A stretch of DNA of 64,000 nt, taken from assembly GCA_037349105.1 (NCBI GenBank), contig JAYJMM010000075.1, positions 1,054,001-1,118,000 of the forward strand, given 5' to 3'. Position numbers and translations under genes: made by a program. The notes beneath the pieces are model-generated. The model saw only the letters and a program-made list of their open reading frames with translations. It did no database searches and had not been told where the DNA came from. Positions 1 to 64,000 of this stretch are shown piece by piece. The stretch is from Limnomonas spitsbergensis. Its lineage: Eukaryota; Chlorophyta; Chlorophyceae; Chlamydomonadales. Within the stretch, counting starts at the first letter, position 1. The number at the start of each line of letters is the position of its first letter.

Positions 1-170
1 CACACACCAGGCCACCTTTGGAGGGGCGCCGGGCGGCAATCACTGGACCGTTGGCAACCAAACCTTGACCGGCTTTGGCAGGTGGACCATGCAGCAGGTC
101 TCGCTGCACCAGGCCCCCTCGACGGTTGGCCGTGATGTAGCTAATGAGAAGCTGAAGCAAGTTAAAATAA
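1..170 (+). repeat. family-A dispersed repeat, copy 1
   Basis: Begins ACCAGGCCACCTTTGG and runs through ACCTTGACCGGC and TGCACCAGGCCCCC to GTGATGTAGCT. Other copies elsewhere in the window share these blocks. Confidence 0.8.
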
Positions 171-458
171 ACAGTGGTGGCCAGTGCTTCTGTCTCGAGG
201 GACATGGCTCATATACTCTGCCCGCTCTTTCTGTGCCAGAAACAGTAGTGACGGGGCATCGGTAGCCAGCAGAAGTAAAGAATATGCGTCTAACCCTCTT
301 TGAGCAAACAGTAACCAGCAGAAGTAACTAATATACGTCCAACCCTCTTTGGACACTGGGCTGCTATGTTCACATGCAGTAGTAGAAGGCCTCATCTTGC
401 TGAGTGTAGCTATTTGTGCGGCTCTGACTGCGCACATGCTTGAGCACTTGCTGCCCAC

Positions 459-2218
459 CTATGATCGACTGAATGGCGATGATATAGACCAGCAAGGAGA
501 CACGCTGCTTGAAGACGGATGTTTTGATCATGTCGCTGTTTGGAAGGTTGGAAATGCACTGAGCAGGAGGAGGAAACGAGGAGGTTCAAGTCAACGCCCA
601 GGAGGTTCAAGCGCAGTAGTGGCGGGGAGGTACAGGACGTAAATTTATGATGGCAAGGGGGTTAATTAGGTCCCAAACCCTGAAGGTCCCAAAACCTGAA
701 CAAGAAGATGGATTTAATGATAAATGATTTAAATGTAAGATTTTAACAAACAAATCGAAAGGGCTTTTGTCTTTTGGGATTTTGAGACAAAGCTGCAGTC
801 CCAATCCTTGGGTTTTGAATGGCTCACCTGCAGCGTTTCAAACGACCCTGATGGAGGCCCAGGTGGTGCAGGGGGCCTGGGTGGCAAGGGAGGGGGCCTG
901 GGTGGCAAGGGAGGGCTCGGAGGAACTTGCTCAGGGGGCCATGGCTTGGGAGGAGGCGGCTTTGGGGGTACATTTGGCGGGGGTGGTGGAGAAGTAGGGG
1001 CCGGGGGTGGAGTTGGAGGAAACAAAGTGCTGGAGACATTGGAAGTTGGGATCAGGATGCAAGGGTACCCTGCCGTCTTGGTGTAGGTCGAGAGTGCAGT
1101 CAATGGGAGCGTGCCGGATGTCAGGAGCTGCACGTCCCAAACAACGTAGCCTATGAGAGCTGCATCGGGTGAGGCATGCAAGGAGGATGTGATCAGCTAG
1201 GCTTTAAGAATGAACCATGAGGAATGAGCTCTTAAGAAACTGCACCAGACGACGACAGTTTATGACATGACCTTTCTGGTTTGAGTCCTTACCATACATG
1301 ATCCCGATGATGAGGCCCACAATTACCATCATGAGCAAGGTGTAGGCAAACGCCCCCTTGCACTTTTGAAACCATGTACTGCGATGCATGATGAGGAGAG
1401 ATCAGCGTTAGACCAGCCCTGTCAGTGACATCATTGTCTACATGCACGATCAAGCATGGGCATGATGAAAGCCATTTAACACCTTGCATTTTAATGCCAT
1501 GCCTTGCGATGCTTGAAGAAAAAAGAGCCTCCAAACCCTACATCATCAATGAGGTTCCTCGTTCCCCCAAGTCGATGCAATTTGAATGTCCAATATTAAT
1601 CAGTGTGATACCGGTAGCCAAGTAGCCAACAAGTAAGAGGCCTCACTTCCGGTGCTGTATGATGGCTTACACTCACAAGTCACTGTCAGCTTCGTAGAAG
1701 AAAAGCGTGAAGGGAATGATTGCGAAGGAAAGTACCAGCATGGTGATGAAAAGTGCCATCCAGAGGGTGTACATCGGAAGTGTGTACGTGCATGCGGTCG
1801 GCGAGAGGGCACTGGAACAGGCTGCTTTGTTGGCAATGTCCAGTGGGTACATCAGCACCGCAAAGACGGCAATGGTCAGCCCCAGCACAATCACGATCTT
1901 TGGAACCCATGCCTGCAAGAAGGGTGGATTGTGCTTCGGACTCAAGCCAGTCTGACAGTCATTGCATGCACTGCTCACAAGTGGGAACTACCGGTACCGG
2001 TATTGATGGTTTGATCTAACATTTGTACCAAGCTAAGCACTATCTGCTAGGACCATGAGGCGCAGGCATGCCTTAACTTCACTCCCCGGATCCCCCCTGA
2101 CCTGGTTCCTGTCCTCGGGGTGACTGTAGTATATCAAGACATATATGTTGGACAGGAGGACTAAAATGGAGACTATGACCGCAACAAGAATCAGAAACCA
2201 GTTGAAGCCAGGTGGCAT
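459..2218 (-). CDS. LIMR/LMBR1-like multi-pass membrane protein, 5' part (runs off the left edge)
   Basis: Five exons read in phase on the minus strand: 2102-2218, 1677-1912, 1293-1378, 828-1159 and 459-558. The gene continues beyond the left edge. Exon 1 encodes a first membrane helix ending in NIYVLIYYSHPEDRNQ, which matches the N-terminus of plant LIMR family proteins (NIY-L--Y-HP-D). Exon 2 gives two further helices (VPKIVIVLGLTIAVFAVLM, then the stretch ending in FFYEADSD). Exon 3 gives a fourth (FAYTLLMMVIVGLIIGIMYG). Exon 4 is the lumenal or extracellular loop and is unusual: about 55 of its 111 residues form a proline-rich run (PPPPP, PPRPP). Exon 5 starts the next helix (RVSLLVYIIAIQSIIG). 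The family is related to lipocalin receptor/LMBD1 membrane proteins; its substrate in algae is not established. The start is the ATG at 2218, just ahead of the first helix. It is divergent from the M3 peptidase. Family assignment is firm; the end of the gene is not in the window. Confidence 0.8.
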
Positions 2219-2776
2219 CCAACACCGTTGTCCGTGCGTCGGCCGGGTCTCGCGTGGATGTCAGCAACCGGTATATTGCAGGAAGAGTAGGTTCACAGCA
2301 AACTTTAAGAAGCTTAAGAAGACATGGGAACAAGGAACGTTTGTCCAGCTACCTAAAAGGTTCACGTGTCACGGAGATGATTACTCATATCATTGACATG
2401 GCAACGGTGAAACCAGGGGGTGAAACCTCTTCGAATGCCGCGATCTATTTGACGGCAGCTTGCGCTGCGCCCTAGTTGTCTAACCAACTCCTAGTGCTCC
2501 AGCAGTACGGCACCGGCGCATGATAGCTTCAGACCACTTTCGGCCTCGACGCCACACTTCCGATCGGTGCTTCCGATGGTATCGAACGCACCAACGGAAT
2601 ATTGGGTGGATTTATCCGCCTTATAATGGTTCCGGAGCATGACAACGTGTCAGTGTCAGTCGGGTAGGTCCACTTTGGTTTCGGTCTCGACACGCCACAC
2701 TTCCGACGTCTGGAGCGTCTCCTAGAAGGCCTGAACATCTGCTAAAGAGACAGGCTGAATCGCTGCCCTGCTTATT
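2219..2776. promoter_or_regulatory. shared intergenic region between divergent LIMR and M3 peptidase genes
   Basis: This 558-base stretch separates two start codons pointing away from each other, so it should hold both promoters and 5' UTRs. Two related direct repeats are visible near 2537-2580 and 2680-2710, each containing a core like CGACGCCACACTTCCGA. No gene is seen in it. That the repeats are regulatory is inference from position only. Confidence 0.4.
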
Positions 2777-5700
2777 ATGAGATCTATCTCTAGACTGCAC
2801 ACATCCAACTCACCTCGTTATCTTCTGTCGTCTTGCCGAACCATCTCCACAGGATCTTTCAGGATGGCCGCAACAACTGCTTCAATGCCGGCACAGAAGC
2901 TGATAGACGACTTGAATAACTCTTACGAACAGGTTCGTCAGTCCATTCCGTTCCGTTCCCACGCTAGATCTCCGGTGATTAACTTCGACATGAACTTTCA
3001 TGCATGCCTTCCAGATGCATGTTGCGTTCGAGAACAATTTCTGGTCCACCAAGGTCAGCATCAAACTAAATTGGGTTTAAGTCTCGTACGAGCCCCGCAT
3101 GAATGGCCCCTGATGGTCCGTAGTGGTGCTATTTTTTACATCATGCTTTCACTCAGTTTCAGGTTGAACCACCGGTATGAGTAGATTACCAAATTCTGGG
3201 TTTCATGCAACAATTTTGTCCTTGCAGATGGCGCTGAAGGTACGAATCTATGACAGGTTTGGCGGTTTTGTTTGATGGCAGCCATCATGAAGTACTGTAT
3301 TAAGTCCTTTCAAGGTGTCTAAATGCCATCCGCAAGCAAGCTTTGCATAGTTAAGATGATGCCTGACCTTGAAGGAGCCGGCCAGACCTCTGGCTTTCTG
3401 AGGGTTCTCCGCCTCCGCCAGCCTGCCTGCATTCTTATATTTACACCGATGACAGGGGAGCAGCAGCGAGGCCCTGGCTCGCACCAAGACGGAGTACGAA
3501 GAGTTTCTGGGTGACCCCGTCAAACTCAAGGAAGTCCGTGCAAGGATGCAGGTGAGCTCAATCCAGTGTTTCCTTTCTAGGCTACAAGATCACCTTCAGC
3601 AGGCCTCCCAGCACTGCGAAAGGCCCAATCGGGACTGTGTCTGGACCGGCCTGCAACTGGTGACCAAAGCAGCAAAGCTGGCCACAAATTGGGCCTCCTG
3701 CCAGCGGCCGGAGTGCTGATGACATGAAGCTGAGACACGAAAAAAGAAACACTGCCTCAAGCAGAGGTCACAGCAGCACTGCACGATGCTGGAAACCGGA
3801 TCTGAGCTGTTCTCCTTTTTCAAACAATTGTGTAAATCCCTCAGTAAATCCTGGCATGTGCTTCCAATATTTGGGTGCCCTACATCCCTGTCAGTGCTGT
3901 GCTGATTACGGAGGCTGAATTACATAGCTGACTTTCAATCACCGCAATTTCAAGGCAAATTCAAGTACTTTTACCAGTAAGGGACCGTAATTACTTACAT
4001 GATTTTTGAAATACGGCGCAATGGCACAGCACTGATCCCTGTGTTGTTTTGTGTGGGTGGCAGCGTATGTCCCGGATTTTCAGAACTGTCCTGTTTTGTC
4101 GTGCACCTGATGTAGGACCCGAACTTGACTGCGGATCAGCTCAAGGTCCTGAAGATCTTTGAGCGCACTTTCCAATGTAATATCATTGAAGATCCTTCCG
4201 CCAAGGTCTGTGGGGAGATGAGGGGATCTGTCATGACCAGTGCATGCAGGGGTCAGATTCTTGTTAGCCAGGGGGTGATGAGAGGCATAGGGTGGGCATC
4301 AATTAAGGAACCGGTTCATCACACTCGCCGACCTGTGCGGAACATCCTTTTTCCGAAAAAAGAAAATGGCAGATCAAAACGATGTTTTAGAATGAGCCCT
4401 GGGGCCAGGTATGCAAGATCTAATAAGCAGTCCCTAGCAGAGAATGGACATAATAATGCTCAAGAATGCAACCGAAACATGTTTTCTGTTGAGACCGGCC
4501 CTCGCCCTGAGCCGTATTCATTCTCGGTTGTCAGCATGATGTAGGCTATCAAGGTGGTGCATACAGAGCTTTTAATCAACTCATGGCAGACCAGTATTCA
4601 TTGAGTGATTGCAGATGTATTTGCATGCATGTGTGCCCGCTTGAGCACCGGACCAGGTGATTTGCTGATGACAAGGAGAGGGCAACCGGTCTACGTCTCT
4701 TGCACATGGCCGTTTGGCAATTCTAATTGAGGTGTCCCTGTGTACCCAGGTGGTTAAGGAGCGGCTGAACACGCTGGAGGCCGAGCTATCCGAGGCTCGC
4801 AACCTGCTGGCGTTGGGATACAAGGACCCAAAGGTACAGCAACCCCTAAATCCTGTACCTTGAAGGACCCAAAGGCGCAGCAAACCATAAAGCATGTACC
4901 TTAGGAAAAACCAAGGGTACAGCAAATCCTAAAACCTTGGACCCTAGAAGGTCATTCAGATGCAGGAAACCATCAACCCTGTACCCTTGAAGGACTCAAG
5001 GCGCAGCAAATCCCGAACCCTGTACCCTGTAAGGACCCGAAGGCTCAGCAAACCACAAACCCTGTACCATCGATGGACCTTTGGCGCAGCATGTCATAAT
5101 CATCAAATGCCAGCCTTTGTGCCGGACTGTATGATCCCTTTCAATGATGGACAGCTGATTTTGACAATGACGTCTGCCATGCATTAGCGCTCACCTGTGT
5201 ACCCTCCCGCCTGTTTCTCTGTCTTCATTGCAGGCAGGTGGTGAGTTCAAGAAGGCAAGCAGCGTGCAGCTCCGCAGCATCATGCGGGTCAGCGACGACG
5301 AGGCTTCGCGCAAGGCATGCTACGAGGTGGGGGCAGCTGGAAGTTGATTTCGAATGTAAATTGATAAGAAGTATCAGATTTTGCAGGTAATGGCTGGTAG
5401 GGTTGTCTTGAGGGAACCCAGCCATCTTGCTATTACATGAAGTGGGGGCAGCTGCAGGTTGGTCTGGCTGTTTTTGAAAGTGAATGCATGAAAACTGGTA
5501 AGGGCTGGTAGGGTGGTCATCAGTGTTTCTTTTCTCGTGTCTCAGCTACATGTTAGCTACACTCTGGCTACTGGCTAGAGACCCTATTCGTGGCCAGCCT
5601 AGCTGCTTTGGTCACTAGTTGCAGGCCAAAGGCCCAATCGGGACCAGGTATGGTCCCGATTGGGCCTCTGGCGGCTGCTGGGCGGCCTGCTTGTGTTAAA

Positions 5701-8700
5701 CTTGAAGCAGAAATAGGAAACGCTGGTTGTCATGCACGTGCTTGGTGCAGCCCTACTGCTCGGCATCGTGCCCTGAATCGGGAATTGATTCATGGACAGG
5801 CAGGTTGGAAGGTCAGACAGGCATGAACCTCTGGTGTTTGAAATCGCAGAAGCTCCGTTCGACAACTTTGAAATTTGCATGCTCTGCAGGGCATGCGCTC
5901 CATCGGGCCCTTTGTGGTAGAGCGCTTCATCGAGATCGTCAAATGCCGCAACTCGCTGGCACGCAGCCTGGGCTACATGGACTACTACGACTTAAAGGTG
6001 AGAGCGGAGAGCAACGGGTAAACCCTAATGTTGCTTCTTTTGCTTCCTTTTACGAGCAACGGGTAAACCCTAATGTTGCTTCTTTTGCTTCCTTTTACGA
6101 GCAACGGGTAGACCCTAATGTTGCTTCTTTTGCTTCCTTTTACAAGCAACGGGTAAACCCTAATGTTGCTTCTTTTGCTTCCTTTTACGAGCAACGGGTA
6201 GACCCTAATGTTGCTTCTTTTGCTTCCTTTTACGAGCAACGGGTAAACCCTAATGTTGCTTCTTTTGCTTCCTTTTACGAGCAACGGGTAAACCCTAATG
6301 TTCCTTATTTTGCTTCCTTTTACGAGCAACAGGTAAACCCTAATGTTCCTTATTTTGCTTCCTTTTACGAGCAACGGGTAAACCCCAATGTTCCTTATTT
6401 TGCTTCCTTTTACAAGCCTCCCTTGTCCGCAAAAAGCCTGTTTGGGATCATACCTGCATCGCCCAGCGGCCGTTGGTCCACGCAGCAAGGTAGGCCATGC
6501 ATGAGGTTAACCGGAACTGTTGCTGGATAGTTGCTCAGCCACGAAGAAGAAACATTGGGGGGTGGCGGTCGGATAGAGGGCATTGTGTACAGGACCTGAG
6601 CCTACGGAGGCTGCTGGCCAATAACGCCTTCCTCTCTGGGAGGGTAATACCTACAACGCTCAAATTAATTATCCACTGCCCTCTGGTTATCACTCTCCAA
6701 CGGATCATAAACCAACGCATGTTCTCTCTCAACATACGCTGCCTTTGTTCATCCCATGCCCGCCCTCGCCTGGCCCTCTCCGGATCCGCGTAGGTGACCA
6801 GCGCCGAGGGGTTCGGCAAGCTGCGTCTGTTTGAGATTCTGGACGACCTGGAGGCTAAGACCCGGCCCGTCATGACAGCGGCGCTCAAGGTGCTGGCGGA
6901 GACCAAGGGTGCATCGGCACTGGAGCCGCACAACATCTCCTACTCGCTGGCCGGCGACACTGAGAAGGCGCTGGACCCCTACTTCCCCTTTGAGGATGCG
7001 GTAGACGTGTGGGCGCGCACCTTTGCCGGGCTGGGCATCAAGTACCACGGGGCGACCATGACGCTGGACCTGTGAGATTGGGCTGGCGGCTAGGCATGCC
7101 AGGGCGTCTGTTAGGCAGGCCCAGGTGTCTGTAAGGCAGGCCAGGGTGTCTGTTAGGCAGGCCAGGGCGTCTGTAAGGCAGGCCAGGGCGTCTGTTAGGC
7201 AGGCCAGGGTGTCTGTTAGGCAGGCCAGGGCGTCTGTTAGGCAGGCCAGGGCGTCTGTTAGGCAGGCCAGGGTGTCTGTTAGGCAGGCCAGGGTGTCTGT
7301 TAGGCAGGCCAGGGCATATGTAAGGCAGGCCAGGGTGTCTGTTGGGTAGCCAGGGAGTCCTTGTTAGGCAGGCCAGGGCGTCTGTTAGGCAGGCCAGGGT
7401 GCTCAATGCCCTCCCTGTTGCCCTGTGGCTTCCAAAGCCTCCACATCAGCCATGCAGGCTTACCTGGCCAGACGGTCACTGGCTTGCCCCTTAGCTACGT
7501 ACCTCTTTTTCAGCTGTCTTATAGACCCTGCCTCTGACCGTCATTGCTTCCTTTCATGGACCGCTCTGCATAGAGGCGGGTCTTTGTATGTCCCCCTTCA
7601 CATTGGCGGATGGCTGGGTTGGTTTCTTTTAGTCAAAACTTTCAGAATTAATGATTTTCTTGGCAGTGTTTCTGCAATCCTTTGCAAGTGAAATGTGAGC
7701 TTTATTCACATACTTGTACGCCTCCTTAAGGGGGAGATTTTTTTTCTTTTCCGAAGTGCCATGTTTCCCTGGGATCCCCACCCTCCTCCCTGGCTGCATC
7801 CTCATAGTTGTGACCATCATAACAAACACAACAACGGCCTCCTGACCTGCCATTTCTCCAGGTCCCCCCTTTCCTCCCACCTTCCTCCCACCTTCCTCCC
7901 CCTTGCCTCCCACCCTCCTCCCACCTTCCTCCCAGGTGTGACCGTGACAACAAGTACAGCAACGGTTTCTGCCACTGGCCGCAAGTAGCTTGGCGCAAGC
8001 CGGACGGGTCGTTGACCCCCTCCCGGGCCAACTTCACGTCGCTGGCCACACCCAACCAGGTGGGTCCGCAGGAGCATCCTGTGGTGTCATGTGTACTTGT
8101 TTGTTTTGCTTGTTGTGGTATAGGCTTCGCAATGCCACTAAAAACATCTGGCGCCAGCTTATACCACAACTGCCTGCGGATGAGATGGGCGCCCATCTTG
8201 CCCGTACATTAGGCATGGTGCTGGTTTTAAACCTTCACTCAGCTCTGCCTTTGCCGGTGCCACTGTCTATTGAGCACTCGCACAACAACATTTGGGGCCC
8301 CCCTGGTGGCCACCACTGGCCGATAGGGGCCTTGAGCGGCCTGCGGCCAGTGGCCCAAGCAGCAAGGCTGGCTGCACCAGGCCCCCGTGACCTTACCTTC
8401 TGAATTGCCCTACGACACTGAGTGACCTGTACTCATGAGTCCTAATTCCGTTTCGTGTCCGCATAGGTTGGCAGCGGCCGGACAGCCCTGGTGACACTGC
8501 TGCATGAGGGTGGCCACGCAGCCCACATGGCCAACATCGACCAGCCGAGCCCCTTCTTCGGCCAGGAGCGTGCGCCCTTCAGCGTTGCCATGGCGGAGAA
8601 CCAGAGCATGTTCCTGGACGCGTACGCCAATGACGCCGCCTGGCTGGGCAGGTAGGCCATGCAGGTCTGGAGGTCGTTCTGCAAGAACCTCTCCTGCAGG

Positions 8701-11607
8701 GAAATTTGTGCATGTCGACTGCTTTGGATTGTACTACTAAGAAGACTCCCGGTTTCGGTCCAGCGTTTGTTGGATGGAGGCTTTTGAGGCTTGATGCTGT
8801 CATGCGCATTGCTGCCGCTGGGTGTCCTATACTCCCATGTCATTCCCCGATCTCATCTTGGTGCAGGTACGCAAGAAACAAGGAGGGATCCGTCATCCCT
8901 TGGTCGGTCATTGAGGAGCATATCAAGGCAACCCACCCGTACGAGGTGCGCTTAGAGGCTACGCAGTGCATAACGACGCGATTGCCACCCCCCCCAAAAT
9001 GCAACACTCTGATCTGGGACACACAAGCAGTTTTGTGTACCTCTTGATAGCCATCTGTCTCGTGTGCCATGCATTGTGCTTGCCTGCTGTCAGGTGTTTG
9101 CTCTTCGCGCGATGCTTGCGGTCCCTTACTTCGAGAAGGCTCTTTACGAGCTGCCTGAGGACCAGCTGAACGTGCAGGCAGTCATGAGCCTGGCCGACAA
9201 GATTGAGGAGGACATCCAGGTGGGTGCATAGCCTAGGGCTGGGTGAATCCTCACCCAACCCTAAACCCTAACCTAAAACCTTTTAGGAGTTTAGGGTTAA
9301 GGGTTGGGTGAGGATACAGGTAGGAGAGGACATGGAGAGGAGTGTGGATATTCAATTGGGTGAAGGACGTCCTGGTGAGTGCAGTAGCTGTCAGGATGTT
9401 TATGTGTAAGAGGACATTCATGTGGTAGAGGACGTTCAGTTGAGTGAAGGGCAAGTACCGGTAGTTGGGAGTGAGACAGATTATTGCTCACCTGATACAA
9501 AACTTTGATGTGCCGGTGACTGCGCGTGATGCCGTGATGCTCGCTTTGCCTGGGCCCAGATCGAACTAACGCACTGCCTCTGTGTCTTTGCCATCAGGGT
9601 GGACTTTCCCCCCGTCCCCTTATGTCGGTGAGTTTGCAATGCACAGCCACGGGTGCTCCTTTGCGAGAGCGGTGTAATCTGTGCTGCCGTCCGCCTGAGC
9701 CACTTGGATCGGCAGATCAAGGAGGCGCGAGAAGGCTGATCTTAGCAACTTCTTTGCATCGTATTCTCTTACTTGACGGAGTTATGAATGGACAATATGT
9801 TGCGTCCTTGAGCCGTGTAACCCACTAGCCCATGCCCTGCAGGTGCCCCACATTCTGGCTGACGAGTCAAGCTGCTACTGTAAGTACAAGACATCACTCA
9901 TGCCCATGCAGGATGCTCCCATTATCTTAGTGCAAAGGCGTGTCTCATGCCCATGTAGGATGCTCCACTGCCTGAGTGCAGAGGCTTCGCTCAAGCCCAT
10001 TTAGGATACTCCACTGCCGTTGCATACTCCTTGCAACTGCTCAAGTGGGTATCATGTCAGACTCCCGTCTCTTCTCCCGCGCAGACCATGGCTACGTGCT
10101 CGCTGAGATGAGTGTGCACCACACGCGCGCGTACTTTAAAGCCAAGTACAACCAGCTGGTTGACAACCCCCGCATCGGCGCTGACCTGGCGCAGTCGTAC
10201 TGGAAGCCGGGGAACAGCGAGATGTTTCTGGACTGTGAGACTTAAATGGGTTGAGGGGGTTTATTTAGGTCTGACTTTGTTAACAAGTAAAATATTTAAA
10301 TATTTGACTGTGAAGCTAGGGGGTGGCGAGGGTCGGGTGCGGTCATGTGTGCATCATGGGTGCGGGCACTGATTCTGGGAGGGCATTGTGGACATGGATG
10401 AATGCGCGCGAGTGGGCGCTGACGAATGTGTTTGTGGTCGGGGGTGCATTGTAGGCACACCAATATGACTGGCATGCAAGTACATTTTGTATGATACCGT
10501 GCAACTTGCCTTGGCGATTTCTTTGCTGTGCCCTGCCTGTCACTGCTGCTGCTCCTGCCTGATCGAGCCCTGGCCATGATGACTGGGTTGAGCCTCTGCT
10601 TGATTGCTCTGCAGTGGTGGAGAAGCTGACTGGCAAGCCGTTGTCTGCTGATGCGTGGGTGGGGGAGCTGAACCAGCCGCTGAAAAACAAGGTGGGACGG
10701 TCTTGACGCGATGGCGACCTAAACAGTGTCGGGCTCTGACACCGTAAGAAGGACTCAGGTGTAACATAAGACTGTGTGTTACCACAAACAAAACAGTGAA
10801 ATGTTGACTGGAGAACCGTAAAATATTTGTTGCACTGTCAAAAGCCTGGCCGTCACAACTGTAAATTGCCCAGCATTTGACCTCAACCCCACCCTACCCA
10901 ACCCAACACTAAACCCTGTGCTCATGGCTGCATGACTGTTGATGGATCTGACTGGTGGTTTGTTGCGAGATGCATGTTGTGTGTTCATAGTGTATTGATT
11001 GCCCCTTCGGCCACGTTCCCCCCCCCTCCCAATGCCTGTCCCTTTGCTGTGGTATCACCGTTGTTGCAGCTGGTCGAGGAGCTAAAAGAGTACGAGGAGG
11101 CGGTAGCCAAGGGGCCTGCCATGGCTCCTGGATCGGAGCCAGATCTGGACATGCAGATCATCCTTGCGCATGGAGATGAGGTGTGTACTGACCTGTTGCC
11201 GCCCTGTTATGATTGGGGGATGTCCGCGGCCTTGGCACATCTGACGGGCTGGCCGGGCGCATTTGTCACTGCTGTTTCGATGATCTGGTGTCAAATGCCA
11301 TGTTTTCTCCTCTCACCATTTCAGTTTGCTTCACTGGGGTACGGGGGTTGGGGAACAGCGTCTTATCGCATGTTGCACTCGCCTTGCTTGTATGACAAAC
11401 CGTATGCCTGGATTGGCCGAGGAATGAGCCCTGTTGTTGTATGTATCACAATTTAGAACAGTGCACACCCGCTGGTATGTATCATAAGTAATAATCCCTC
11501 TGGGACCCGCCTGTTCTGCACTGCAGGTTATTGGTGACAGCTCGGAGAAGGGGCTCCTGCAGGCCTGTGAGAAGTTCAAGGGTTGGGTGCAGAATGCTTT
11601 CCCCTGA
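2777..11607 (+). CDS. M3-family zinc metallopeptidase (oligoendopeptidase-like), 19 exons
   Basis: Exons joined in continuous phase: 2777-2932, 3015-3053, 3228-3239, 3456-3551, 4116-4205, 4750-4833, 5234-5326, 5890-5997, 6794-7071, 7936-8059, 8467-8651, 8867-8945, 9094-9219, 9598-9627, 9843-9879, 10085-10234, 10615-10691, 11070-11180, 11527-11607. They give 651 residues. The catalytic motif HEGGH lies at about residues 373-377, with a candidate third zinc ligand Glu in AENQSMF near 404. Flanking blocks such as SNGFCHWPQVAWRKPDGS, YEVFALRAMLAVPYFEKALY and SSCYYHGYVLAEMSVHHTRA are typical of eukaryotic and bacterial M3 oligopeptidases, which cleave short peptides. The first about 30 residues are rich in Arg and Ser with no acidic residue, suggesting an organelle leader; an internal ATG at 2864 would give a form without it. 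Exon 3 is only 12 nt (MALK) but is required by homology and phase. Several introns carry minisatellites. Confidence 0.9.
3605..3765 (+). repeat. family-A dispersed repeat, rearranged copy (M3 intron)
   Basis: Shares GACCGGCCTGCAACTGGTGA and CCAAAGCAGCAAAGCTGG with other copies and ends in AAAAGAAACACTGCC, as does the copy at 54770. Confidence 0.6.
4834..5100 (+). repeat. degenerate tandem copies of an exon-intron junction in intron 6 of the M3 gene
   Basis: The exon 6 end and donor read AAGGACCCAAAGGTACAGCA. Variants of this block recur about six times in the first 270 bases of the intron, spaced by roughly 45-60 bases, with most copies reading GCGCAGC or GCTCAGC in place of the GTACAGC that includes the donor. 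The copies alternate with blocks like AACCCTGTACC. The pattern indicates tandem duplication that included the splice junction. Confidence 0.7.
5520..5735 (-). repeat. family-A dispersed repeat, reverse copy (M3 intron)
   Basis: Reverse orientation, with CAGTGTTTCTTTTCTCGTGT and AGCTGCTTTGGTCACTAGTT. It contains an internal short inverted repeat CCCAATCGGGACC/GGTCCCGATTGGG. Confidence 0.65.
6005..6420 (+). repeat. 45-bp minisatellite in intron 8 of the M3 gene
   Basis: About nine copies of a 45-base unit containing GAGCAACGGGTAAACCCTAA followed by TGTTGCTTCTTTTGCTTCC. The period is exactly 15 codons, so both strands stay open across it and give artificial repetitive peptides. Later copies share TTCCTTATTTTGC in place of TTGCTTCTTTTGC. 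Translation from exon 8 into the array meets a stop at once, so it is intronic. Confidence 0.95.
7090..7405 (+). repeat. 21-bp minisatellite in intron 9 of the M3 gene
   Basis: About 14 copies of a 21-base unit, GGCAGGCCAGGGYGTCTGTT plus A, begin just after the donor of exon 9. The 21-base period keeps frames open on both strands. The array ends in a slightly degraded copy near 7400. Confidence 0.95.
7860..7935 (+). repeat. pyrimidine-rich short tandem repeat before the exon 10 acceptor
   Basis: Repeats of CCTTCCTCCCA lead directly into the acceptor CCCAG at 7931-7935. The expansion has enlarged the polypyrimidine tract of this intron of the M3 peptidase gene. Confidence 0.8.
8284..8400 (+). 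repeat. family-A dispersed repeat (M3 intron)
   Basis: Contains GTGGCCACCACTGGCCGATA, CCCAAGCAGCAAGGCTGGCT and GCACCAGGCCCCCGTGACC. Confidence 0.8.
9245..9320. repeat. telomere-like inverted repeat (hairpin) in an intron of the M3 gene
   Basis: ATCCTCACCCAACCC at about 9248 is matched by its reverse complement GGGTTGGGTGAGGAT about 40 bases later. The arms extend inward through CTAAACCCTAA and TTTAGGGTTAA, the plant/algal telomere unit. The loop is about 20 bases. It lies 30 bases downstream of the donor of the exon ending at 9219. Confidence 0.75.
9885..10025 (+). repeat. three imperfect tandem units in a short M3-gene intron
   Basis: Three units of about 50-55 bases share CATGCCCATGCAGGATGCTC with variants (TGTAGG, TTTAGG). 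The AG in each unit resembles an acceptor, but reading phase requires the later AG at 10083-10084. Confidence 0.7.
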
Positions 11608-12004
11608 ACGCTTGCCGGTGTTGGGGTTTAACCCCTTCGAATGGACGTGATGGATTGAGGATTCCACTACTAAGGTGGATGTTGCTGATGTTGGCGGGTC
11701 TGACTGAGCCGTTTATACATAGCAATACAGGGTGGATTGCCCTGGGAATTGCCTAGGCCTGTATACAGGCGGATTGCCTAGGCTACAATTTTGAAAGAAT
11801 CGAGCTGTTAAGTCTGATAAAAGATGTGTATGACATGCAGTGGCGTATGCAAGTTGAAACTGCTTTCCTGTACATTGGGATCTGCTTCACTCTCGCACCA
11901 TAGGGATCGATAACGGGACGGAATTTGATACTATTTCTACAAAAAACACGGCCTTACTTAGTTGCCGTTGGACTTGTCGGAAATCTGCAATCCAAGTCGA
12001 ATCT

Positions 12005-12055
12005 AGGTGCATCAGTTACACCTCTGGGCCCGCTCAAAGCTCGGCCACGTGCATC
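12005..12055 (+). repeat. family-B dispersed repeat
   Basis: Contains TTACACCTCTGGGCCCGCTC followed by AAAGCTCGGCCACGTGC. Confidence 0.65.
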
Positions 12056-12394
12056 AGTGCTTCTGACAGTGTACTGAAGACCACCTACAACTGGCGCCTG
12101 GATAGCTAGCACAGGATGGCCCACAAATCCTGACTGGCCTACTCTTGGCGGCTCATGCAGCAGGGCCTGCCCATCTCTACCCCCTGGCAGTTCGCTGTCA
12201 CATAGCTGAATTGTGGCTGCACCGTAATTTAAATGGGAGTTGTATTCAGATGATGTGTGTTCCTGGTGGGGGGGATGTGCAGTCGAAGCAGGCGGGAGAT
12301 GACCCTGTTGCCGTCAGTGAAGAGGAGTTGAGGGAGGCAGTAAGATGTCTGTCTAGAAGCTGGAATTCCCAGCTAACATTTGAGGTTTGTTTAA

Positions 12395-12455
12395 ACCGTG
12401 CATATTCGCTGGGCCCTGCTGAATGCACGGCCGCATGGGGCTGGTAGGGAATGCC
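12395..12455 (+). repeat. family-B dispersed repeat
   Basis: Contains CGTGCATATTCGCTGGGCCC, TGCTGAATGCACGGCCGCAT and GGGGCTGGTAGGGA; closest to the copy at 38190. Confidence 0.65.
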
Positions 12456-12837
12456 TAGGCCCAATTCTAGCTACAGCCTGGGCCATGGTGTAGCCATTCC
12501 ATTCTCCTCTGTGAGGGAGCAGACACATAGAACCCAGCGTCATAGGCGGGGAGAGAGAGAAGATTGTGTGGTGGGTTCGATCCATGAACCTCTGGGTTAG
12601 GATACATCTAGCGTTGTACCACTGGCTGAGGTTTTGTTCTGTGGGTTCTCCTAGGCGGGTTTGACGGGGTTCTGGAGCCCTGATCCTATTGTGCTTTGGG
12701 GGAAAGGATACCGGCGCGGACTGGAACACAATTGCCTGTCACTTCTCCATGGCGCCCACAATTTTCATTCAGAACAGGCGGTACAAGTAGAGGAACATCC
12801 GCATCTTATCGGACTTGCGTCCGAGTCCGACTACAGC

Positions 12838-15800
12838 ATGTCGGAATTTTCTGCGATGGGTCTCGCGGTCGGTGCGAAAGACGTGAACAGCAAGATGGAC
12901 GCCGATCCTCGGAACATTGCCGGACTCGTCTTCGTGATCCTGGTAATAAATTTCGAACCAACTATCCTGGTAATGACAACGCTCACCGCAAGCCACGAAT
13001 TCTGCTGCAGATCGGCTCCCTGGCTACAACTGCTGGCGTTGGCGGTGGGGCAATTTTCGTCCCCCTCTTCCAAGCCCTAATCGGATTCCCCCTCAAGGAA
13101 TCCACAGCTCTGTCCCAGGCCCTTATCACCTCTGGCGCACTGGTCTCAGTGTCCATCAACCTTTTCAGCCCATCTCCCCTCGACCCCAAGAAGCCGCTGA
13201 TCGACTTCACCCTGGTCCTGCTGTTGACACCCATGGTCCTGGTGGGAGTGTAAGTCGTACATATTAGATGATCTATCATGTTGTATGACTGCACCACGCG
13301 CATTACTGGCTTGCTGTTATTTGTTCTGTTTTGGGAATCTCTGATTGCATTGAATTTGTCAGGATAGGGCTGTCCTGCAACAGATCCCCCTACCATGGCA
13401 TGGTGGCTTTGAAGATGGACCCATGCAGGTATTCATTGTCTACCCCCTTCACCCAACAGAGGCAGTGGCCTTATGTTCAACTTGATCTTGCCATCCTACT
13501 CCATCTCCCTGGTGCTGCTGCTGCTGATGGCCGTCATGATATCGCAGAGCCTTGGGAAGGTGAATGGGGGCAGGCAGGACTAGATGCAGGATGAGCACCA
13601 CGACCACAATATGACACTTTCGTGATGATTTTGAAAACAAGTGTAAGGTGCCTTACAAAATCCGGCCAAGACGCTCTATCAAAAGCATTGCTGCACATAA
13701 GTTCCTGCGTGCTTGTCTTATCAGTGGGACCAGCGGCCTCCGGCTTCCAGGAGGGCTCTGTTGAATTAATAAGGAAGTGGGCTGCCTTCCTCAATGTAAT
13801 TAATTATTTCTTTACTAGTTTCGCTTACCTTAGCTCAGGCTTAACTTGGTGTGTTGACCGCTGCAGGGTGTTCGCATGTGGCAGGACGAAAATGATGTTG
13901 CGAGGTCTGCTGCAGATCACATCACCTATTCCATGGTCTCTGGTGGCGAGAGGGCCGGGGACGCCCCAGCTCAGCAGACCTCCCCCCTGAGCCATATGAG
14001 GACTAACTCGAAAGGGCTGCTGGGGCTAAAACACACAAGCTCTGCCGGGGACCTTGAGGAAGGCTCCACCACTCCACCGCTTCCGGACCTATTCCTTGCT
14101 CGCGGCAGACAGGCTGATAGCATCGGCCGTGCCTCTGTCCAGAAAGCAATACCGACGGAGACGAGCCCACTGCTGACGCAAGAAGCAGCAGCTTCGCCGG
14201 TTGAGTCACCTCGCAGAGACGCGCGGCCGGGCCATAGGACCATCTCAAGGCAGCCCAGCGCCATCACGATACAGCTGCGGTCCAACATCGCAAGCTCAGG
14301 CGCCCTACGACTCTTAATGGTTGGCGGCAACCATGCCGAGCTGCACCCTCTGCTGCACAGCCGGCATCCAAGTGGGGACCTGCCTGCCGCCTGGACAAAG
14401 CGCCGTAACGCGTGGATGTGGCGCTTCCTGCACAACTGCAGCGAGCATGTCGAGGTGGAGTCTGCCGCTCTGCAGCACAGCTTTGTAGCGGCCATGGCGC
14501 CGCACGAGGCTAGACAGGGCCACACCTTGTCACCGAGTGGGATGCACCGGCGGTGCCTGTCTATGCCTCTGCAGCACCAGGGGCCCCTGCTTTCTGCAGA
14601 TGCTATGGCGGCAGCTGTGGTCCCCCGCCGCGCGTGGCAGCGTCCGGATCCCGACCACTGGCAGCTCACTGCCGGCCGCAGGGACAACAGCTTGCTGAAG
14701 CTGCTGGTCGAAGCCGAGGCAGCACCATCCAGGCTCGTTCCGGATATCCCAGACAGTGCTGCGCCTGCTCTGACCCCAAGCTACTCCAGCCTGTGGGTGC
14801 ACATGCGGAAGGGATGGGCGCGTGTGCCCAAGCCGTTGCTGTTGCTGCTGACAACCTGCTGGACCGTTAACGTGGCACTGGAGGTGACCAACGGCTTGGT
14901 GACGCGCTGCTCGGTGCTTTACTGGAGCTTGATGGCTGCGCAGATCGTTGTCATGCTGGCATTCAGTGTGTGCGTGGCCAAGTGGCTCGCGAGCGAGGCG
15001 AAGCAGCAGCGGGAGGACGAGGAGCAGGAGTGCGTGGATATGCTGGCAGGCATGGACACGGAGGCTGTCGAGCGTGAGCAGACCTCGGGAGCGGCATATG
15101 AGGGGGACAGTCCGTTCGCGATGTATGCGCAGGATGAACGGGCCTGGACAGCAATTGCTGAGGATCAGCAAGGGATGGAGGAGGAGGAGGAGGGGGAAGT
15201 GGCTGCATCTCAACCAAGCCTTTTGCTCTTTCAGGTGTTTGCGCTGGTGGCCGGCTTCTTAGGTGAGATGGGTGAATGAATAATACCAGCCGTTACCGAT
15301 ATGCAAGAAAATGTAGACACTCTTTTCATAAATAAATATCACCCTGCCAATCTGCCATAAAGTACCGGTGCCGGTATTCAGGGAATAAATTACCCCCTGA
15401 GGGAATTTAAGGAATGAATCATGCCCTAATAGATGGTGTCACTGTTCAAGGAACATCTGCTTCTATCACAGGTTGACACGATCACTATCTTAAGAAGAAC
15501 TTTTGTCGGTGCCACGACTGAATAGTATTAGCAGGGAGAACATTTTAGGAATTCTGGCAGGGTTCATCATGCTCCAATACTGCCATGCATAGGGCTGTCA
15601 TGAGGACCGACAAACAGAAACAAATAGAGAGCATAGACATCCCTGATCCATCATGCCTCTAAAGCTCGTGCATTGCCACACGTGCCCTGCAGGAGGCCTA
15701 CTCGGACTGAGTGGAGGCACTGTGGTTGGCTTGATGCTCCTTGAGCTGGGTGTGCACCCTCAGGTGACGCTTTGTAATTTGTATTATAAACTTGTTTCTA

Positions 15801-16904
15801 GCTCCGGTAGAAACATGGGAAGTCCACCCCTTTCAGCCCAATGCCAGGCTCAAGCAGGCTATCATCCAACAAGGTGCATGCAGCTTGCTATAAGCGACGA
15901 GTCAGCTGAAAGGCAGCCATCAACAACATAGCATGCTCACCTACATAAATACAGGGCCCAGAGGTGTGAAGTCATTGACCTACATAAACACAAGCAAGCC
16001 CGTCTATGTACTGAATGTATCTTACCTGAGTCTGTCTCCCATGCTTTCTGCAGATTGGCGCAGCAACCAGTGGCTCAATGGTCCTCATCTCGGCCTCAAC
16101 GGCGCTCGCCACATTGGCCAGTGCAGGCCGGCTGAACCTCCAGTACGCCACGGCCTTTTCATTGGCCAGCATGGTGTCGGCACTGCTGGGATCGCTCGTC
16201 ATAGGAGGGTGAGTGGCTTTATTTTAGTGTGCACCAGTCACAATAAGCTACACCACGGCACACAACAGAGGCGGCTGTCACAGCTAGCCCTGCTGCTTGG
16301 GCCGCTGCCTGGTAAAGGATTGGTCTCCATCGGCCCTCTGCTTCCCCTCAAAGGTGACCTGGTGCGCACTTAACAATCACCGGTGTCAGGACCCAAGAAG
16401 TATGTGGCAGGTAGGACTCTGCTGAAGGGAGAGATGGCTCCTAGGGTGGGTGTCTTAGACAGGTCCCATGCACCTTTTGGTACCCCAGGGACTGGGAGAA
16501 CTGGAAAGGGATCAAGGGTCAAAATATAAGCCAGCCCACAGCATCTTACCTGTATTCCTTCATGAGGCACTACCAGTGCACAATTCAATTACCGTTATGC
16601 TAAAAGTCCACCCATAGTTTATCACAGGAAACTTAGGAGCAAAATACGGCCCACTATAGAGCCCTAACATACCTACCAGTTACAAATAAAAAGGAGTTAT
16701 ACATACCTGTGCGACCCTGCATAATTACTGCTCTCACTGTTTCGTTGTAGGGCCATTCGACGGATGGGACGGTCATCCCTGGTGGTATTGGCGCTGGCAA
16801 CTGTCATGATCCTAGGGGAGGTAGCAGTCGGTAGCTTTGCATACATTGAGATCATGGAGGCTGTGAGGGATGGCAACTTCGGGCTGACGCATTTGTGCCC
16901 CTAA
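12838..16904 (+). CDS. TauE/SafE-family membrane anion permease with a large central loop
   Basis: Seven exons in phase: 12838-12942, 13011-13249, 13460-13559, 13867-15262, 15693-15763, 16054-16208 and 16751-16904, giving 739 residues. The N-terminal half has the repeat signature GSLATTAGVGGGAIFVPLFQ and several helices; the C-terminal half has the matching GGLLGLSGGTVVGLMLLELG followed by GAATSGSMVLISASTALATL. These are the two half-domains of plant and bacterial TauE/SafE transporters, predicted to export sulfite or organosulfonates. The halves are separated by a hydrophilic insert of roughly 300 residues (about 160-460), nearly all from one 1396-base exon, with no recognised domain. The length exceeds the usual 400-500 residues of plant members. 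Intron 1 is only 68 bases. The substrate is inferred from family only. Confidence 0.85.
16240..16370 (-). repeat. family-A dispersed repeat, reverse copy (TauE intron)
   Basis: Contains CTGCTGCTTGGGCCGCTGCC, TCTCCATCGGCC and AGGTGACCTGGTGCGCAC, the reverse complement of the family start. Confidence 0.65.
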
Positions 16905-17667
16905 GGTTTTGATGAACTGTTGGCCATTCATAATTGCTACCAGTAGTTTTGTACTTTGTCTCCTCCGTGACCAACTGACAACAAGTGTCTTGCACCTACT
17001 CAGGGTGCTTGGTGTTTGTACAAGGAGGCCAAAGGAAGCACCTTTTGAAACAACACTTATGGCAATGGTATCATGGCTTATCCATTCATCATGCACATCC
17101 ACTACAAGCTTAACAATCCAGACAGCAGGTTGCCCTATGTCAGTATTTGCCTCCACATATGCAGTGAATATTCTGGCCAAAATTGTGAACTTTATGTACC
17201 AGACATGGCCCTTGTCACGGACGAACACCAGTTTGAGGTGAGGGTGTTTGGCTGTCCTTGTGATGTGCTGCCTCCCCTTTTGTTGCCCCAAGCCACTTCC
17301 AGGCAACTTGCTTCCTTTACCAATCCATAAATTTAAATCCAGGTTACAATCTCCGTGTGCCACAAACAACCATCACTGGTCTGTGTTCGTGTAGGGCAAG
17401 CTCTTAACCAAGCAACTAATCAGTCTGGCCAAACCACATGGCCCTTAAAGATTAAATGTGGTATGATCATAGATGATTACAGAAATTAGATTGAAAAATT
17501 AAAGCATCCGCACAAATATAACCATCCGTTAATACAGCTGTTTGCAAGTTACAAGTAAAGCTTACTTTCAGGTGTAAGTGCCCTCAAGACTCGAATTACT
17601 GTTGACTGCATATTAATACAAATCATTTATGGTGCAGTTATATAATGCGTACTACAGGACCACATGT
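16905..17667. other. convergent intergenic region (TauE 3' end / beta-tubulin 1 3' end)
   Basis: Two genes point toward each other across this stretch, so it should contain both 3' UTRs and polyadenylation signals. I see no gene here. A 185-codon minus-strand open frame overlaps the TauE terminus but shows no domain. Confidence 0.5.
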
Positions 17668-19356
<1,689 letters not shown>

Positions 19357-20670
19357 TTCTGAAAATTATTGAATGAGGTGGGATTGGGCTGAAACTAAAT
19401 TGAACAGTGACAATCTCGAGCTGTGTGAGCATTTTACAGGCATACGCTCGCGCCCCTTGTACTGCTTCGCTCTACAGTCCTGTATAGCCCGCGGCCCTAG
19501 GAAACTCGCGCGACCCAACCCTATCCCACATTCCCACATGGCGAGTCGCTCGTATACTGATACCACCACAGAGTCTCGTATTCTCGTTTCTTCGAATTTC
19601 ACTTCGCCGGCTTTTCGGCAGTGTCCTCCCCGTGCGGCCGTAGGCCGCTGGGGGTGAAGCCCCCGCCCCCCGGAGTCACCCCGTATCCGTCCGTCCGTCT
19701 GATGTCTCTGGTGCGTCTCGGAAACTTTATGCGCTGCCGTGCATATCAATCGGCTGTATGTATACAGTGAATTCATATGAGACCTTCAAGGCCGAGGTGC
19801 AGAAATGAGAACCCCAGCTACCAAGGCTGGATCTCACAGAGGGTGACGTGAGGTGTCACGCGACAGCTGCAACTTCGCTTCTCTACGCGCAATTCGATGC
19901 GCATTATTACCAACACGCACACAACAGCGATAGAGTTGTGACTATTTTTTTGAAATCCTGTAACATGGCAAGCAAGGGGGTTTGCAACTCTGCATGGGGT
20001 CAAGGTTACCCCGGCCTAACCTGCATCTTGAAAACTCACATACCCAAGTGCTGTGTCGTTCTTCGTGCTTCACAGCAGCACCTCCGATTACTTGTCACCA
20101 GGTGACTGGCCCATTGGACGGCAGATGTGCCAGCTGAACCTGCTACCGGTACGGATGAAGTTATAGCTTGAGGGTCGTACAGGAAGCAGGTAACTTAAGG
20201 CTCGGTAGGTTAATGACATTACAAGGCTCGGTAGATGATAACGTGAGGTGAACTGATTGGAAAAGTTGGGATTGGAAGAGAAGTGGTTGGCCAGTCAAGG
20301 GCTTCGCTTGAAGTTTCCTGTTTTCCAAACTGCGGACGCTGGGCTCACTTGCCCATGTGCTATCTACACAGTAGCTCTATGAGAAGTATGAGTATCTCAG
20401 ATTTGCATAGAACCCGCATAGATCCCCCGAGATTTTGTTCCACACCTGACCAGTACCAAATATATTTAATTATGTGCTGAACAGCAAGTGCATAAAGTAA
20501 AGTAACACTTTGCTGCTTATCCTGGGCCACATCAACCAGCATGTTTATTTCATTACCATTGCTTGAATACTTGCTGTCAATATACATGAAATTTTGCAAT
20601 GGCTACGCTAGTCAATCGACGAGGTGTCCAGATGCAATTATGATACCCTGCTTGGCAGAGAGTTATTTGA
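19357..20670. other. upstream region of beta-tubulin 1 and 3' region of the TBC gene
   Basis: Both flanking genes are on the minus strand, so this stretch contains the tubulin promoter (next to 19357) and the 3' UTR of the TBC-domain gene (next to 20670). The part at 19610-19700 is GC-rich. No further gene is supported. Confidence 0.4.
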
Positions 20671-23600
20671 TCATCCTTGGAATAGCACAGCTTGGAGAAG
20701 GGGCATAGTTTGGAGCTGGGAGATGTCCGCCATCACGTCGAAGACCTCACTGCTGCTTTGACATGCCAGAATCACTTGCCGCCTACACAGCAAGTGCACA
20801 TAACTATTCAGCTTTCTCAATGGAATACAGCCTGAAGGGTACAGGCATCACAGCAGACAAGCAGAGCACCTTTTTCTTTTCACATTGATAGGAACAACAA
20901 AACAAACTGCTGAGAAGAGGGACAGGGTCAAGCTAAGGCAGCTTCTTACCTGAAGCAAACAATGGCCACTGCCATGAGAGGCAAGGGCAGCAGGGAGTCA
21001 AGGCCAAGCACTCTGTCCCACAGCAGAAGGACCTCCTCCATGTGCAGATGTCCAGCAAAGGCTGAGCATATCCAGGGTACGGCCAGAGCAGAGATGGGCA
21101 GACCCAGGCCATGGACATGAGCCACCACCTCGGGATCCAGCTCCTGAGGGGATATTGCAAGAGAATATTGAAATCAGGAGAGTCGCATAGACTTTCACAT
21201 ATCTCAACCTTTGAGTTCTTGTTGTTTGGTGGGTGAACTTGCTATCCTTTCTTTCCTCTTGTGCCTTCTCCCTAGACTTTCCTAGCTGACTTTTTGTTGG
21301 CCGACCTGGCCGAACTTCATTTCAGCATGGCCCAGAGGTGTCACGTCGTTAACATATCACAACCGATAGGCACCGTCGCTTCAGCACATCCATTGAAATT
21401 AATTACCTGCAGGAGCTGCTCGTACGTCTTGATCAACACAGGCAAGGCTGGGCTTTGGCCAGAAACCGGAACGAGGCTGTGGAGCTTGCACCAATACCTG
21501 CATCGCGATTGAAAGAGTGATGAAGCAGCAGTACCTCCCCCTGAAACTGTTATAAAGCAAGCATGAATGTACCTACTGGTAAGTTAGGTCAGTTTGAAGG
21601 CATCATCATCATTTAGAATTGCACCTACCGACAGTATAGGGACCTCAGCAACCGAAACACCGCCGCTGGATGTTCATACAGGTAACATAGAGGTGCAGTC
21701 AGGACAGCGAGCCCGCGGACCGGCAGTAAGCCGTTTGGGACTGATTGCTGTGCTTTATCGGCACTCGCTCCGCTGGGCATTGTAGATGTGGATGGCCCTT
21801 CTCTCCTCGTTCCAGTTCGCTGCTCCACCGATGTGCGGCTCGGCACTTGGTGGTCCCTGGCAAATGCCAGCAGCACTGCCCTGCATGCCCCACGACACTG
21901 TTAAATTTAGTGAGCTTTTAAAATGAGGGACCTTCAGCTATAATTCAGCGGCATGGGGGCCGGGAGCATATGGGCCGGGTGCAGCAAGCCCAGCTACTTG
22001 TCCCACCGGTCAAGATTTGGTACCCATCGGGCTAGTGGTGGCTGACTAGCAGCCAGCCAAAAGTGGTCAGGTGCGCACCAAAACAAACACAGCCTGTTAT
22101 GACATTGCAATGCCAGCGTGCTATTCAGTCATCAACGGTAAAGAAAATACTAGGGCTACCCATGAGCATGACCCTTAATGCACGATGCACGATGAACGAT
22201 AAGAAAATGCTTGGCCAGGAGTCCGCACCTGATCAACTCCTCGAACAAGAAGAAGTGCTCGGAGTCTGATATGGACTCCACATCTGCACATATCGCAACG
22301 TCCAGCAGCGCCTGCCTCGTCAGCGCTGCATTGCACAGCTCCGAGTACTCCTCCAGGTCCTGCGGCCTCAGAGGCGGGAGACACAGTGCAGCCTCCCATA
22401 AGAAGGGGCGCACGCCCTGGGGCGCTCCGAATCTGCAGCTCATCACAGAAAGCACATTGTGGGAATGGCAAGCACATTGAGGGAACTCCGAATCTGTAGA
22501 GCGCATTGAGGGAGCGGCGAAACTGAGGGAGAAGAAGAGCACAGAAAGTACATTGAGGGAAGTCCGAATCTGCAGCATATCACAGGAAGCACATTGAGGG
22601 AAATCCGAATCTGCAGCATACCGTATCACAGAAAGCACATTCAGGGAACAGCAAGATAGAGACACTTGAGCAGACCATGTACAATGAAGAGTAACTCAAG
22701 CAACCTATTTTCCAAGCACCAGTTGCCCTGGTGCTCGGGGCATAATGCTATGCTTCAAAAAAAAGCGGTTGAGTAGAGGAGCTCAGGCATGGGTGAGGTC
22801 ACCTGAGGAAGGAGCGGCACATAGGCCCTGAGCGTTCCTTCAGCAGAGCTCGCGCGGATCGGAGCTTGACGTCTTTGAACCACGGGTGGTGCCGGTCGTC
22901 CACACCAACCTGCGTTATCACAGAATGAAGGAACATGGCTGGGCCCTCAGTTGATGATCGACCTTTTACATCATGGGTCAGGTACTTCGTTAACACTTAC
23001 AACAAGCCCTGGATCAGTGCGCTGGCTGCCTGGTACTCCAGTGTCTTTTTTAGGGAATAGTATACCACTATCAGCTACAGTTCAGCTACACTGTGCCCCC
23101 GCCACAAGCCCCTGGTGCAGCCTGTCCTGCTACTTGGGCCACCAGCCGGAGGCCGGTCCAGGTTTGGTGTGCATCGGCCCAGGGGTGGCCGCGTGGCGGC
23201 CTGGGAAAGGTGGTCCGGTACCCACTATAATGGACACAGTGGTACTCACGTGGCGCTGCTGCGGCCGCAGGTCAGCAAACAGGGTCCTTAGAGTGCTCAG
23301 GGCAGGTGCCTGCAAGGTGCGCAGAGCTGGTAGGAAGGTGACCAGGCCAAGTGCCCAGGGCATGCCGCCCCTGTTTGCCGGGGCCGTCGAAGAAGTGGGC
23401 TGAGGAGGCTCCTGCGCGGAGAACGCAGGCAGGCCGTACAGTTGCATCATACATCACGCAACGCCCAGTCGGATGTAGTGAGGCATTCGGGCAATGTTTC
23501 CATACTGTTTATGAGGGACCGATCAGATCAGGGAAGGGGCAAAGGATGTCCTCGCTGCTCACCCTGCCCATCTGCCCTGCCAGTGCCAGCAGGATTTCCA

Positions 23601-24680
23601 TGGATCCGAGCAGGTCCCGTCTGACCAGAGCAGGCAAGGTTGGAAGCACGACAGCTTGGGAGCCCTGCTCTCCCAGCAAGTCCCAAGGGCTGCAATGCTC
23701 TGCATGCAAGAAACGAAAGACAAATCAAGTGTGGTACTTGTTAAGGATGTGTTTCAAGGCAGCACTTCCTTATGAGAGCGATCAAAGATCGTGGCGCCTG
23801 TAGGGTGAGGTGTTCCAGATGGACTGGCGTTTCAAATGTTGTATGCGAGCTGGCTTGTACAAACCTAGGTTTGCTCTGAGCTCGTTCAGTTGCTCCCAGC
23901 TCTTAGCAGGTTGGACCAGAGGCCAGCGGGTCAGCAACTGCAGCTCCCTTAATCTCTGACACGCAAAATCGTGCAGCTTTTCACCGGCTCTGGACAGGTC
24001 TGAGTGTGCCTCACCCTGCACAGGGAGTGAATCGAAAATGCAGCGAAACGTTATTTTGTAAAAAATATGTTTTACATCATCAACTTTGGACACATTCATG
24101 TCAAGATGCATTTCTTGCATGACAGGAGCACTTGATTAGGTCTGCCCCATGCATAGCACCGCCACCATTTAGTACCTCCTCTGCTTTATCACGATAGATT
24201 ACTTCCTGCTCCTGGAGGCAACCTTCCAGCTGGTATGCAAACGCCATCCTCTCAGATATCGCAAAAGCCATGTTCCGAATGTATGAGGCATGGCCAGATG
24301 ATTCCTGCGCACATCTCATGCATGTCATGATGGCATCGGGTTACGTCCGTCAGGGTTCCTGACATGCATGCCTTGCAGTAAGCCCCTATCATAGATGCAG
24401 CAGCTCCATGCAAGTATGAAATGTACAATCTGAACCGAGATAAAGGCAGAACTTTTCTTGCCATCAAATGCCGGATGCTGTCTTGTAGGTCTAATGGCGT
24501 TCCAGGCTGAAAATCAGAGTGACCATTCAAATAATTGTCCTGCAGAGAACAGATAAGGGGTAGCAGATAAGAATTTGCATCCATGCCTCGATGATCACTA
24601 TGAGCGCTGACCTTGAGCCTATCGTGCACACGTGTCAGGTCGACACTTTCGGTGATGACCTCCCAGGGTATTCCAGGCAT
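20671..24680 (-). CDS. TBC1D19-like protein (Rab-GAP TBC domain)
   Basis: Twelve exons on the minus strand: 24612-24680, about 24345-24539, 24176-24304, 23865-24015, 23563-23699, 23250-23411, 22803-22909, 22229-22432, 21629-21880, 21407-21497, 20950-21143 and 20671-20782. All junctions keep phase. The C-terminal half resembles animal TBC1D19 closely: VLLAFARD, APLCYLYEHPAAVFRLLRSL, MEEVLLLWDRVLGLDSLLPL and ISQLQTMPLLQAVLF. TBC domains usually stimulate GTP hydrolysis by Rab GTPases in membrane traffic. I did not find the standard IxxDxxR arginine-finger motif of active GAPs. The length is about 600 residues against roughly 526 for the human protein. The donor of exon 2 is uncertain (a GT at 24344 or a GC at 24371 both keep phase). 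The N-terminus is uncertain; exons up to 25455 may belong to it. Confidence 0.75.
21290..21350 (-). repeat. family-B dispersed repeat, reverse copy
   Basis: Contains TGGCCGAACTTCATTTCAGC and ATGGCCCAGAGGTGTCACGT. Confidence 0.6.
21975..22085 (-). repeat. family-A dispersed repeat, reverse copy (TBC intron)
   Basis: Contains GTGCAGCAAGCCCAGCTACT, TACCCATCGGGCTAGTGGTG and AAGTGGTCAGGTGCGCACC. Confidence 0.65.
22433..22660 (-). repeat. tandem copies of an intron-exon acceptor junction in the TBC gene
   Basis: On the minus strand the true acceptor reads CTGCAG/ATTCGGA at 22432. Three more blocks reading CTGCAGATTCGGA or CTACAGATTCGGA lie upstream at about 22490-22500, 22565-22575 and 22605-22615, each followed by TTCCCTCAATG. 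The intron has been lengthened by duplication of its own 3' splice site. Confidence 0.8.
23060..23225 (-). repeat. family-A dispersed repeat, reverse copy (TBC intron)
   Basis: Contains GTTCAGCTACACTGTG, TGCTACTTGGGCCACCAGCC, GGTCCAGGTTTGGTGTGCAT and AAAGGTGGTCCGGTACCC. Confidence 0.8.
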
Positions 24681-24931
24681 TTACGCCAGCTTCGGCATGC
24701 AGAGTTTAGTGTTTCAGGCCCTCATTTATCTTTGCCAGAGCTCACTGGTATAGTCGTATCTGTCCACGTCCGAAGTTAATCGCGAGGGCCTGCCGCTGTA
24801 CAGTTTACGTCGTCAGCACTTCCTAGTTTCTAAAATCTGTGGTTGTCAATCAGTCTGGGTAGAGAATGGTAACTGATGAGCGCACACATTATGCTGCGTC
24901 ACACAAAAGTTTGCAGGTCGACATGTGGAGG

Positions 24932-25455
24932 TCAACAATGAATATGACCAACATGTAAAGCCAGGCAATCCCTTCTCCCAGCCGAAATTCCAACTTCATG
25001 CATCAGGCGCGCACCAATGACTCCATGAGCTACAACTCCTTCGATTGCTGCAGGATTATTGAATAACTCTTGTCTAAATCCAGATAAGCACCGACTAAAC
25101 ACGTGACAATGTTCCTCTGTATGCATGTCAGAGATGTGCAGTGTGCATCCGGCCATCCGGGTGTGCATGTGGAGCGGCATCCAACCCTGGCGTCGACTGC
25201 GCATGGATGACGTCAAGGAAACCTTTCCTTCATGCAAGTATCTAGCAGCAAGTTCGATGTTGAAAGCCTTAAGTGCCTCGCATTGGGCAGGCCAGAATTA
25301 CCGGTGTACGCGGTACGGGGATCCCGTTACACCCGGAATGTACCCCGCAGTTCCCACCCGTTCGGTCCCTTGGACGCTCCCAGGCCCAACGTGCATCCCG
25401 ATGAGGCGTCGACCCTAAGGGTTTCACTTACCGCAACCGTGTGAATGAACCCCAT
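24932..25455 (-). CDS. unidentified minus-strand coding stretch divergent from the patatin gene
   Basis: A frame of about 115 codons is open from 25276 down to 24932 on the minus strand. It contains ALKAFNIELAARYLHEGK and, later, NNPAAIEGVVAHGVIGARL. An ATG at 25455 with a good donor (GCG/GTAAGTG at 25432) could form an eight-codon first exon (MGFIHTVA) joining in phase to an acceptor at 25276. If so, the start codons of this gene and the patatin-like gene are only 41 bases apart. The piece ALKAFNIEL faintly recalls squalene/phytoene-synthase-like proteins (ALRAFNVEL), but nothing else supports this. It may instead be the N-terminal part of the TBC1D19-like gene. I do not recognise it. Confidence 0.3.
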
Positions 25456-25496
25456 CGCTAGGAGCTTTGTTCACTCTAGTCTGTACCATATACGCT

Positions 25497-27944
25497 ATGT
25501 CTACAGTGCTTCGATCTTCTTGCAAAGAAATAGGTGGCACGCTGCGGTGCACAAGCTTCGCCTCCAGCAGCCCCAGATGCGGCCTGCATGGTACAGCTCG
25601 GCCACTGACCAGGCATGATCGATGGGAAGGATGCAAAGCAAGCGCTTTAAGGAGCAGTCGCTTCGTTCCTGTTTCCGGTGAGCTTCCCTCTACTGGATTG
25701 TCACCGCTCGTTTCTGCCCCCCCGCTACCGACGGTTGCAGGAGCTGCATAAAGGCAATACCGGAGTCGATATTGCAGCGTTCTGTTATTTTAAATAAGTA
25801 GTAAGGTTCGGACGTTATGCAACCCTGCTTCCTCGTACGTTTGGGGTTTCCCCAGCCCATGAGTGTCTCACTCCATCCTTACCTGCCCTTCCCTGTAGGG
25901 GGTAATAATTACTATGACCTAGTTCTTTCGTCCGGCTTCTTGGCGTTTGCAAACCATAGTGGGTTCCTCGCATCGGTCGAAGAGGTGCGCCTGATCCCGA
26001 ACCATCATCATGCTGGTGGTTGCCATGCACCGCCATGCAATGAGCAAGTTCCAGACAGGGCAAATGCCTATTGAAATTTCTGCATGTTTGAATGGTTTGA
26101 ATCGTCCCTTGCATTACGACAGGCTGATGACCATGCAAATCAATACATCCATGATATACCCCTGTACAGGCTGGACTACGGGTTGCAGGCATAATGGGGA
26201 CAAGCGCCGGGGCCCTGGCAGGCAGTCTTTATTGTGCTGGCTACACTCCCAGACAAGTGAGTTGCCCTGAAGGACACATAATGACAGCATCCAGCTGTTG
26301 ATTACCTTGAGGCAGATTAACTGCTCGCATATACATGGCTTTCCACCATGGAGCCCTAGTTCAGTCACGTCATGCGTCTAGTCAGGTAGGCAGAGAGGCA
26401 GACATGCACATCAGTACCAGATGCTCCCCTCTTCTGACACTGCTGCGGACACAGGTGGCGCAAGAGCTGTCTCGTGACCCGCCCATCAAGTTGCTGAACC
26501 CGTCAAAAACCCCTTGGGAAGGGGGGCTATTGTCTCTGGACCCGGTTGTGGAGCGGCTGCGAGAGCTCCTGCCTGCCACGTTTGAGGAGCTTCACAGGGA
26601 GTTTGCGGTGCGCACAGGCTCTTGCTTGCCTGCACGCATAATGAAAAACTAGGTCTTAGGTTTGAATTCAAGGTCCAGGCAGGCAAAAGCCTCCCTTGAT
26701 GCAGAGTCAAAAACTAAGGAAACCTGTCTGCTTATGTCAGGGGTACCCCTGGTTTTCATACCCCTAGTTCATATATTGGCACATGCATTTGCGCATCTGA
26801 TGCCCGCGTGAACGCGCACTACTCTGCTGAATTTATATCCTCCGAATGCGGCCTTATCTGTAGACCAACCCGGCTGCAGGTGGGCGTGGTCAACTCACAA
26901 GGTCGTTACGTGCTAGTAGACCAAGGCCCGCTGCCTGAAGCCGTGGCGGCATCTGCCGCCATCCCTCTGATATTTCAGAGCGTGAACATTCCCGGTGAGT
27001 CCAACAAGACACACCTCTAGCCTCTCATCAGCCTTCTGATGTCATGCACGTGCATACCTTCAGCACATTGTGTGGGTATCACTCTCTATCTGGATATTTT
27101 AAGTAGCAGTTATGCATAGTTGGTCTGTTGCTGCTTGCTTAAGGTTTCGGAGGCCAGAACCCCTTCAAGGATGGCGGGGTGGTGGATAGAATCGGCCTCA
27201 AGGCCTGGCGAGACCGGAGGCGGGATCAGCTAGCATCAGCGGGCAAGATGCATGAGGGTGGCCGCCTGCCACCATGCCTGGTTCATGTCATTCGAAGGTG
27301 AGGTCAAGGTCGAGAATGAGAGGTTACACCTGCTCACGAGAGGTTTTACGCCTGCATACATGCATGACTCTCTTTCAGCACAAAGAGCAGCTGTGGATAC
27401 TTGGCAAGGATTGCTGATTTTTGGCAGTTGCTGTTGAGAAGATGTAAGTGCCCCAGCAGGATGAGGCATTTGTGCCGTCCCCCACTCTAGCCTAAGCTTG
27501 GTCACGCTGATGATCCTCTGCTCCTGCATGCTGTTAGGAGCTCGCCGTTCAGCGGGAAGGATAGCGTCACAGAAGCTGGAGAGGCCAACGTCACAGTGGT
27601 AAACTCACCCAAGAGCGGCGTCAATTTCTTCAGCCTGGGAGATTTCGAGGAAGACATGGCCAGGGCAGCCAGGCGTGCCCGGCCGCAGGTGTGAAGGGCC
27701 GCATGTGTGGAATGTGCTTGTCGGAACTCTATGGTAGGGCTGTTGCATGGGCATGTTGGTTCTGTAGCTTGCACTTGGTCCTTACTCTCTCTGGTTGAAG
27801 TCAGGGCTGTCAAGCTTGCTCACTGTGACGTGCCCTCCCACTTGTTCGAAGATTGAGCTCCTCCGAGGAAGTCCGTCCATCAAGGAGGCTGACAGAAAAC
27901 AGCAGGCCTTGACACGAAGCGCTTCAGGGCTGACTAGTCCGTGA
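25497..27944 (+). CDS. patatin-like phospholipase with putative plastid leader
   Basis: Eight exons in phase: 25497-25677, 25899-25984, 26170-26256, 26455-26607, 26880-26994, 27144-27297, 27538-27688 and 27852-27944, giving 339 residues. The catalytic Ser-Asp dyad is visible: GTSAG with Ser at about residue 101 and DGG with Asp at about residue 217. The block YYDLVLSSGFLAFANHSGFL precedes the nucleophile as in plant and cyanobacterial patatin-like lipases, which release fatty acids from galacto- or phospholipids. The first about 60 residues are rich in Ser, Arg and Thr and poor in acidic residues, consistent with a chloroplast transit peptide. The ATG at 25497 is the first in frame. The end is slightly uncertain: reading through the donor at 27689 would stop at 27694, while splicing to 27852 adds a charged, plausible C-terminus. 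Confidence 0.88.
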
Positions 27945-30366
27945 GGCAAGGCCAGGGTATTGACAGGGTTGGTAATTTAATATAAATGTGCAAGATTTAT
28001 ATTTTTTGAAGGGCTTGGCGTGAATTGGCCAGTTCTAGGTTCTACAGGGGGATTTGTGGAGTTCGCACTTTCGTGACACCTGTTACTGAAAGGGCGATCA
28101 TGCATGGCCTCATGGACCTGCTGATTACCAAGTCAACTGAGTTCATGGGCAATCTGGTAGGAGAGGTTAAGAACTTCATATTTCTTTGGGGGATGAGATG
28201 CATGCAATCCCTGGTGCTTTAGTCTAGCCCCCTTGTGACCAATTCACACAGATGCCTCGGTCGATGACACGTTTTGAAGGACATTCACAGATACCGACAT
28301 ACCGTGTTAGGAGTTGTTGCTAGTGGCTATTGGTAGTGTTTATGCCTCGCAGCCACTCCCCAGGGGAGACGTAACATTTTAACATTTGCCCTAGTACCAG
28401 TTTGGCAAGATCTCTGGCCTGGTTGGGGGAGGGAATTACGTACCAAATTTTTCATGTGGTGAGGCATGACCTGTCGTAAAATTATTTCCCCTTGGTTTAG
28501 ATCCTTCATTATCACAATTGATATGAACATTTCCGTTATAGACTCGTCTCAGGCTAATTAAAAGCGTGACTGACCTGAGGTCTTCTGCCAGGAATGTAAG
28601 AATGTTGTTTAAAAGTGTGCTCCGCAAGGGTTAATTGCTTGTAGAATTACTCGGATTTTCAGGCTCGGCGACAACGGGCTCAATGTATGCTAAATTGTGG
28701 GCTCAGATGCATCTGTTGAGACCTGAACTCTGCAATACAATTCTCAGTGTCTTCAACTTGTTAAATTGGACATAAGAGGGATCTTGGGATAGTGAAGGAA
28801 TCTTAGAGCTGAGGACGGTCAAAGATCTTGGGGATGATGATGCTTCTCGCTGTACTTTTTTTTAGGCCGACTACCCTGAACGAAGGTCTCCCCCTGGACA
28901 ACTTGTTGCAAATAGGATGGCTGCTGACCAAGTCCGGGTTGTAATTCGGGATAAGTTAAGTGTAGGGCCAAACTTGCTCAATGCAGTATTGAAATCCTTG
29001 GAGAGAGGCAAGAGCTGAGATAGTTGAAAAAAGATCTAGGAAGATTAGATAGCTCTTGATAACAGATACGGATGCAGAGTTTAGAGCGTTTAGGGTTATA
29101 GAAATATGTGGATTTTTGCAACATGAAGAGTGTCTACAGAGCCTGGCACAGTAGCACTCCTGTAGTACCAAAAGAGGACGACCGTAAATGAGGAAACGAA
29201 ATAAACGTTTACATTACACCAACAGGTGCAGTCATACGTTATGGATATTGGCATGAAGGTCATGGCTGACTCCAGTATCAGACTACCTGCCCTTTAAACC
29301 ATCCATTGCTTGGACAAAAACTGCTTCCAACACACCAATGCATCTGCGGTGTCAATTCAGCATTTTACCTTTCTCTAGGAGTGAGCATAAGCGGCGCAAC
29401 CCAACCATCATTCCATCCGCTAATTCCAGGCAACTCTCCTAGAAATCAGAAAACTCGCCGAAACCTAGGCTACAGATTTGGTGTAGCGTTCTTGCTTATG
29501 GGCGTGCTCAAAGGGAGCTGTAATAATTGAACAGGGCATTGAAAACAGGCAGCGTAGCCAGTGTAAACGGGAACCCGCCACCTGAGGGCCCTCCTAACAG
29601 CGTGGCCAAAGATCACGTTCATTCAATCTACATTCAAAACCTTCCAGTACCCTCAGCAGCTCCCATGTTACCTCTAGCATACAGGTGGGGGAGGTCTGCC
29701 AGATACGGCCATGTACAATGGATGGACAACTACAATACCTACACAGCCCTGGAGGCGTTTCAAGTTGTCCCCATGCCCCAAAACAAGGCAGCCAGCATAG
29801 CGACAGAAATATTCCTGTATTCAAGAATTAAACTGAAAATACAGAGCAGATATCAACATACAAGGAAATAGACATCTGCGTATCGTGGATTATAGGGCGT
29901 ATTTTTTGGGCAAAATTGCTCACTATGACTGATTTAAGAGGGTTTTGTGAGGGTCTGATGCCTGGAAACTGCACAGTCACGAGCCTCTACAGGCAGCAAG
30001 AGAAAACCAGAGATGCCAACACAGGCCTTGGAATTTGCTCATCATGTTGAGTCATGAGTAGTATGAGCCGAGGAGACTTGGCTAAGGCAGCAACATTCAA
30101 ACTAAACAAATACTCAACAGTTTCCGTAGGTGACGTTGATGCCTCAACCTTTATTATGGAGGGAAAGTCATTTACCGTAAAGAAATTCTCATCAAGCAGA
30201 CATCTAAATGGATATCCTTTCACACAAAAGCATATGCAATTAAAGACAAACCCTTTCCCCGCAGCGGATCACAAGATTGCAGTCAACTGAATCCCACCTT
30301 AATAAACGCAGAACAGCACAAAAAGACAAGCCATTGACACCGGCAACAAGGTCCTTATCCTTCCCG
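27945..30366. other. convergent intergenic region, no gene recognised
   Basis: A 2.4-kb AT-richer stretch lies between the 3' ends of the patatin-like gene and the GT32-FkbM gene. Short open frames occur on both strands, the longest about 115 codons at 29527-29871, but none shows a domain, leader or consistent splicing. It should include both 3' UTRs. Confidence 0.45.
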
Positions 30367-33300
30367 CTACAAGGCCGCCACGCTTCGGTGGCCTGCATGA
30401 ATGAAGAGAACATCCTCTGGAGAATCTCCATGCGCATGATCTACCAGCATCTCATACGTGTCTGGCTTGAGATGACACCACGTAGAATCATGAGTCTCGC
30501 CAAGGCCATCCCCGAGCTGCCCGCCCAGCTTGGCATTGGCCTCTTTGACATCGGGAAGGGATGAAGCGGCTCCATGGTCATGGGCCCAAGTCAGGTTGCG
30601 CCACCTCTCGTCACAGACCCTGCCAGCATGTGCAGCATGCGTGTAGCCAAGGCGGTTCAGGAGCTGAAAGATCTTCACAGGCTCGTAGCCTGCCTTGCGC
30701 ACCAGGCTCGGCGCAAACTCCAACAGCACAATGCCGGGGGGGCTCCTTTGAAGCCACTGCGCGGCCCCCACGATGATCCATCCCTCCCACCCGTTGGCGC
30801 TCAGCCTCAGCGCCCCAACCTCGCCGCTCCCTAGAATGCCCAGCGCCTCGGGGAGCGTCCTCCGCTGCCCCGTGACGTTGCACAGCTCAGGGTCAGCACC
30901 CAAAGCGTGCACCAACGGGTCACCATACCCGCGCCGCATTTCGACGTCAGCGGCATCAGCCTCTCCGAGCACGCCCCTTCGCTGCAGGCAGATGAGCTCG
31001 TTCCTCGCACCCAGCTGCATGGCGTGCAGCTCGACCAGACCGTCTAAAGCATTGAGCTGCACGCTGGCCTGCAGGGAAGCGATGCTAGGACCTGATGCTT
31101 CAAACGCGATCGCACGGTGCCCGCGAGCCGCGGCTGCCAACGAGAACAGACCCTGCGCTGCACCTACGTCGACGAGGGTGGAGCGTGTTGAGCGGCTGCC
31201 AAGGGAGCCCACTAGCGCCTCAGCAGCGGACGGCCGCCGCGTCGGGGGCCAGAGAGCAGCTTGCCAAGTCCCCCACTGGGTAATGCCCGCACTGACGTCC
31301 TTGCCCCACTGCGTGTCACCCTGCGCGGCTGCGTCGACCATCATCGTGAAGCTTGGTTCAAAGCTCACACTGACTGGCAGGAGAGCCGTGGCAGCTGGGC
31401 TGAAAGCGTTTTCCTCACTGGGTTGAACAGAAGGTCCATTCGCGTCTGGCCTGCACACAGAGGGTCAGAGGGGACAACTTTGAAGCGGAAACCATGGGCG
31501 GTGCGAAACTGCGAATCTGCAAAGCAGGTGCAGCGCAGGGCACAAAAACGGACACAATAAAAGGTGAGCACGCTGATGTGCTTGCATCAAATCTAAGAAT
31601 ATGACTCAGCCGGTACGACGACGAAGTAAGTGCTTGGTTCTCATGGCGGACACGAAAGTTTGGTTGGTCAAGATAACCAAGACTAGTCAGTGAAACTGCT
31701 GTTTGTTCGAGCAGCTTCTGTCAATTTCTCACCTTTCATCATGAAGCCAGTTCCGCACACACTCCCAAATGTGGCAGCCTTGGGGGATCTCCCTGGCTGG
31801 ATGTCTGATGAATATGGTTTCAGCATGAGAAGCTGGGGGCTGGGATTGCCCTACAGTCTGGATCGAAAAAGCAGCTTGAGGCAGGATCCTGACAGACCAA
31901 GAGCGGCTGCCCACCTGTGGCCATGATGGATGCAAACCAGCGAAGGTTAACAGTAGGCACAGGACTAACCGGTGCAAAGGCAAACAGAGAGGTTGTGCAG
32001 TTCAGAAAGAGATCAGGCACTGTTAAGTCATCGCACCCCCCCGCCGGTATTTCGCGTCATCAGAAAATACGCGACAATGCGACGAGTTATGAAAATGTGA
32101 GGCTTCGCGAGCCACTGCAAATGCCAGATTGAGCAGAACACAGCTGATGCAGGAAGGCTAAGACCAGGCGACTGAGCGTGCTAGAGATCTCTCACCTGAG
32201 TGGCAGGCAGCACCTGTGTGGCATGCCGCAGGACCAAGTCCGCCCACTTGCCCGTCGCAGCGCGCAGGGCCTGAGCCGCCCCCTGGGCTTCCTGCCCGGG
32301 AACATTAGCGGTGCCAACAGCAGTAGCAGCAGCAGCAATGCCGTCACAGATTTCAACAAGAGCTGGGTGGTATGGCGCAGCAGCAAAGAACCAAGGAAGC
32401 AAGTGCTGCCGGTGAGGACTCCCGATAGGAACCACCTCAGTCTGCCCGGCCTCATTGGGTTCCCAGCCTGACACTAAGGTGTCTAAGGGCTTAAGGACGC
32501 CGTCCAGAGGTTTCCGGCACTCCACGTTCAGGTCGGCGTGCACACCGCCATACTTCAGAATGACCAAAAACCTGTGTGGGGAAGAGGGTGCCAGGAAGTC
32601 AGCCGCTAGGACGGAAATAGGCGGTCCGTACATCAGAGCATCACTTACCGGAAGAAGTTTGCGCGGTCTGCGTCTGAAGTCAAGGTCTGGTAGGCATGTA
32701 GATAGTGCGGCAGCTCTCCTCTGACGAGGGCGAGGCAAGCGGCTTTGTCGTATAGCCTATACTCCCATCCTCCACTGTTGATCAGCTTCCAGCTTCCTCG
32801 AATCTTCGCCATGCCCTACAGGGTGGGGAGGAGGGGGGGCAATATCAGTCCACATCCAAAGGCGTAAAACAAGTCGGGGGAAATACTGCAAAGGGCACAT
32901 CGTTGCTGACACACTAACTGGAACCAATACCCAAAATGGAACCGGAACCGAATTGCAACCAAGACCCAGTTTCAGGGCAAAACAAGAAGTGTGGACATAA
33001 AGAGTTGCATGCCAGCATGAGGTGTAAGTCACGGGCGTCACATGAAAGGCATTACGGTATCCATCAGAGACTGTCGTCTTCAAAGAGAATGCACATACAG
33101 TGAACCCAAGCAGACGTCAGGGTATTCTCACCCCATGTACATTCCCGAGGGTCGCCTGATGGATGACTCTTGGGATGAGCATTGGGACCTGCTGCGCTGC
33201 CAAAAGCTGACCCTTCCAGCCTCCCTGCTGCTGGTACTGGGATTGCATCATCACACGCAGCCGCCTGGGCAGGTACAGGTCACCCGCCTCCAAATGATAG

Positions 33301-33440
33301 CTGGCCGCCTGTTGCACCGTGCCATGGGGGCAGGGGAAGCTCCCACACTGGAGGGGTGTGAACATCTTCAGCATCAAGAAGAAAGCAAGGCCGGAGGCGA
33401 GGCAGAGGGAGAGGGTTCGCCTGAGGGATGGGGAGGGCAC
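30367..33440 (-). CDS. GT32-like glycosyltransferase fused to FkbM-type methyltransferase
   Basis: Five exons on the minus strand in phase: 33132-33440, 32649-32815, 32196-32571, 31733-31914 and 30367-31450, giving 705 residues. Residues about 9-28 form a signal-anchor helix (SLCLASGLAFFLMLKMF), so a type II Golgi protein is likely. The GT32 domain shows IPRVIHQ near 91-97, SDADRANFFR and YGGVHADLNVECRKPLD. In this family the last motif normally reads D-x-D and binds the metal-sugar nucleotide; here the second position is Asn (DLN). From about residue 430 the last exon carries the SAM-binding motif LVDVGAAQGLFSLAAAARGH and FEASGPSIASLQ of FkbM methyltransferases. The two domains are joined in one frame through exon 4. 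The likely role is assembly and O-methylation of a surface or secreted glycan, which is inference. Confidence 0.82.
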
Positions 33441-33443
33441 AGG

Positions 33444-33860
33444 TCATGTCAATGAAGGCCGGGCCTTGACCTGCATGAAAGAGGATCCTTCATGAGTCCA
33501 GTCACTATACCTGGTGATGAGTACGAACGGCTGTCGATTAAAGGATCGCAGTTGGCGGAAGGAAATCCCTTGCCCTTTCGACACGTCGGCGTATGTAGAC
33601 GTCCATTCCTCTAGGTCATATCGTCCATCGGTATTCAAGACCGTGCTCTTGCTGCTGGCCTGAAAATTGGGACGGGAAGCCACCCTAGCGGGGACAACCT
33701 CGGTCACCATGTTGCATTCCTCCCAGATTGGCTGGAGGCCGGCCTCCTCAATGACCGGGAGGCCGGGGGACCAGTGAGGAGCGCGAGGACACAAGGGGGG
33801 CTGGTGATGAGTTTTCCGGCCCATTTCCTCATGCCCCGGGGCAGCCGAGAGTGCCCTCAA
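33444..33860 (-). CDS. 138-codon open frame upstream of the GT32-FkbM gene, unidentified
   Basis: An uninterrupted minus-strand frame begins with ATG and ends four bases before the GT32-FkbM start codon. It contains VVPARVASRPNFQASS and DGRYDLEEWTSTYADVSKGQ. No domain is recognised. A donor (ATGCAG/GTCAAG) near 33475 and an acceptor (CCTCAG) near 33421 could join it to the GT gene, but the phases do not match (0 into 2), so fusion is not supported. It may be an upstream open frame in the leader of that transcript or a chance frame. Confidence 0.25.
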   Translation of the reverse strand: MRALSAAPGHEEMGRKTHHQPPLCPRAPHWSPGLPVIEEAGLQPIWEECNMVTEVVPARVASRPNFQASSKSTVLNTDGRYDLEEWTSTYADVSKGQGISFRQLRSFNRQPFVLITRYSDWTHEGSSFMQVKARPSLT

Positions 33861-35775
33861 GACGTCATGACAGTAACGATCGAGCCGATTAGACAGAAAA
33901 TGGATATGGAAACGGATATGGAAACGAAGTTGGTTAAGGGCTGACAGGATATGATTTAGAGAAAATTAAGTGCCGGATACCTGCTGTCAACATTCCTGAT
34001 TTCCTGTCCATCAGAAGGGTGCAAAACCCGTACGACAGAAATACAGATTGCGGGGGGAGTGCAGCAAGCGGCACCCGAGGCCGAGGGTAACTACTGACCA
34101 GGGTTTACAGGCCGGAGCACCGGAATCCTGACCAGTTTTAGAAAATCACAATGATCTCACAACGACAACACCTCTTTCGAAGCCGCGGCTTGCTGGCGAG
34201 CGAGGTCCGTTTGGGGGGCTTTTGTCAGCCCTGAGGCTACAGGCATGTTAGAAAGAGCAGCAGTAGAAGCAGAAGCAGAAGCAACGACAGCAACAGAAGC
34301 AACATCAGGGGATCAACCCGATTTCGCCCCAGCCCACCCCTGAGAGGTAAGTGTGAGCAGTCCGAGACCCTGTACACACCACGCCCCTTCAAGCAAGTGA
34401 TCACAGCTTCGATTCCTGCTTTTTTTTCTCTTGAGCCCCCCCTGCTCCTGGGGGCATGGTGTCCTCTGGCTTGTTTCATTTTTGCCGGAGGGCTTGAAAC
34501 TCAGGAGGAGAGGCTGAGAGGGGTCTCCTATTTTTCAGTATTTTAAGCCCCTCTGATCCATGCTTACCAAGATGACGATCAACCTCTGCCTTTGGGCGTC
34601 AGCTGGTACCTGGGAGGTATAACTGTATGCTTTGCAATTAACTTGAATCATTGGGTCGCTGTGCCTCGTCTTGCCCCCTTTTAACTTATTCCTGGTAAAG
34701 GTTATGCTAGTCCTGTTTGCGGTCTTGCAACGTGTTGTGAGAGCCTCTGGGTGGCTCGGGCTGTATGGCTGCTAGTGTGTGAGCTGTGTCTTTGTGGGGG
34801 TCATGCCTCATGGTAATATGTTTGCCCTTTTCTCCATTCGTGTCCAGGCAGCTCTTTCTCTGCCTACCTTTCAGTTATCCTCTCCTTCTGCAAGTTGGAA
34901 AAGTACACGTCTAGGCAACCTGGACCTGATGTCCGTGAGGGCGCTACTCAGCACTGCCTCGCTACTTTGTTCATCGGCATCATAGACGAGCTAGGCTCAA
35001 ATTTGTAACTGAGAGAGTGCGGGGTAGGGCACACACACGTTACTTGATGTCGAGTGCCGCACTTCTGGTACAATGGAGAGCTGATCAGAGGGGCGGTTCA
35101 TGCTCACGATCTTGGTGTTTACCATCACCTTGCTTGCATGACCTTAAGGGTTCCTGACTGTGTGTTAATGCTGTCGTTTTGATATGTAAAGCACATGCTC
35201 TGCACAAAGCAACGCAAAAAATTTGGGCCCCAGACGGTGAGGGCGCTATGCGCCTTAGAGAATGATAGGGGTAAAGATGCTCTCCCCTTGGGGGGGGCTT
35301 TTAAAGGAGTGTGTCCAGGCTGCTATTTTTCACAGTGTTGCTCCCCTGTCAACATGGGCCATCGGCAAAGAAGCTTGCAGAGGTTTAACATACCGTAGGA
35401 TGCATTTTTAATAATCCTCCAGCTTCCTTGATTGAAACAAAAATGCACGTACCCACCATCGCTGTGCAGCAGATGCCCCAAGGTACTACGGTATGCTCAC
35501 GGGGGGGGCTTATGACTTGTTTTGCAGCAGCGGATGACATGAATAACAATTTATGATTTTCACCCATAAATTGCAAGCAACCTCTGAACAGAGAAGCTGT
35601 ACCGGTATATGGGAATTATTTATTACGTTTTACATGACAGCACCGATTTAATAATATATGCATCATGCACCAGGTGTCTCATGCTACAGAATGGTTGCAC
35701 CTCGCGAGTCTTGTGGCTCAAGTCTGTGTCCAGCTATTTTACCTCGCAGCAGCGCCCTCTCCCATTATCCCCAAG
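33861..35775. other. intergenic region, no gene recognised
   Basis: No open frame here has a recognisable domain or consistent splicing. A trinucleotide-type purine repeat of AGCAGAAGC units lies at about 34255-34315; on the minus strand it reads as a run of leucines and is not a credible gene. The stretch at 34830-35400 has only short frames. Confidence 0.45.
34255..34315 (+). repeat. AGC/AGA trinucleotide repeat
   Basis: Imperfect run of AGCAGCAGTAGAAGCAGAAG and AACGACAGCAACAGAAGC units in intergenic DNA. Confidence 0.85.
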
Positions 35776-38700
35776 TTATACCTCATACCCATCGCCCAGC
35801 ACCACCATGCCAGGGTCATCAAAGTCCACTGACTGACCCAACAACAGAGCTGCCGTATGCAGCGCAGCAGATTGTGCCGCCCGCTCTGCACTCTGCACAG
35901 CATCCGCACTCTTTCGCTCTGCACGGGTCATCCGCCTGGCTGGAGCCACACCAGCCTGATTGCCAACTGGAGATCTAGTGGGTTGGCTCCACTCTCCTGC
36001 ACCCCGTGCTGGCAGCTGGGCAGTGGAGACCTGCCGCTCCTGACCTCCCGATTCTGCGCCTCTGCCGCTGCCTTGGACAGGTTGCGCCCCTCTCAATGGA
36101 CTAGCCTGTGTCCCTGTGGTCAACACCCCTGGCCCGCGATCATCGGGCCTAGGCTCCTCCACACTCATGAGGCCTCTCTCTCCATCACTCCTCAAACTTA
36201 CTTGCCTTAGCTTGCTATCCCCATCACCCCTAGACCTTAATTCACTAGCCCCGCCATCACCATCACTCTTGACATTTGTTTCCCTTGGCGATGCTGTTTC
36301 TGCAGATCTTGCGACGCCCATTTCTTGAAACGCAGGTGCAGCGCCTGATGCGCTTTCAAAGGATCTGCCAGATCCCCCGTAGCCAGGGCTGCTACTGCTC
36401 GCATGGGCCACACTCCCCTCCGGTCTCAATGGCCGAGGAGCAATAAAGTCACGTTTGTTGGCGCTGGTCGCCTGTCTGTCTGCTTGAAAGCCCTCTTTTG
36501 CCCCAAACGCCCAAGCTGAAGAAACGCCAGGCGGGCGCTTCGGCGCGCCCATGACTGCAGCAGCCTCCTGAGCCCACCGCAGCTGCTGCTCCAATGGGAG
36601 CTCCTCAGAGCCTGCACCCCCCGCCCGCCACCTTGAGTACCCAGGGCTGAGGCGCAGGAAGTCTGCTTTGGCTTCAGACAGGATGCGCGCCAGGCTTGCG
36701 TCCCAACGCTGTGGGGCACCGGTGCTATGCAGGAGGTAGTCAATCCTTTCGAGGACCTCAGAGCTACGACGCAGCGCCAACGCCACCAGCTCCACGCGAG
36801 AAGCCTCCAGCTGCAGTCAGGGCGGGGGCGCGCATGGGCACAGGCCAGGTCAAGCAGACAGCCTCAAAGGAGGAGCGCCCTGACAGTCAGATACGGCCCC
36901 TGCTCCCCCGTTGGCATGGTGAGCGGCATGCCAAAGTTATGTGTGAGCTGCGGTATTTATTTAACGTAAACCAGACCACCTTTGGAATGCCGTTGATCAG
37001 CCAGCACTGGGCCAATATAAACTTAACCTTGACCAGCCTACAGCCGGAGGACCAACCAGCAGGGCTTGCTGCACCAGGCCCCCTCCAGCCATAGGTCATA
37101 AATCATAATGTATCTGCTTTTTGTTTTGGAAGCATCCTAGGATAAAAACTGTGGAGCCGCCTGCTCCCTGCCCCGCCTGCTTGCTCCCACCTCTTTCTTC
37201 CAGTGCTCCCTGCGCTGCACTGCCACTCCGAGGGACACAGCCATTTCCAGCCTCCCCGCACGTGACACCACCTCCCGCCAGTCCGACAGCAGCGCAAGCG
37301 GCTCAGACACGACCAGCTCCAGAACCTCAGTGCGCCCGCCACGCCATCTGCAGAGCAGCGGGGAGTGGGCGGGTGGGGCGCCGCGTGCCAGGTGCTCAGC
37401 GTTCTTCACTGGATCTCAGCCATCTTTCGACAAAAAAAGCTGCGCACATTAAAACCTGTCTGGGATCCCCTTTTCTGAGATTGATGACTCATACGAGCAT
37501 GAGGAGCCAACTCATCTGCGCTTCAGATCCGCGCTTCAAATCCCATGTGATGCGGCTCACACCTGATTACCCGAGTCACAGTTTATTCTAGCGTGCACAA
37601 TAAGCATTTCAGTAACATCACAGCCTGCGGCAGGTGCAGATGAATTTCCAGATGGGGCCCATTGCAGCAAGCCTTGCTGCTTGGGCCACCAAGTGTAGGC
37701 CGGTGCAGCTTTGGTCCCCATCGACCAAGAGGTGACGTGCATTTCAACAAACACTGACCTGAGCCCCTCCACCAGAGCTTCCAGGTTGACCCTCAGCTGC
37801 TCTGAAGGCAGAAGCAGGATGTCACCTCGCCGCTCCACAACCTGCCACACAACGTCCATACTATCCATACCATCCATACCATGCGCAGAGGGAAATCTTC
37901 TGTCGCCTGCCTTAGGGGCTTCGGTTCCAGTTCCCGGCTCATCATCCCGCCGAGGATGGGAGTTTACCACAGGCAGGAGCTGGCCCTGGTTGCGGTTCAG
38001 ACTTAGCAAGTCAGCCAGCGCAGCGCAGCGCGATGCAACCAGTCCAGCTGGCAGGTCCAGCAGCTGGGGGTGGCTACGGAGCACGACAAACGCAACTTCC
38101 CGCCCCAGGGTGGCTGACATTGAGGATAGGCGCTCCTGCACGCAGACCAGAGTCGATGTTGATTGCAGTGCGCAGTGCAGTTAAGTTAAGAACGGTGCAT
38201 ACCCGATGGGCCCTGCTGAACGCTCGGCCACGTGGGGCTGGTAGGGGATGACTAGGCTCAAATCCAGCAGTGCAGTTAAGTGCATCGGGGCAGGCCTTCC
38301 AACAAAGGGACCAGGACCCTTGTTTGTCTCGGATATTACCAGCACACGTTTGGGGGGCTGCTGGGCGGCCACCACTGGGACCATGGGGACATTGATTGGC
38401 CTTCAGCGGGTGACTTGAGCTACAAGACTTGCTGCACCAAGCCCTGCGGGCCGTAAAATAAAACACTGGCACCTGAAGTGTAACTGAATACTCTAGAACA
38501 AGTCACCAGGGCATGCACAAGGTCATGCCTGGACATCTCAAGCAGCAGCTAGCAGGCAATATGGTGACAAGTAGGGCGAGTATGAATCACACGGCCAGCT
38601 TGCCTGTAGCTGAAGAGGGCGTATTCCAGCACTATCTGCCTCTGGTGCGCCGATTGCAGTGGCAGACGGTAGAGGCCAGACCAGCTGCTTCCCCTGCCCC

Positions 38701-40529
38701 CCCTGCCCCCACAGCTGTTGCTGCACCAGCTGCTGCTGCCTCATCCTGCTCCGGAGCCGCTGCTCCTCATCACCGGCGGTCAGATATGAAAAGGTTTGCT
38801 GCGGAATATCTGTGCCAAACACAGCTCGGAAGATCCAGTTCAGCTCCAAGAACTGCATAGAGGGCCACAGGGGGGGGGGCGGGGATAGGACATGATAATA
38901 TCTGGGCCTGTTTGGGGCGAACCTGAAGTGCGGCTGAAAATATTGAATTCAACAGCCGATCTGGGGACACTCAAGTGAAATTCATGACACAACCAATTGA
39001 AGGCAAAATCAGGTGCCAAATTTGGAGGCTTGAAGAAAGGAAGGAAGAGAACACTGCAGCATGGCTCAAGGAATATGGCAGTGATGGTACCGCACACCAG
39101 CGTGTGGCCACCTTGAGTGCCAGGAGCTCAGGAGCCATTCTATGCACGTCTCCCATCAAGGTCCCAATCGCCAGCGAGGGGTCCACCTCGGGCAGCAGCG
39201 CAGCCAGCCGCCGCAGTGTGCGGGAGAGTGGGATGTGAGGGTACCTGACGAGCCAGCAGGGAGCACGTTCTAGAGGTCATGGTAAGAGTCGTTTGCTAAA
39301 TACGCCAAACCAACGTTGCATGTGTGGCGCCAGGGGAGCCCTGTTCCGCAACTTCGAAAATGTCCAAGAAATGGATGTTTGTTGTACATCATCACGCTCA
39401 CGTTCTCAACACAGCTGATCTTGGGTTGCTTCACCTAATTACCTACGATTCAGCTACATCAAGATTCAAGACCTACAGTCGTGGGGGCCAGGCGCATGGG
39501 CCGCTGGCCATTCAAAGTTTTGTCCACGTAAGCCTTGTGGTGGTCGCCCGGCAGCCTGCCGGAAGTGGCCGGCTGCGTAACGGTACTAAAAGTGAAGCTC
39601 AGTCTCCCACACTCTGTCATCCCACCTGAGTACCTGCCCTGCCTGCTCAGACAGCACAAGCCGGGGGAGGAAGCTGCCGGAACCTGCTCCTGCCAGCAAA
39701 GACTGTGACCTGGGCGGTAACTGCATCTCAAGGAAGGCCTTGGCCCTGTCATGCAGTAGGGTGGCATCACACGGCAGCTGACCCTGAAGGCAATGGGTAA
39801 AACAAAAGAAGCTAATATATTCTTGCCATGGAAGAGATGCAGGAGCTGTTCACCATATGGCAAGCGCTTGTGGCTGGGAGTTCCTCCTTGCTCGGTCCCA
39901 TACCTTGCGCACAAGAGACGATACGGCAGATGCTGCCCTCTTCCCAACCTGCAGCTCCCGAGCCAGGCGGTACCTACGAGGTGGATCAGGTCCTTTGACT
40001 GTGGAGCCGTCCGTATGCTCTGAGAGTGTTAGCACGGCATTGAAGTTTGGCCTCGCAACTAGTGGCCCTTGAGAGTGGCAGCATGGCTACCAACGGGGCA
40101 TTACCATGCCTGGGTAAGGTACTCTGTCCATTGAACCGATCATTTCAAACACTCTGCAGGCCTTAATTTATGCCTATCGTGCCTTACCATAGCACATCGA
40201 ACTGCTCCCAATCGCGTCCCAGTGGTGGGTCCCCGGGCAGCGGATATATCTCCACCCCTGCCCTTCCAAACTGGCTATGCCCCGACCGAGGCCCTGGGCT
40301 GAGATTGACATCAAACTTTGCAGGCTGAAGGATCACTGGCCTTGGCGTGCTGCTTGCTGCTCGGGTGGACGTTGCATGCAATCGCCAGGATCTGCTGGGA
40401 TCCATGTGCATGCTGGCAGGAATGATGCTGTCGCTGCATGATGCCGTCCATGGCAGGGACTGGACCAGCCTATTCACTTGGTGAGCCATCCATGTCGATT
40501 CCACGTGTGCCGAAGCAAACTCGTGCGGA
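35776..40529 (-). CDS. large mTERF-like helical-repeat protein (tentative)
   Basis: Minus-strand exons in phase: about 40188-40529, 39904-39973, 39626-39783, 39091-39244, about 38700-38852 (3' end unresolved), 37759-38135, 37191-37347 and 35776-36810. The first exon and start codon lie upstream of 40529 and were not found with confidence. Several segments look like mTERF repeats, helical units ending in proline-leucine blocks: VVLRSHPQLLDLPAGLVASR, VVERRGDILLLPSEQLRVNL, LLPEVDPSLAIGTLMGDVHR with PELLAL. mTERF proteins act in organelle transcription or RNA processing. The last exon (345 codons) begins with a helical segment and then becomes a Ser/Gly/Arg/Glu-rich low-complexity tail. Four or more copies of the family-A repeat lie in its introns. 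It could instead be another algal helical-repeat protein; the family call is from pattern only. Confidence 0.5.
36965..37095 (+). repeat. family-A dispersed repeat (mTERF-like gene intron)
   Basis: Contains ACCAGACCACCTTTGGAATG, ACCTTGACCAGCCTACAG and GGGCTTGCTGCACCAGGCCC. Confidence 0.8.
37600..37740 (-). repeat. family-A dispersed repeat, reverse copy (mTERF-like gene intron)
   Basis: Contains TTGCAGCAAGCCTTGCTGCT, TGGGCCACCAAGTGTAGGCC and TTTGGTCCCCATCGACC. Confidence 0.75.
38190..38250 (+). repeat. family-B dispersed repeat (mTERF-like gene intron)
   Basis: Contains GTGCATACCCGATGGGCCCT, GCTGAACGCTCGGCCACGTG and GGGCTGGTAGGGGAT. Confidence 0.65.
38340..38500 (+). repeat. family-A dispersed repeat (mTERF-like gene intron)
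   Basis: Contains GTTTGGGGGGCTGCTGGGCG, GCCACCACTGGGACCATGGG and CTTGCTGCACCAAGCCCTGC, ending in CTGAAGTGTAACTGAA. Confidence 0.8.
39435..39595 (-). repeat. family-A dispersed repeat, reverse copy (mTERF-like gene intron)
   Basis: Contains GATTCAGCTACATCAAGATT, GGGCCGCTGGCCATTCAAAG and GTGGTCGCCCGGCAGCCTGC. Confidence 0.7.
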
Positions 40530-40748
40530 CTGCAAAATCCCCTTGGGCTTCGGAGCGGGCCAAAATGACTGAGGCCACTGATTCAGGGTCCCCTCTGACT
40601 AGGTACTAGGGCTCTTACAATCAGGCGAAAATCTCAACGCTACTGCAACTACGAAGCCCATCGACTAAGATTAAATATAAACACTATTTAAATCTCGGCC
40701 AAAGTCTTACTGTCGATTCTCCGGAGAAATACTCTGAATTACCTGTCA

Positions 40749-43469
40749 ATGCAAGGTCGTTTCCGTTGCTTGGGCGCTCGTAGCTGTTTCTCTAGAAGTC
40801 CGTGCGTTCCACCCGTTAGAAATGCTACAAATCTGAGGTGGCTGAGATGCAGCGGGCGCGACCTTAACTCTCAAAGTGGGGAGGAGTCCGCCGGGGAGTC
40901 CGCTGCGCAGTCAGTCCGAGCAGGCTTGGAGAACTTGTTCACAGTCTCCGTGAATGAACCTTCCGTCCCCGTTTCATCCATGCAGCCTACCCGCTGGCCC
41001 AGTGTGGACTGGTGAGGAGTGTGCATGGGGCCCTTCAAACCATGACAGCACTCCATGCCTTGCAGCCCTCAACAGGAATGCTTAATTAAGTGAACAGCAT
41101 GGTCACCGAATGCTTTCCCTGGTGTTTTTTGTGGTTCTGGTTGCGACCTAATTTTCGTGCCTGCCTCAAACAGGTCACGGTATCATTTGCAGCTCCTTTT
41201 CGTTGACAGGTGAGACAGGTCACCGATAATGTTGGTGCTTGTCCAGGGTGGTTGTGGTGAGTTTGGTAACTTTTTTGTAGCCCCGAAGAACTCCATGAGT
41301 ATCTTCCCTGTGTTTAAGAGACCTGTGTAGGTACTGCGGTATGAAACACTGACTGATACTGGTAAATTGAGTCAGATTCAGATTTATTTCCCAGAGGCAC
41401 TGTTGTTGAGTGTACTCTTGTTGATCTGCCATTACCTGGTTATACAGTATACACATGATTTCCCATCAAACGCTGTGATTCATAGATCAGGGTCTGTACG
41501 GTCACGATTCGCAGCCGGGTTGTTTGAGCGGATTGCTGAGTGGAACGGCTGGAGCAGAGCCCTCATACCCTCGTCCTGTGGCCTGCATGCGGACGATGCT
41601 GCGGACGAGGGCAGAGAGACCAGCGTCTCAAAAATGGCAGCCATCTTCAGCGAGGGTTCATCCTTGGTAAGCTGCTGCTTATAAACTTCTCTGTCCCCTT
41701 TTATTTTGATATGCCACAAGCGGATGTTATTACTCGGCATACCGCAGACATGTCAAACCTGTCTGGTAGAAACTTTGACCCAGCTACATGTGATACTCGT
41801 GCAACAGTGTGACCCATCTGTTCCTCTTCCCGTGCAGGGACTGTGGACGCGTGGCCTGGCCAGACCAGTGGAAATGTTTGACACTGCTGACCTGGATCGA
41901 TACGACCTAGTGCTGGTGAGTTTTAGCACGCACAAGTGATAACACCCCATAATTGACAGGACTGGCTATCATGCTAGCATGCACCTGTCGGGCATTCTTC
42001 CCTTCAGTTTTGTTTTCCGTGGCTCACCAAACGTGCAGGCGTTCAGACACACCTCTGCTCACTAGTTACTACCGGCCTAAGGCCTGATACTTGACCTACC
42101 ATGCTGTTTGGGCCGCTGGCCATAGGTCTGGACCACCTGGTTGTTATTGGCCAAGGAGCGGCTTACCAAATGTGGGCTTGTCGCTGGGGAAAACTCAACC
42201 CCTGTTGAGTACCTACTTGTGACTGGCCCTCATGCCTACATGCGAGCTCAGGTTCTGGACCGAGATCTTCACAATGAGATGCTGAGCCAGGTGCCAGCAG
42301 AGCACTGGGAGCACTACAACAATAAGGTAAGACTCAGACTCAGATCGCTGCTTTAGTTCAAAGAGGCTAGTACAGGTCGTGTATGGACTATGAAGGGTGG
42401 GCTCACTTAGTCACAAAAATCTCCATACTGGTACAATGCAGAAGTGGTGATGGTAGTCCATGGCAGAAATACGTTTCAGGGCAGGTGCTGGTCTGGGCCA
42501 GTTGAGCAAATCCTGCCCCAATCGCACGCTTTGCAGATTTGCTTGCTCACCTGCTTCAGCGGCTATGAGAGCGAAGGCATCATGCTCGCAAAGGGCGGCT
42601 TTGCGCTGCTGCCCATGCAGCTTTCGTGGATCCTGAGGCAGGCATTTTCATCATCGAAAATGGTGGGTTGGTGCAATGGCGACTGCCGGGGGAGGGCTGG
42701 GTAGCATGGCATGCTTCAGGCTTGTCCCTCACTTTAAGTTTACAGTCCATTTGTGAGGACAAGGATGTCACTTGCTCATTTGCCGTCCGGGTCCTCTGTT
42801 CCGGACAAACGAGACAACCAATGCGTATGCCTGATGTATACTGAGATTACTGTTGAGCTATAAGCTATCTTTGTCTACGCAGATTCTCAACTTTTCTATG
42901 TTGCTAGCAAGTTTGATCGAGACAGCTCAAATTCGTCACATTTTCATCTCAAGTCTCGGCCCCAAGATTTCTTTACTTCAGTTTCATTGGGGCACAGAAG
43001 GGGCATGGGATTTGTACCTGCATACTATTTCGGGTACTCGTACAAGATGAGACAGATATAGCCAGTGTAAGTTCAGAGGTATGATTACTGGTCAATGTCC
43101 TGCCTGTTTTTTCTCCGTTATTGAATGACTTCCTCACGTCTTCAGGTGGTCGATGTGCCATCCCCGGACTTTGCCTCGACAACCAGCATCGAGGAATGTA
43201 GTGCCATGGTAGGTGCTACTGCATGCCAGATGAATAGCAGGGCTGCATGCAGCACAAAACCGTCTAGCATGTGTCCACATCTGACAGATTGCACAGGCTC
43301 CTCATGTCTGAATGTACCTTAGTGGATCTATCTTACTGTTCTTGCTTACAATGTCACCCCCTGTTGTCTGGTGTAGGTGAGTGCGCTCATCCTCTCGTGT
43401 GGTGGCCTATGCAAGTATCTCATGGATAGCCACCCGGATGATCTGCCGGACTACGATCCCGTGGATTGA
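40749..43469 (+). CDS. low-molecular-weight protein tyrosine phosphatase-like, plastid-targeted
   Basis: Eight exons in phase: 40749-41011, 41193-41209, 41491-41666, 41838-41915, 42252-42326, 42537-42662, 43146-43208 and 43377-43469, giving 296 residues. The first about 60 residues are rich in Arg, Cys and Ser and fit a chloroplast transit peptide. The body follows the LMW-PTP order: VRSRFAAGLFERIAEW (after the P-loop), SCGLHAD, RGLARPVEMFDTADLDRYDL, VLVLDRDLHNEML and a C-terminal VVDVPSPDF. The family removes phosphate from phosphotyrosine using Cys in CxxxxxRS. In my model the P-loop region reads SFSLTGSVRSRF, without Cys at the expected place and one residue short; it depends on a 17-base exon that fits phase exactly but is otherwise unsupported. 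Either the enzyme is inactive or that small exon is wrong. Confidence 0.7.
42050..42170 (-). repeat. family-A dispersed repeat, truncated reverse copy (PTP intron)
   Basis: Contains TGTTTGGGCCGCTGGCCATA and GGTCTGGACCACCTGGTTGT. It creates an AG/GT that mimics an exon start but breaks the frame. Confidence 0.5.
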
Positions 43470-46049
43470 TAGAGATAAGGCCCTGTCCAATCAACTGATG
43501 TATGACACAATGAGTTTTTGAGATGTATCTACTAATTGTGTTTAGGCATCATAGGTCTTCAAACCGCGCAGGTTGCTAGTGAACGATGTTTTTCATCCTT
43601 GATATCTTTTAATAATGGTACAAACTGGCAGTCATGTATTTGTATTTACTCGTCCTCTACCTACAACAGGCAGTTTACTAAGCATACCTGTATTTGATAT
43701 TTCCTCAATGCTTGAATGAAAATACTTTTGTGAAGCTTGTTTGTTACGCACCGAAATATGAAATCGAGGCCAGTACAATATCAGGCCTAACAGATTTGTC
43801 ATAATTGACTGCACCGTGTGTTTCACCGTGTCTCTCTCTTGTACTCTTTTTGCTTGGGTCACCCATTCCTGAGGGTGCACCCCACAGCCGCGACAGATTA
43901 TGGTTTGACCAGTGCTCCATGCATTTGGTCATTTATGACTGAGAAGGTGCAGGGTATGTTTGGGACCAGCTTGAGCAATCCCACCGACTTTCCGGACAAA
44001 GAAACACGTCCCCATGACCCTGGTCGATTTAAGCAGAGCCCACAGGGTCAAGATTTGAACCTCCCTTTGATGACAACACGGTCCGCCAGGAGCCTTCCAT
44101 GGGAACAGGAGAGCACAGTGAGATTTTCTCAGGCCTCGAGCCTCCGGTCAGTGACAGTACACCTCCAGTCTTTGGTGCACGTGGCGCACCATGTGCACAA
44201 GCAGGGTGAGGCATTCAAATAGTGTCCACTGTGGACTCAGGTCAGACTCTATGGCAGGGTGCCAAGGCCTCTAAGATCGTTTTCAGAGCAATACAGCGCT
44301 CCAGTGCAGATTGAAATCGTAGCATGCCTGAGAAGTACTCGGTGTCCCACCGTCTCAAGCACCAAGAGGGGTCGGGCAAGTGTATGAATCAAGCTGAGCC
44401 TGAATTCCTCCAGTTCACACTTTCCTCTGCGTACAGAGTTACGCAGTGGGAGCTGTGCCAGAAGTGGGCCGACACATGCCAAGCCGCGAATGAGCGTGGC
44501 CAGCTTATGCCCTGCTCTGCCCCACTCGTGACGACTGACATCTGCGAGGTGCTTGCACTCTTTCCTTTGCAAGACCAGGTTGCCCCTCACCCACATGCGG
44601 GCCAAGATGGACTGGCCAAGGAGGACCAGCACAGCCCATTCCTACGGTAATGTGGGAGGACCACACTTGCTATGATTTAAGCAAGTTCGTTGCCGACTTG
44701 AGGTATGTGGGTTCTCCAAGTTTCCTATCCCAAGCGTGCCACGGCGTCAGTCCTTTCCAGAAAGGTTGGTGGTGGGCCCCATCTGTGAGTTTCTAAAAGT
44801 ATTCCCCCAATCTTTGCTCACCCACCTTCCCTCAGAGGAATCACCAGCCTATTATGCAGCACCACCTGCCAGGTCGCCTGCATTAACATCTGCGGTTCAC
44901 GCCTGGCGGCATACGCCTGCCGGGTCTTGCTCTAGTTCACACTTGTGGTAACACCTGTCAGTATTTGCATGCCAGGTAATCTGTCAGTGCACACCTGTTG
45001 TACACACCTGCTGTGCACCCCTGTCCGTATGCGCCAGATTGTTGATGCGTTTATGCCGACGATGCTGAGCCTGTTTGAGCAGGGTCCAGAGGTGTAACTT
45101 AAGTGACATGTGCTTTTATGGAAAATGCGCAGCATCAGCAGTGAGCATGCCAGCAGGCCTTCATCTACTGTGTATGTTGAAACTTTTGCAACTTGAAACT
45201 GCCTGCTGCCAATTTTTCCCACTTCGTGTAGATTACGAAATCTGAGTTTGAAATGAATGGTTAGCCTAGAATCATTACCGGTAGTAAACGAATGTATGGA
45301 GAAGCAAGGACTTAATTATAATCAAATCAAGTAGTTGCATTACAATGTCATGATGCACGACATAGATGTCAATTGATGGAAAGAGCTCCAGAACAATGCA
45401 ATGAGGCCTTACAGGAAGCGCAAATGATGAGACGAGGGTAGTCTCTAAGAGTGGGGTCGTACAGGCATGAGTGCATGTCCGAAGGGGAGATTGTGCAGAA
45501 GTGAGGTAACACAGGGTCAAAATGGTCACAAGCTGCTTTTCCTTTGAAAATCCACATCAACTTCACGTTGTCACATCACGGACGGAGGTGGATAACAGGC
45601 TTTTCAACATCATAATGAGGTGCCTCCGTCTGCATGGCTGCATGAGTGCATGCACCCGCTTTCATTGTATCCTGTCGTATGTGCCCATGATTCTGCTTAT
45701 GGACAAGTGCATGGAAGCCCATGATAAATTTATAGGCGAGCGTAGTGCATCGTCATGGCAATTCATTGCGGTTGTGATCTCATGATTACCGGTATTGATC
45801 TCTTATATATATGATATGATCTGTTATCTCCTTAGGACATGTGAAGAGCCGCTTGAAACGGCGTGAAAGAGTGTGGACAAAGGGCTTGATAAATGGATGA
45901 GTTACAGCAGTGCCGAAAACACAAGCAGTCATCCCGAAATTCCCTAAAACCTCTGGAAAACCTCTGCCTAAAACCCACTTTTGCGTAGAGGATTTTTGCA
46001 CAAATATTTGGGTCGAGCGTGTGTGTTCTACGCCTCTACCATAAGGAAA
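43470..46049. other. region without a recognised gene
   Basis: Open frames of 134 codons (43818-44222, plus), 108 codons (44324-44650, plus) and 127 codons (44249-44632, minus) occur but show no domain. A family-B repeat fragment lies near 45060-45100. The segment 45786-46049 should contain the promoter and leader of the coiled-coil gene. Confidence 0.4.
45060..45100 (-). repeat. family-B dispersed repeat fragment, reverse
   Basis: Contains CTGTTTGAGCAGGGTCCAGA followed by GGTGTAACTT. Confidence 0.55.
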
Positions 46050-47034
46050 ATGGCGAAGAAGAATAAAAAAGCTGCTCCCCTTAACCCTGCTGCCTCGGCC
46101 AGCATTGAGGAAACTGAGAGGGCAGAGTCACCTGCCCCAGATGCCTCGTTCGATTCTCCCAGCACTACGCAAGAGGACATAAAGATACAAGCACAACCGG
46201 AAGCAGAAGCACCTGTTGTTGTCGAAGATATTAAAGATGACAGCAGTGCGGAGCAGCTGGAAGCTCTCAAGGAGCTTGAGGCAGCAAAGCGAGAGATTTT
46301 GAGCATGAAGGTTCAATTAGCTGAGAAGGATGCTGAGATTGCCGAGCTCAAGTCGAGGGCAACTTTGAATTCGGGCGCGGGCGCGCCTGTTGCCTCAAAC
46401 GAGCATATTGAGAAGCTGCAGGTGCTCATCCTTGCCCAGATCTAACCTGATATTTAAATGTAGACAGATATGCTGGACTGGCTGGTGAACAAGCTGTAGT
46501 GCCCAGCAAAACGTCTCCTGTGTCAGTCATGCAGATCTGTCATCAATGACTTGGGCCAAGTCCCTTGACTCAAGAGATTCCACCTTAGGAAGCTGGCGCT
46601 AACTTCAATGATTACAAATCCGCAGGACCGTCTACTTTTATTGAAGAAGGAGCAGGCCGAGGCTGATACTGCTCGGGAGAGTGCTTGGTGAGAACCACAG
46701 TGGATGCCTGTTTGTCACGACGCATGACTGTGTTCTCCCTGGCTTTTGAAGCCACATTGGATGATTGCTCTGACCTGATGTTCTCTCCCTTACTGGTTGC
46801 ATGTGTGATATAGAAGGCTTGTGTGATATATAAGGCGCTGCAATTCCTGCAAAACTGCATGGTCTCTGGGCCTAATGTGATGGCCTCCCCCTCTTATTAT
46901 AATCCTATTCTCTCCAAATGAACTGTAGGCGCCAGCTCAAGTCAGTTGTGGCGGAGATCTCTAGGCTGGCAGTACCAGATGCGAAGGCCGCATCTACTGC
47001 CAGCACGCCCACAGGGGCTGGGATTGTAGTGTAG
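46050..47034 (+). CDS. small coiled-coil protein, function unknown
   Basis: Three exons in phase: 46050-46421, 46626-46687 and 46929-47034, giving 179 residues. The protein starts with a basic stretch (MAKKNKKAAPL), then an acidic, Pro/Ala/Ser-rich region, then a clear coiled coil with heptad leucines (about residues 75-105: LEALKELEAAKREILSMKVQ and following), continued in exons 2 and 3 (DRLLLLKKEQAEADTARESA, RQLKSVVAEISRL). The C-terminus is Ala/Thr-rich. The frame is also open upstream to 45981, but the ATG at 46050 has the better context (AAAATGGCG). I do not recognise a family; golgin-like or scaffold proteins are possible comparisons. Confidence 0.7.
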
Positions 47035-47449
47035 AAGAAGCCCTCTCTGTCTTGATGCCCAGTATTAGCAGGGGGAATTAGCCCCTGGTTTCCGATGACT
47101 ATCGACTTTTCTTTCGGTCCGCGACATAGAGATCCACGAATCATTTTCAGTTCAGTGATCAAGCACCTCTGCAGCCATGTGCTTTATCTTCATAAATGAT
47201 GGCAACTTTGACATTGCATTACCGGTATATAACACGGAATGCTTTTTGTAAACGAATGTTAATGACATTATAATCTGGCCAACAAATACGCTTCCAGACC
47301 CGGTCAGGTATAACTACGGTATGCTAGGTCTTGTGCTCTATCGTTCGTTTTTATATGTTATGAGTTTGGTATTTGGTGCATGTTGCAAATGCCCGAAACC
47401 CGGTTCCAGCACAAAAACCTACGACAGTGAAAAACAATTGAAGGCGTTA

Positions 47450-47510
47450 CACCTCCAGGCCCTACTCAAAAGGCTCGGCCGCGTGGGTGCCCAATTAATC
47501 GGTTGGGAGG
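47450..47510 (+). repeat. family-B dispersed repeat
   Basis: Contains CCAGGCCCTACTCAAAAGGC, TCGGCCGCGTGGGTGCCCAA. Confidence 0.7.
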
Positions 47511-48564
47511 AAAGAAACATAGATCGGTTGGTCAGGAAAAACAAGCCAAAGCATCCCACCCTGTCCTGCCCTGGTACAAGGCGTGGAAGACTCTATTGCC
47601 GAGACTGATCCCCGCTTCCTAAGCTGATCTTGCACGCTGAGGCTTTGGCTCCCCATGCTAGCTGTCTCCCCTAGCCAAAAAGCGACCCTACTGAGCAAAG
47701 GACCAACACATCTGCATACGAGTGGCGTGGGAGTGAATCCCATACGGTAGTGCAGAAGCCTCAGTCCGGAGACATGACGCGGGTGCAACGCAGGTAAGTT
47801 ATGCACCACCTACAAAGGAAGGTTTCTCCGGAAATGTCGGTGGAATGTCTGATTTATGGTAAGCAAATTAGCATGCTTGGTATGCGGAATCTCATCAAGT
47901 GGATGAAAGTGATCTAAAATTTGTGAAATATCTGTATCAATCATAGAGATCAGTATGATAACTACATGAGTACATGTCTGGGACTCTGTGCCCTGCTAAA
48001 AAAGGCGTGAGTCAAGTGGGCCCTCGCATGCCAACTGAGTCCGCTTACATACTATGTTCTCCGCCCGTTCTACGATTATCCACGTGGAATTTGATATTCT
48101 GCAATAATGCGCCGTTGGGTTCTAGACTTCCAGCTTGCCCAGCCAGAAGGCGCTACTGATTTATCCCATTCGTTGGGACACGGTCTTACAAACCTGGGCT
48201 GGACAGTCTTCCCTCGGCCCACACTCTAGCAGGCGCAGGATATGACGAGGCCTGAATCCCTGCTGTCCTGCTGGGCCAGCGGCGCCCATGCTGTTGCTGC
48301 CGCCGCATGGCAGTATAATGGGGCTGCTCAAGAACTGAAGGGTTTGGATACCGATGCTGCCTGTTCTTTTGTGGGCACACGCCCATGCACATTATTTGTG
48401 CTGAATGGACTGGGAACATATGAGGTGTGAGTTTGGATTGGGGTTGAGAGATGCATGGGACTTGTGCCTGCTAATTAGACACTCCAAATAATATGGGACC
48501 TGCCAGCCCCCTTCAGCCTCCACCAGCGCACAACTACTCCTGACCACACTTTTCAACAATACGT

Positions 48565-48695
48565 GACCTCCTGAAGCAGGGCCCAGAGGTGTAACGTTAT
48601 TAACTATTCATCAAAACCTGAAGCATGTCAATCAATTACCGTCAACCTCTAGGCCCTGCTCAAGAGGCTTGGCCGCATGTGCAGCCAACTCTCTG
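48565..48695. repeat. two family-B copies in inverted arrangement
   Basis: A reverse copy (GAAGCAGGGCCCAGAGGTGT) at 48570 is followed by a forward copy (AGGCCCTGCTCAAGAGGCTT, GGCCGCATGTGCAGCCAAC) at 48650. Confidence 0.65.
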
Positions 48696-50249
48696 ATCGG
48701 GAGACAAGGGAACAAATGAAAAGGAGAGGGAGGGAAATAGGGAATGGAATCTGAAATATGAAACACCGTATGTGGCGAAGGCCCATTACCCACGCTTAGC
48801 CGGCATCACCGGGGTATTTCCCAATTGGTACATTCAACTATTCAAGCCATCCGATGGCAGTTCCTGAGAAATTATTGGGCTGCCACTGTGGCAGTCAGTA
48901 ATACAATTTTGCAGCCACAAAATGTGGTACAGTACCACGTACGCGTACGGTATGCTAGGTAACGTATGAGGTACCGTACCCCATTTAGGTGATCTAAAAT
49001 AGGGGCATTTGAAAATTGCCTCTTTCTAGATAAATTATGTTACAATGATCTGCCTGTTTTCTTACAGCGAGAGAAACTATTAAACAGAAGACGCAAGAAA
49101 TCATGGAAACCAAGAAAGGAAAGTTATGTGTCGTTCCATGCAAGCGGTGCGCTTCGTGCTCAAACAGGAGCATGCAAATGACAAAAAATAAATTCCGAGC
49201 TGGATTCATGAATGCAAAGTTAATGAGGTGCCACTTCGAGGGAAATCAATATCCCCAACAAAAAGAACCTGACGATCAGGTCACCAAATGCTAGTATACC
49301 ATACAGTAACATACAGGTATGCATAATTGCTGATTTTGACTGAAGGCGGTCTCTTAAGAAAGAACTTGCATATCAGCAATGCAAAGAAACTGTCCTTCAC
49401 TGTGTCTCTGATGATCTTTTAATTGTATCTCCACGTCAGTGTTCAGAGATATTGAACACTCGCATTGAGATTGAAGCGCATGTCCATCATGTGACTAGAT
49501 TAAATATTAGAAACCATTAACCGGTAGCTGTCATCCAGGAGCTTTGCCTTGATTTTTCCTGTTCAAGTGTAAGCAGGTATATCTCTGAGGAGCATAAATC
49601 TATCAGCATATTTTACATCGACAAGGTGACGGAAGCCCAAACACGAAAACGGATCAGAGCATCTGATTGGTGTGAGTGTGTGACAAATGACCTCTACTCG
49701 GCCTAGGTTCAAGCCAGAGGGGTCACAAGCAAGATAGGCCTTGCTCATCACCCTGTCAAGAGAGTGTCGCAATTTGGTTGCCATACTCACCGGTAGCATC
49801 AGACACGAATCTCACTGTCGGTCAGAGCGCAAAGGGTTGGGGTCTTCTAAGGGGATGCAGGACACAGGCGGAGGTCATGGCTGGCGATGACTGGTAGGGT
49901 GACAGCTCAGGGTGACAGCGTCATAGTCATAGGGTTTAAATAGTCATGTACTACCGTGCTCTCAGAATAGCTCAGCGGTAAACTAGGTTGAAGTAATAAG
50001 GCAATAAATTCGATATTGACATCAGCAACACCGTCAAGTGTATGACGACAAGCAACCCGACAAGTCGACAACCCGAGATGTGGTACTGGAACCCCTTACT
50101 GGAACCTCGATGGTGCAGTACATGTTCCGCGTCCAGTACTTGCACGGCAGCCCTGTGACGGCAGCCCATAAATTACCGTGTGTGCCCTCGAAGCATAGTC
50201 TTGCAAAGCAAAATATATACTATCATTCTGCTATTTTCTACCCTAAATC

Positions 50250-52009
<1,760 letters not shown>

Positions 52010-53107
52010 ACTTAGGGTTGAGGAGAGCCTGCAGGTTCAGCTGAATGACATTGCACGCACTGAGTTTTTAATTTTGTAAATCGTGACTTGAGGGCCCCTA
52101 ACCCTGAAGGCCTGAATGGAAGGTTACACAAGGTTACGTTAACACAGACGACAAACGAATTGGTTGTTTGTACTCTCCAAATCTTTTTCTGCAGTACAAC
52201 GTCTAGGCTTTTTTGCAAGGATATGAATTCATGTACCATCCTGTGACCACGCGCTTGTATCTTCGCAGTGCTCCTGATACTCTTGACTAGTTTTGATATT
52301 TTGGGGTGCGGTGCTTCAGTGATTTCGAACAGTTCACTTTTCTACTGAAGAAGGAGCAAATCGTGATTACATTAACCTGGCATTGATTGAGAATCATTCA
52401 ACGGCATTAGCAACCAAGTGAATCGGGATATCAAGGAATTGGAGAGAAAAAACAAGGAGTGGTTTCCGGAGTGGAAGATAATCGATCTCGAGACTGGCAA
52501 AAGTAGAGTATAACGTGTCTGACAAAAGTATTCCTGTCAAATGGAACGTAATCTCACAGGATAAGGGATGTGGTCCGAAATGACACGTACAGTACTTGTG
52601 CCCCCAAACAGTAAGCAGTTCCCAGATATGTGATGCCATAGACAAATTGTGTTCAAGCAGCGAGCACCTGCTGACAGTGTGCGGTACATGGCAATTAGTC
52701 ACCATGCAACAGGGCAGGGATCCGGAAAAAAGATGACTCCATTCTCGACTCCATTTGATGTAAATAATTTTCAACAAGCAGACACTGCTTAAATGATGGG
52801 GCATCAGCATGTTAATTTGACCATATAGGTTGAACGTAATATAGATGATAGTAGATGCCGTGTCCCTTCTTGCCTCTGGGCCAACTATAACTCGTTCATG
52901 CTGTAATCCGTTTTACTTTCGCAATGAAGCACAACATTATGAACCATAGGAAAGAATGACTTATGCACTCATGCAATGGTGGACACCTCCAGATATCTAC
53001 CTAGCTTATTTCAATGTGGCATAGATCCAGAGAACATACGAATTTGTGCAGGCCTCATGCTGCCAAATGTCCAGTGATGTTGACAAAATGAGTGAAATGA
53101 CACTTAC
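52010..53107. other. convergent intergenic region (beta-tubulin 2 / PHPT-like 3' ends)
   Basis: Both flanking genes end here, so it should contain two 3' UTRs. No gene is recognised; a 138-codon minus-strand frame at 52394-52810 has no domain. Confidence 0.5.
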
Positions 53108-55414
53108 TTATGCAGTGGTGACTAGGTAGGAGGCTGGGAACTTCTGCCGAACCAGCACTGCAGCTAGATTTAAGATATCCGAAGACCAAGGGCCCACGTT
53201 CCCGCCGTGGCCCTTATCGTAGCTATGCGCTGAATGCATGCGCACTTTCTTGTTGCGATCCATCAAACCGGTCGTCCATTCCATGATGCCCCCACCCAAC
53301 ACCAGGGTATCTGCGCTGATGCCGCTGCCGCGCGCCTGCTGCTGCAACTGCCAGCATTGCAAAGCACACACGGTGGTGCTTAGTAGAGGAAAGCTGAACT
53401 TCAACAGATACAAGATCCATGCCAAGATGTTGAATGTGAAAACACAAAGCACAAACAGCACGCAATTGTGTGAAACTGAGGAAAGCTGAACAGCATTAGA
53501 TGCAACATCCTTTGCAGCATGACATCAGTAAAAAGGCAGAGCACATAACATGCATCGTTGCTACGTTGTGGACAACATAACTCCATGAGATACAAAATGA
53601 ACCTAGGCCAGCATGACAGATGCGAAAAAGCGCCACATTTCAGGAGTTCAAGCTATTCTAGAGTGTGGATCTGCGCTCACATGCAGCGCGCACGTCCACC
53701 CCTCACCTTCAAATTGGTGTGCTCTATGATGGATGCCTCTGTTGCCTGATTGCGGCCGTGGACCACAATCTGCTGCCGGCCAGCCTGGTCAAAGACCTTC
53801 ATCACCACAAAGCAGAAGGTGCCCCAGTCGTCCACCTCCACGGCAGGAATAAGGCTGCCAGCCCAGGTCGGCTCCCCGGCAGTCCCTGTTGACCTTGCTG
53901 CTTGCCACCTCAGGTCCGCTTTTATCTCTAACTCCCGGCCGTGCTGGGCCAGTTTCTCAGCGCGTCTGTGCAGGGAGCTCAGCTCACGAGTCGCCTCCAT
54001 TCCCGCGGGACGGGACCAGCCTGTGGAGTCGGCCTCCTCAGACAGCATTGCCGTGTCAAAGCCGACCAGGCTGCCGCTGTTGAGGCTGCTGACCTTCAAG
54101 AATGAGGAGGCATCCGAGTTCTTGCTCCCGACCATCTGCATGTTCCATCCAACGCCCCCCCCGGCCTGCAGCAGCTGCAAAGCCTCGTCCGTCTTGTCGA
54201 CAGCCCTGCCTGCTTCATCCGGGTCAATGTCGCGAGTCTGCTCAGCGTTCCACCTCCTGGCAAACTTCCATCTCCATGCGGCACCCGCAACATCCTCGTC
54301 TTTCTGTCCTGCAGCATGCACTGCCATGGCTGCGTCCTTAGTGGCCTGCATGTCTCTGAGGCCCCGAGTCACGATGGAGCTGGTGGACGTGTCGGTGTGA
54401 TGACTATGGGCGGCCTCACAGGGCTGCTTGGCGTGGTGCACTTGTCTGTTGGCCCAGGTTCCCAGCGGGAAAGGACGGCTGTTGATAGCAGTAGGGCCCG
54501 TCTGTCTGCCTGTCGGCATGGCGCATTGAGTTGGTGATGATGGAGGTAACGCGATGGACGGATCTGATGATGAGCGAGCCATTCCAAGCCTGCCAGCCTG
54601 TCCGTTGCGGTAATCCTGGAGGGCAATAACGGGGCATTTGAGTTTGCAGCAACGTTTTTGCTGCAGCCCTGAAACAATGGGCTTGTATTTCTTACATGAT
54701 CATAGGTAGAAAAAATGTAGTGACAGGTGCATTCGAAGGGGATCAGTTATGAGCAGATATTCTCTTGGTGCGTACCAGACCACCTTGGGGGGCTGCCGGG
54801 CAGCCACCGCAGGGTCAGTTGCGACCAAAACATGACTAGTTTACTGCCGGTGGTCTGAGCAGGAGCGCTTGCTGCACGGCTCTGGGCCATGATGAAGCTG
54901 AATTGAAGCTGAATCACGGTAAAAGAAACACTGCTCATGAGCCTGCGTGGTCCCTTGGATATATTCATATATAGGAGAAGAGGACTTTTTCTTCTCCTTT
55001 TACATGGTTCACTGTTGGGACAAGAATTAATACGAAGTCACGGGAGTGCCAGCTTACCATGTGCATGGAAAAGCGAGGCACCTGTTGCATGGCGGCCGTT
55101 GAAGCGTGGATATAGGGACTGGCATAGGGAGATTCGACCAAGCTACATAGCGAAGGTGAATGATATTCATCCGAGAGCCAGGGATCCTCCCGTCCGGACA
55201 TGCCCGCCTCGCCTGCGCCAGACTGGGGAGCTGAAATGCTCTCTGGACAAATACCAAACCTGCATGGTAGGCACCCCATGTCAAGATCCATGATATGATA
55301 GCAGCCAGTGGTCAGTGCTCATGCAGCCCTCAGTCTTGGCACTTACCATTTGTCAGTCCAAACGGTGCACAGCTGAGAGACTTCAAAATGCTCGTTTCCG
55401 ATTATTGAAGGCAT
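53108..55414 (-). CDS. protein with C-terminal PHPT1/Janus-type domain
   Basis: Four exons on the minus strand in phase: 55347-55414, 55058-55259, 53707-54615 and 53108-53347, giving 472 residues. The first about 340 residues show no known domain and are rich in Ser, Ala and charged residues. The C-terminal about 130 residues resemble the phosphohistidine phosphatase/Janus fold: IPAVEVDDWGTFCFVVMKV, then QIVVHGRN, then LVLGGGIMEW and a final LAAVLVRQKFP. PHPT1 removes phosphate from phosphohistidine; the human enzyme is only 125 residues, so this is an extended form. In a simple alignment the catalytic His (in the EYHADIYDKV block) falls on Ala. The start ATG at 55414 is the first in frame after an upstream stop. 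It is divergent from the RNA polymerase III gene. Confidence 0.65.
54770..54935 (+). repeat. family-A dispersed repeat (PHPT-like gene intron)
   Basis: Begins GTACCAGACCACCTTGGGGG and continues with CTGCCGGGCAGCCACCGCAG, ending with GCTGAATCACGGTAAAAGAA. Confidence 0.8.
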
Positions 55415-55831
55415 GCGAGCCACTCCACTAGCGGAGAGTATGCGGGCATTCACGTCTTCAGGGGGGGCGGCCGAGAAAGCGAAATTCTCTACGCTATGAA
55501 AGGGTTGGTGGGCTGGGAAGTGAAGTCCGGCAGCCACGAACCGTGGCACGAGTTCAAAATCAAGTTAAGGCAGTGGATACCTCTCCTACTGGGAGTTATG
55601 AGGAGTTAAGGCGGTGCAGGGAGTGGAAATGTAGCAATGTGGGAGGCGGACACGGTTTAGCACCGGAAGTGGATTCGGAGCCAGCTGAGTCGGCTGATGC
55701 GGCCAAGGCCCCGAGACAGTACCTCGACAGCCACGCCTCCTGGCTGATCAAGCTTCCTCAATCTTCAAACTGCTTTATCAATCCACCTGGCTTGACCTTG
55801 GCGACGGCTCCGTGAGAGGTACCTTAACTAG
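55415..55831. promoter_or_regulatory. shared region between divergent PHPT-like and RPC2 genes
   Basis: This 417-base gap separates opposing start codons and should contain both promoters. An open frame at 55543-55815 on the plus strand lies in the presumed RPC2 leader; it has no domain and may be an upstream open frame or chance. Confidence 0.4.
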
Positions 55832-58800
55832 ATGATGGACGTCGACAGCGGGGGAGGCGACGTCTGTGCGAAAGAGGACAGCCTCTATGACCCCACTAAG
55901 CTCACCGACCCCATCAAGAGCGTAGAGGACAAATTCCAGCTGCTGCCAGCCTTCCTCAAAGTCAGGGGCCTGGTGAAGCAGCACATTGACAGCTTCAACT
56001 ACCTGATCAACCACGAGCTGAGGAAGATTGTGCATGCCAACGAGAGGGTCACATGCGATACAGATCCCAACTTCTACCTCAAGTGGGTCCAGAGCATGAA
56101 CCCTGCCCCATGACAGGGGAACTCCGCACGCAGCAACAGGGGGGGGCCATGGCTACAGCTTACGAAGATTGAGAACGTCGAAATACTGCATGCTTAGAAC
56201 AATTGCCAACGACTCCCTACTAACCCGGCTACTTGCCCCTCAAGCGCCACATCTCAGATAATGACGGATGTCCAACTTGGTGCCCGCCCCGACTGTGCAC
56301 CAGTCTCAAATGTCAGAATGAATAGTAAAACGGACAGTTTTGTAAATGATGCCAGCCATGCGTGCTACCTGGTTGAGCCTGTGGTTGCACCGCGCTAGTT
56401 GCCACATGTCCCCTGATCCGCTGGCCGGCTGCCCCCCCAGGTTCCTTGACATCTTTGTGGGCCGGCCCAGCGTGGAAGAGGATATGGTGGCGACCGACAT
56501 CACCCCGCAGCAGTGCCGGCTGCGAGACATCACCTACGCTGCGCCCATCACCGTGGACATCGAGTACACGCGTGGCAAGGAGATCGTGGTCAAGAAGGGG
56601 CGCAACGGCCAGGGGGCCGTCTGCATTGGCCGCATGCCGCTCATGCTTCGATGTGACAGGTGAGCGCAGAAGCAGGAGGAGCAGCGCATGGGCGCTGAGC
56701 ATGCAAAGACCATGTTCTTCATGAGTGCTGCATTAGCAGGCCTGTTTACCCGGAAGATCAACCACGTTTGTTCTGAAAGCACCCCTCCTCCACAACCATG
56801 TCAAAGCTTTATACCCACAGACGCCCCTGGGTGCGGATTATAAATAAACCTTTTTGTATCTTCCTGGGGCCTTTTATTAGGTCTTGCATGCACAGCTTAT
56901 GACTCACGTCCTCACGGTTGTCTGTCATTCATGACCTTGATTCATGACTGGCAGGTGTGTTCTCTACAACAAGAATGAGCAACAGCTGGCCAAGCTGGGG
57001 GAATGCCCGCTGGATCCCGGGGGCTACTTTGTGATCCGCGGCACTGAGAAGGTGAATGGACACACAAAAGCTTGAGTTCGGACCGCTCATTCGCCCGGAG
57101 CTTCTCAGCATCCAAAAAGGTTCCCTCCACGCCAGTGTTTATTTTTATGAGCACGACACCACCTTGGGCAATCTGCTGGGTAGCCACCACTGGGTCGATG
57201 GGGATCAAACCTTGACCGGCCTATGGCAGGTGACCTAAGCAGCACAGCTGGCTGTAGCAAACCCTTACGGACGCAAGCCGTGACGTAGCTGAAGTGTAGC
57301 TGAAGTGCCCCGAGGTATACTGTGCTCCTCGCTTGTCTCACCTGCCCCCGGTTGTCCCTGTCCTCCTGATGCTACCCCAGGTCATCTTGATTCAGGAGCA
57401 GCTGAGCAAGAACCGCATCATCATTGATATGGATAGCCACGGGGAGGTGTGCGCCAGCGTCACCAGCAGCACACACGAGCGAAAATCCAAGACCAACATC
57501 GCCATGAGCAAGTCTAAGATGTTCCTCCGGCACAATGCATTCCAGTAGGTGGCAACAACCTCAACATGCTTCAGGAGGTTGCTCAAGCAAACCGCAATGC
57601 ATCGTAGCATGTTGCAGCAAAGGATGCATGCTCCATGATATGTATTAGACCAAAGACATGAAAATATTCGAAAAGTGTGTGGCAACCAATGCACGCCCCA
57701 AATGCTTTTAGGCACAACACGTTCCTGAAGGTGACAGGAACCAATGCGTGTCAATTAGATTTGCAGGCCTGTGTTGCAGCCCTGAGAAAGGGTGGCACAC
57801 TCTCCTTGCCCTCCGATTGCAGGCCGTCACAGTCACGCCTATTTCATTTTGTTCACGACGCCGACACCCCTCGCTGGTTCAGCCCCCTCTCCTGCCACCT
57901 AGCGCTCGATGCATCTAGTGGTAAAGCACGACCCTCAGCTCAACATCATCCCCCCCCTCTCCACAGGGAGGACGTGAACATCGTCGTAGTGATGAAGGCG
58001 ATGGGTGCTGAGAGTGACCAGGAGATCATTCAGCTGGTGGGGGAGGAGGAGGCGCTGGCCATGCTGCTGGTGCCCACCATACAGGACTGCAAGCAGAAGG
58101 GGATCTTCACGCAGAGCCAGGCGCTGGACTACCTAGGTGTGTGGGGGGGGGGGCAAGTGGAGGGTTTTGAGGGGGAAGGGTTGAAAGGTAAGTGCTGGAC
58201 TACCTAGGTGTGTGGGGGGGGGAGCAAGTGGAGGGTTTTAAGGGGGAAGGGTTGAAAGGTAAGTGCTGGACTACCTAGTTGTGTGGGGGGAGCAGGTGGA
58301 GGATTTTGAAGGGGGAGGGTTGAAAAAAAAGTGAAGTGCTGGACTGCCTTGATGGGGAGGTGGGGCGGGTTGAGGGTTTTGAGGGTTGAGGGTTGAGGGT
58401 TGAAAGCTTGTTGGGCTGCCTAGGTGAGGTGGGGGGGCGGGTTGAGGGTTGGAGCGAAGTACTGGTTGCCTGGATGAGGTGTGGGGGCAGGGCCGTGAGC
58501 CCAGCTGGGCCTGATGACGAGAGGGCCGGGAACTGGCTGGGGCTGGGATAGGGAGGCCGGGTTGCCAGATCAAGCCCCAAATGAACCAACAGAAAGCTGG
58601 AACCTGCAGACTAGACCTGGGGAAATGGTCGGGAAGCCTGAATATGGCTTGATCGCCACGAAGCTGCAAAACGTGCCTGGCAAGAAGATGTTCCTGTTTG
58701 ACATACAGACTTTTAAGCAAAATCTGCTTTCTCCCGGACGTCCTCTGGAAAAAAATTCCAAGGACCATTAACCAGGGGGCAACTCATCATGCTCTGCGCT

Positions 58801-61800
58801 GCGTTTGCGGGTAAATGCATCCGTCCCTGAGGGCTGCTGCTGTGTCCATGCCCTGTTTGCCCAGGCTCCCAGGTGAAGGCCAGTCCGCGCTTCTCTACTG
58901 AAAAACGACGCAAGAGCAAGGTGGACGAGGCTCGAGACATCTTGGCACACGTTGTGGTCTGCCACGTCAGCGCACCCAAGTACAACTTCCAGCACAAGCT
59001 AGCGTGAGTGCCTGACGCAAAGGCGGTGGATGAGGAGCTGTCTGCCTCATCCCCCCTTCCACGCACATTGACAGTAGGACAGCTTGCCTTGTCCAGTCCA
59101 GAGGCAGTCAATTGGCGAGACGTGCCCCGGTGCCCTGCAGGGGCATGGACTTTGCCTTGCTTTCCTGTCCCCCCTTGAGAGCGTGACCTGCAGGATAAGT
59201 ACGCGTGCGTCTAAAATGTGTTTGCAAACCACCACATGTTTGTTGTCTCAAGGCTGCATCTGCTGTGGTGCTCTTAGTTGCAATGCGCCTGAAGGTGCTG
59301 GCAGCCATGCTGAGGGGCACTTTGGTGGTAAATTAAGGGGCATATTGGTATTGATGATAAATTGAGGTGCATATTGATCTTGATACTCATAGTGAATTGA
59401 GGTGCATATTGATATTGATGGTAAGTTCCTTTGCTAACTCTTGCGCTGGACCTAAAGGTACGTCGCGGTCATGCTGAGGCGCATGCTCATGGCGGTGCTG
59501 GACCCCTCGTTCGTGGACGATCGCGACTACTACGGCAACAAGAGGCTGGAGCTGGCAGGTGTGCATGATGGTGTGTGCATGACGTTGTGTTTGTGTGTGC
59601 ATGACGTGTGTCTGGGTGTGTCTTTGTGCATGAGAGAGGAGGGCGTGTGCATGAGAAAGGAGTGCCTGTTTCGAAGAACGGAAACAGGTGTACATTCGAA
59701 GGGCCGTGCCCGACATGGAGGCAGTATAGGAGCAGGATGCTACCTGTCCTGCTCAGGAGTTTTTCGCTGTCATGCCTGTCAAATCTGACGTGCTTGAATC
59801 ACATGCAACTGGTGCAAGCATTCTTGCTTGCACGCCCTGTGTGCCTCAGGCGCTGCAAGAGCTCCAATGGGATTGACCCACAGGTCCCCTCGGTCACGAC
59901 CTCTCTGGCCCCTGACCATTCCACCTCCACGATACTGCCTACCTGCATGGGATTGACCCACAGATCCCCTCGATCATGGTTTCTCTGCCCCCTGACTCCC
60001 TGTCCCTTAATCCTCCACGACCTCGCCTGCTTGCATGGCCTATTGCAGGTGGCCTCATGTCACTGCTGTTTGAGGACCTGTTCAAGCGCCTCACCTCGGA
60101 CCTGAAGCGCATGGCGGACTCAGTGCTGTCCAAGGCCAACCGCGCGACGCTGTTTGACGTGGCCAAGTGCATCCGAACGGATACCATCACGTATGGGCTG
60201 GAGAGCTCGCTGAGCAGTGGGAACTGGATCATCAAGCGCTTCCGCATGGAGCGCAAGGGGGTGACGCAGGTGGGGAGGGTTTCAGGCTTTAGCAGGGAGC
60301 GCAAGGGAGGGATGCAGGTGGGGAGGGGTTGAGGGAGCGCAGGGGAGTGATGCAGGTGGGGAGGGTGTGGCTGTGGAAGGCTTGACCTTGGAGGGTGCAG
60401 GTGTGCAGAGGCCCTCAACTTTCGATATCTGGGTGATGTTGCTCCCCGGCCGATGGGGTTGGTGATGTGTTTGCTAGGCCCGTGGAGAAGTGCAGCTGGG
60501 ATGCTGCAGGACCCGTGATAAATGGGCAAGTACAGCAGAGAAAGGCAATATAGCAGTTAATACGGTAATATATTCTAGAGAATTTGAAGCGGGACGGAAA
60601 GGTTAAACAAATACAAAAATCTCATCGTGTGGGTGAATATGATACCGGTACTTAAGCTCAAAATATTGACGATAGGTGTTTGACAAGGCAAACTTGTTCA
60701 TGAAGCGAGTATGTCATATAAAATGGCGCATGCTGATTTTGATACTGCTGCCTTGTTTTTTGCCGCCGGTCCAGACTGCTGCCTGTTTGTTAATTCGTAG
60801 TTTATACTAATGCGTGCAGGTGCTGTCACGACTGTCCTTCATTGCCGGCATGGGCATGATGACTCGCATGACCAGCCAGTTTGAGAAGACTAGGAAGGTA
60901 AGCCGCGTATGCCCGACTCTCTGCTGCGGTTCCTGCTCTAGGTGGCTCAGCTGTAGGCATGCAGCCATGCACGCTTTGGCATGCACTGGGCCATGCACGC
61001 TTAGGCATGCAGCCATGCACGCTTAGGCATGCAGCCATACACGCTTAGGCATCCAGCCATGCACGCTTAGGCATGCAGCCATGCACGCTTTGGCATGCAC
61101 TGGGGCCATGCGTGGCTTCTCTCGGGTAACATACCTGACTGACCTCAAGTGACAGTCCCAGCAGGTTGCATGCCTGCGTTTCTAAAGAGTCAGGGTCCAA
61201 CTGTGCTCCTCCGCCTTCCCTGCACCCCAGCGCCCCCGTGCTGATCTTCAGGGTCACTTCCCTGCACCCCAGCGCCCCCGTGCTGATCTTCAGGGTCACT
61301 TCCCTGCACCCCCAGCGCCCCCGTGCTGATCTTCAGGGTCACTTCCCTGCACCCCCAGCGCCCCCGTGCTGATCTTCAGGGTCACTTCCCTGCACCCCCA
61401 GCGCCCCCGTGCTGATCTTCAGGGTCACTTCCCTGCACCCCCAGCGCCCCCGTGCTGATCTTCAGGGTCACTTCCCTGCATCCCCAGCGCCCCCGTGCTG
61501 ATCTTCAGGGCCACTTCCCTGCACCCCAGCGCCCCCGTGCTGATCTTTAGGGTCACTTCCCTGCACCCCCAGCGCCCCCGTGCTGATCTTCAGGGTCACT
61601 TCCCTGCACCCCCAGCGCCCCCGTGCTGATCTTCAGGGTCACTTCCCTGCTTGCGTCTCGGCCGCTGGCCTTACCCGCACCCTAAGTATACGCTTCAACG
61701 TCCCAATCTATCAGCAACGATACCCCTCTGGGCCATGCTCAAAAGGCTCGGCCGCGTGGGCGTCCAACGTCCCCATTTTTCTCTCTTGCTCTTGTGCATT

Positions 61801-63374
61801 GTAGGTCAGTGGCCCCCGTGCCTTGCACCCTAGCCAGTGGGGCATGCTCTGCCCGGCTGACACGCCCGAGGGAGAGAGCTGCGGCCTGGTCAAGAACCTT
61901 GCGCTCATGACTCACATCACAACAGGTGAGGGAGATGGAGGGAGGGGGGGCTGGGGGGAGATGGAAGGAGACGGAGGGAGGGGGGGGCTGAGGGAGGGGG
62001 GGGGTGGATAGGGAATTAGGGGGGGGGATGGGAGTAGAGCGGGCTTTCCCCCCTGAGAGCTTGGTATTTTGTCAATATTTTGTACTGTTTTGGTAGGCTC
62101 GAGTAGACTAAATATTGCAAATCCTGTTTCTTGACATTTCTGGGTCGGCTTCCGGCAGTTTGTCTGACGCACAGATGTAGTCATGTTTGTCACTATGCCT
62201 CCAGATCGCTTTGCAGCCCCCATTTCTGCCCCATTTGCAACTGTCATTCCTGCTCCTTTCCCCTCCACCTGCCCCCCTTGGGACCGTCTATCATGCCCCC
62301 CTTCCCCTCCACCTGCCCCCCTTGGGACCGTCTATCATGCCCCCCTTCCCCTCCACCTGCCCCGCTTGGGACCGTCTATCATGCCCCCCTTCCCCTCCAC
62401 CTGCCCCCCTTGGGACCGCCTATCATGCCCCCCTTCCCGTCCACCTGCCCCCCTTGGGTCCGTCTATCATGCCCCCCTTCCCCTCCACCTGCCCCCCTTG
62501 GGACCGTCTATCATGCCCCCCTTCCCCTCCACCTGCTCCCCTTGGGTCCGTCTATCATGCCCCCCTTCCCCTCCACCTGCCCCCCTTGGGACCGTCTATC
62601 ATGCCCCCCTTCCCCTCCACCTGCCCCCCTTGGGACCGTCTATCATGCCCCCCTTCCCCTCCACCTGCCCCCCTTGGGACCGTCTATCATGCCCCCCTTC
62701 CCCTCCACCTGCCCCCCTTGGGTCCGTCTATCATGCCCCCCTTCCCCTCCACCTGCCCCCCTTGGGACCGTCTATCATGCCCCCCTTCCCCTCCACCTGC
62801 CCCCCTTGGGTCCGTCTATCATGCCCCCCTTCCCCTCCACCTGCCCCCCTTGGGTCCGTCTATCATGCCCCCCTTCCCCTCCACCTGCCCCCCTTGGGAC
62901 CGTCTATCATGCCCCCCTTCCCCTCCACCTGCCCCCCTTGGGTCCACCTATCATGCCCCCCTTCCCCTCCACCTGCCCCCCTTGGGTCCGTCTATCATGC
63001 CCCCCTTCCCCTCCACCTGCCCCCCTTGGGACCGTCTATCATGCCCCCCTTCCCCTCATCCTGCCCCCCTTGGGTCCGTCTATCATGCCCCCCTTCCCCT
63101 CCACCTGCCCCCCTTGGGTCCGTCTATCATGCCCCCCTTCCCCTCCACCTGCCCCCCTTGGGACCGTCTATCATGCCCCCCTCCCCATGTCATGCTTCCC
63201 CCCCACAGACCAGGAGGAGGTCCCCATCGCCAACACCTGCTACATGCTGGGGACGGAGCCTGTCGCGACGCTGTCTGGCGGCGAGCTGCACTCTGCAGGC
63301 TCTGCCATGGTCTTCCTGAACGGAGGCCTGCTGGGCGTGCACCGCCAGCCACACAGGCTGGTGCGAGCGATGAG
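55832..63374 (+). CDS. RPC2: DNA-directed RNA polymerase III second-largest subunit (RPC2), 5' half
   Basis: Exons in phase: 55832-56082, 56441-56659, 56955-57051, 57381-57544, 57967-58136, 58865-59003, 59458-59558, 60049-60269, 60820-60897, 61805-61925 and 63209-63374. The gene continues past the right edge. About 575 residues are present of an expected about 1130. Diagnostic blocks are [59 protein letters not shown] and [20 protein letters not shown] (the conserved RPB2-family signature). The spacing and the DIFVGRPS motif point to Pol III rather than Pol I or II. It forms, with RPC1, the active centre of the enzyme that makes tRNA and 5S rRNA in the nucleus. The start at 55832 (MMDVDS) precedes the conserved [20 protein letters not shown]. 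Most introns contain tandem repeats. Confidence 0.95.
57155..57310 (+). repeat. family-A dispersed repeat (RPC2 intron 3)
   Basis: Contains ACACCACCTTGGGCAATCTG, ACCACTGGGTCGATGGGG, AACCTTGACCGGCCTATGGC and GTGACGTAGCTGAAGTGTAG, one of the fullest copies. Confidence 0.85.
58137..58330 (+). repeat. tandem copies of the exon 5 donor junction in RPC2 intron 5
   Basis: The exon end and donor read GCTGGACTACCTAGGTGTGT. The block GTGCTGGACTACCTAG occurs again at about 58192 and 58264, each followed by a G-run, AAGTGGAGGGTTTTRAGGGG and GGGTTGAAAGGTAA. The unit is about 70 bases. A fourth degraded copy (GTGCTGGACTGCCTTG) follows at about 58336. Confidence 0.9.
60246..60365 (+). repeat. copies of the exon 8 donor junction in RPC2 intron 8
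   Basis: The exon end GAGCGCAAGGGGGTGACGCA with donor GTGGGGAGGG is followed by two near copies, GAGCGCAAGGGAGGGATGCA and GAGCGCAGGGGAGTGATGCA, each again followed by GGTGGGGAGGG. Spacing is about 45-50 bases. Confidence 0.9.
60950..61115 (+). repeat. 22-bp tandem repeat in RPC2 intron 9
   Basis: Units of GCATGCAGCCATGCACGCTT with small changes (TAGGCAT or TTGGCAT) repeat about seven times, with one longer unit CACTGGGCCATG near each end. Confidence 0.85.
61227..61650 (+). repeat. about 43-bp minisatellite in RPC2 intron 9
   Basis: About ten copies of a unit made of CCCAGCGCCCCCGTGCTGAT and CTTCAGGGTCACTTCCCTGC plus a short A/C spacer. Copies differ by one base in the C-run, giving periods of 42-43. 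Confidence 0.93.
61725..61775 (+). repeat. family-B dispersed repeat (RPC2 intron 9)
   Basis: Contains CTGGGCCATGCTCAAAAGGC and TCGGCCGCGTGGGCGTCCAA; nearly identical to the copy at 47457. Confidence 0.7.
61925..62040 (+). repeat. G-rich GGGAG/GATGGAG tract after the exon 10 donor
   Basis: Degenerate units such as GGGAGATGGAGGGAGGGGGG follow the donor of exon 10 directly, making a strongly G-rich plus strand. Confidence 0.8.
62256..63190 (+). repeat. 44-bp C-rich minisatellite, about 21 copies, in RPC2 intron 10
   Basis: The unit contains CTTGGGACCGTCTATCATGC followed by CCCCCTTCCCCTCCACCTGC. Alternating GGGACCGT and GGGTCCGT variants suggest higher-order amplification. Because 44 is not a multiple of three, the repeat is open in all three plus frames, giving three long false open frames that share rotating peptides. 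The acceptor of exon 11 (CCCACAG at 63202-63208) follows it. Confidence 0.96.
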
Positions 63375-63454
63375 GTGCGCGGTCGAGGTGGTAGGCAGGG
63401 GCTGGCATATGGGCCTGGTAGATGAGCACGTGGGCCTTGCAGATGGGCTGATGG

Positions 63455-64000
63455 GCCTGGCAGGTAGAGGGCCTGGTAGACTTGCAGGCAGGTGGGGGGC
63501 TGACAGCTGGGCTGGCTGATGGGTTTGGCAGGTAGAGGGCCTAGTAGATTTGCAGGCAGGTGGGGGGCTGACAGCTGGGCTGGCTGATGGGTTTGGCAGG
63601 TAGAGGGCCTGGTAGATTTGCAGGCAGGTGGGGGGCTGACAGCTGGGCTAGCAGATGGGTTTGGTAGGTAGAGGGCCTGGTAGATTTGCAGGTGGGGGGC
63701 TGACAGCTGGGCTGGCTGATGGGTTTGGCAGGTAGAGGGCCTGGTAGATTTGCAGGCAGGTGGGGGGCTGACAGCTGGGCTGGCAGATGGGTTTGGCAGG
63801 TAGAGGGCCTGGTAGATTTGCAGGTGGGGGGCTGACAGCTGGGCTGGCTGATGGGTTTGGCAGGTAGAGGGCCTGGTAGATTTGCAGGCAGGTGGGGGGC
63901 TGACAGCTGGGATGGCTGATGGGTTCGGCAGGTAGAGGGCCTGGTAGATTTGCAGGTGGGGGGCTGACAGCTGGGCTGGTAGATGGGTTTGGCAGGTAGA
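63455..64000 (+). repeat. 64/68-bp minisatellite in RPC2 intron 11, reaching the window edge
   Basis: At least eight units combine GGTAGAGGGCCTGGTAGATT, TGCAGGCAGGTGGGGGGCTG and ACAGCTGGGCTGGCTGATGG. Some units lack the four bases GGCA, giving 64 rather than 68 bases, and the two forms partly alternate. The array is cut by the window end. Confidence 0.93.

Follow-up and report, generated by a model that had tools for sequence, protein, structure and literature searches.

Genes of human segmental duplications carry internal tandem repeats, with units averaging 30 bp, that are reported to cross exon-intron boundaries and to change intron structure (PMC2812944). In potato RdRp, a tandem duplication across an existing intron-exon boundary reportedly produced a new intron (PMC4974935), and a review presents tandem genomic duplication carrying a splice-like AGGT as a proposed intron-gain route (PMC3443670). 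Here we describe repeats in introns of the snow alga Limnomonas spitsbergensis; an IsoSeq-backed annotation and full-length transcript reads of this species have been reported (PMC11228838). The clear arrays of the alga, with units of 35-71 bp, resemble the human ones in that minisatellite-sized units span exon-intron boundaries and alter intron structure; however, the human repeats vary between paralogues and are linked to alternative splicing, whereas those of the alga lie within RPC2, M3 peptidase and other genes and are known from sequence alone. The potato case shares with ours a duplication across an existing boundary, but in the alga an existing intron was lengthened and no new intron was seen.

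Gene models, built without RNA, were made for 252 kb of the genome; the features of Table 1 lie in the window, a stretch of 64,000 nucleotides. The first gene-finder settings yielded 1172 introns in the 252 kb, an over-prediction, and were dropped in favour of a second run with 207. From the 206 predicted introns with full flanks, 106 were kept, and three set by hand (RPC2 intron 5, the last M3 intron and the TBC acceptor) gave 109 introns judged reliable, a minority of whose junctions were aligned individually to a homologue. False gene-gene joins, repeat-rich exon models of C40, most of C85, the virus-like C30 and weak models elsewhere were excluded. The kept genes with homology or family backing are RPC2, M3, TBC, SWI3-like, CobW, helicase, reticulon, patatin, TauE, beta-tubulin and a glycosyltransferase-like gene, a 16-exon model whose domain match covers 46 residues only. 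Family comparison gave no match for one C20 gene and a phosphatase-like gene (41874-43468); a second C20 gene resembles the unmatched one by eye. Together the genes lacking a family match contribute 12 of the 109 introns. A PDB search with M3 returned no match.

Internal direct repeats were found in 32 of the 109 introns, compared with 0-1 in shuffled sequences, and in 7/109 an exact 11-mer spanning the donor is found again in the same intron (0.06 expected from other introns). The first-pass annotation had proposed that introns here are enlarged by local tandem duplication with a common footprint, and the repeat count bears this out for the sampled introns. All seven junction repeats that it named are present in the sequence. 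Its description of them as copies spanning the exon end and the splice site holds for five, in which exon sequence is included (M3 intron 6, RPC2 introns 5 and 8, TBC and TauE), and not for beta-tubulin 2 intron 3 and M3 intron 7, where the copy begins at the donor. In M3 intron 6, RPC2 introns 5 and 8 and TBC, units of about 10 bp or more, arranged head to tail, run across the exon-intron junction. The annotation had suggested that junction copies may seed the minisatellites nearby; those of M3 intron 6 and RPC2 intron 5 already form part of the array as its units.

Table 1. Repeats at or near splice junctions in the window (window coordinates).
Feature	Positions	Strand	Remarks
M3 peptidase intron 6, donor array	4822..5068	+	TRF, 41-bp unit x about 6
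M3 intron 7, 13-bp exact and longer degenerate repeat	5325..5523	+	shift 115, starts at donor
M3 intron 8, minisatellite, 45-bp, 9.1 copies	6009..6417	+	near donor, not across
TauE intron 1, ATCCTGGTAAT twice	12937..12974	+	11-mer, 6 exon nt
TBC gene acceptor and three decoy acceptors AG|ATTCGGA	22425..22660	-	41-bp-type repeat
beta-tubulin 2 intron 3, donor-side segment copied 91 bp downstream	50874..51012	+	
RPC2 intron 5, array of 71-bp unit with 14 exon nt	58123..58403	+	two extra GTAAGT donors
RPC2 intron 8, three CAG|GTGGGGA donors	60244..60370	+	22-26 exon nt copied

The repeats differ in age and extent. The units of RPC2 intron 5 are identical at 94 of 97 positions, and two extra GTAAGT donors lie at 58188 and 58259; in intron 8 of the same gene the copies lie at +48 and +86. 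The inner donors at +51 in intron 5 and at +48 in intron 8 are in frame. The first unit of the M3 intron 6 array begins with 12 nt of exon, and its units match only 69% (TRF), hence this array is not recent; the annotation's view of a recent footprint thus stands for RPC2 intron 5 and beta-tubulin 2 intron 3 and not for M3 intron 6. In M3 intron 7, GTGGGGGCAGCTG occurs at 5327 and again at 5442; the copy starts at the donor with practically no exon, and its gapped alignment scores 32 against a maximum of 20 among 300 mononucleotide shuffles. The homology-supported TBC acceptor belongs to the intron 22433-22802 on the minus strand, and the exon join that it gives, CRSFLRFGAPQG, is similar to CRSFCRFGVPHG of the homologue P0121; three more copies of CT(G/A)(C/T)AG|ATTCGGA lie upstream of it within the intron. 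In beta-tubulin 2 intron 3, the segment at 50876 is found again at 50967, with 33 identical intron nt and 2 exon nt.

The last case can be compared with a paralogue. The intron of beta-tubulin 1 at the same place (18606-18705) is related to that of beta-tubulin 2 (local score 35.5, maximum 17.5 in 500 shuffles), and in this one pair the segment is present once in 100 bp versus twice in 196 bp. Consequently, the beta-tubulin 2 intron predates the duplication within it. Cutting an 84-bp block from this intron raised the score from 12 to 46, mostly a gap-penalty effect, and was not used. The paralogue argues against intron gain by AGGT-carrying tandem duplication, a route to which the annotation had pointed. 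The route is a described one (PMC3443670), and the likeness lies in tandem duplication carrying a splice-like AGGT: RPC2 introns 5 and 8 both show duplicated AG|GT exon ends. However, it would leave a donor region resembling the intron's own acceptor region, and this repeat is absent here: 0 of 109 introns reached at least 12/16 matches, with 1.2 expected. For the 109-intron set the route is therefore largely refuted, and we consider it very improbable for the introns here. Insertion of dispersed mobile introns (introner-like elements) into the repeat-bearing introns is hardly credible. Points in its favour were not found, and in the 260-Mb genome, in a search that passes over simple repeats and highly frequent words, the repeats of M3 intron 6, beta-tubulin 2 intron 3, TBC and RPC2 intron 8 match only themselves. 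The fifth repeat searched, RPC2 intron 5, gave 67 further matches, all of them due to its GGGTTGA-rich, telomere-like tail; similar copies in unrelated introns were thus lacking for four of the five, and the fifth yielded this G-rich tail only.

Self-copying was then profiled across the junctions with 20-nt windows, a copy being a 16/20 match within the same intron, in the 77 introns of at least 200 bp from the final set. The profile is flat across the junction. Donor-spanning windows were copied in 13 of 77 introns against an interior-centre mean of 13.2, and acceptor-spanning windows in 9 against 11.8. The annotation had held that junctions in particular are duplicated, and these counts, from the comparison that it had itself put forward as the refuting one, do not support it. 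The values before correction of the TBC model were 13 vs 13.2 and 8 vs 12.0, the shape was unchanged in 148 of 206 predicted introns (those of at least 160 bp), and the window plus C40 alone (65 introns) gave 7 vs 7.6 for donors and 3 vs 6.4 for acceptors. A junction peak was absent from every profile made. Acceptor windows are somewhat under-represented, most clearly in the window plus C40. Exon centres 40-60 nt inside were copied in 4, 2 and 2 of 64 cases on the donor side, and exon-interior centres on the acceptor side in 4, 2 and 1 of 61; that junction windows are copied more than exon-interior ones is expected if selection removes exon changes. Junction repeats therefore need an intron-interior control before being read as intron-gain scars.

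Some process acting at the splice junction, such as transcription or repair at the boundary, might nevertheless copy the block around it into the intron. If the best event in each of 34 introns is placed uniformly, 4.1 events spanning the donor and 4.1 spanning the acceptor are expected, and 7 and 4 were seen, a nominal donor excess (Poisson P of 0.12 for donors and 0.20 for both combined); moreover, the copies in beta-tubulin 2 intron 3 and M3 intron 7 begin no more than 2 nt from the donor, and the longest exon overlap is 12-15 nt in 6 of the 10 donor-spanning introns. The absence of a junction peak and acceptor counts at or below expectation, in both the spanning events and the window profile, make such a process improbable in our judgement.

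The explanation that we favour, and hold to be likely, is frequent local tandem duplication in introns with junction-blind breakpoints, filtered by selection on exons and tolerated by way of the outer splice sites. Local duplication with shifts of tens to hundreds of bp would hit introns often, some of its products growing into minisatellites. Breakpoints would fall regardless of the splice junction, perhaps uniformly as a rule of slippage or repair, and selection would remove the events altering coding sequence. Those retained would be confined to the intron or overlap an exon end with the outer splice site still in place. On this view the junction copies appear to be a side effect of frequent small tandem duplications, wherever in an intron these arise. 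The two copies that begin so near the donor run counter to uniform breakpoints, and the recurrent 12-15 nt overlap is unexplained under them.

Local duplication may also prefer introns, the transcribed and spliced DNA of some genes duplicating faster than the intergenic DNA next to it, with junctions drawn in at the edges. In the window, an internal repeat was found in 12 of 66 introns of up to 1200 bp and in 0 of 47 length-matched intergenic pieces in the first tiling; the other four intergenic tilings also gave 0 (Fisher 0.0012 for intron vs intergenic), although UTRs and promoters may constrain such pieces, whose limits rest on our gene models. The first tilings of the window plus C40 gave 18/88 introns vs 2/64 intergenic pieces, and C85 gave 6/8 helicase introns vs 1/10, whereas C40 alone was weaker (6/22 vs 2/17). 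Of the 23 TRF spans listed for the window, two of which overlap, introns (25.5 kb) contain 18, intergenic DNA (18.4 kb) one, and exons or unassigned sequence four. However, the repeats cluster strongly by gene (RPC2 6/10, M3 5/17, the glycosyltransferase-like gene 0/15, TauE 0/7; permutation p 0.006), hence the introns are not independent, and long intergenic arrays exist in C20 (2974 of 3098 windows repeated) and C50 (1378 of 2773). We regard an intron preference as possible yet doubtful; if the excess holds genome-wide, it would bear on intron growth in long-intron algal genomes.

That the duplications create decoy splice sites, and that some duplicated tracts include the junction, as the annotation had stated, is supported by cases such as RPC2 intron 8 and TBC. 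Of 22 donor copies, 17 still have GT, where the identity of the flanks predicts 17.3, and of 12 acceptor copies, 9 still have AG (9.2 predicted), counts that come from repeat alignments of 10 and 8 introns, respectively, and are not independent. Among these copies, decay of GT or AG faster than that of their neighbours was not seen. The outer sites fit the homologues in RPC2 introns 5 and 8, M3 introns 6 and 7 and TBC: the junction is ungapped against human RPC2 for intron 5 and against human and yeast RPC2 for intron 8, and for M3 intron 6 (GYKDPK|AGGEFKK) against a Chlamydomonas eustigma protein. From protein homology we infer that the outer duplicated sites are the ones used, and because the outermost sites still fit the protein, the junction copies are probably harmless. 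Site strength fails to explain the outer choice in RPC2 intron 5, where the inner GTAAGT sites score 7.0 and the homology-supported donor 5.2. As a cause it was rejected: 5 of the 17 GT-keeping inner copies are at least as strong as the real donor.

A cross-exon proximity rule could explain the choice of the outer among identical duplicated sites, as the upstream of two identical strong donors is reported to be used exclusively under exon definition (PMC9225289). Those data are human-type and from minigenes; exon definition would presumably apply in the alga as well. The exons flanking the 109 introns have a median length of 120 nt (195 of 218 entries up to 250 nt, inner exons counted twice), and 73 of the 109 introns exceed 250 bp. 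RPC2 intron 8, with its three equal donors, and TBC, with four AG|ATTCGGA acceptors, offer natural tests of spliceosome choice between equal sites. A combined account, in which a process linked to transcription or splicing duplicates short intron stretches in some genes and spares the intergenic DNA nearby while exon-definition splicing shields the gene even where identical sites stand three or four deep, seems to us unlikely. Intron 3 of beta-tubulin 2 is itself short (196 bp, its neighbour 146 bp), and intron definition would favour its inner donor.

As far as our sample shows, the repeats at the exon-intron junctions of this alga are real, frequent, and an ordinary outcome of local tandem duplication in introns, reflecting neither a junction-directed process nor the birth of introns. 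All seven repeats named in the first-pass annotation were confirmed in the sequence. It had also described the exon end as being copied together with the splice site, which holds for five of the cases; in beta-tubulin 2 intron 3 and M3 (peptidase) intron 7 the copy begins at the donor. Judging by identities that range from 94/97 (RPC2 intron 5) to 69% (M3 intron 6), the repeats are of unequal age. The longest exon overlap was 12-15 nt in 6 of 10 donor-spanning introns, a clustering that may be due to chance.

Repeats at splice junctions and other features, with positions in the window unless another stretch is named
Feature	Position	Observation
M3 intron 6		exon part of repeat 12 nt; 69% matches
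M3 intron 7		copied piece begins at donor
RPC2 intron 5		exon part of repeat 14 nt; identity 94/97
RPC2 intron 8		exon part of repeat 22-26 nt
TBC		exon part of repeat 7 nt
TauE		exon part of repeat 6 nt
Beta-tubulin 2 intron 3		copied piece begins at donor; 33 identical intron nt
RPC2 intron 5, inner donor	58137-58188	use would add 17 codons
RPC2 intron 8, inner donor	60270-60317	use would add 16 codons
Beta-tubulin genes	17671-19270, 50250-52009	opposite orientation; ~31 kb between; intron positions in common
Inverted-repeat-like element	3601-3720, 5600-5700, 8320-8390, 16260-16350, 23100-23210, 57190-57260	by eye
Virus-like segment (L006-L009)	G000:C30:400001-440000	dense in large, mostly intronless ORFs
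Repeat DNA between two genes (L002-L005)	C20, join positions ~4.4-35.8 kb	long tandem-repeat DNA

The analysis covered the window, G000:C75:1054001-1118000, and 188 kb from five further places in the genome (252 kb together), where a purpose-written hidden-Markov gene finder predicted 207 introns with a median of 294 bp. Of the 206 predictions whose flanks were complete, 106 were retained, and with 3 more placed manually they make up the final set of 109; 68 came from the window and 25, 8 and 8 from the outside stretches C40, C20 and C85, and 12 belong to genes without a family match. Direct repeats (at least 18 bp, ungapped, score at least 14) were found in 32 of the 109 introns, compared with 0, 1 and 1 after dinucleotide shuffling. 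An exact 11-mer over the donor recurred within its own intron in 7/109 cases, with 0.06 expected from length-matched other introns.

The proposal that junctions are singled out for duplication was not borne out: junction copies are no commoner than copies of interior intron segments, the outcome that the first-pass annotation had itself named as refuting it, here as regards intron segments. In introns of at least 200 bp, 13 of 77 donor windows had a copy in their own intron versus 8-16 (mean 13.2) for interior centres, and 9 of 77 acceptor windows versus 7-14 (mean 11.8). Centres 40-60 nt inside the exon gave 4, 2 and 2 of 64 on the donor side, and exon centres on the acceptor side 4, 2 and 1 of 61. 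No self-copy peak at junctions was seen in the profiles over donor, acceptor, interior and exon windows. With the repeat-rich C20 and C85 removed (n = 65), the counts were 7 versus 7.6 for donors and 3 versus 6.4 for acceptors; an earlier profile of 148/206 introns (at least 160 bp) had the same shape, with matches in other introns at 0-0.3%. When only the best event per intron was taken (34 introns), 7 spanned the donor and 4 the acceptor, whereas uniform placement expects 4.1 of each (Poisson P = 0.12 for donors and 0.20 for both ends together). If every repeat is counted rather than the best one, the 109 introns have 10 spanned donors and 8 spanned acceptors.

Tandem duplication carrying AGGT had been suggested as a route to intron gain, which would leave the two ends of an intron alike. 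Resemblance between the donor and acceptor regions of one intron did not exceed that between regions taken from different introns (0/109 at 12/16, with 1.2 expected), and the suggestion finds no footing here. Beta-tubulin 1 and 2 share an intron position, and the introns there are related (local score 35.5 versus at most 17.5 in 500 shuffles), the 100-bp version having one copy of GTAAGCAACCTGT and the 196-bp version two; by this comparison, the pair represents enlargement of an existing intron.

The outermost splice sites are those that fit the homologues, and are probably the ones in use. With upstream donors, RPC2 aligns without gaps to the human and yeast proteins at the intron 5 and 8 junctions, as does M3 to the Chlamydomonas eustigma protein across introns 6 and 7. 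TBC with its last acceptor encodes CRSFLRFGAPQG, similar to CRSFCRFGVPHG in homologue P0121; the gene finder's choice differed from this acceptor. Among 22 donor copies, 17 retain GT, and among 12 acceptor copies, 9 retain AG (17.3 and 9.2 expected from flank identity); some introns contribute several of these copies. Of the 17 that retain GT, five equal or outscore the real donor, and in RPC2 intron 5 two further GTAAGT sites score 7.0 versus 5.2. Consequently, the choice of outer sites is explained neither by purging of decoys nor by site strength. With a flanking-exon median of 120 nt, and with 73 of the 109 introns longer than 250 bp, these genes fall in the regime where a cross-exon proximity rule described in PMC9225289 would favour the upstream donor. 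Of the 17 introns in which a repeat spans a junction, 16 are longer than 250 bp, which is not evidence by itself given the confounding of length with duplication. Beta-tubulin 2 intron 3 (196 bp) fits the rule poorly. Two RPC2 inner donors would give in-frame, stop-free extensions of +51 and +48 nt.

Repeats in the window lie mainly in introns: of 23 listed TRF spans (two overlapping), the 25.5 kb of intron DNA hold 18 and the 18.4 kb of intergenic DNA hold 1, with 4 elsewhere, and 12/66 introns contain repeats versus 0/47 length-matched intergenic pieces. Because this excess is centred on RPC2 and M3 (heterogeneity p = 0.006), is weaker in C40 (6/22 versus 2/17) and is reversed in C20 and C50, where most of the sequence is tandem-repeat DNA, we rank it as a lead. 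Within the window, M3 and RPC2 are hot for tandem arrays, whereas TauE and the glycosyltransferase-like gene are cold.

The genome searched comprised 260,226,709 bases in 124 contigs; for Limnomonas spitsbergensis, PMC11228838 gives 260,248,090 bp, 124 contigs and 54.15% GC, and places the species in a clade with C. eustigma. The nearest relatives of the M3 protein are in chlamydomonadalean algae (79% to C. eustigma). Tandem repeats at exon-intron boundaries are reported for human genes (PMC2812944); related literature includes one case from potato (PMC4974935), several from Drosophila (PMC2891723), a review of intron gain (PMC3443670) and a Chlamydomonas comparison (PMC8226300). No paper on repeats spanning junctions in this alga was among the matches listed, in a search mostly of non-subscription literature. 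The two uncharacterised genes of C20 look alike by eye, and the introns of both also have junction-spanning repeats. The sampled stretch C30 resembles an integrated giant-virus segment, with ORFs that by eye are topoisomerase II-like, RNase III-like, DEAD helicase-like and DnaJ-like. An inverted-repeat-like dispersed element (GGCCCAATCGGGACC / GGCCTGC...) was noted in several introns of the window.
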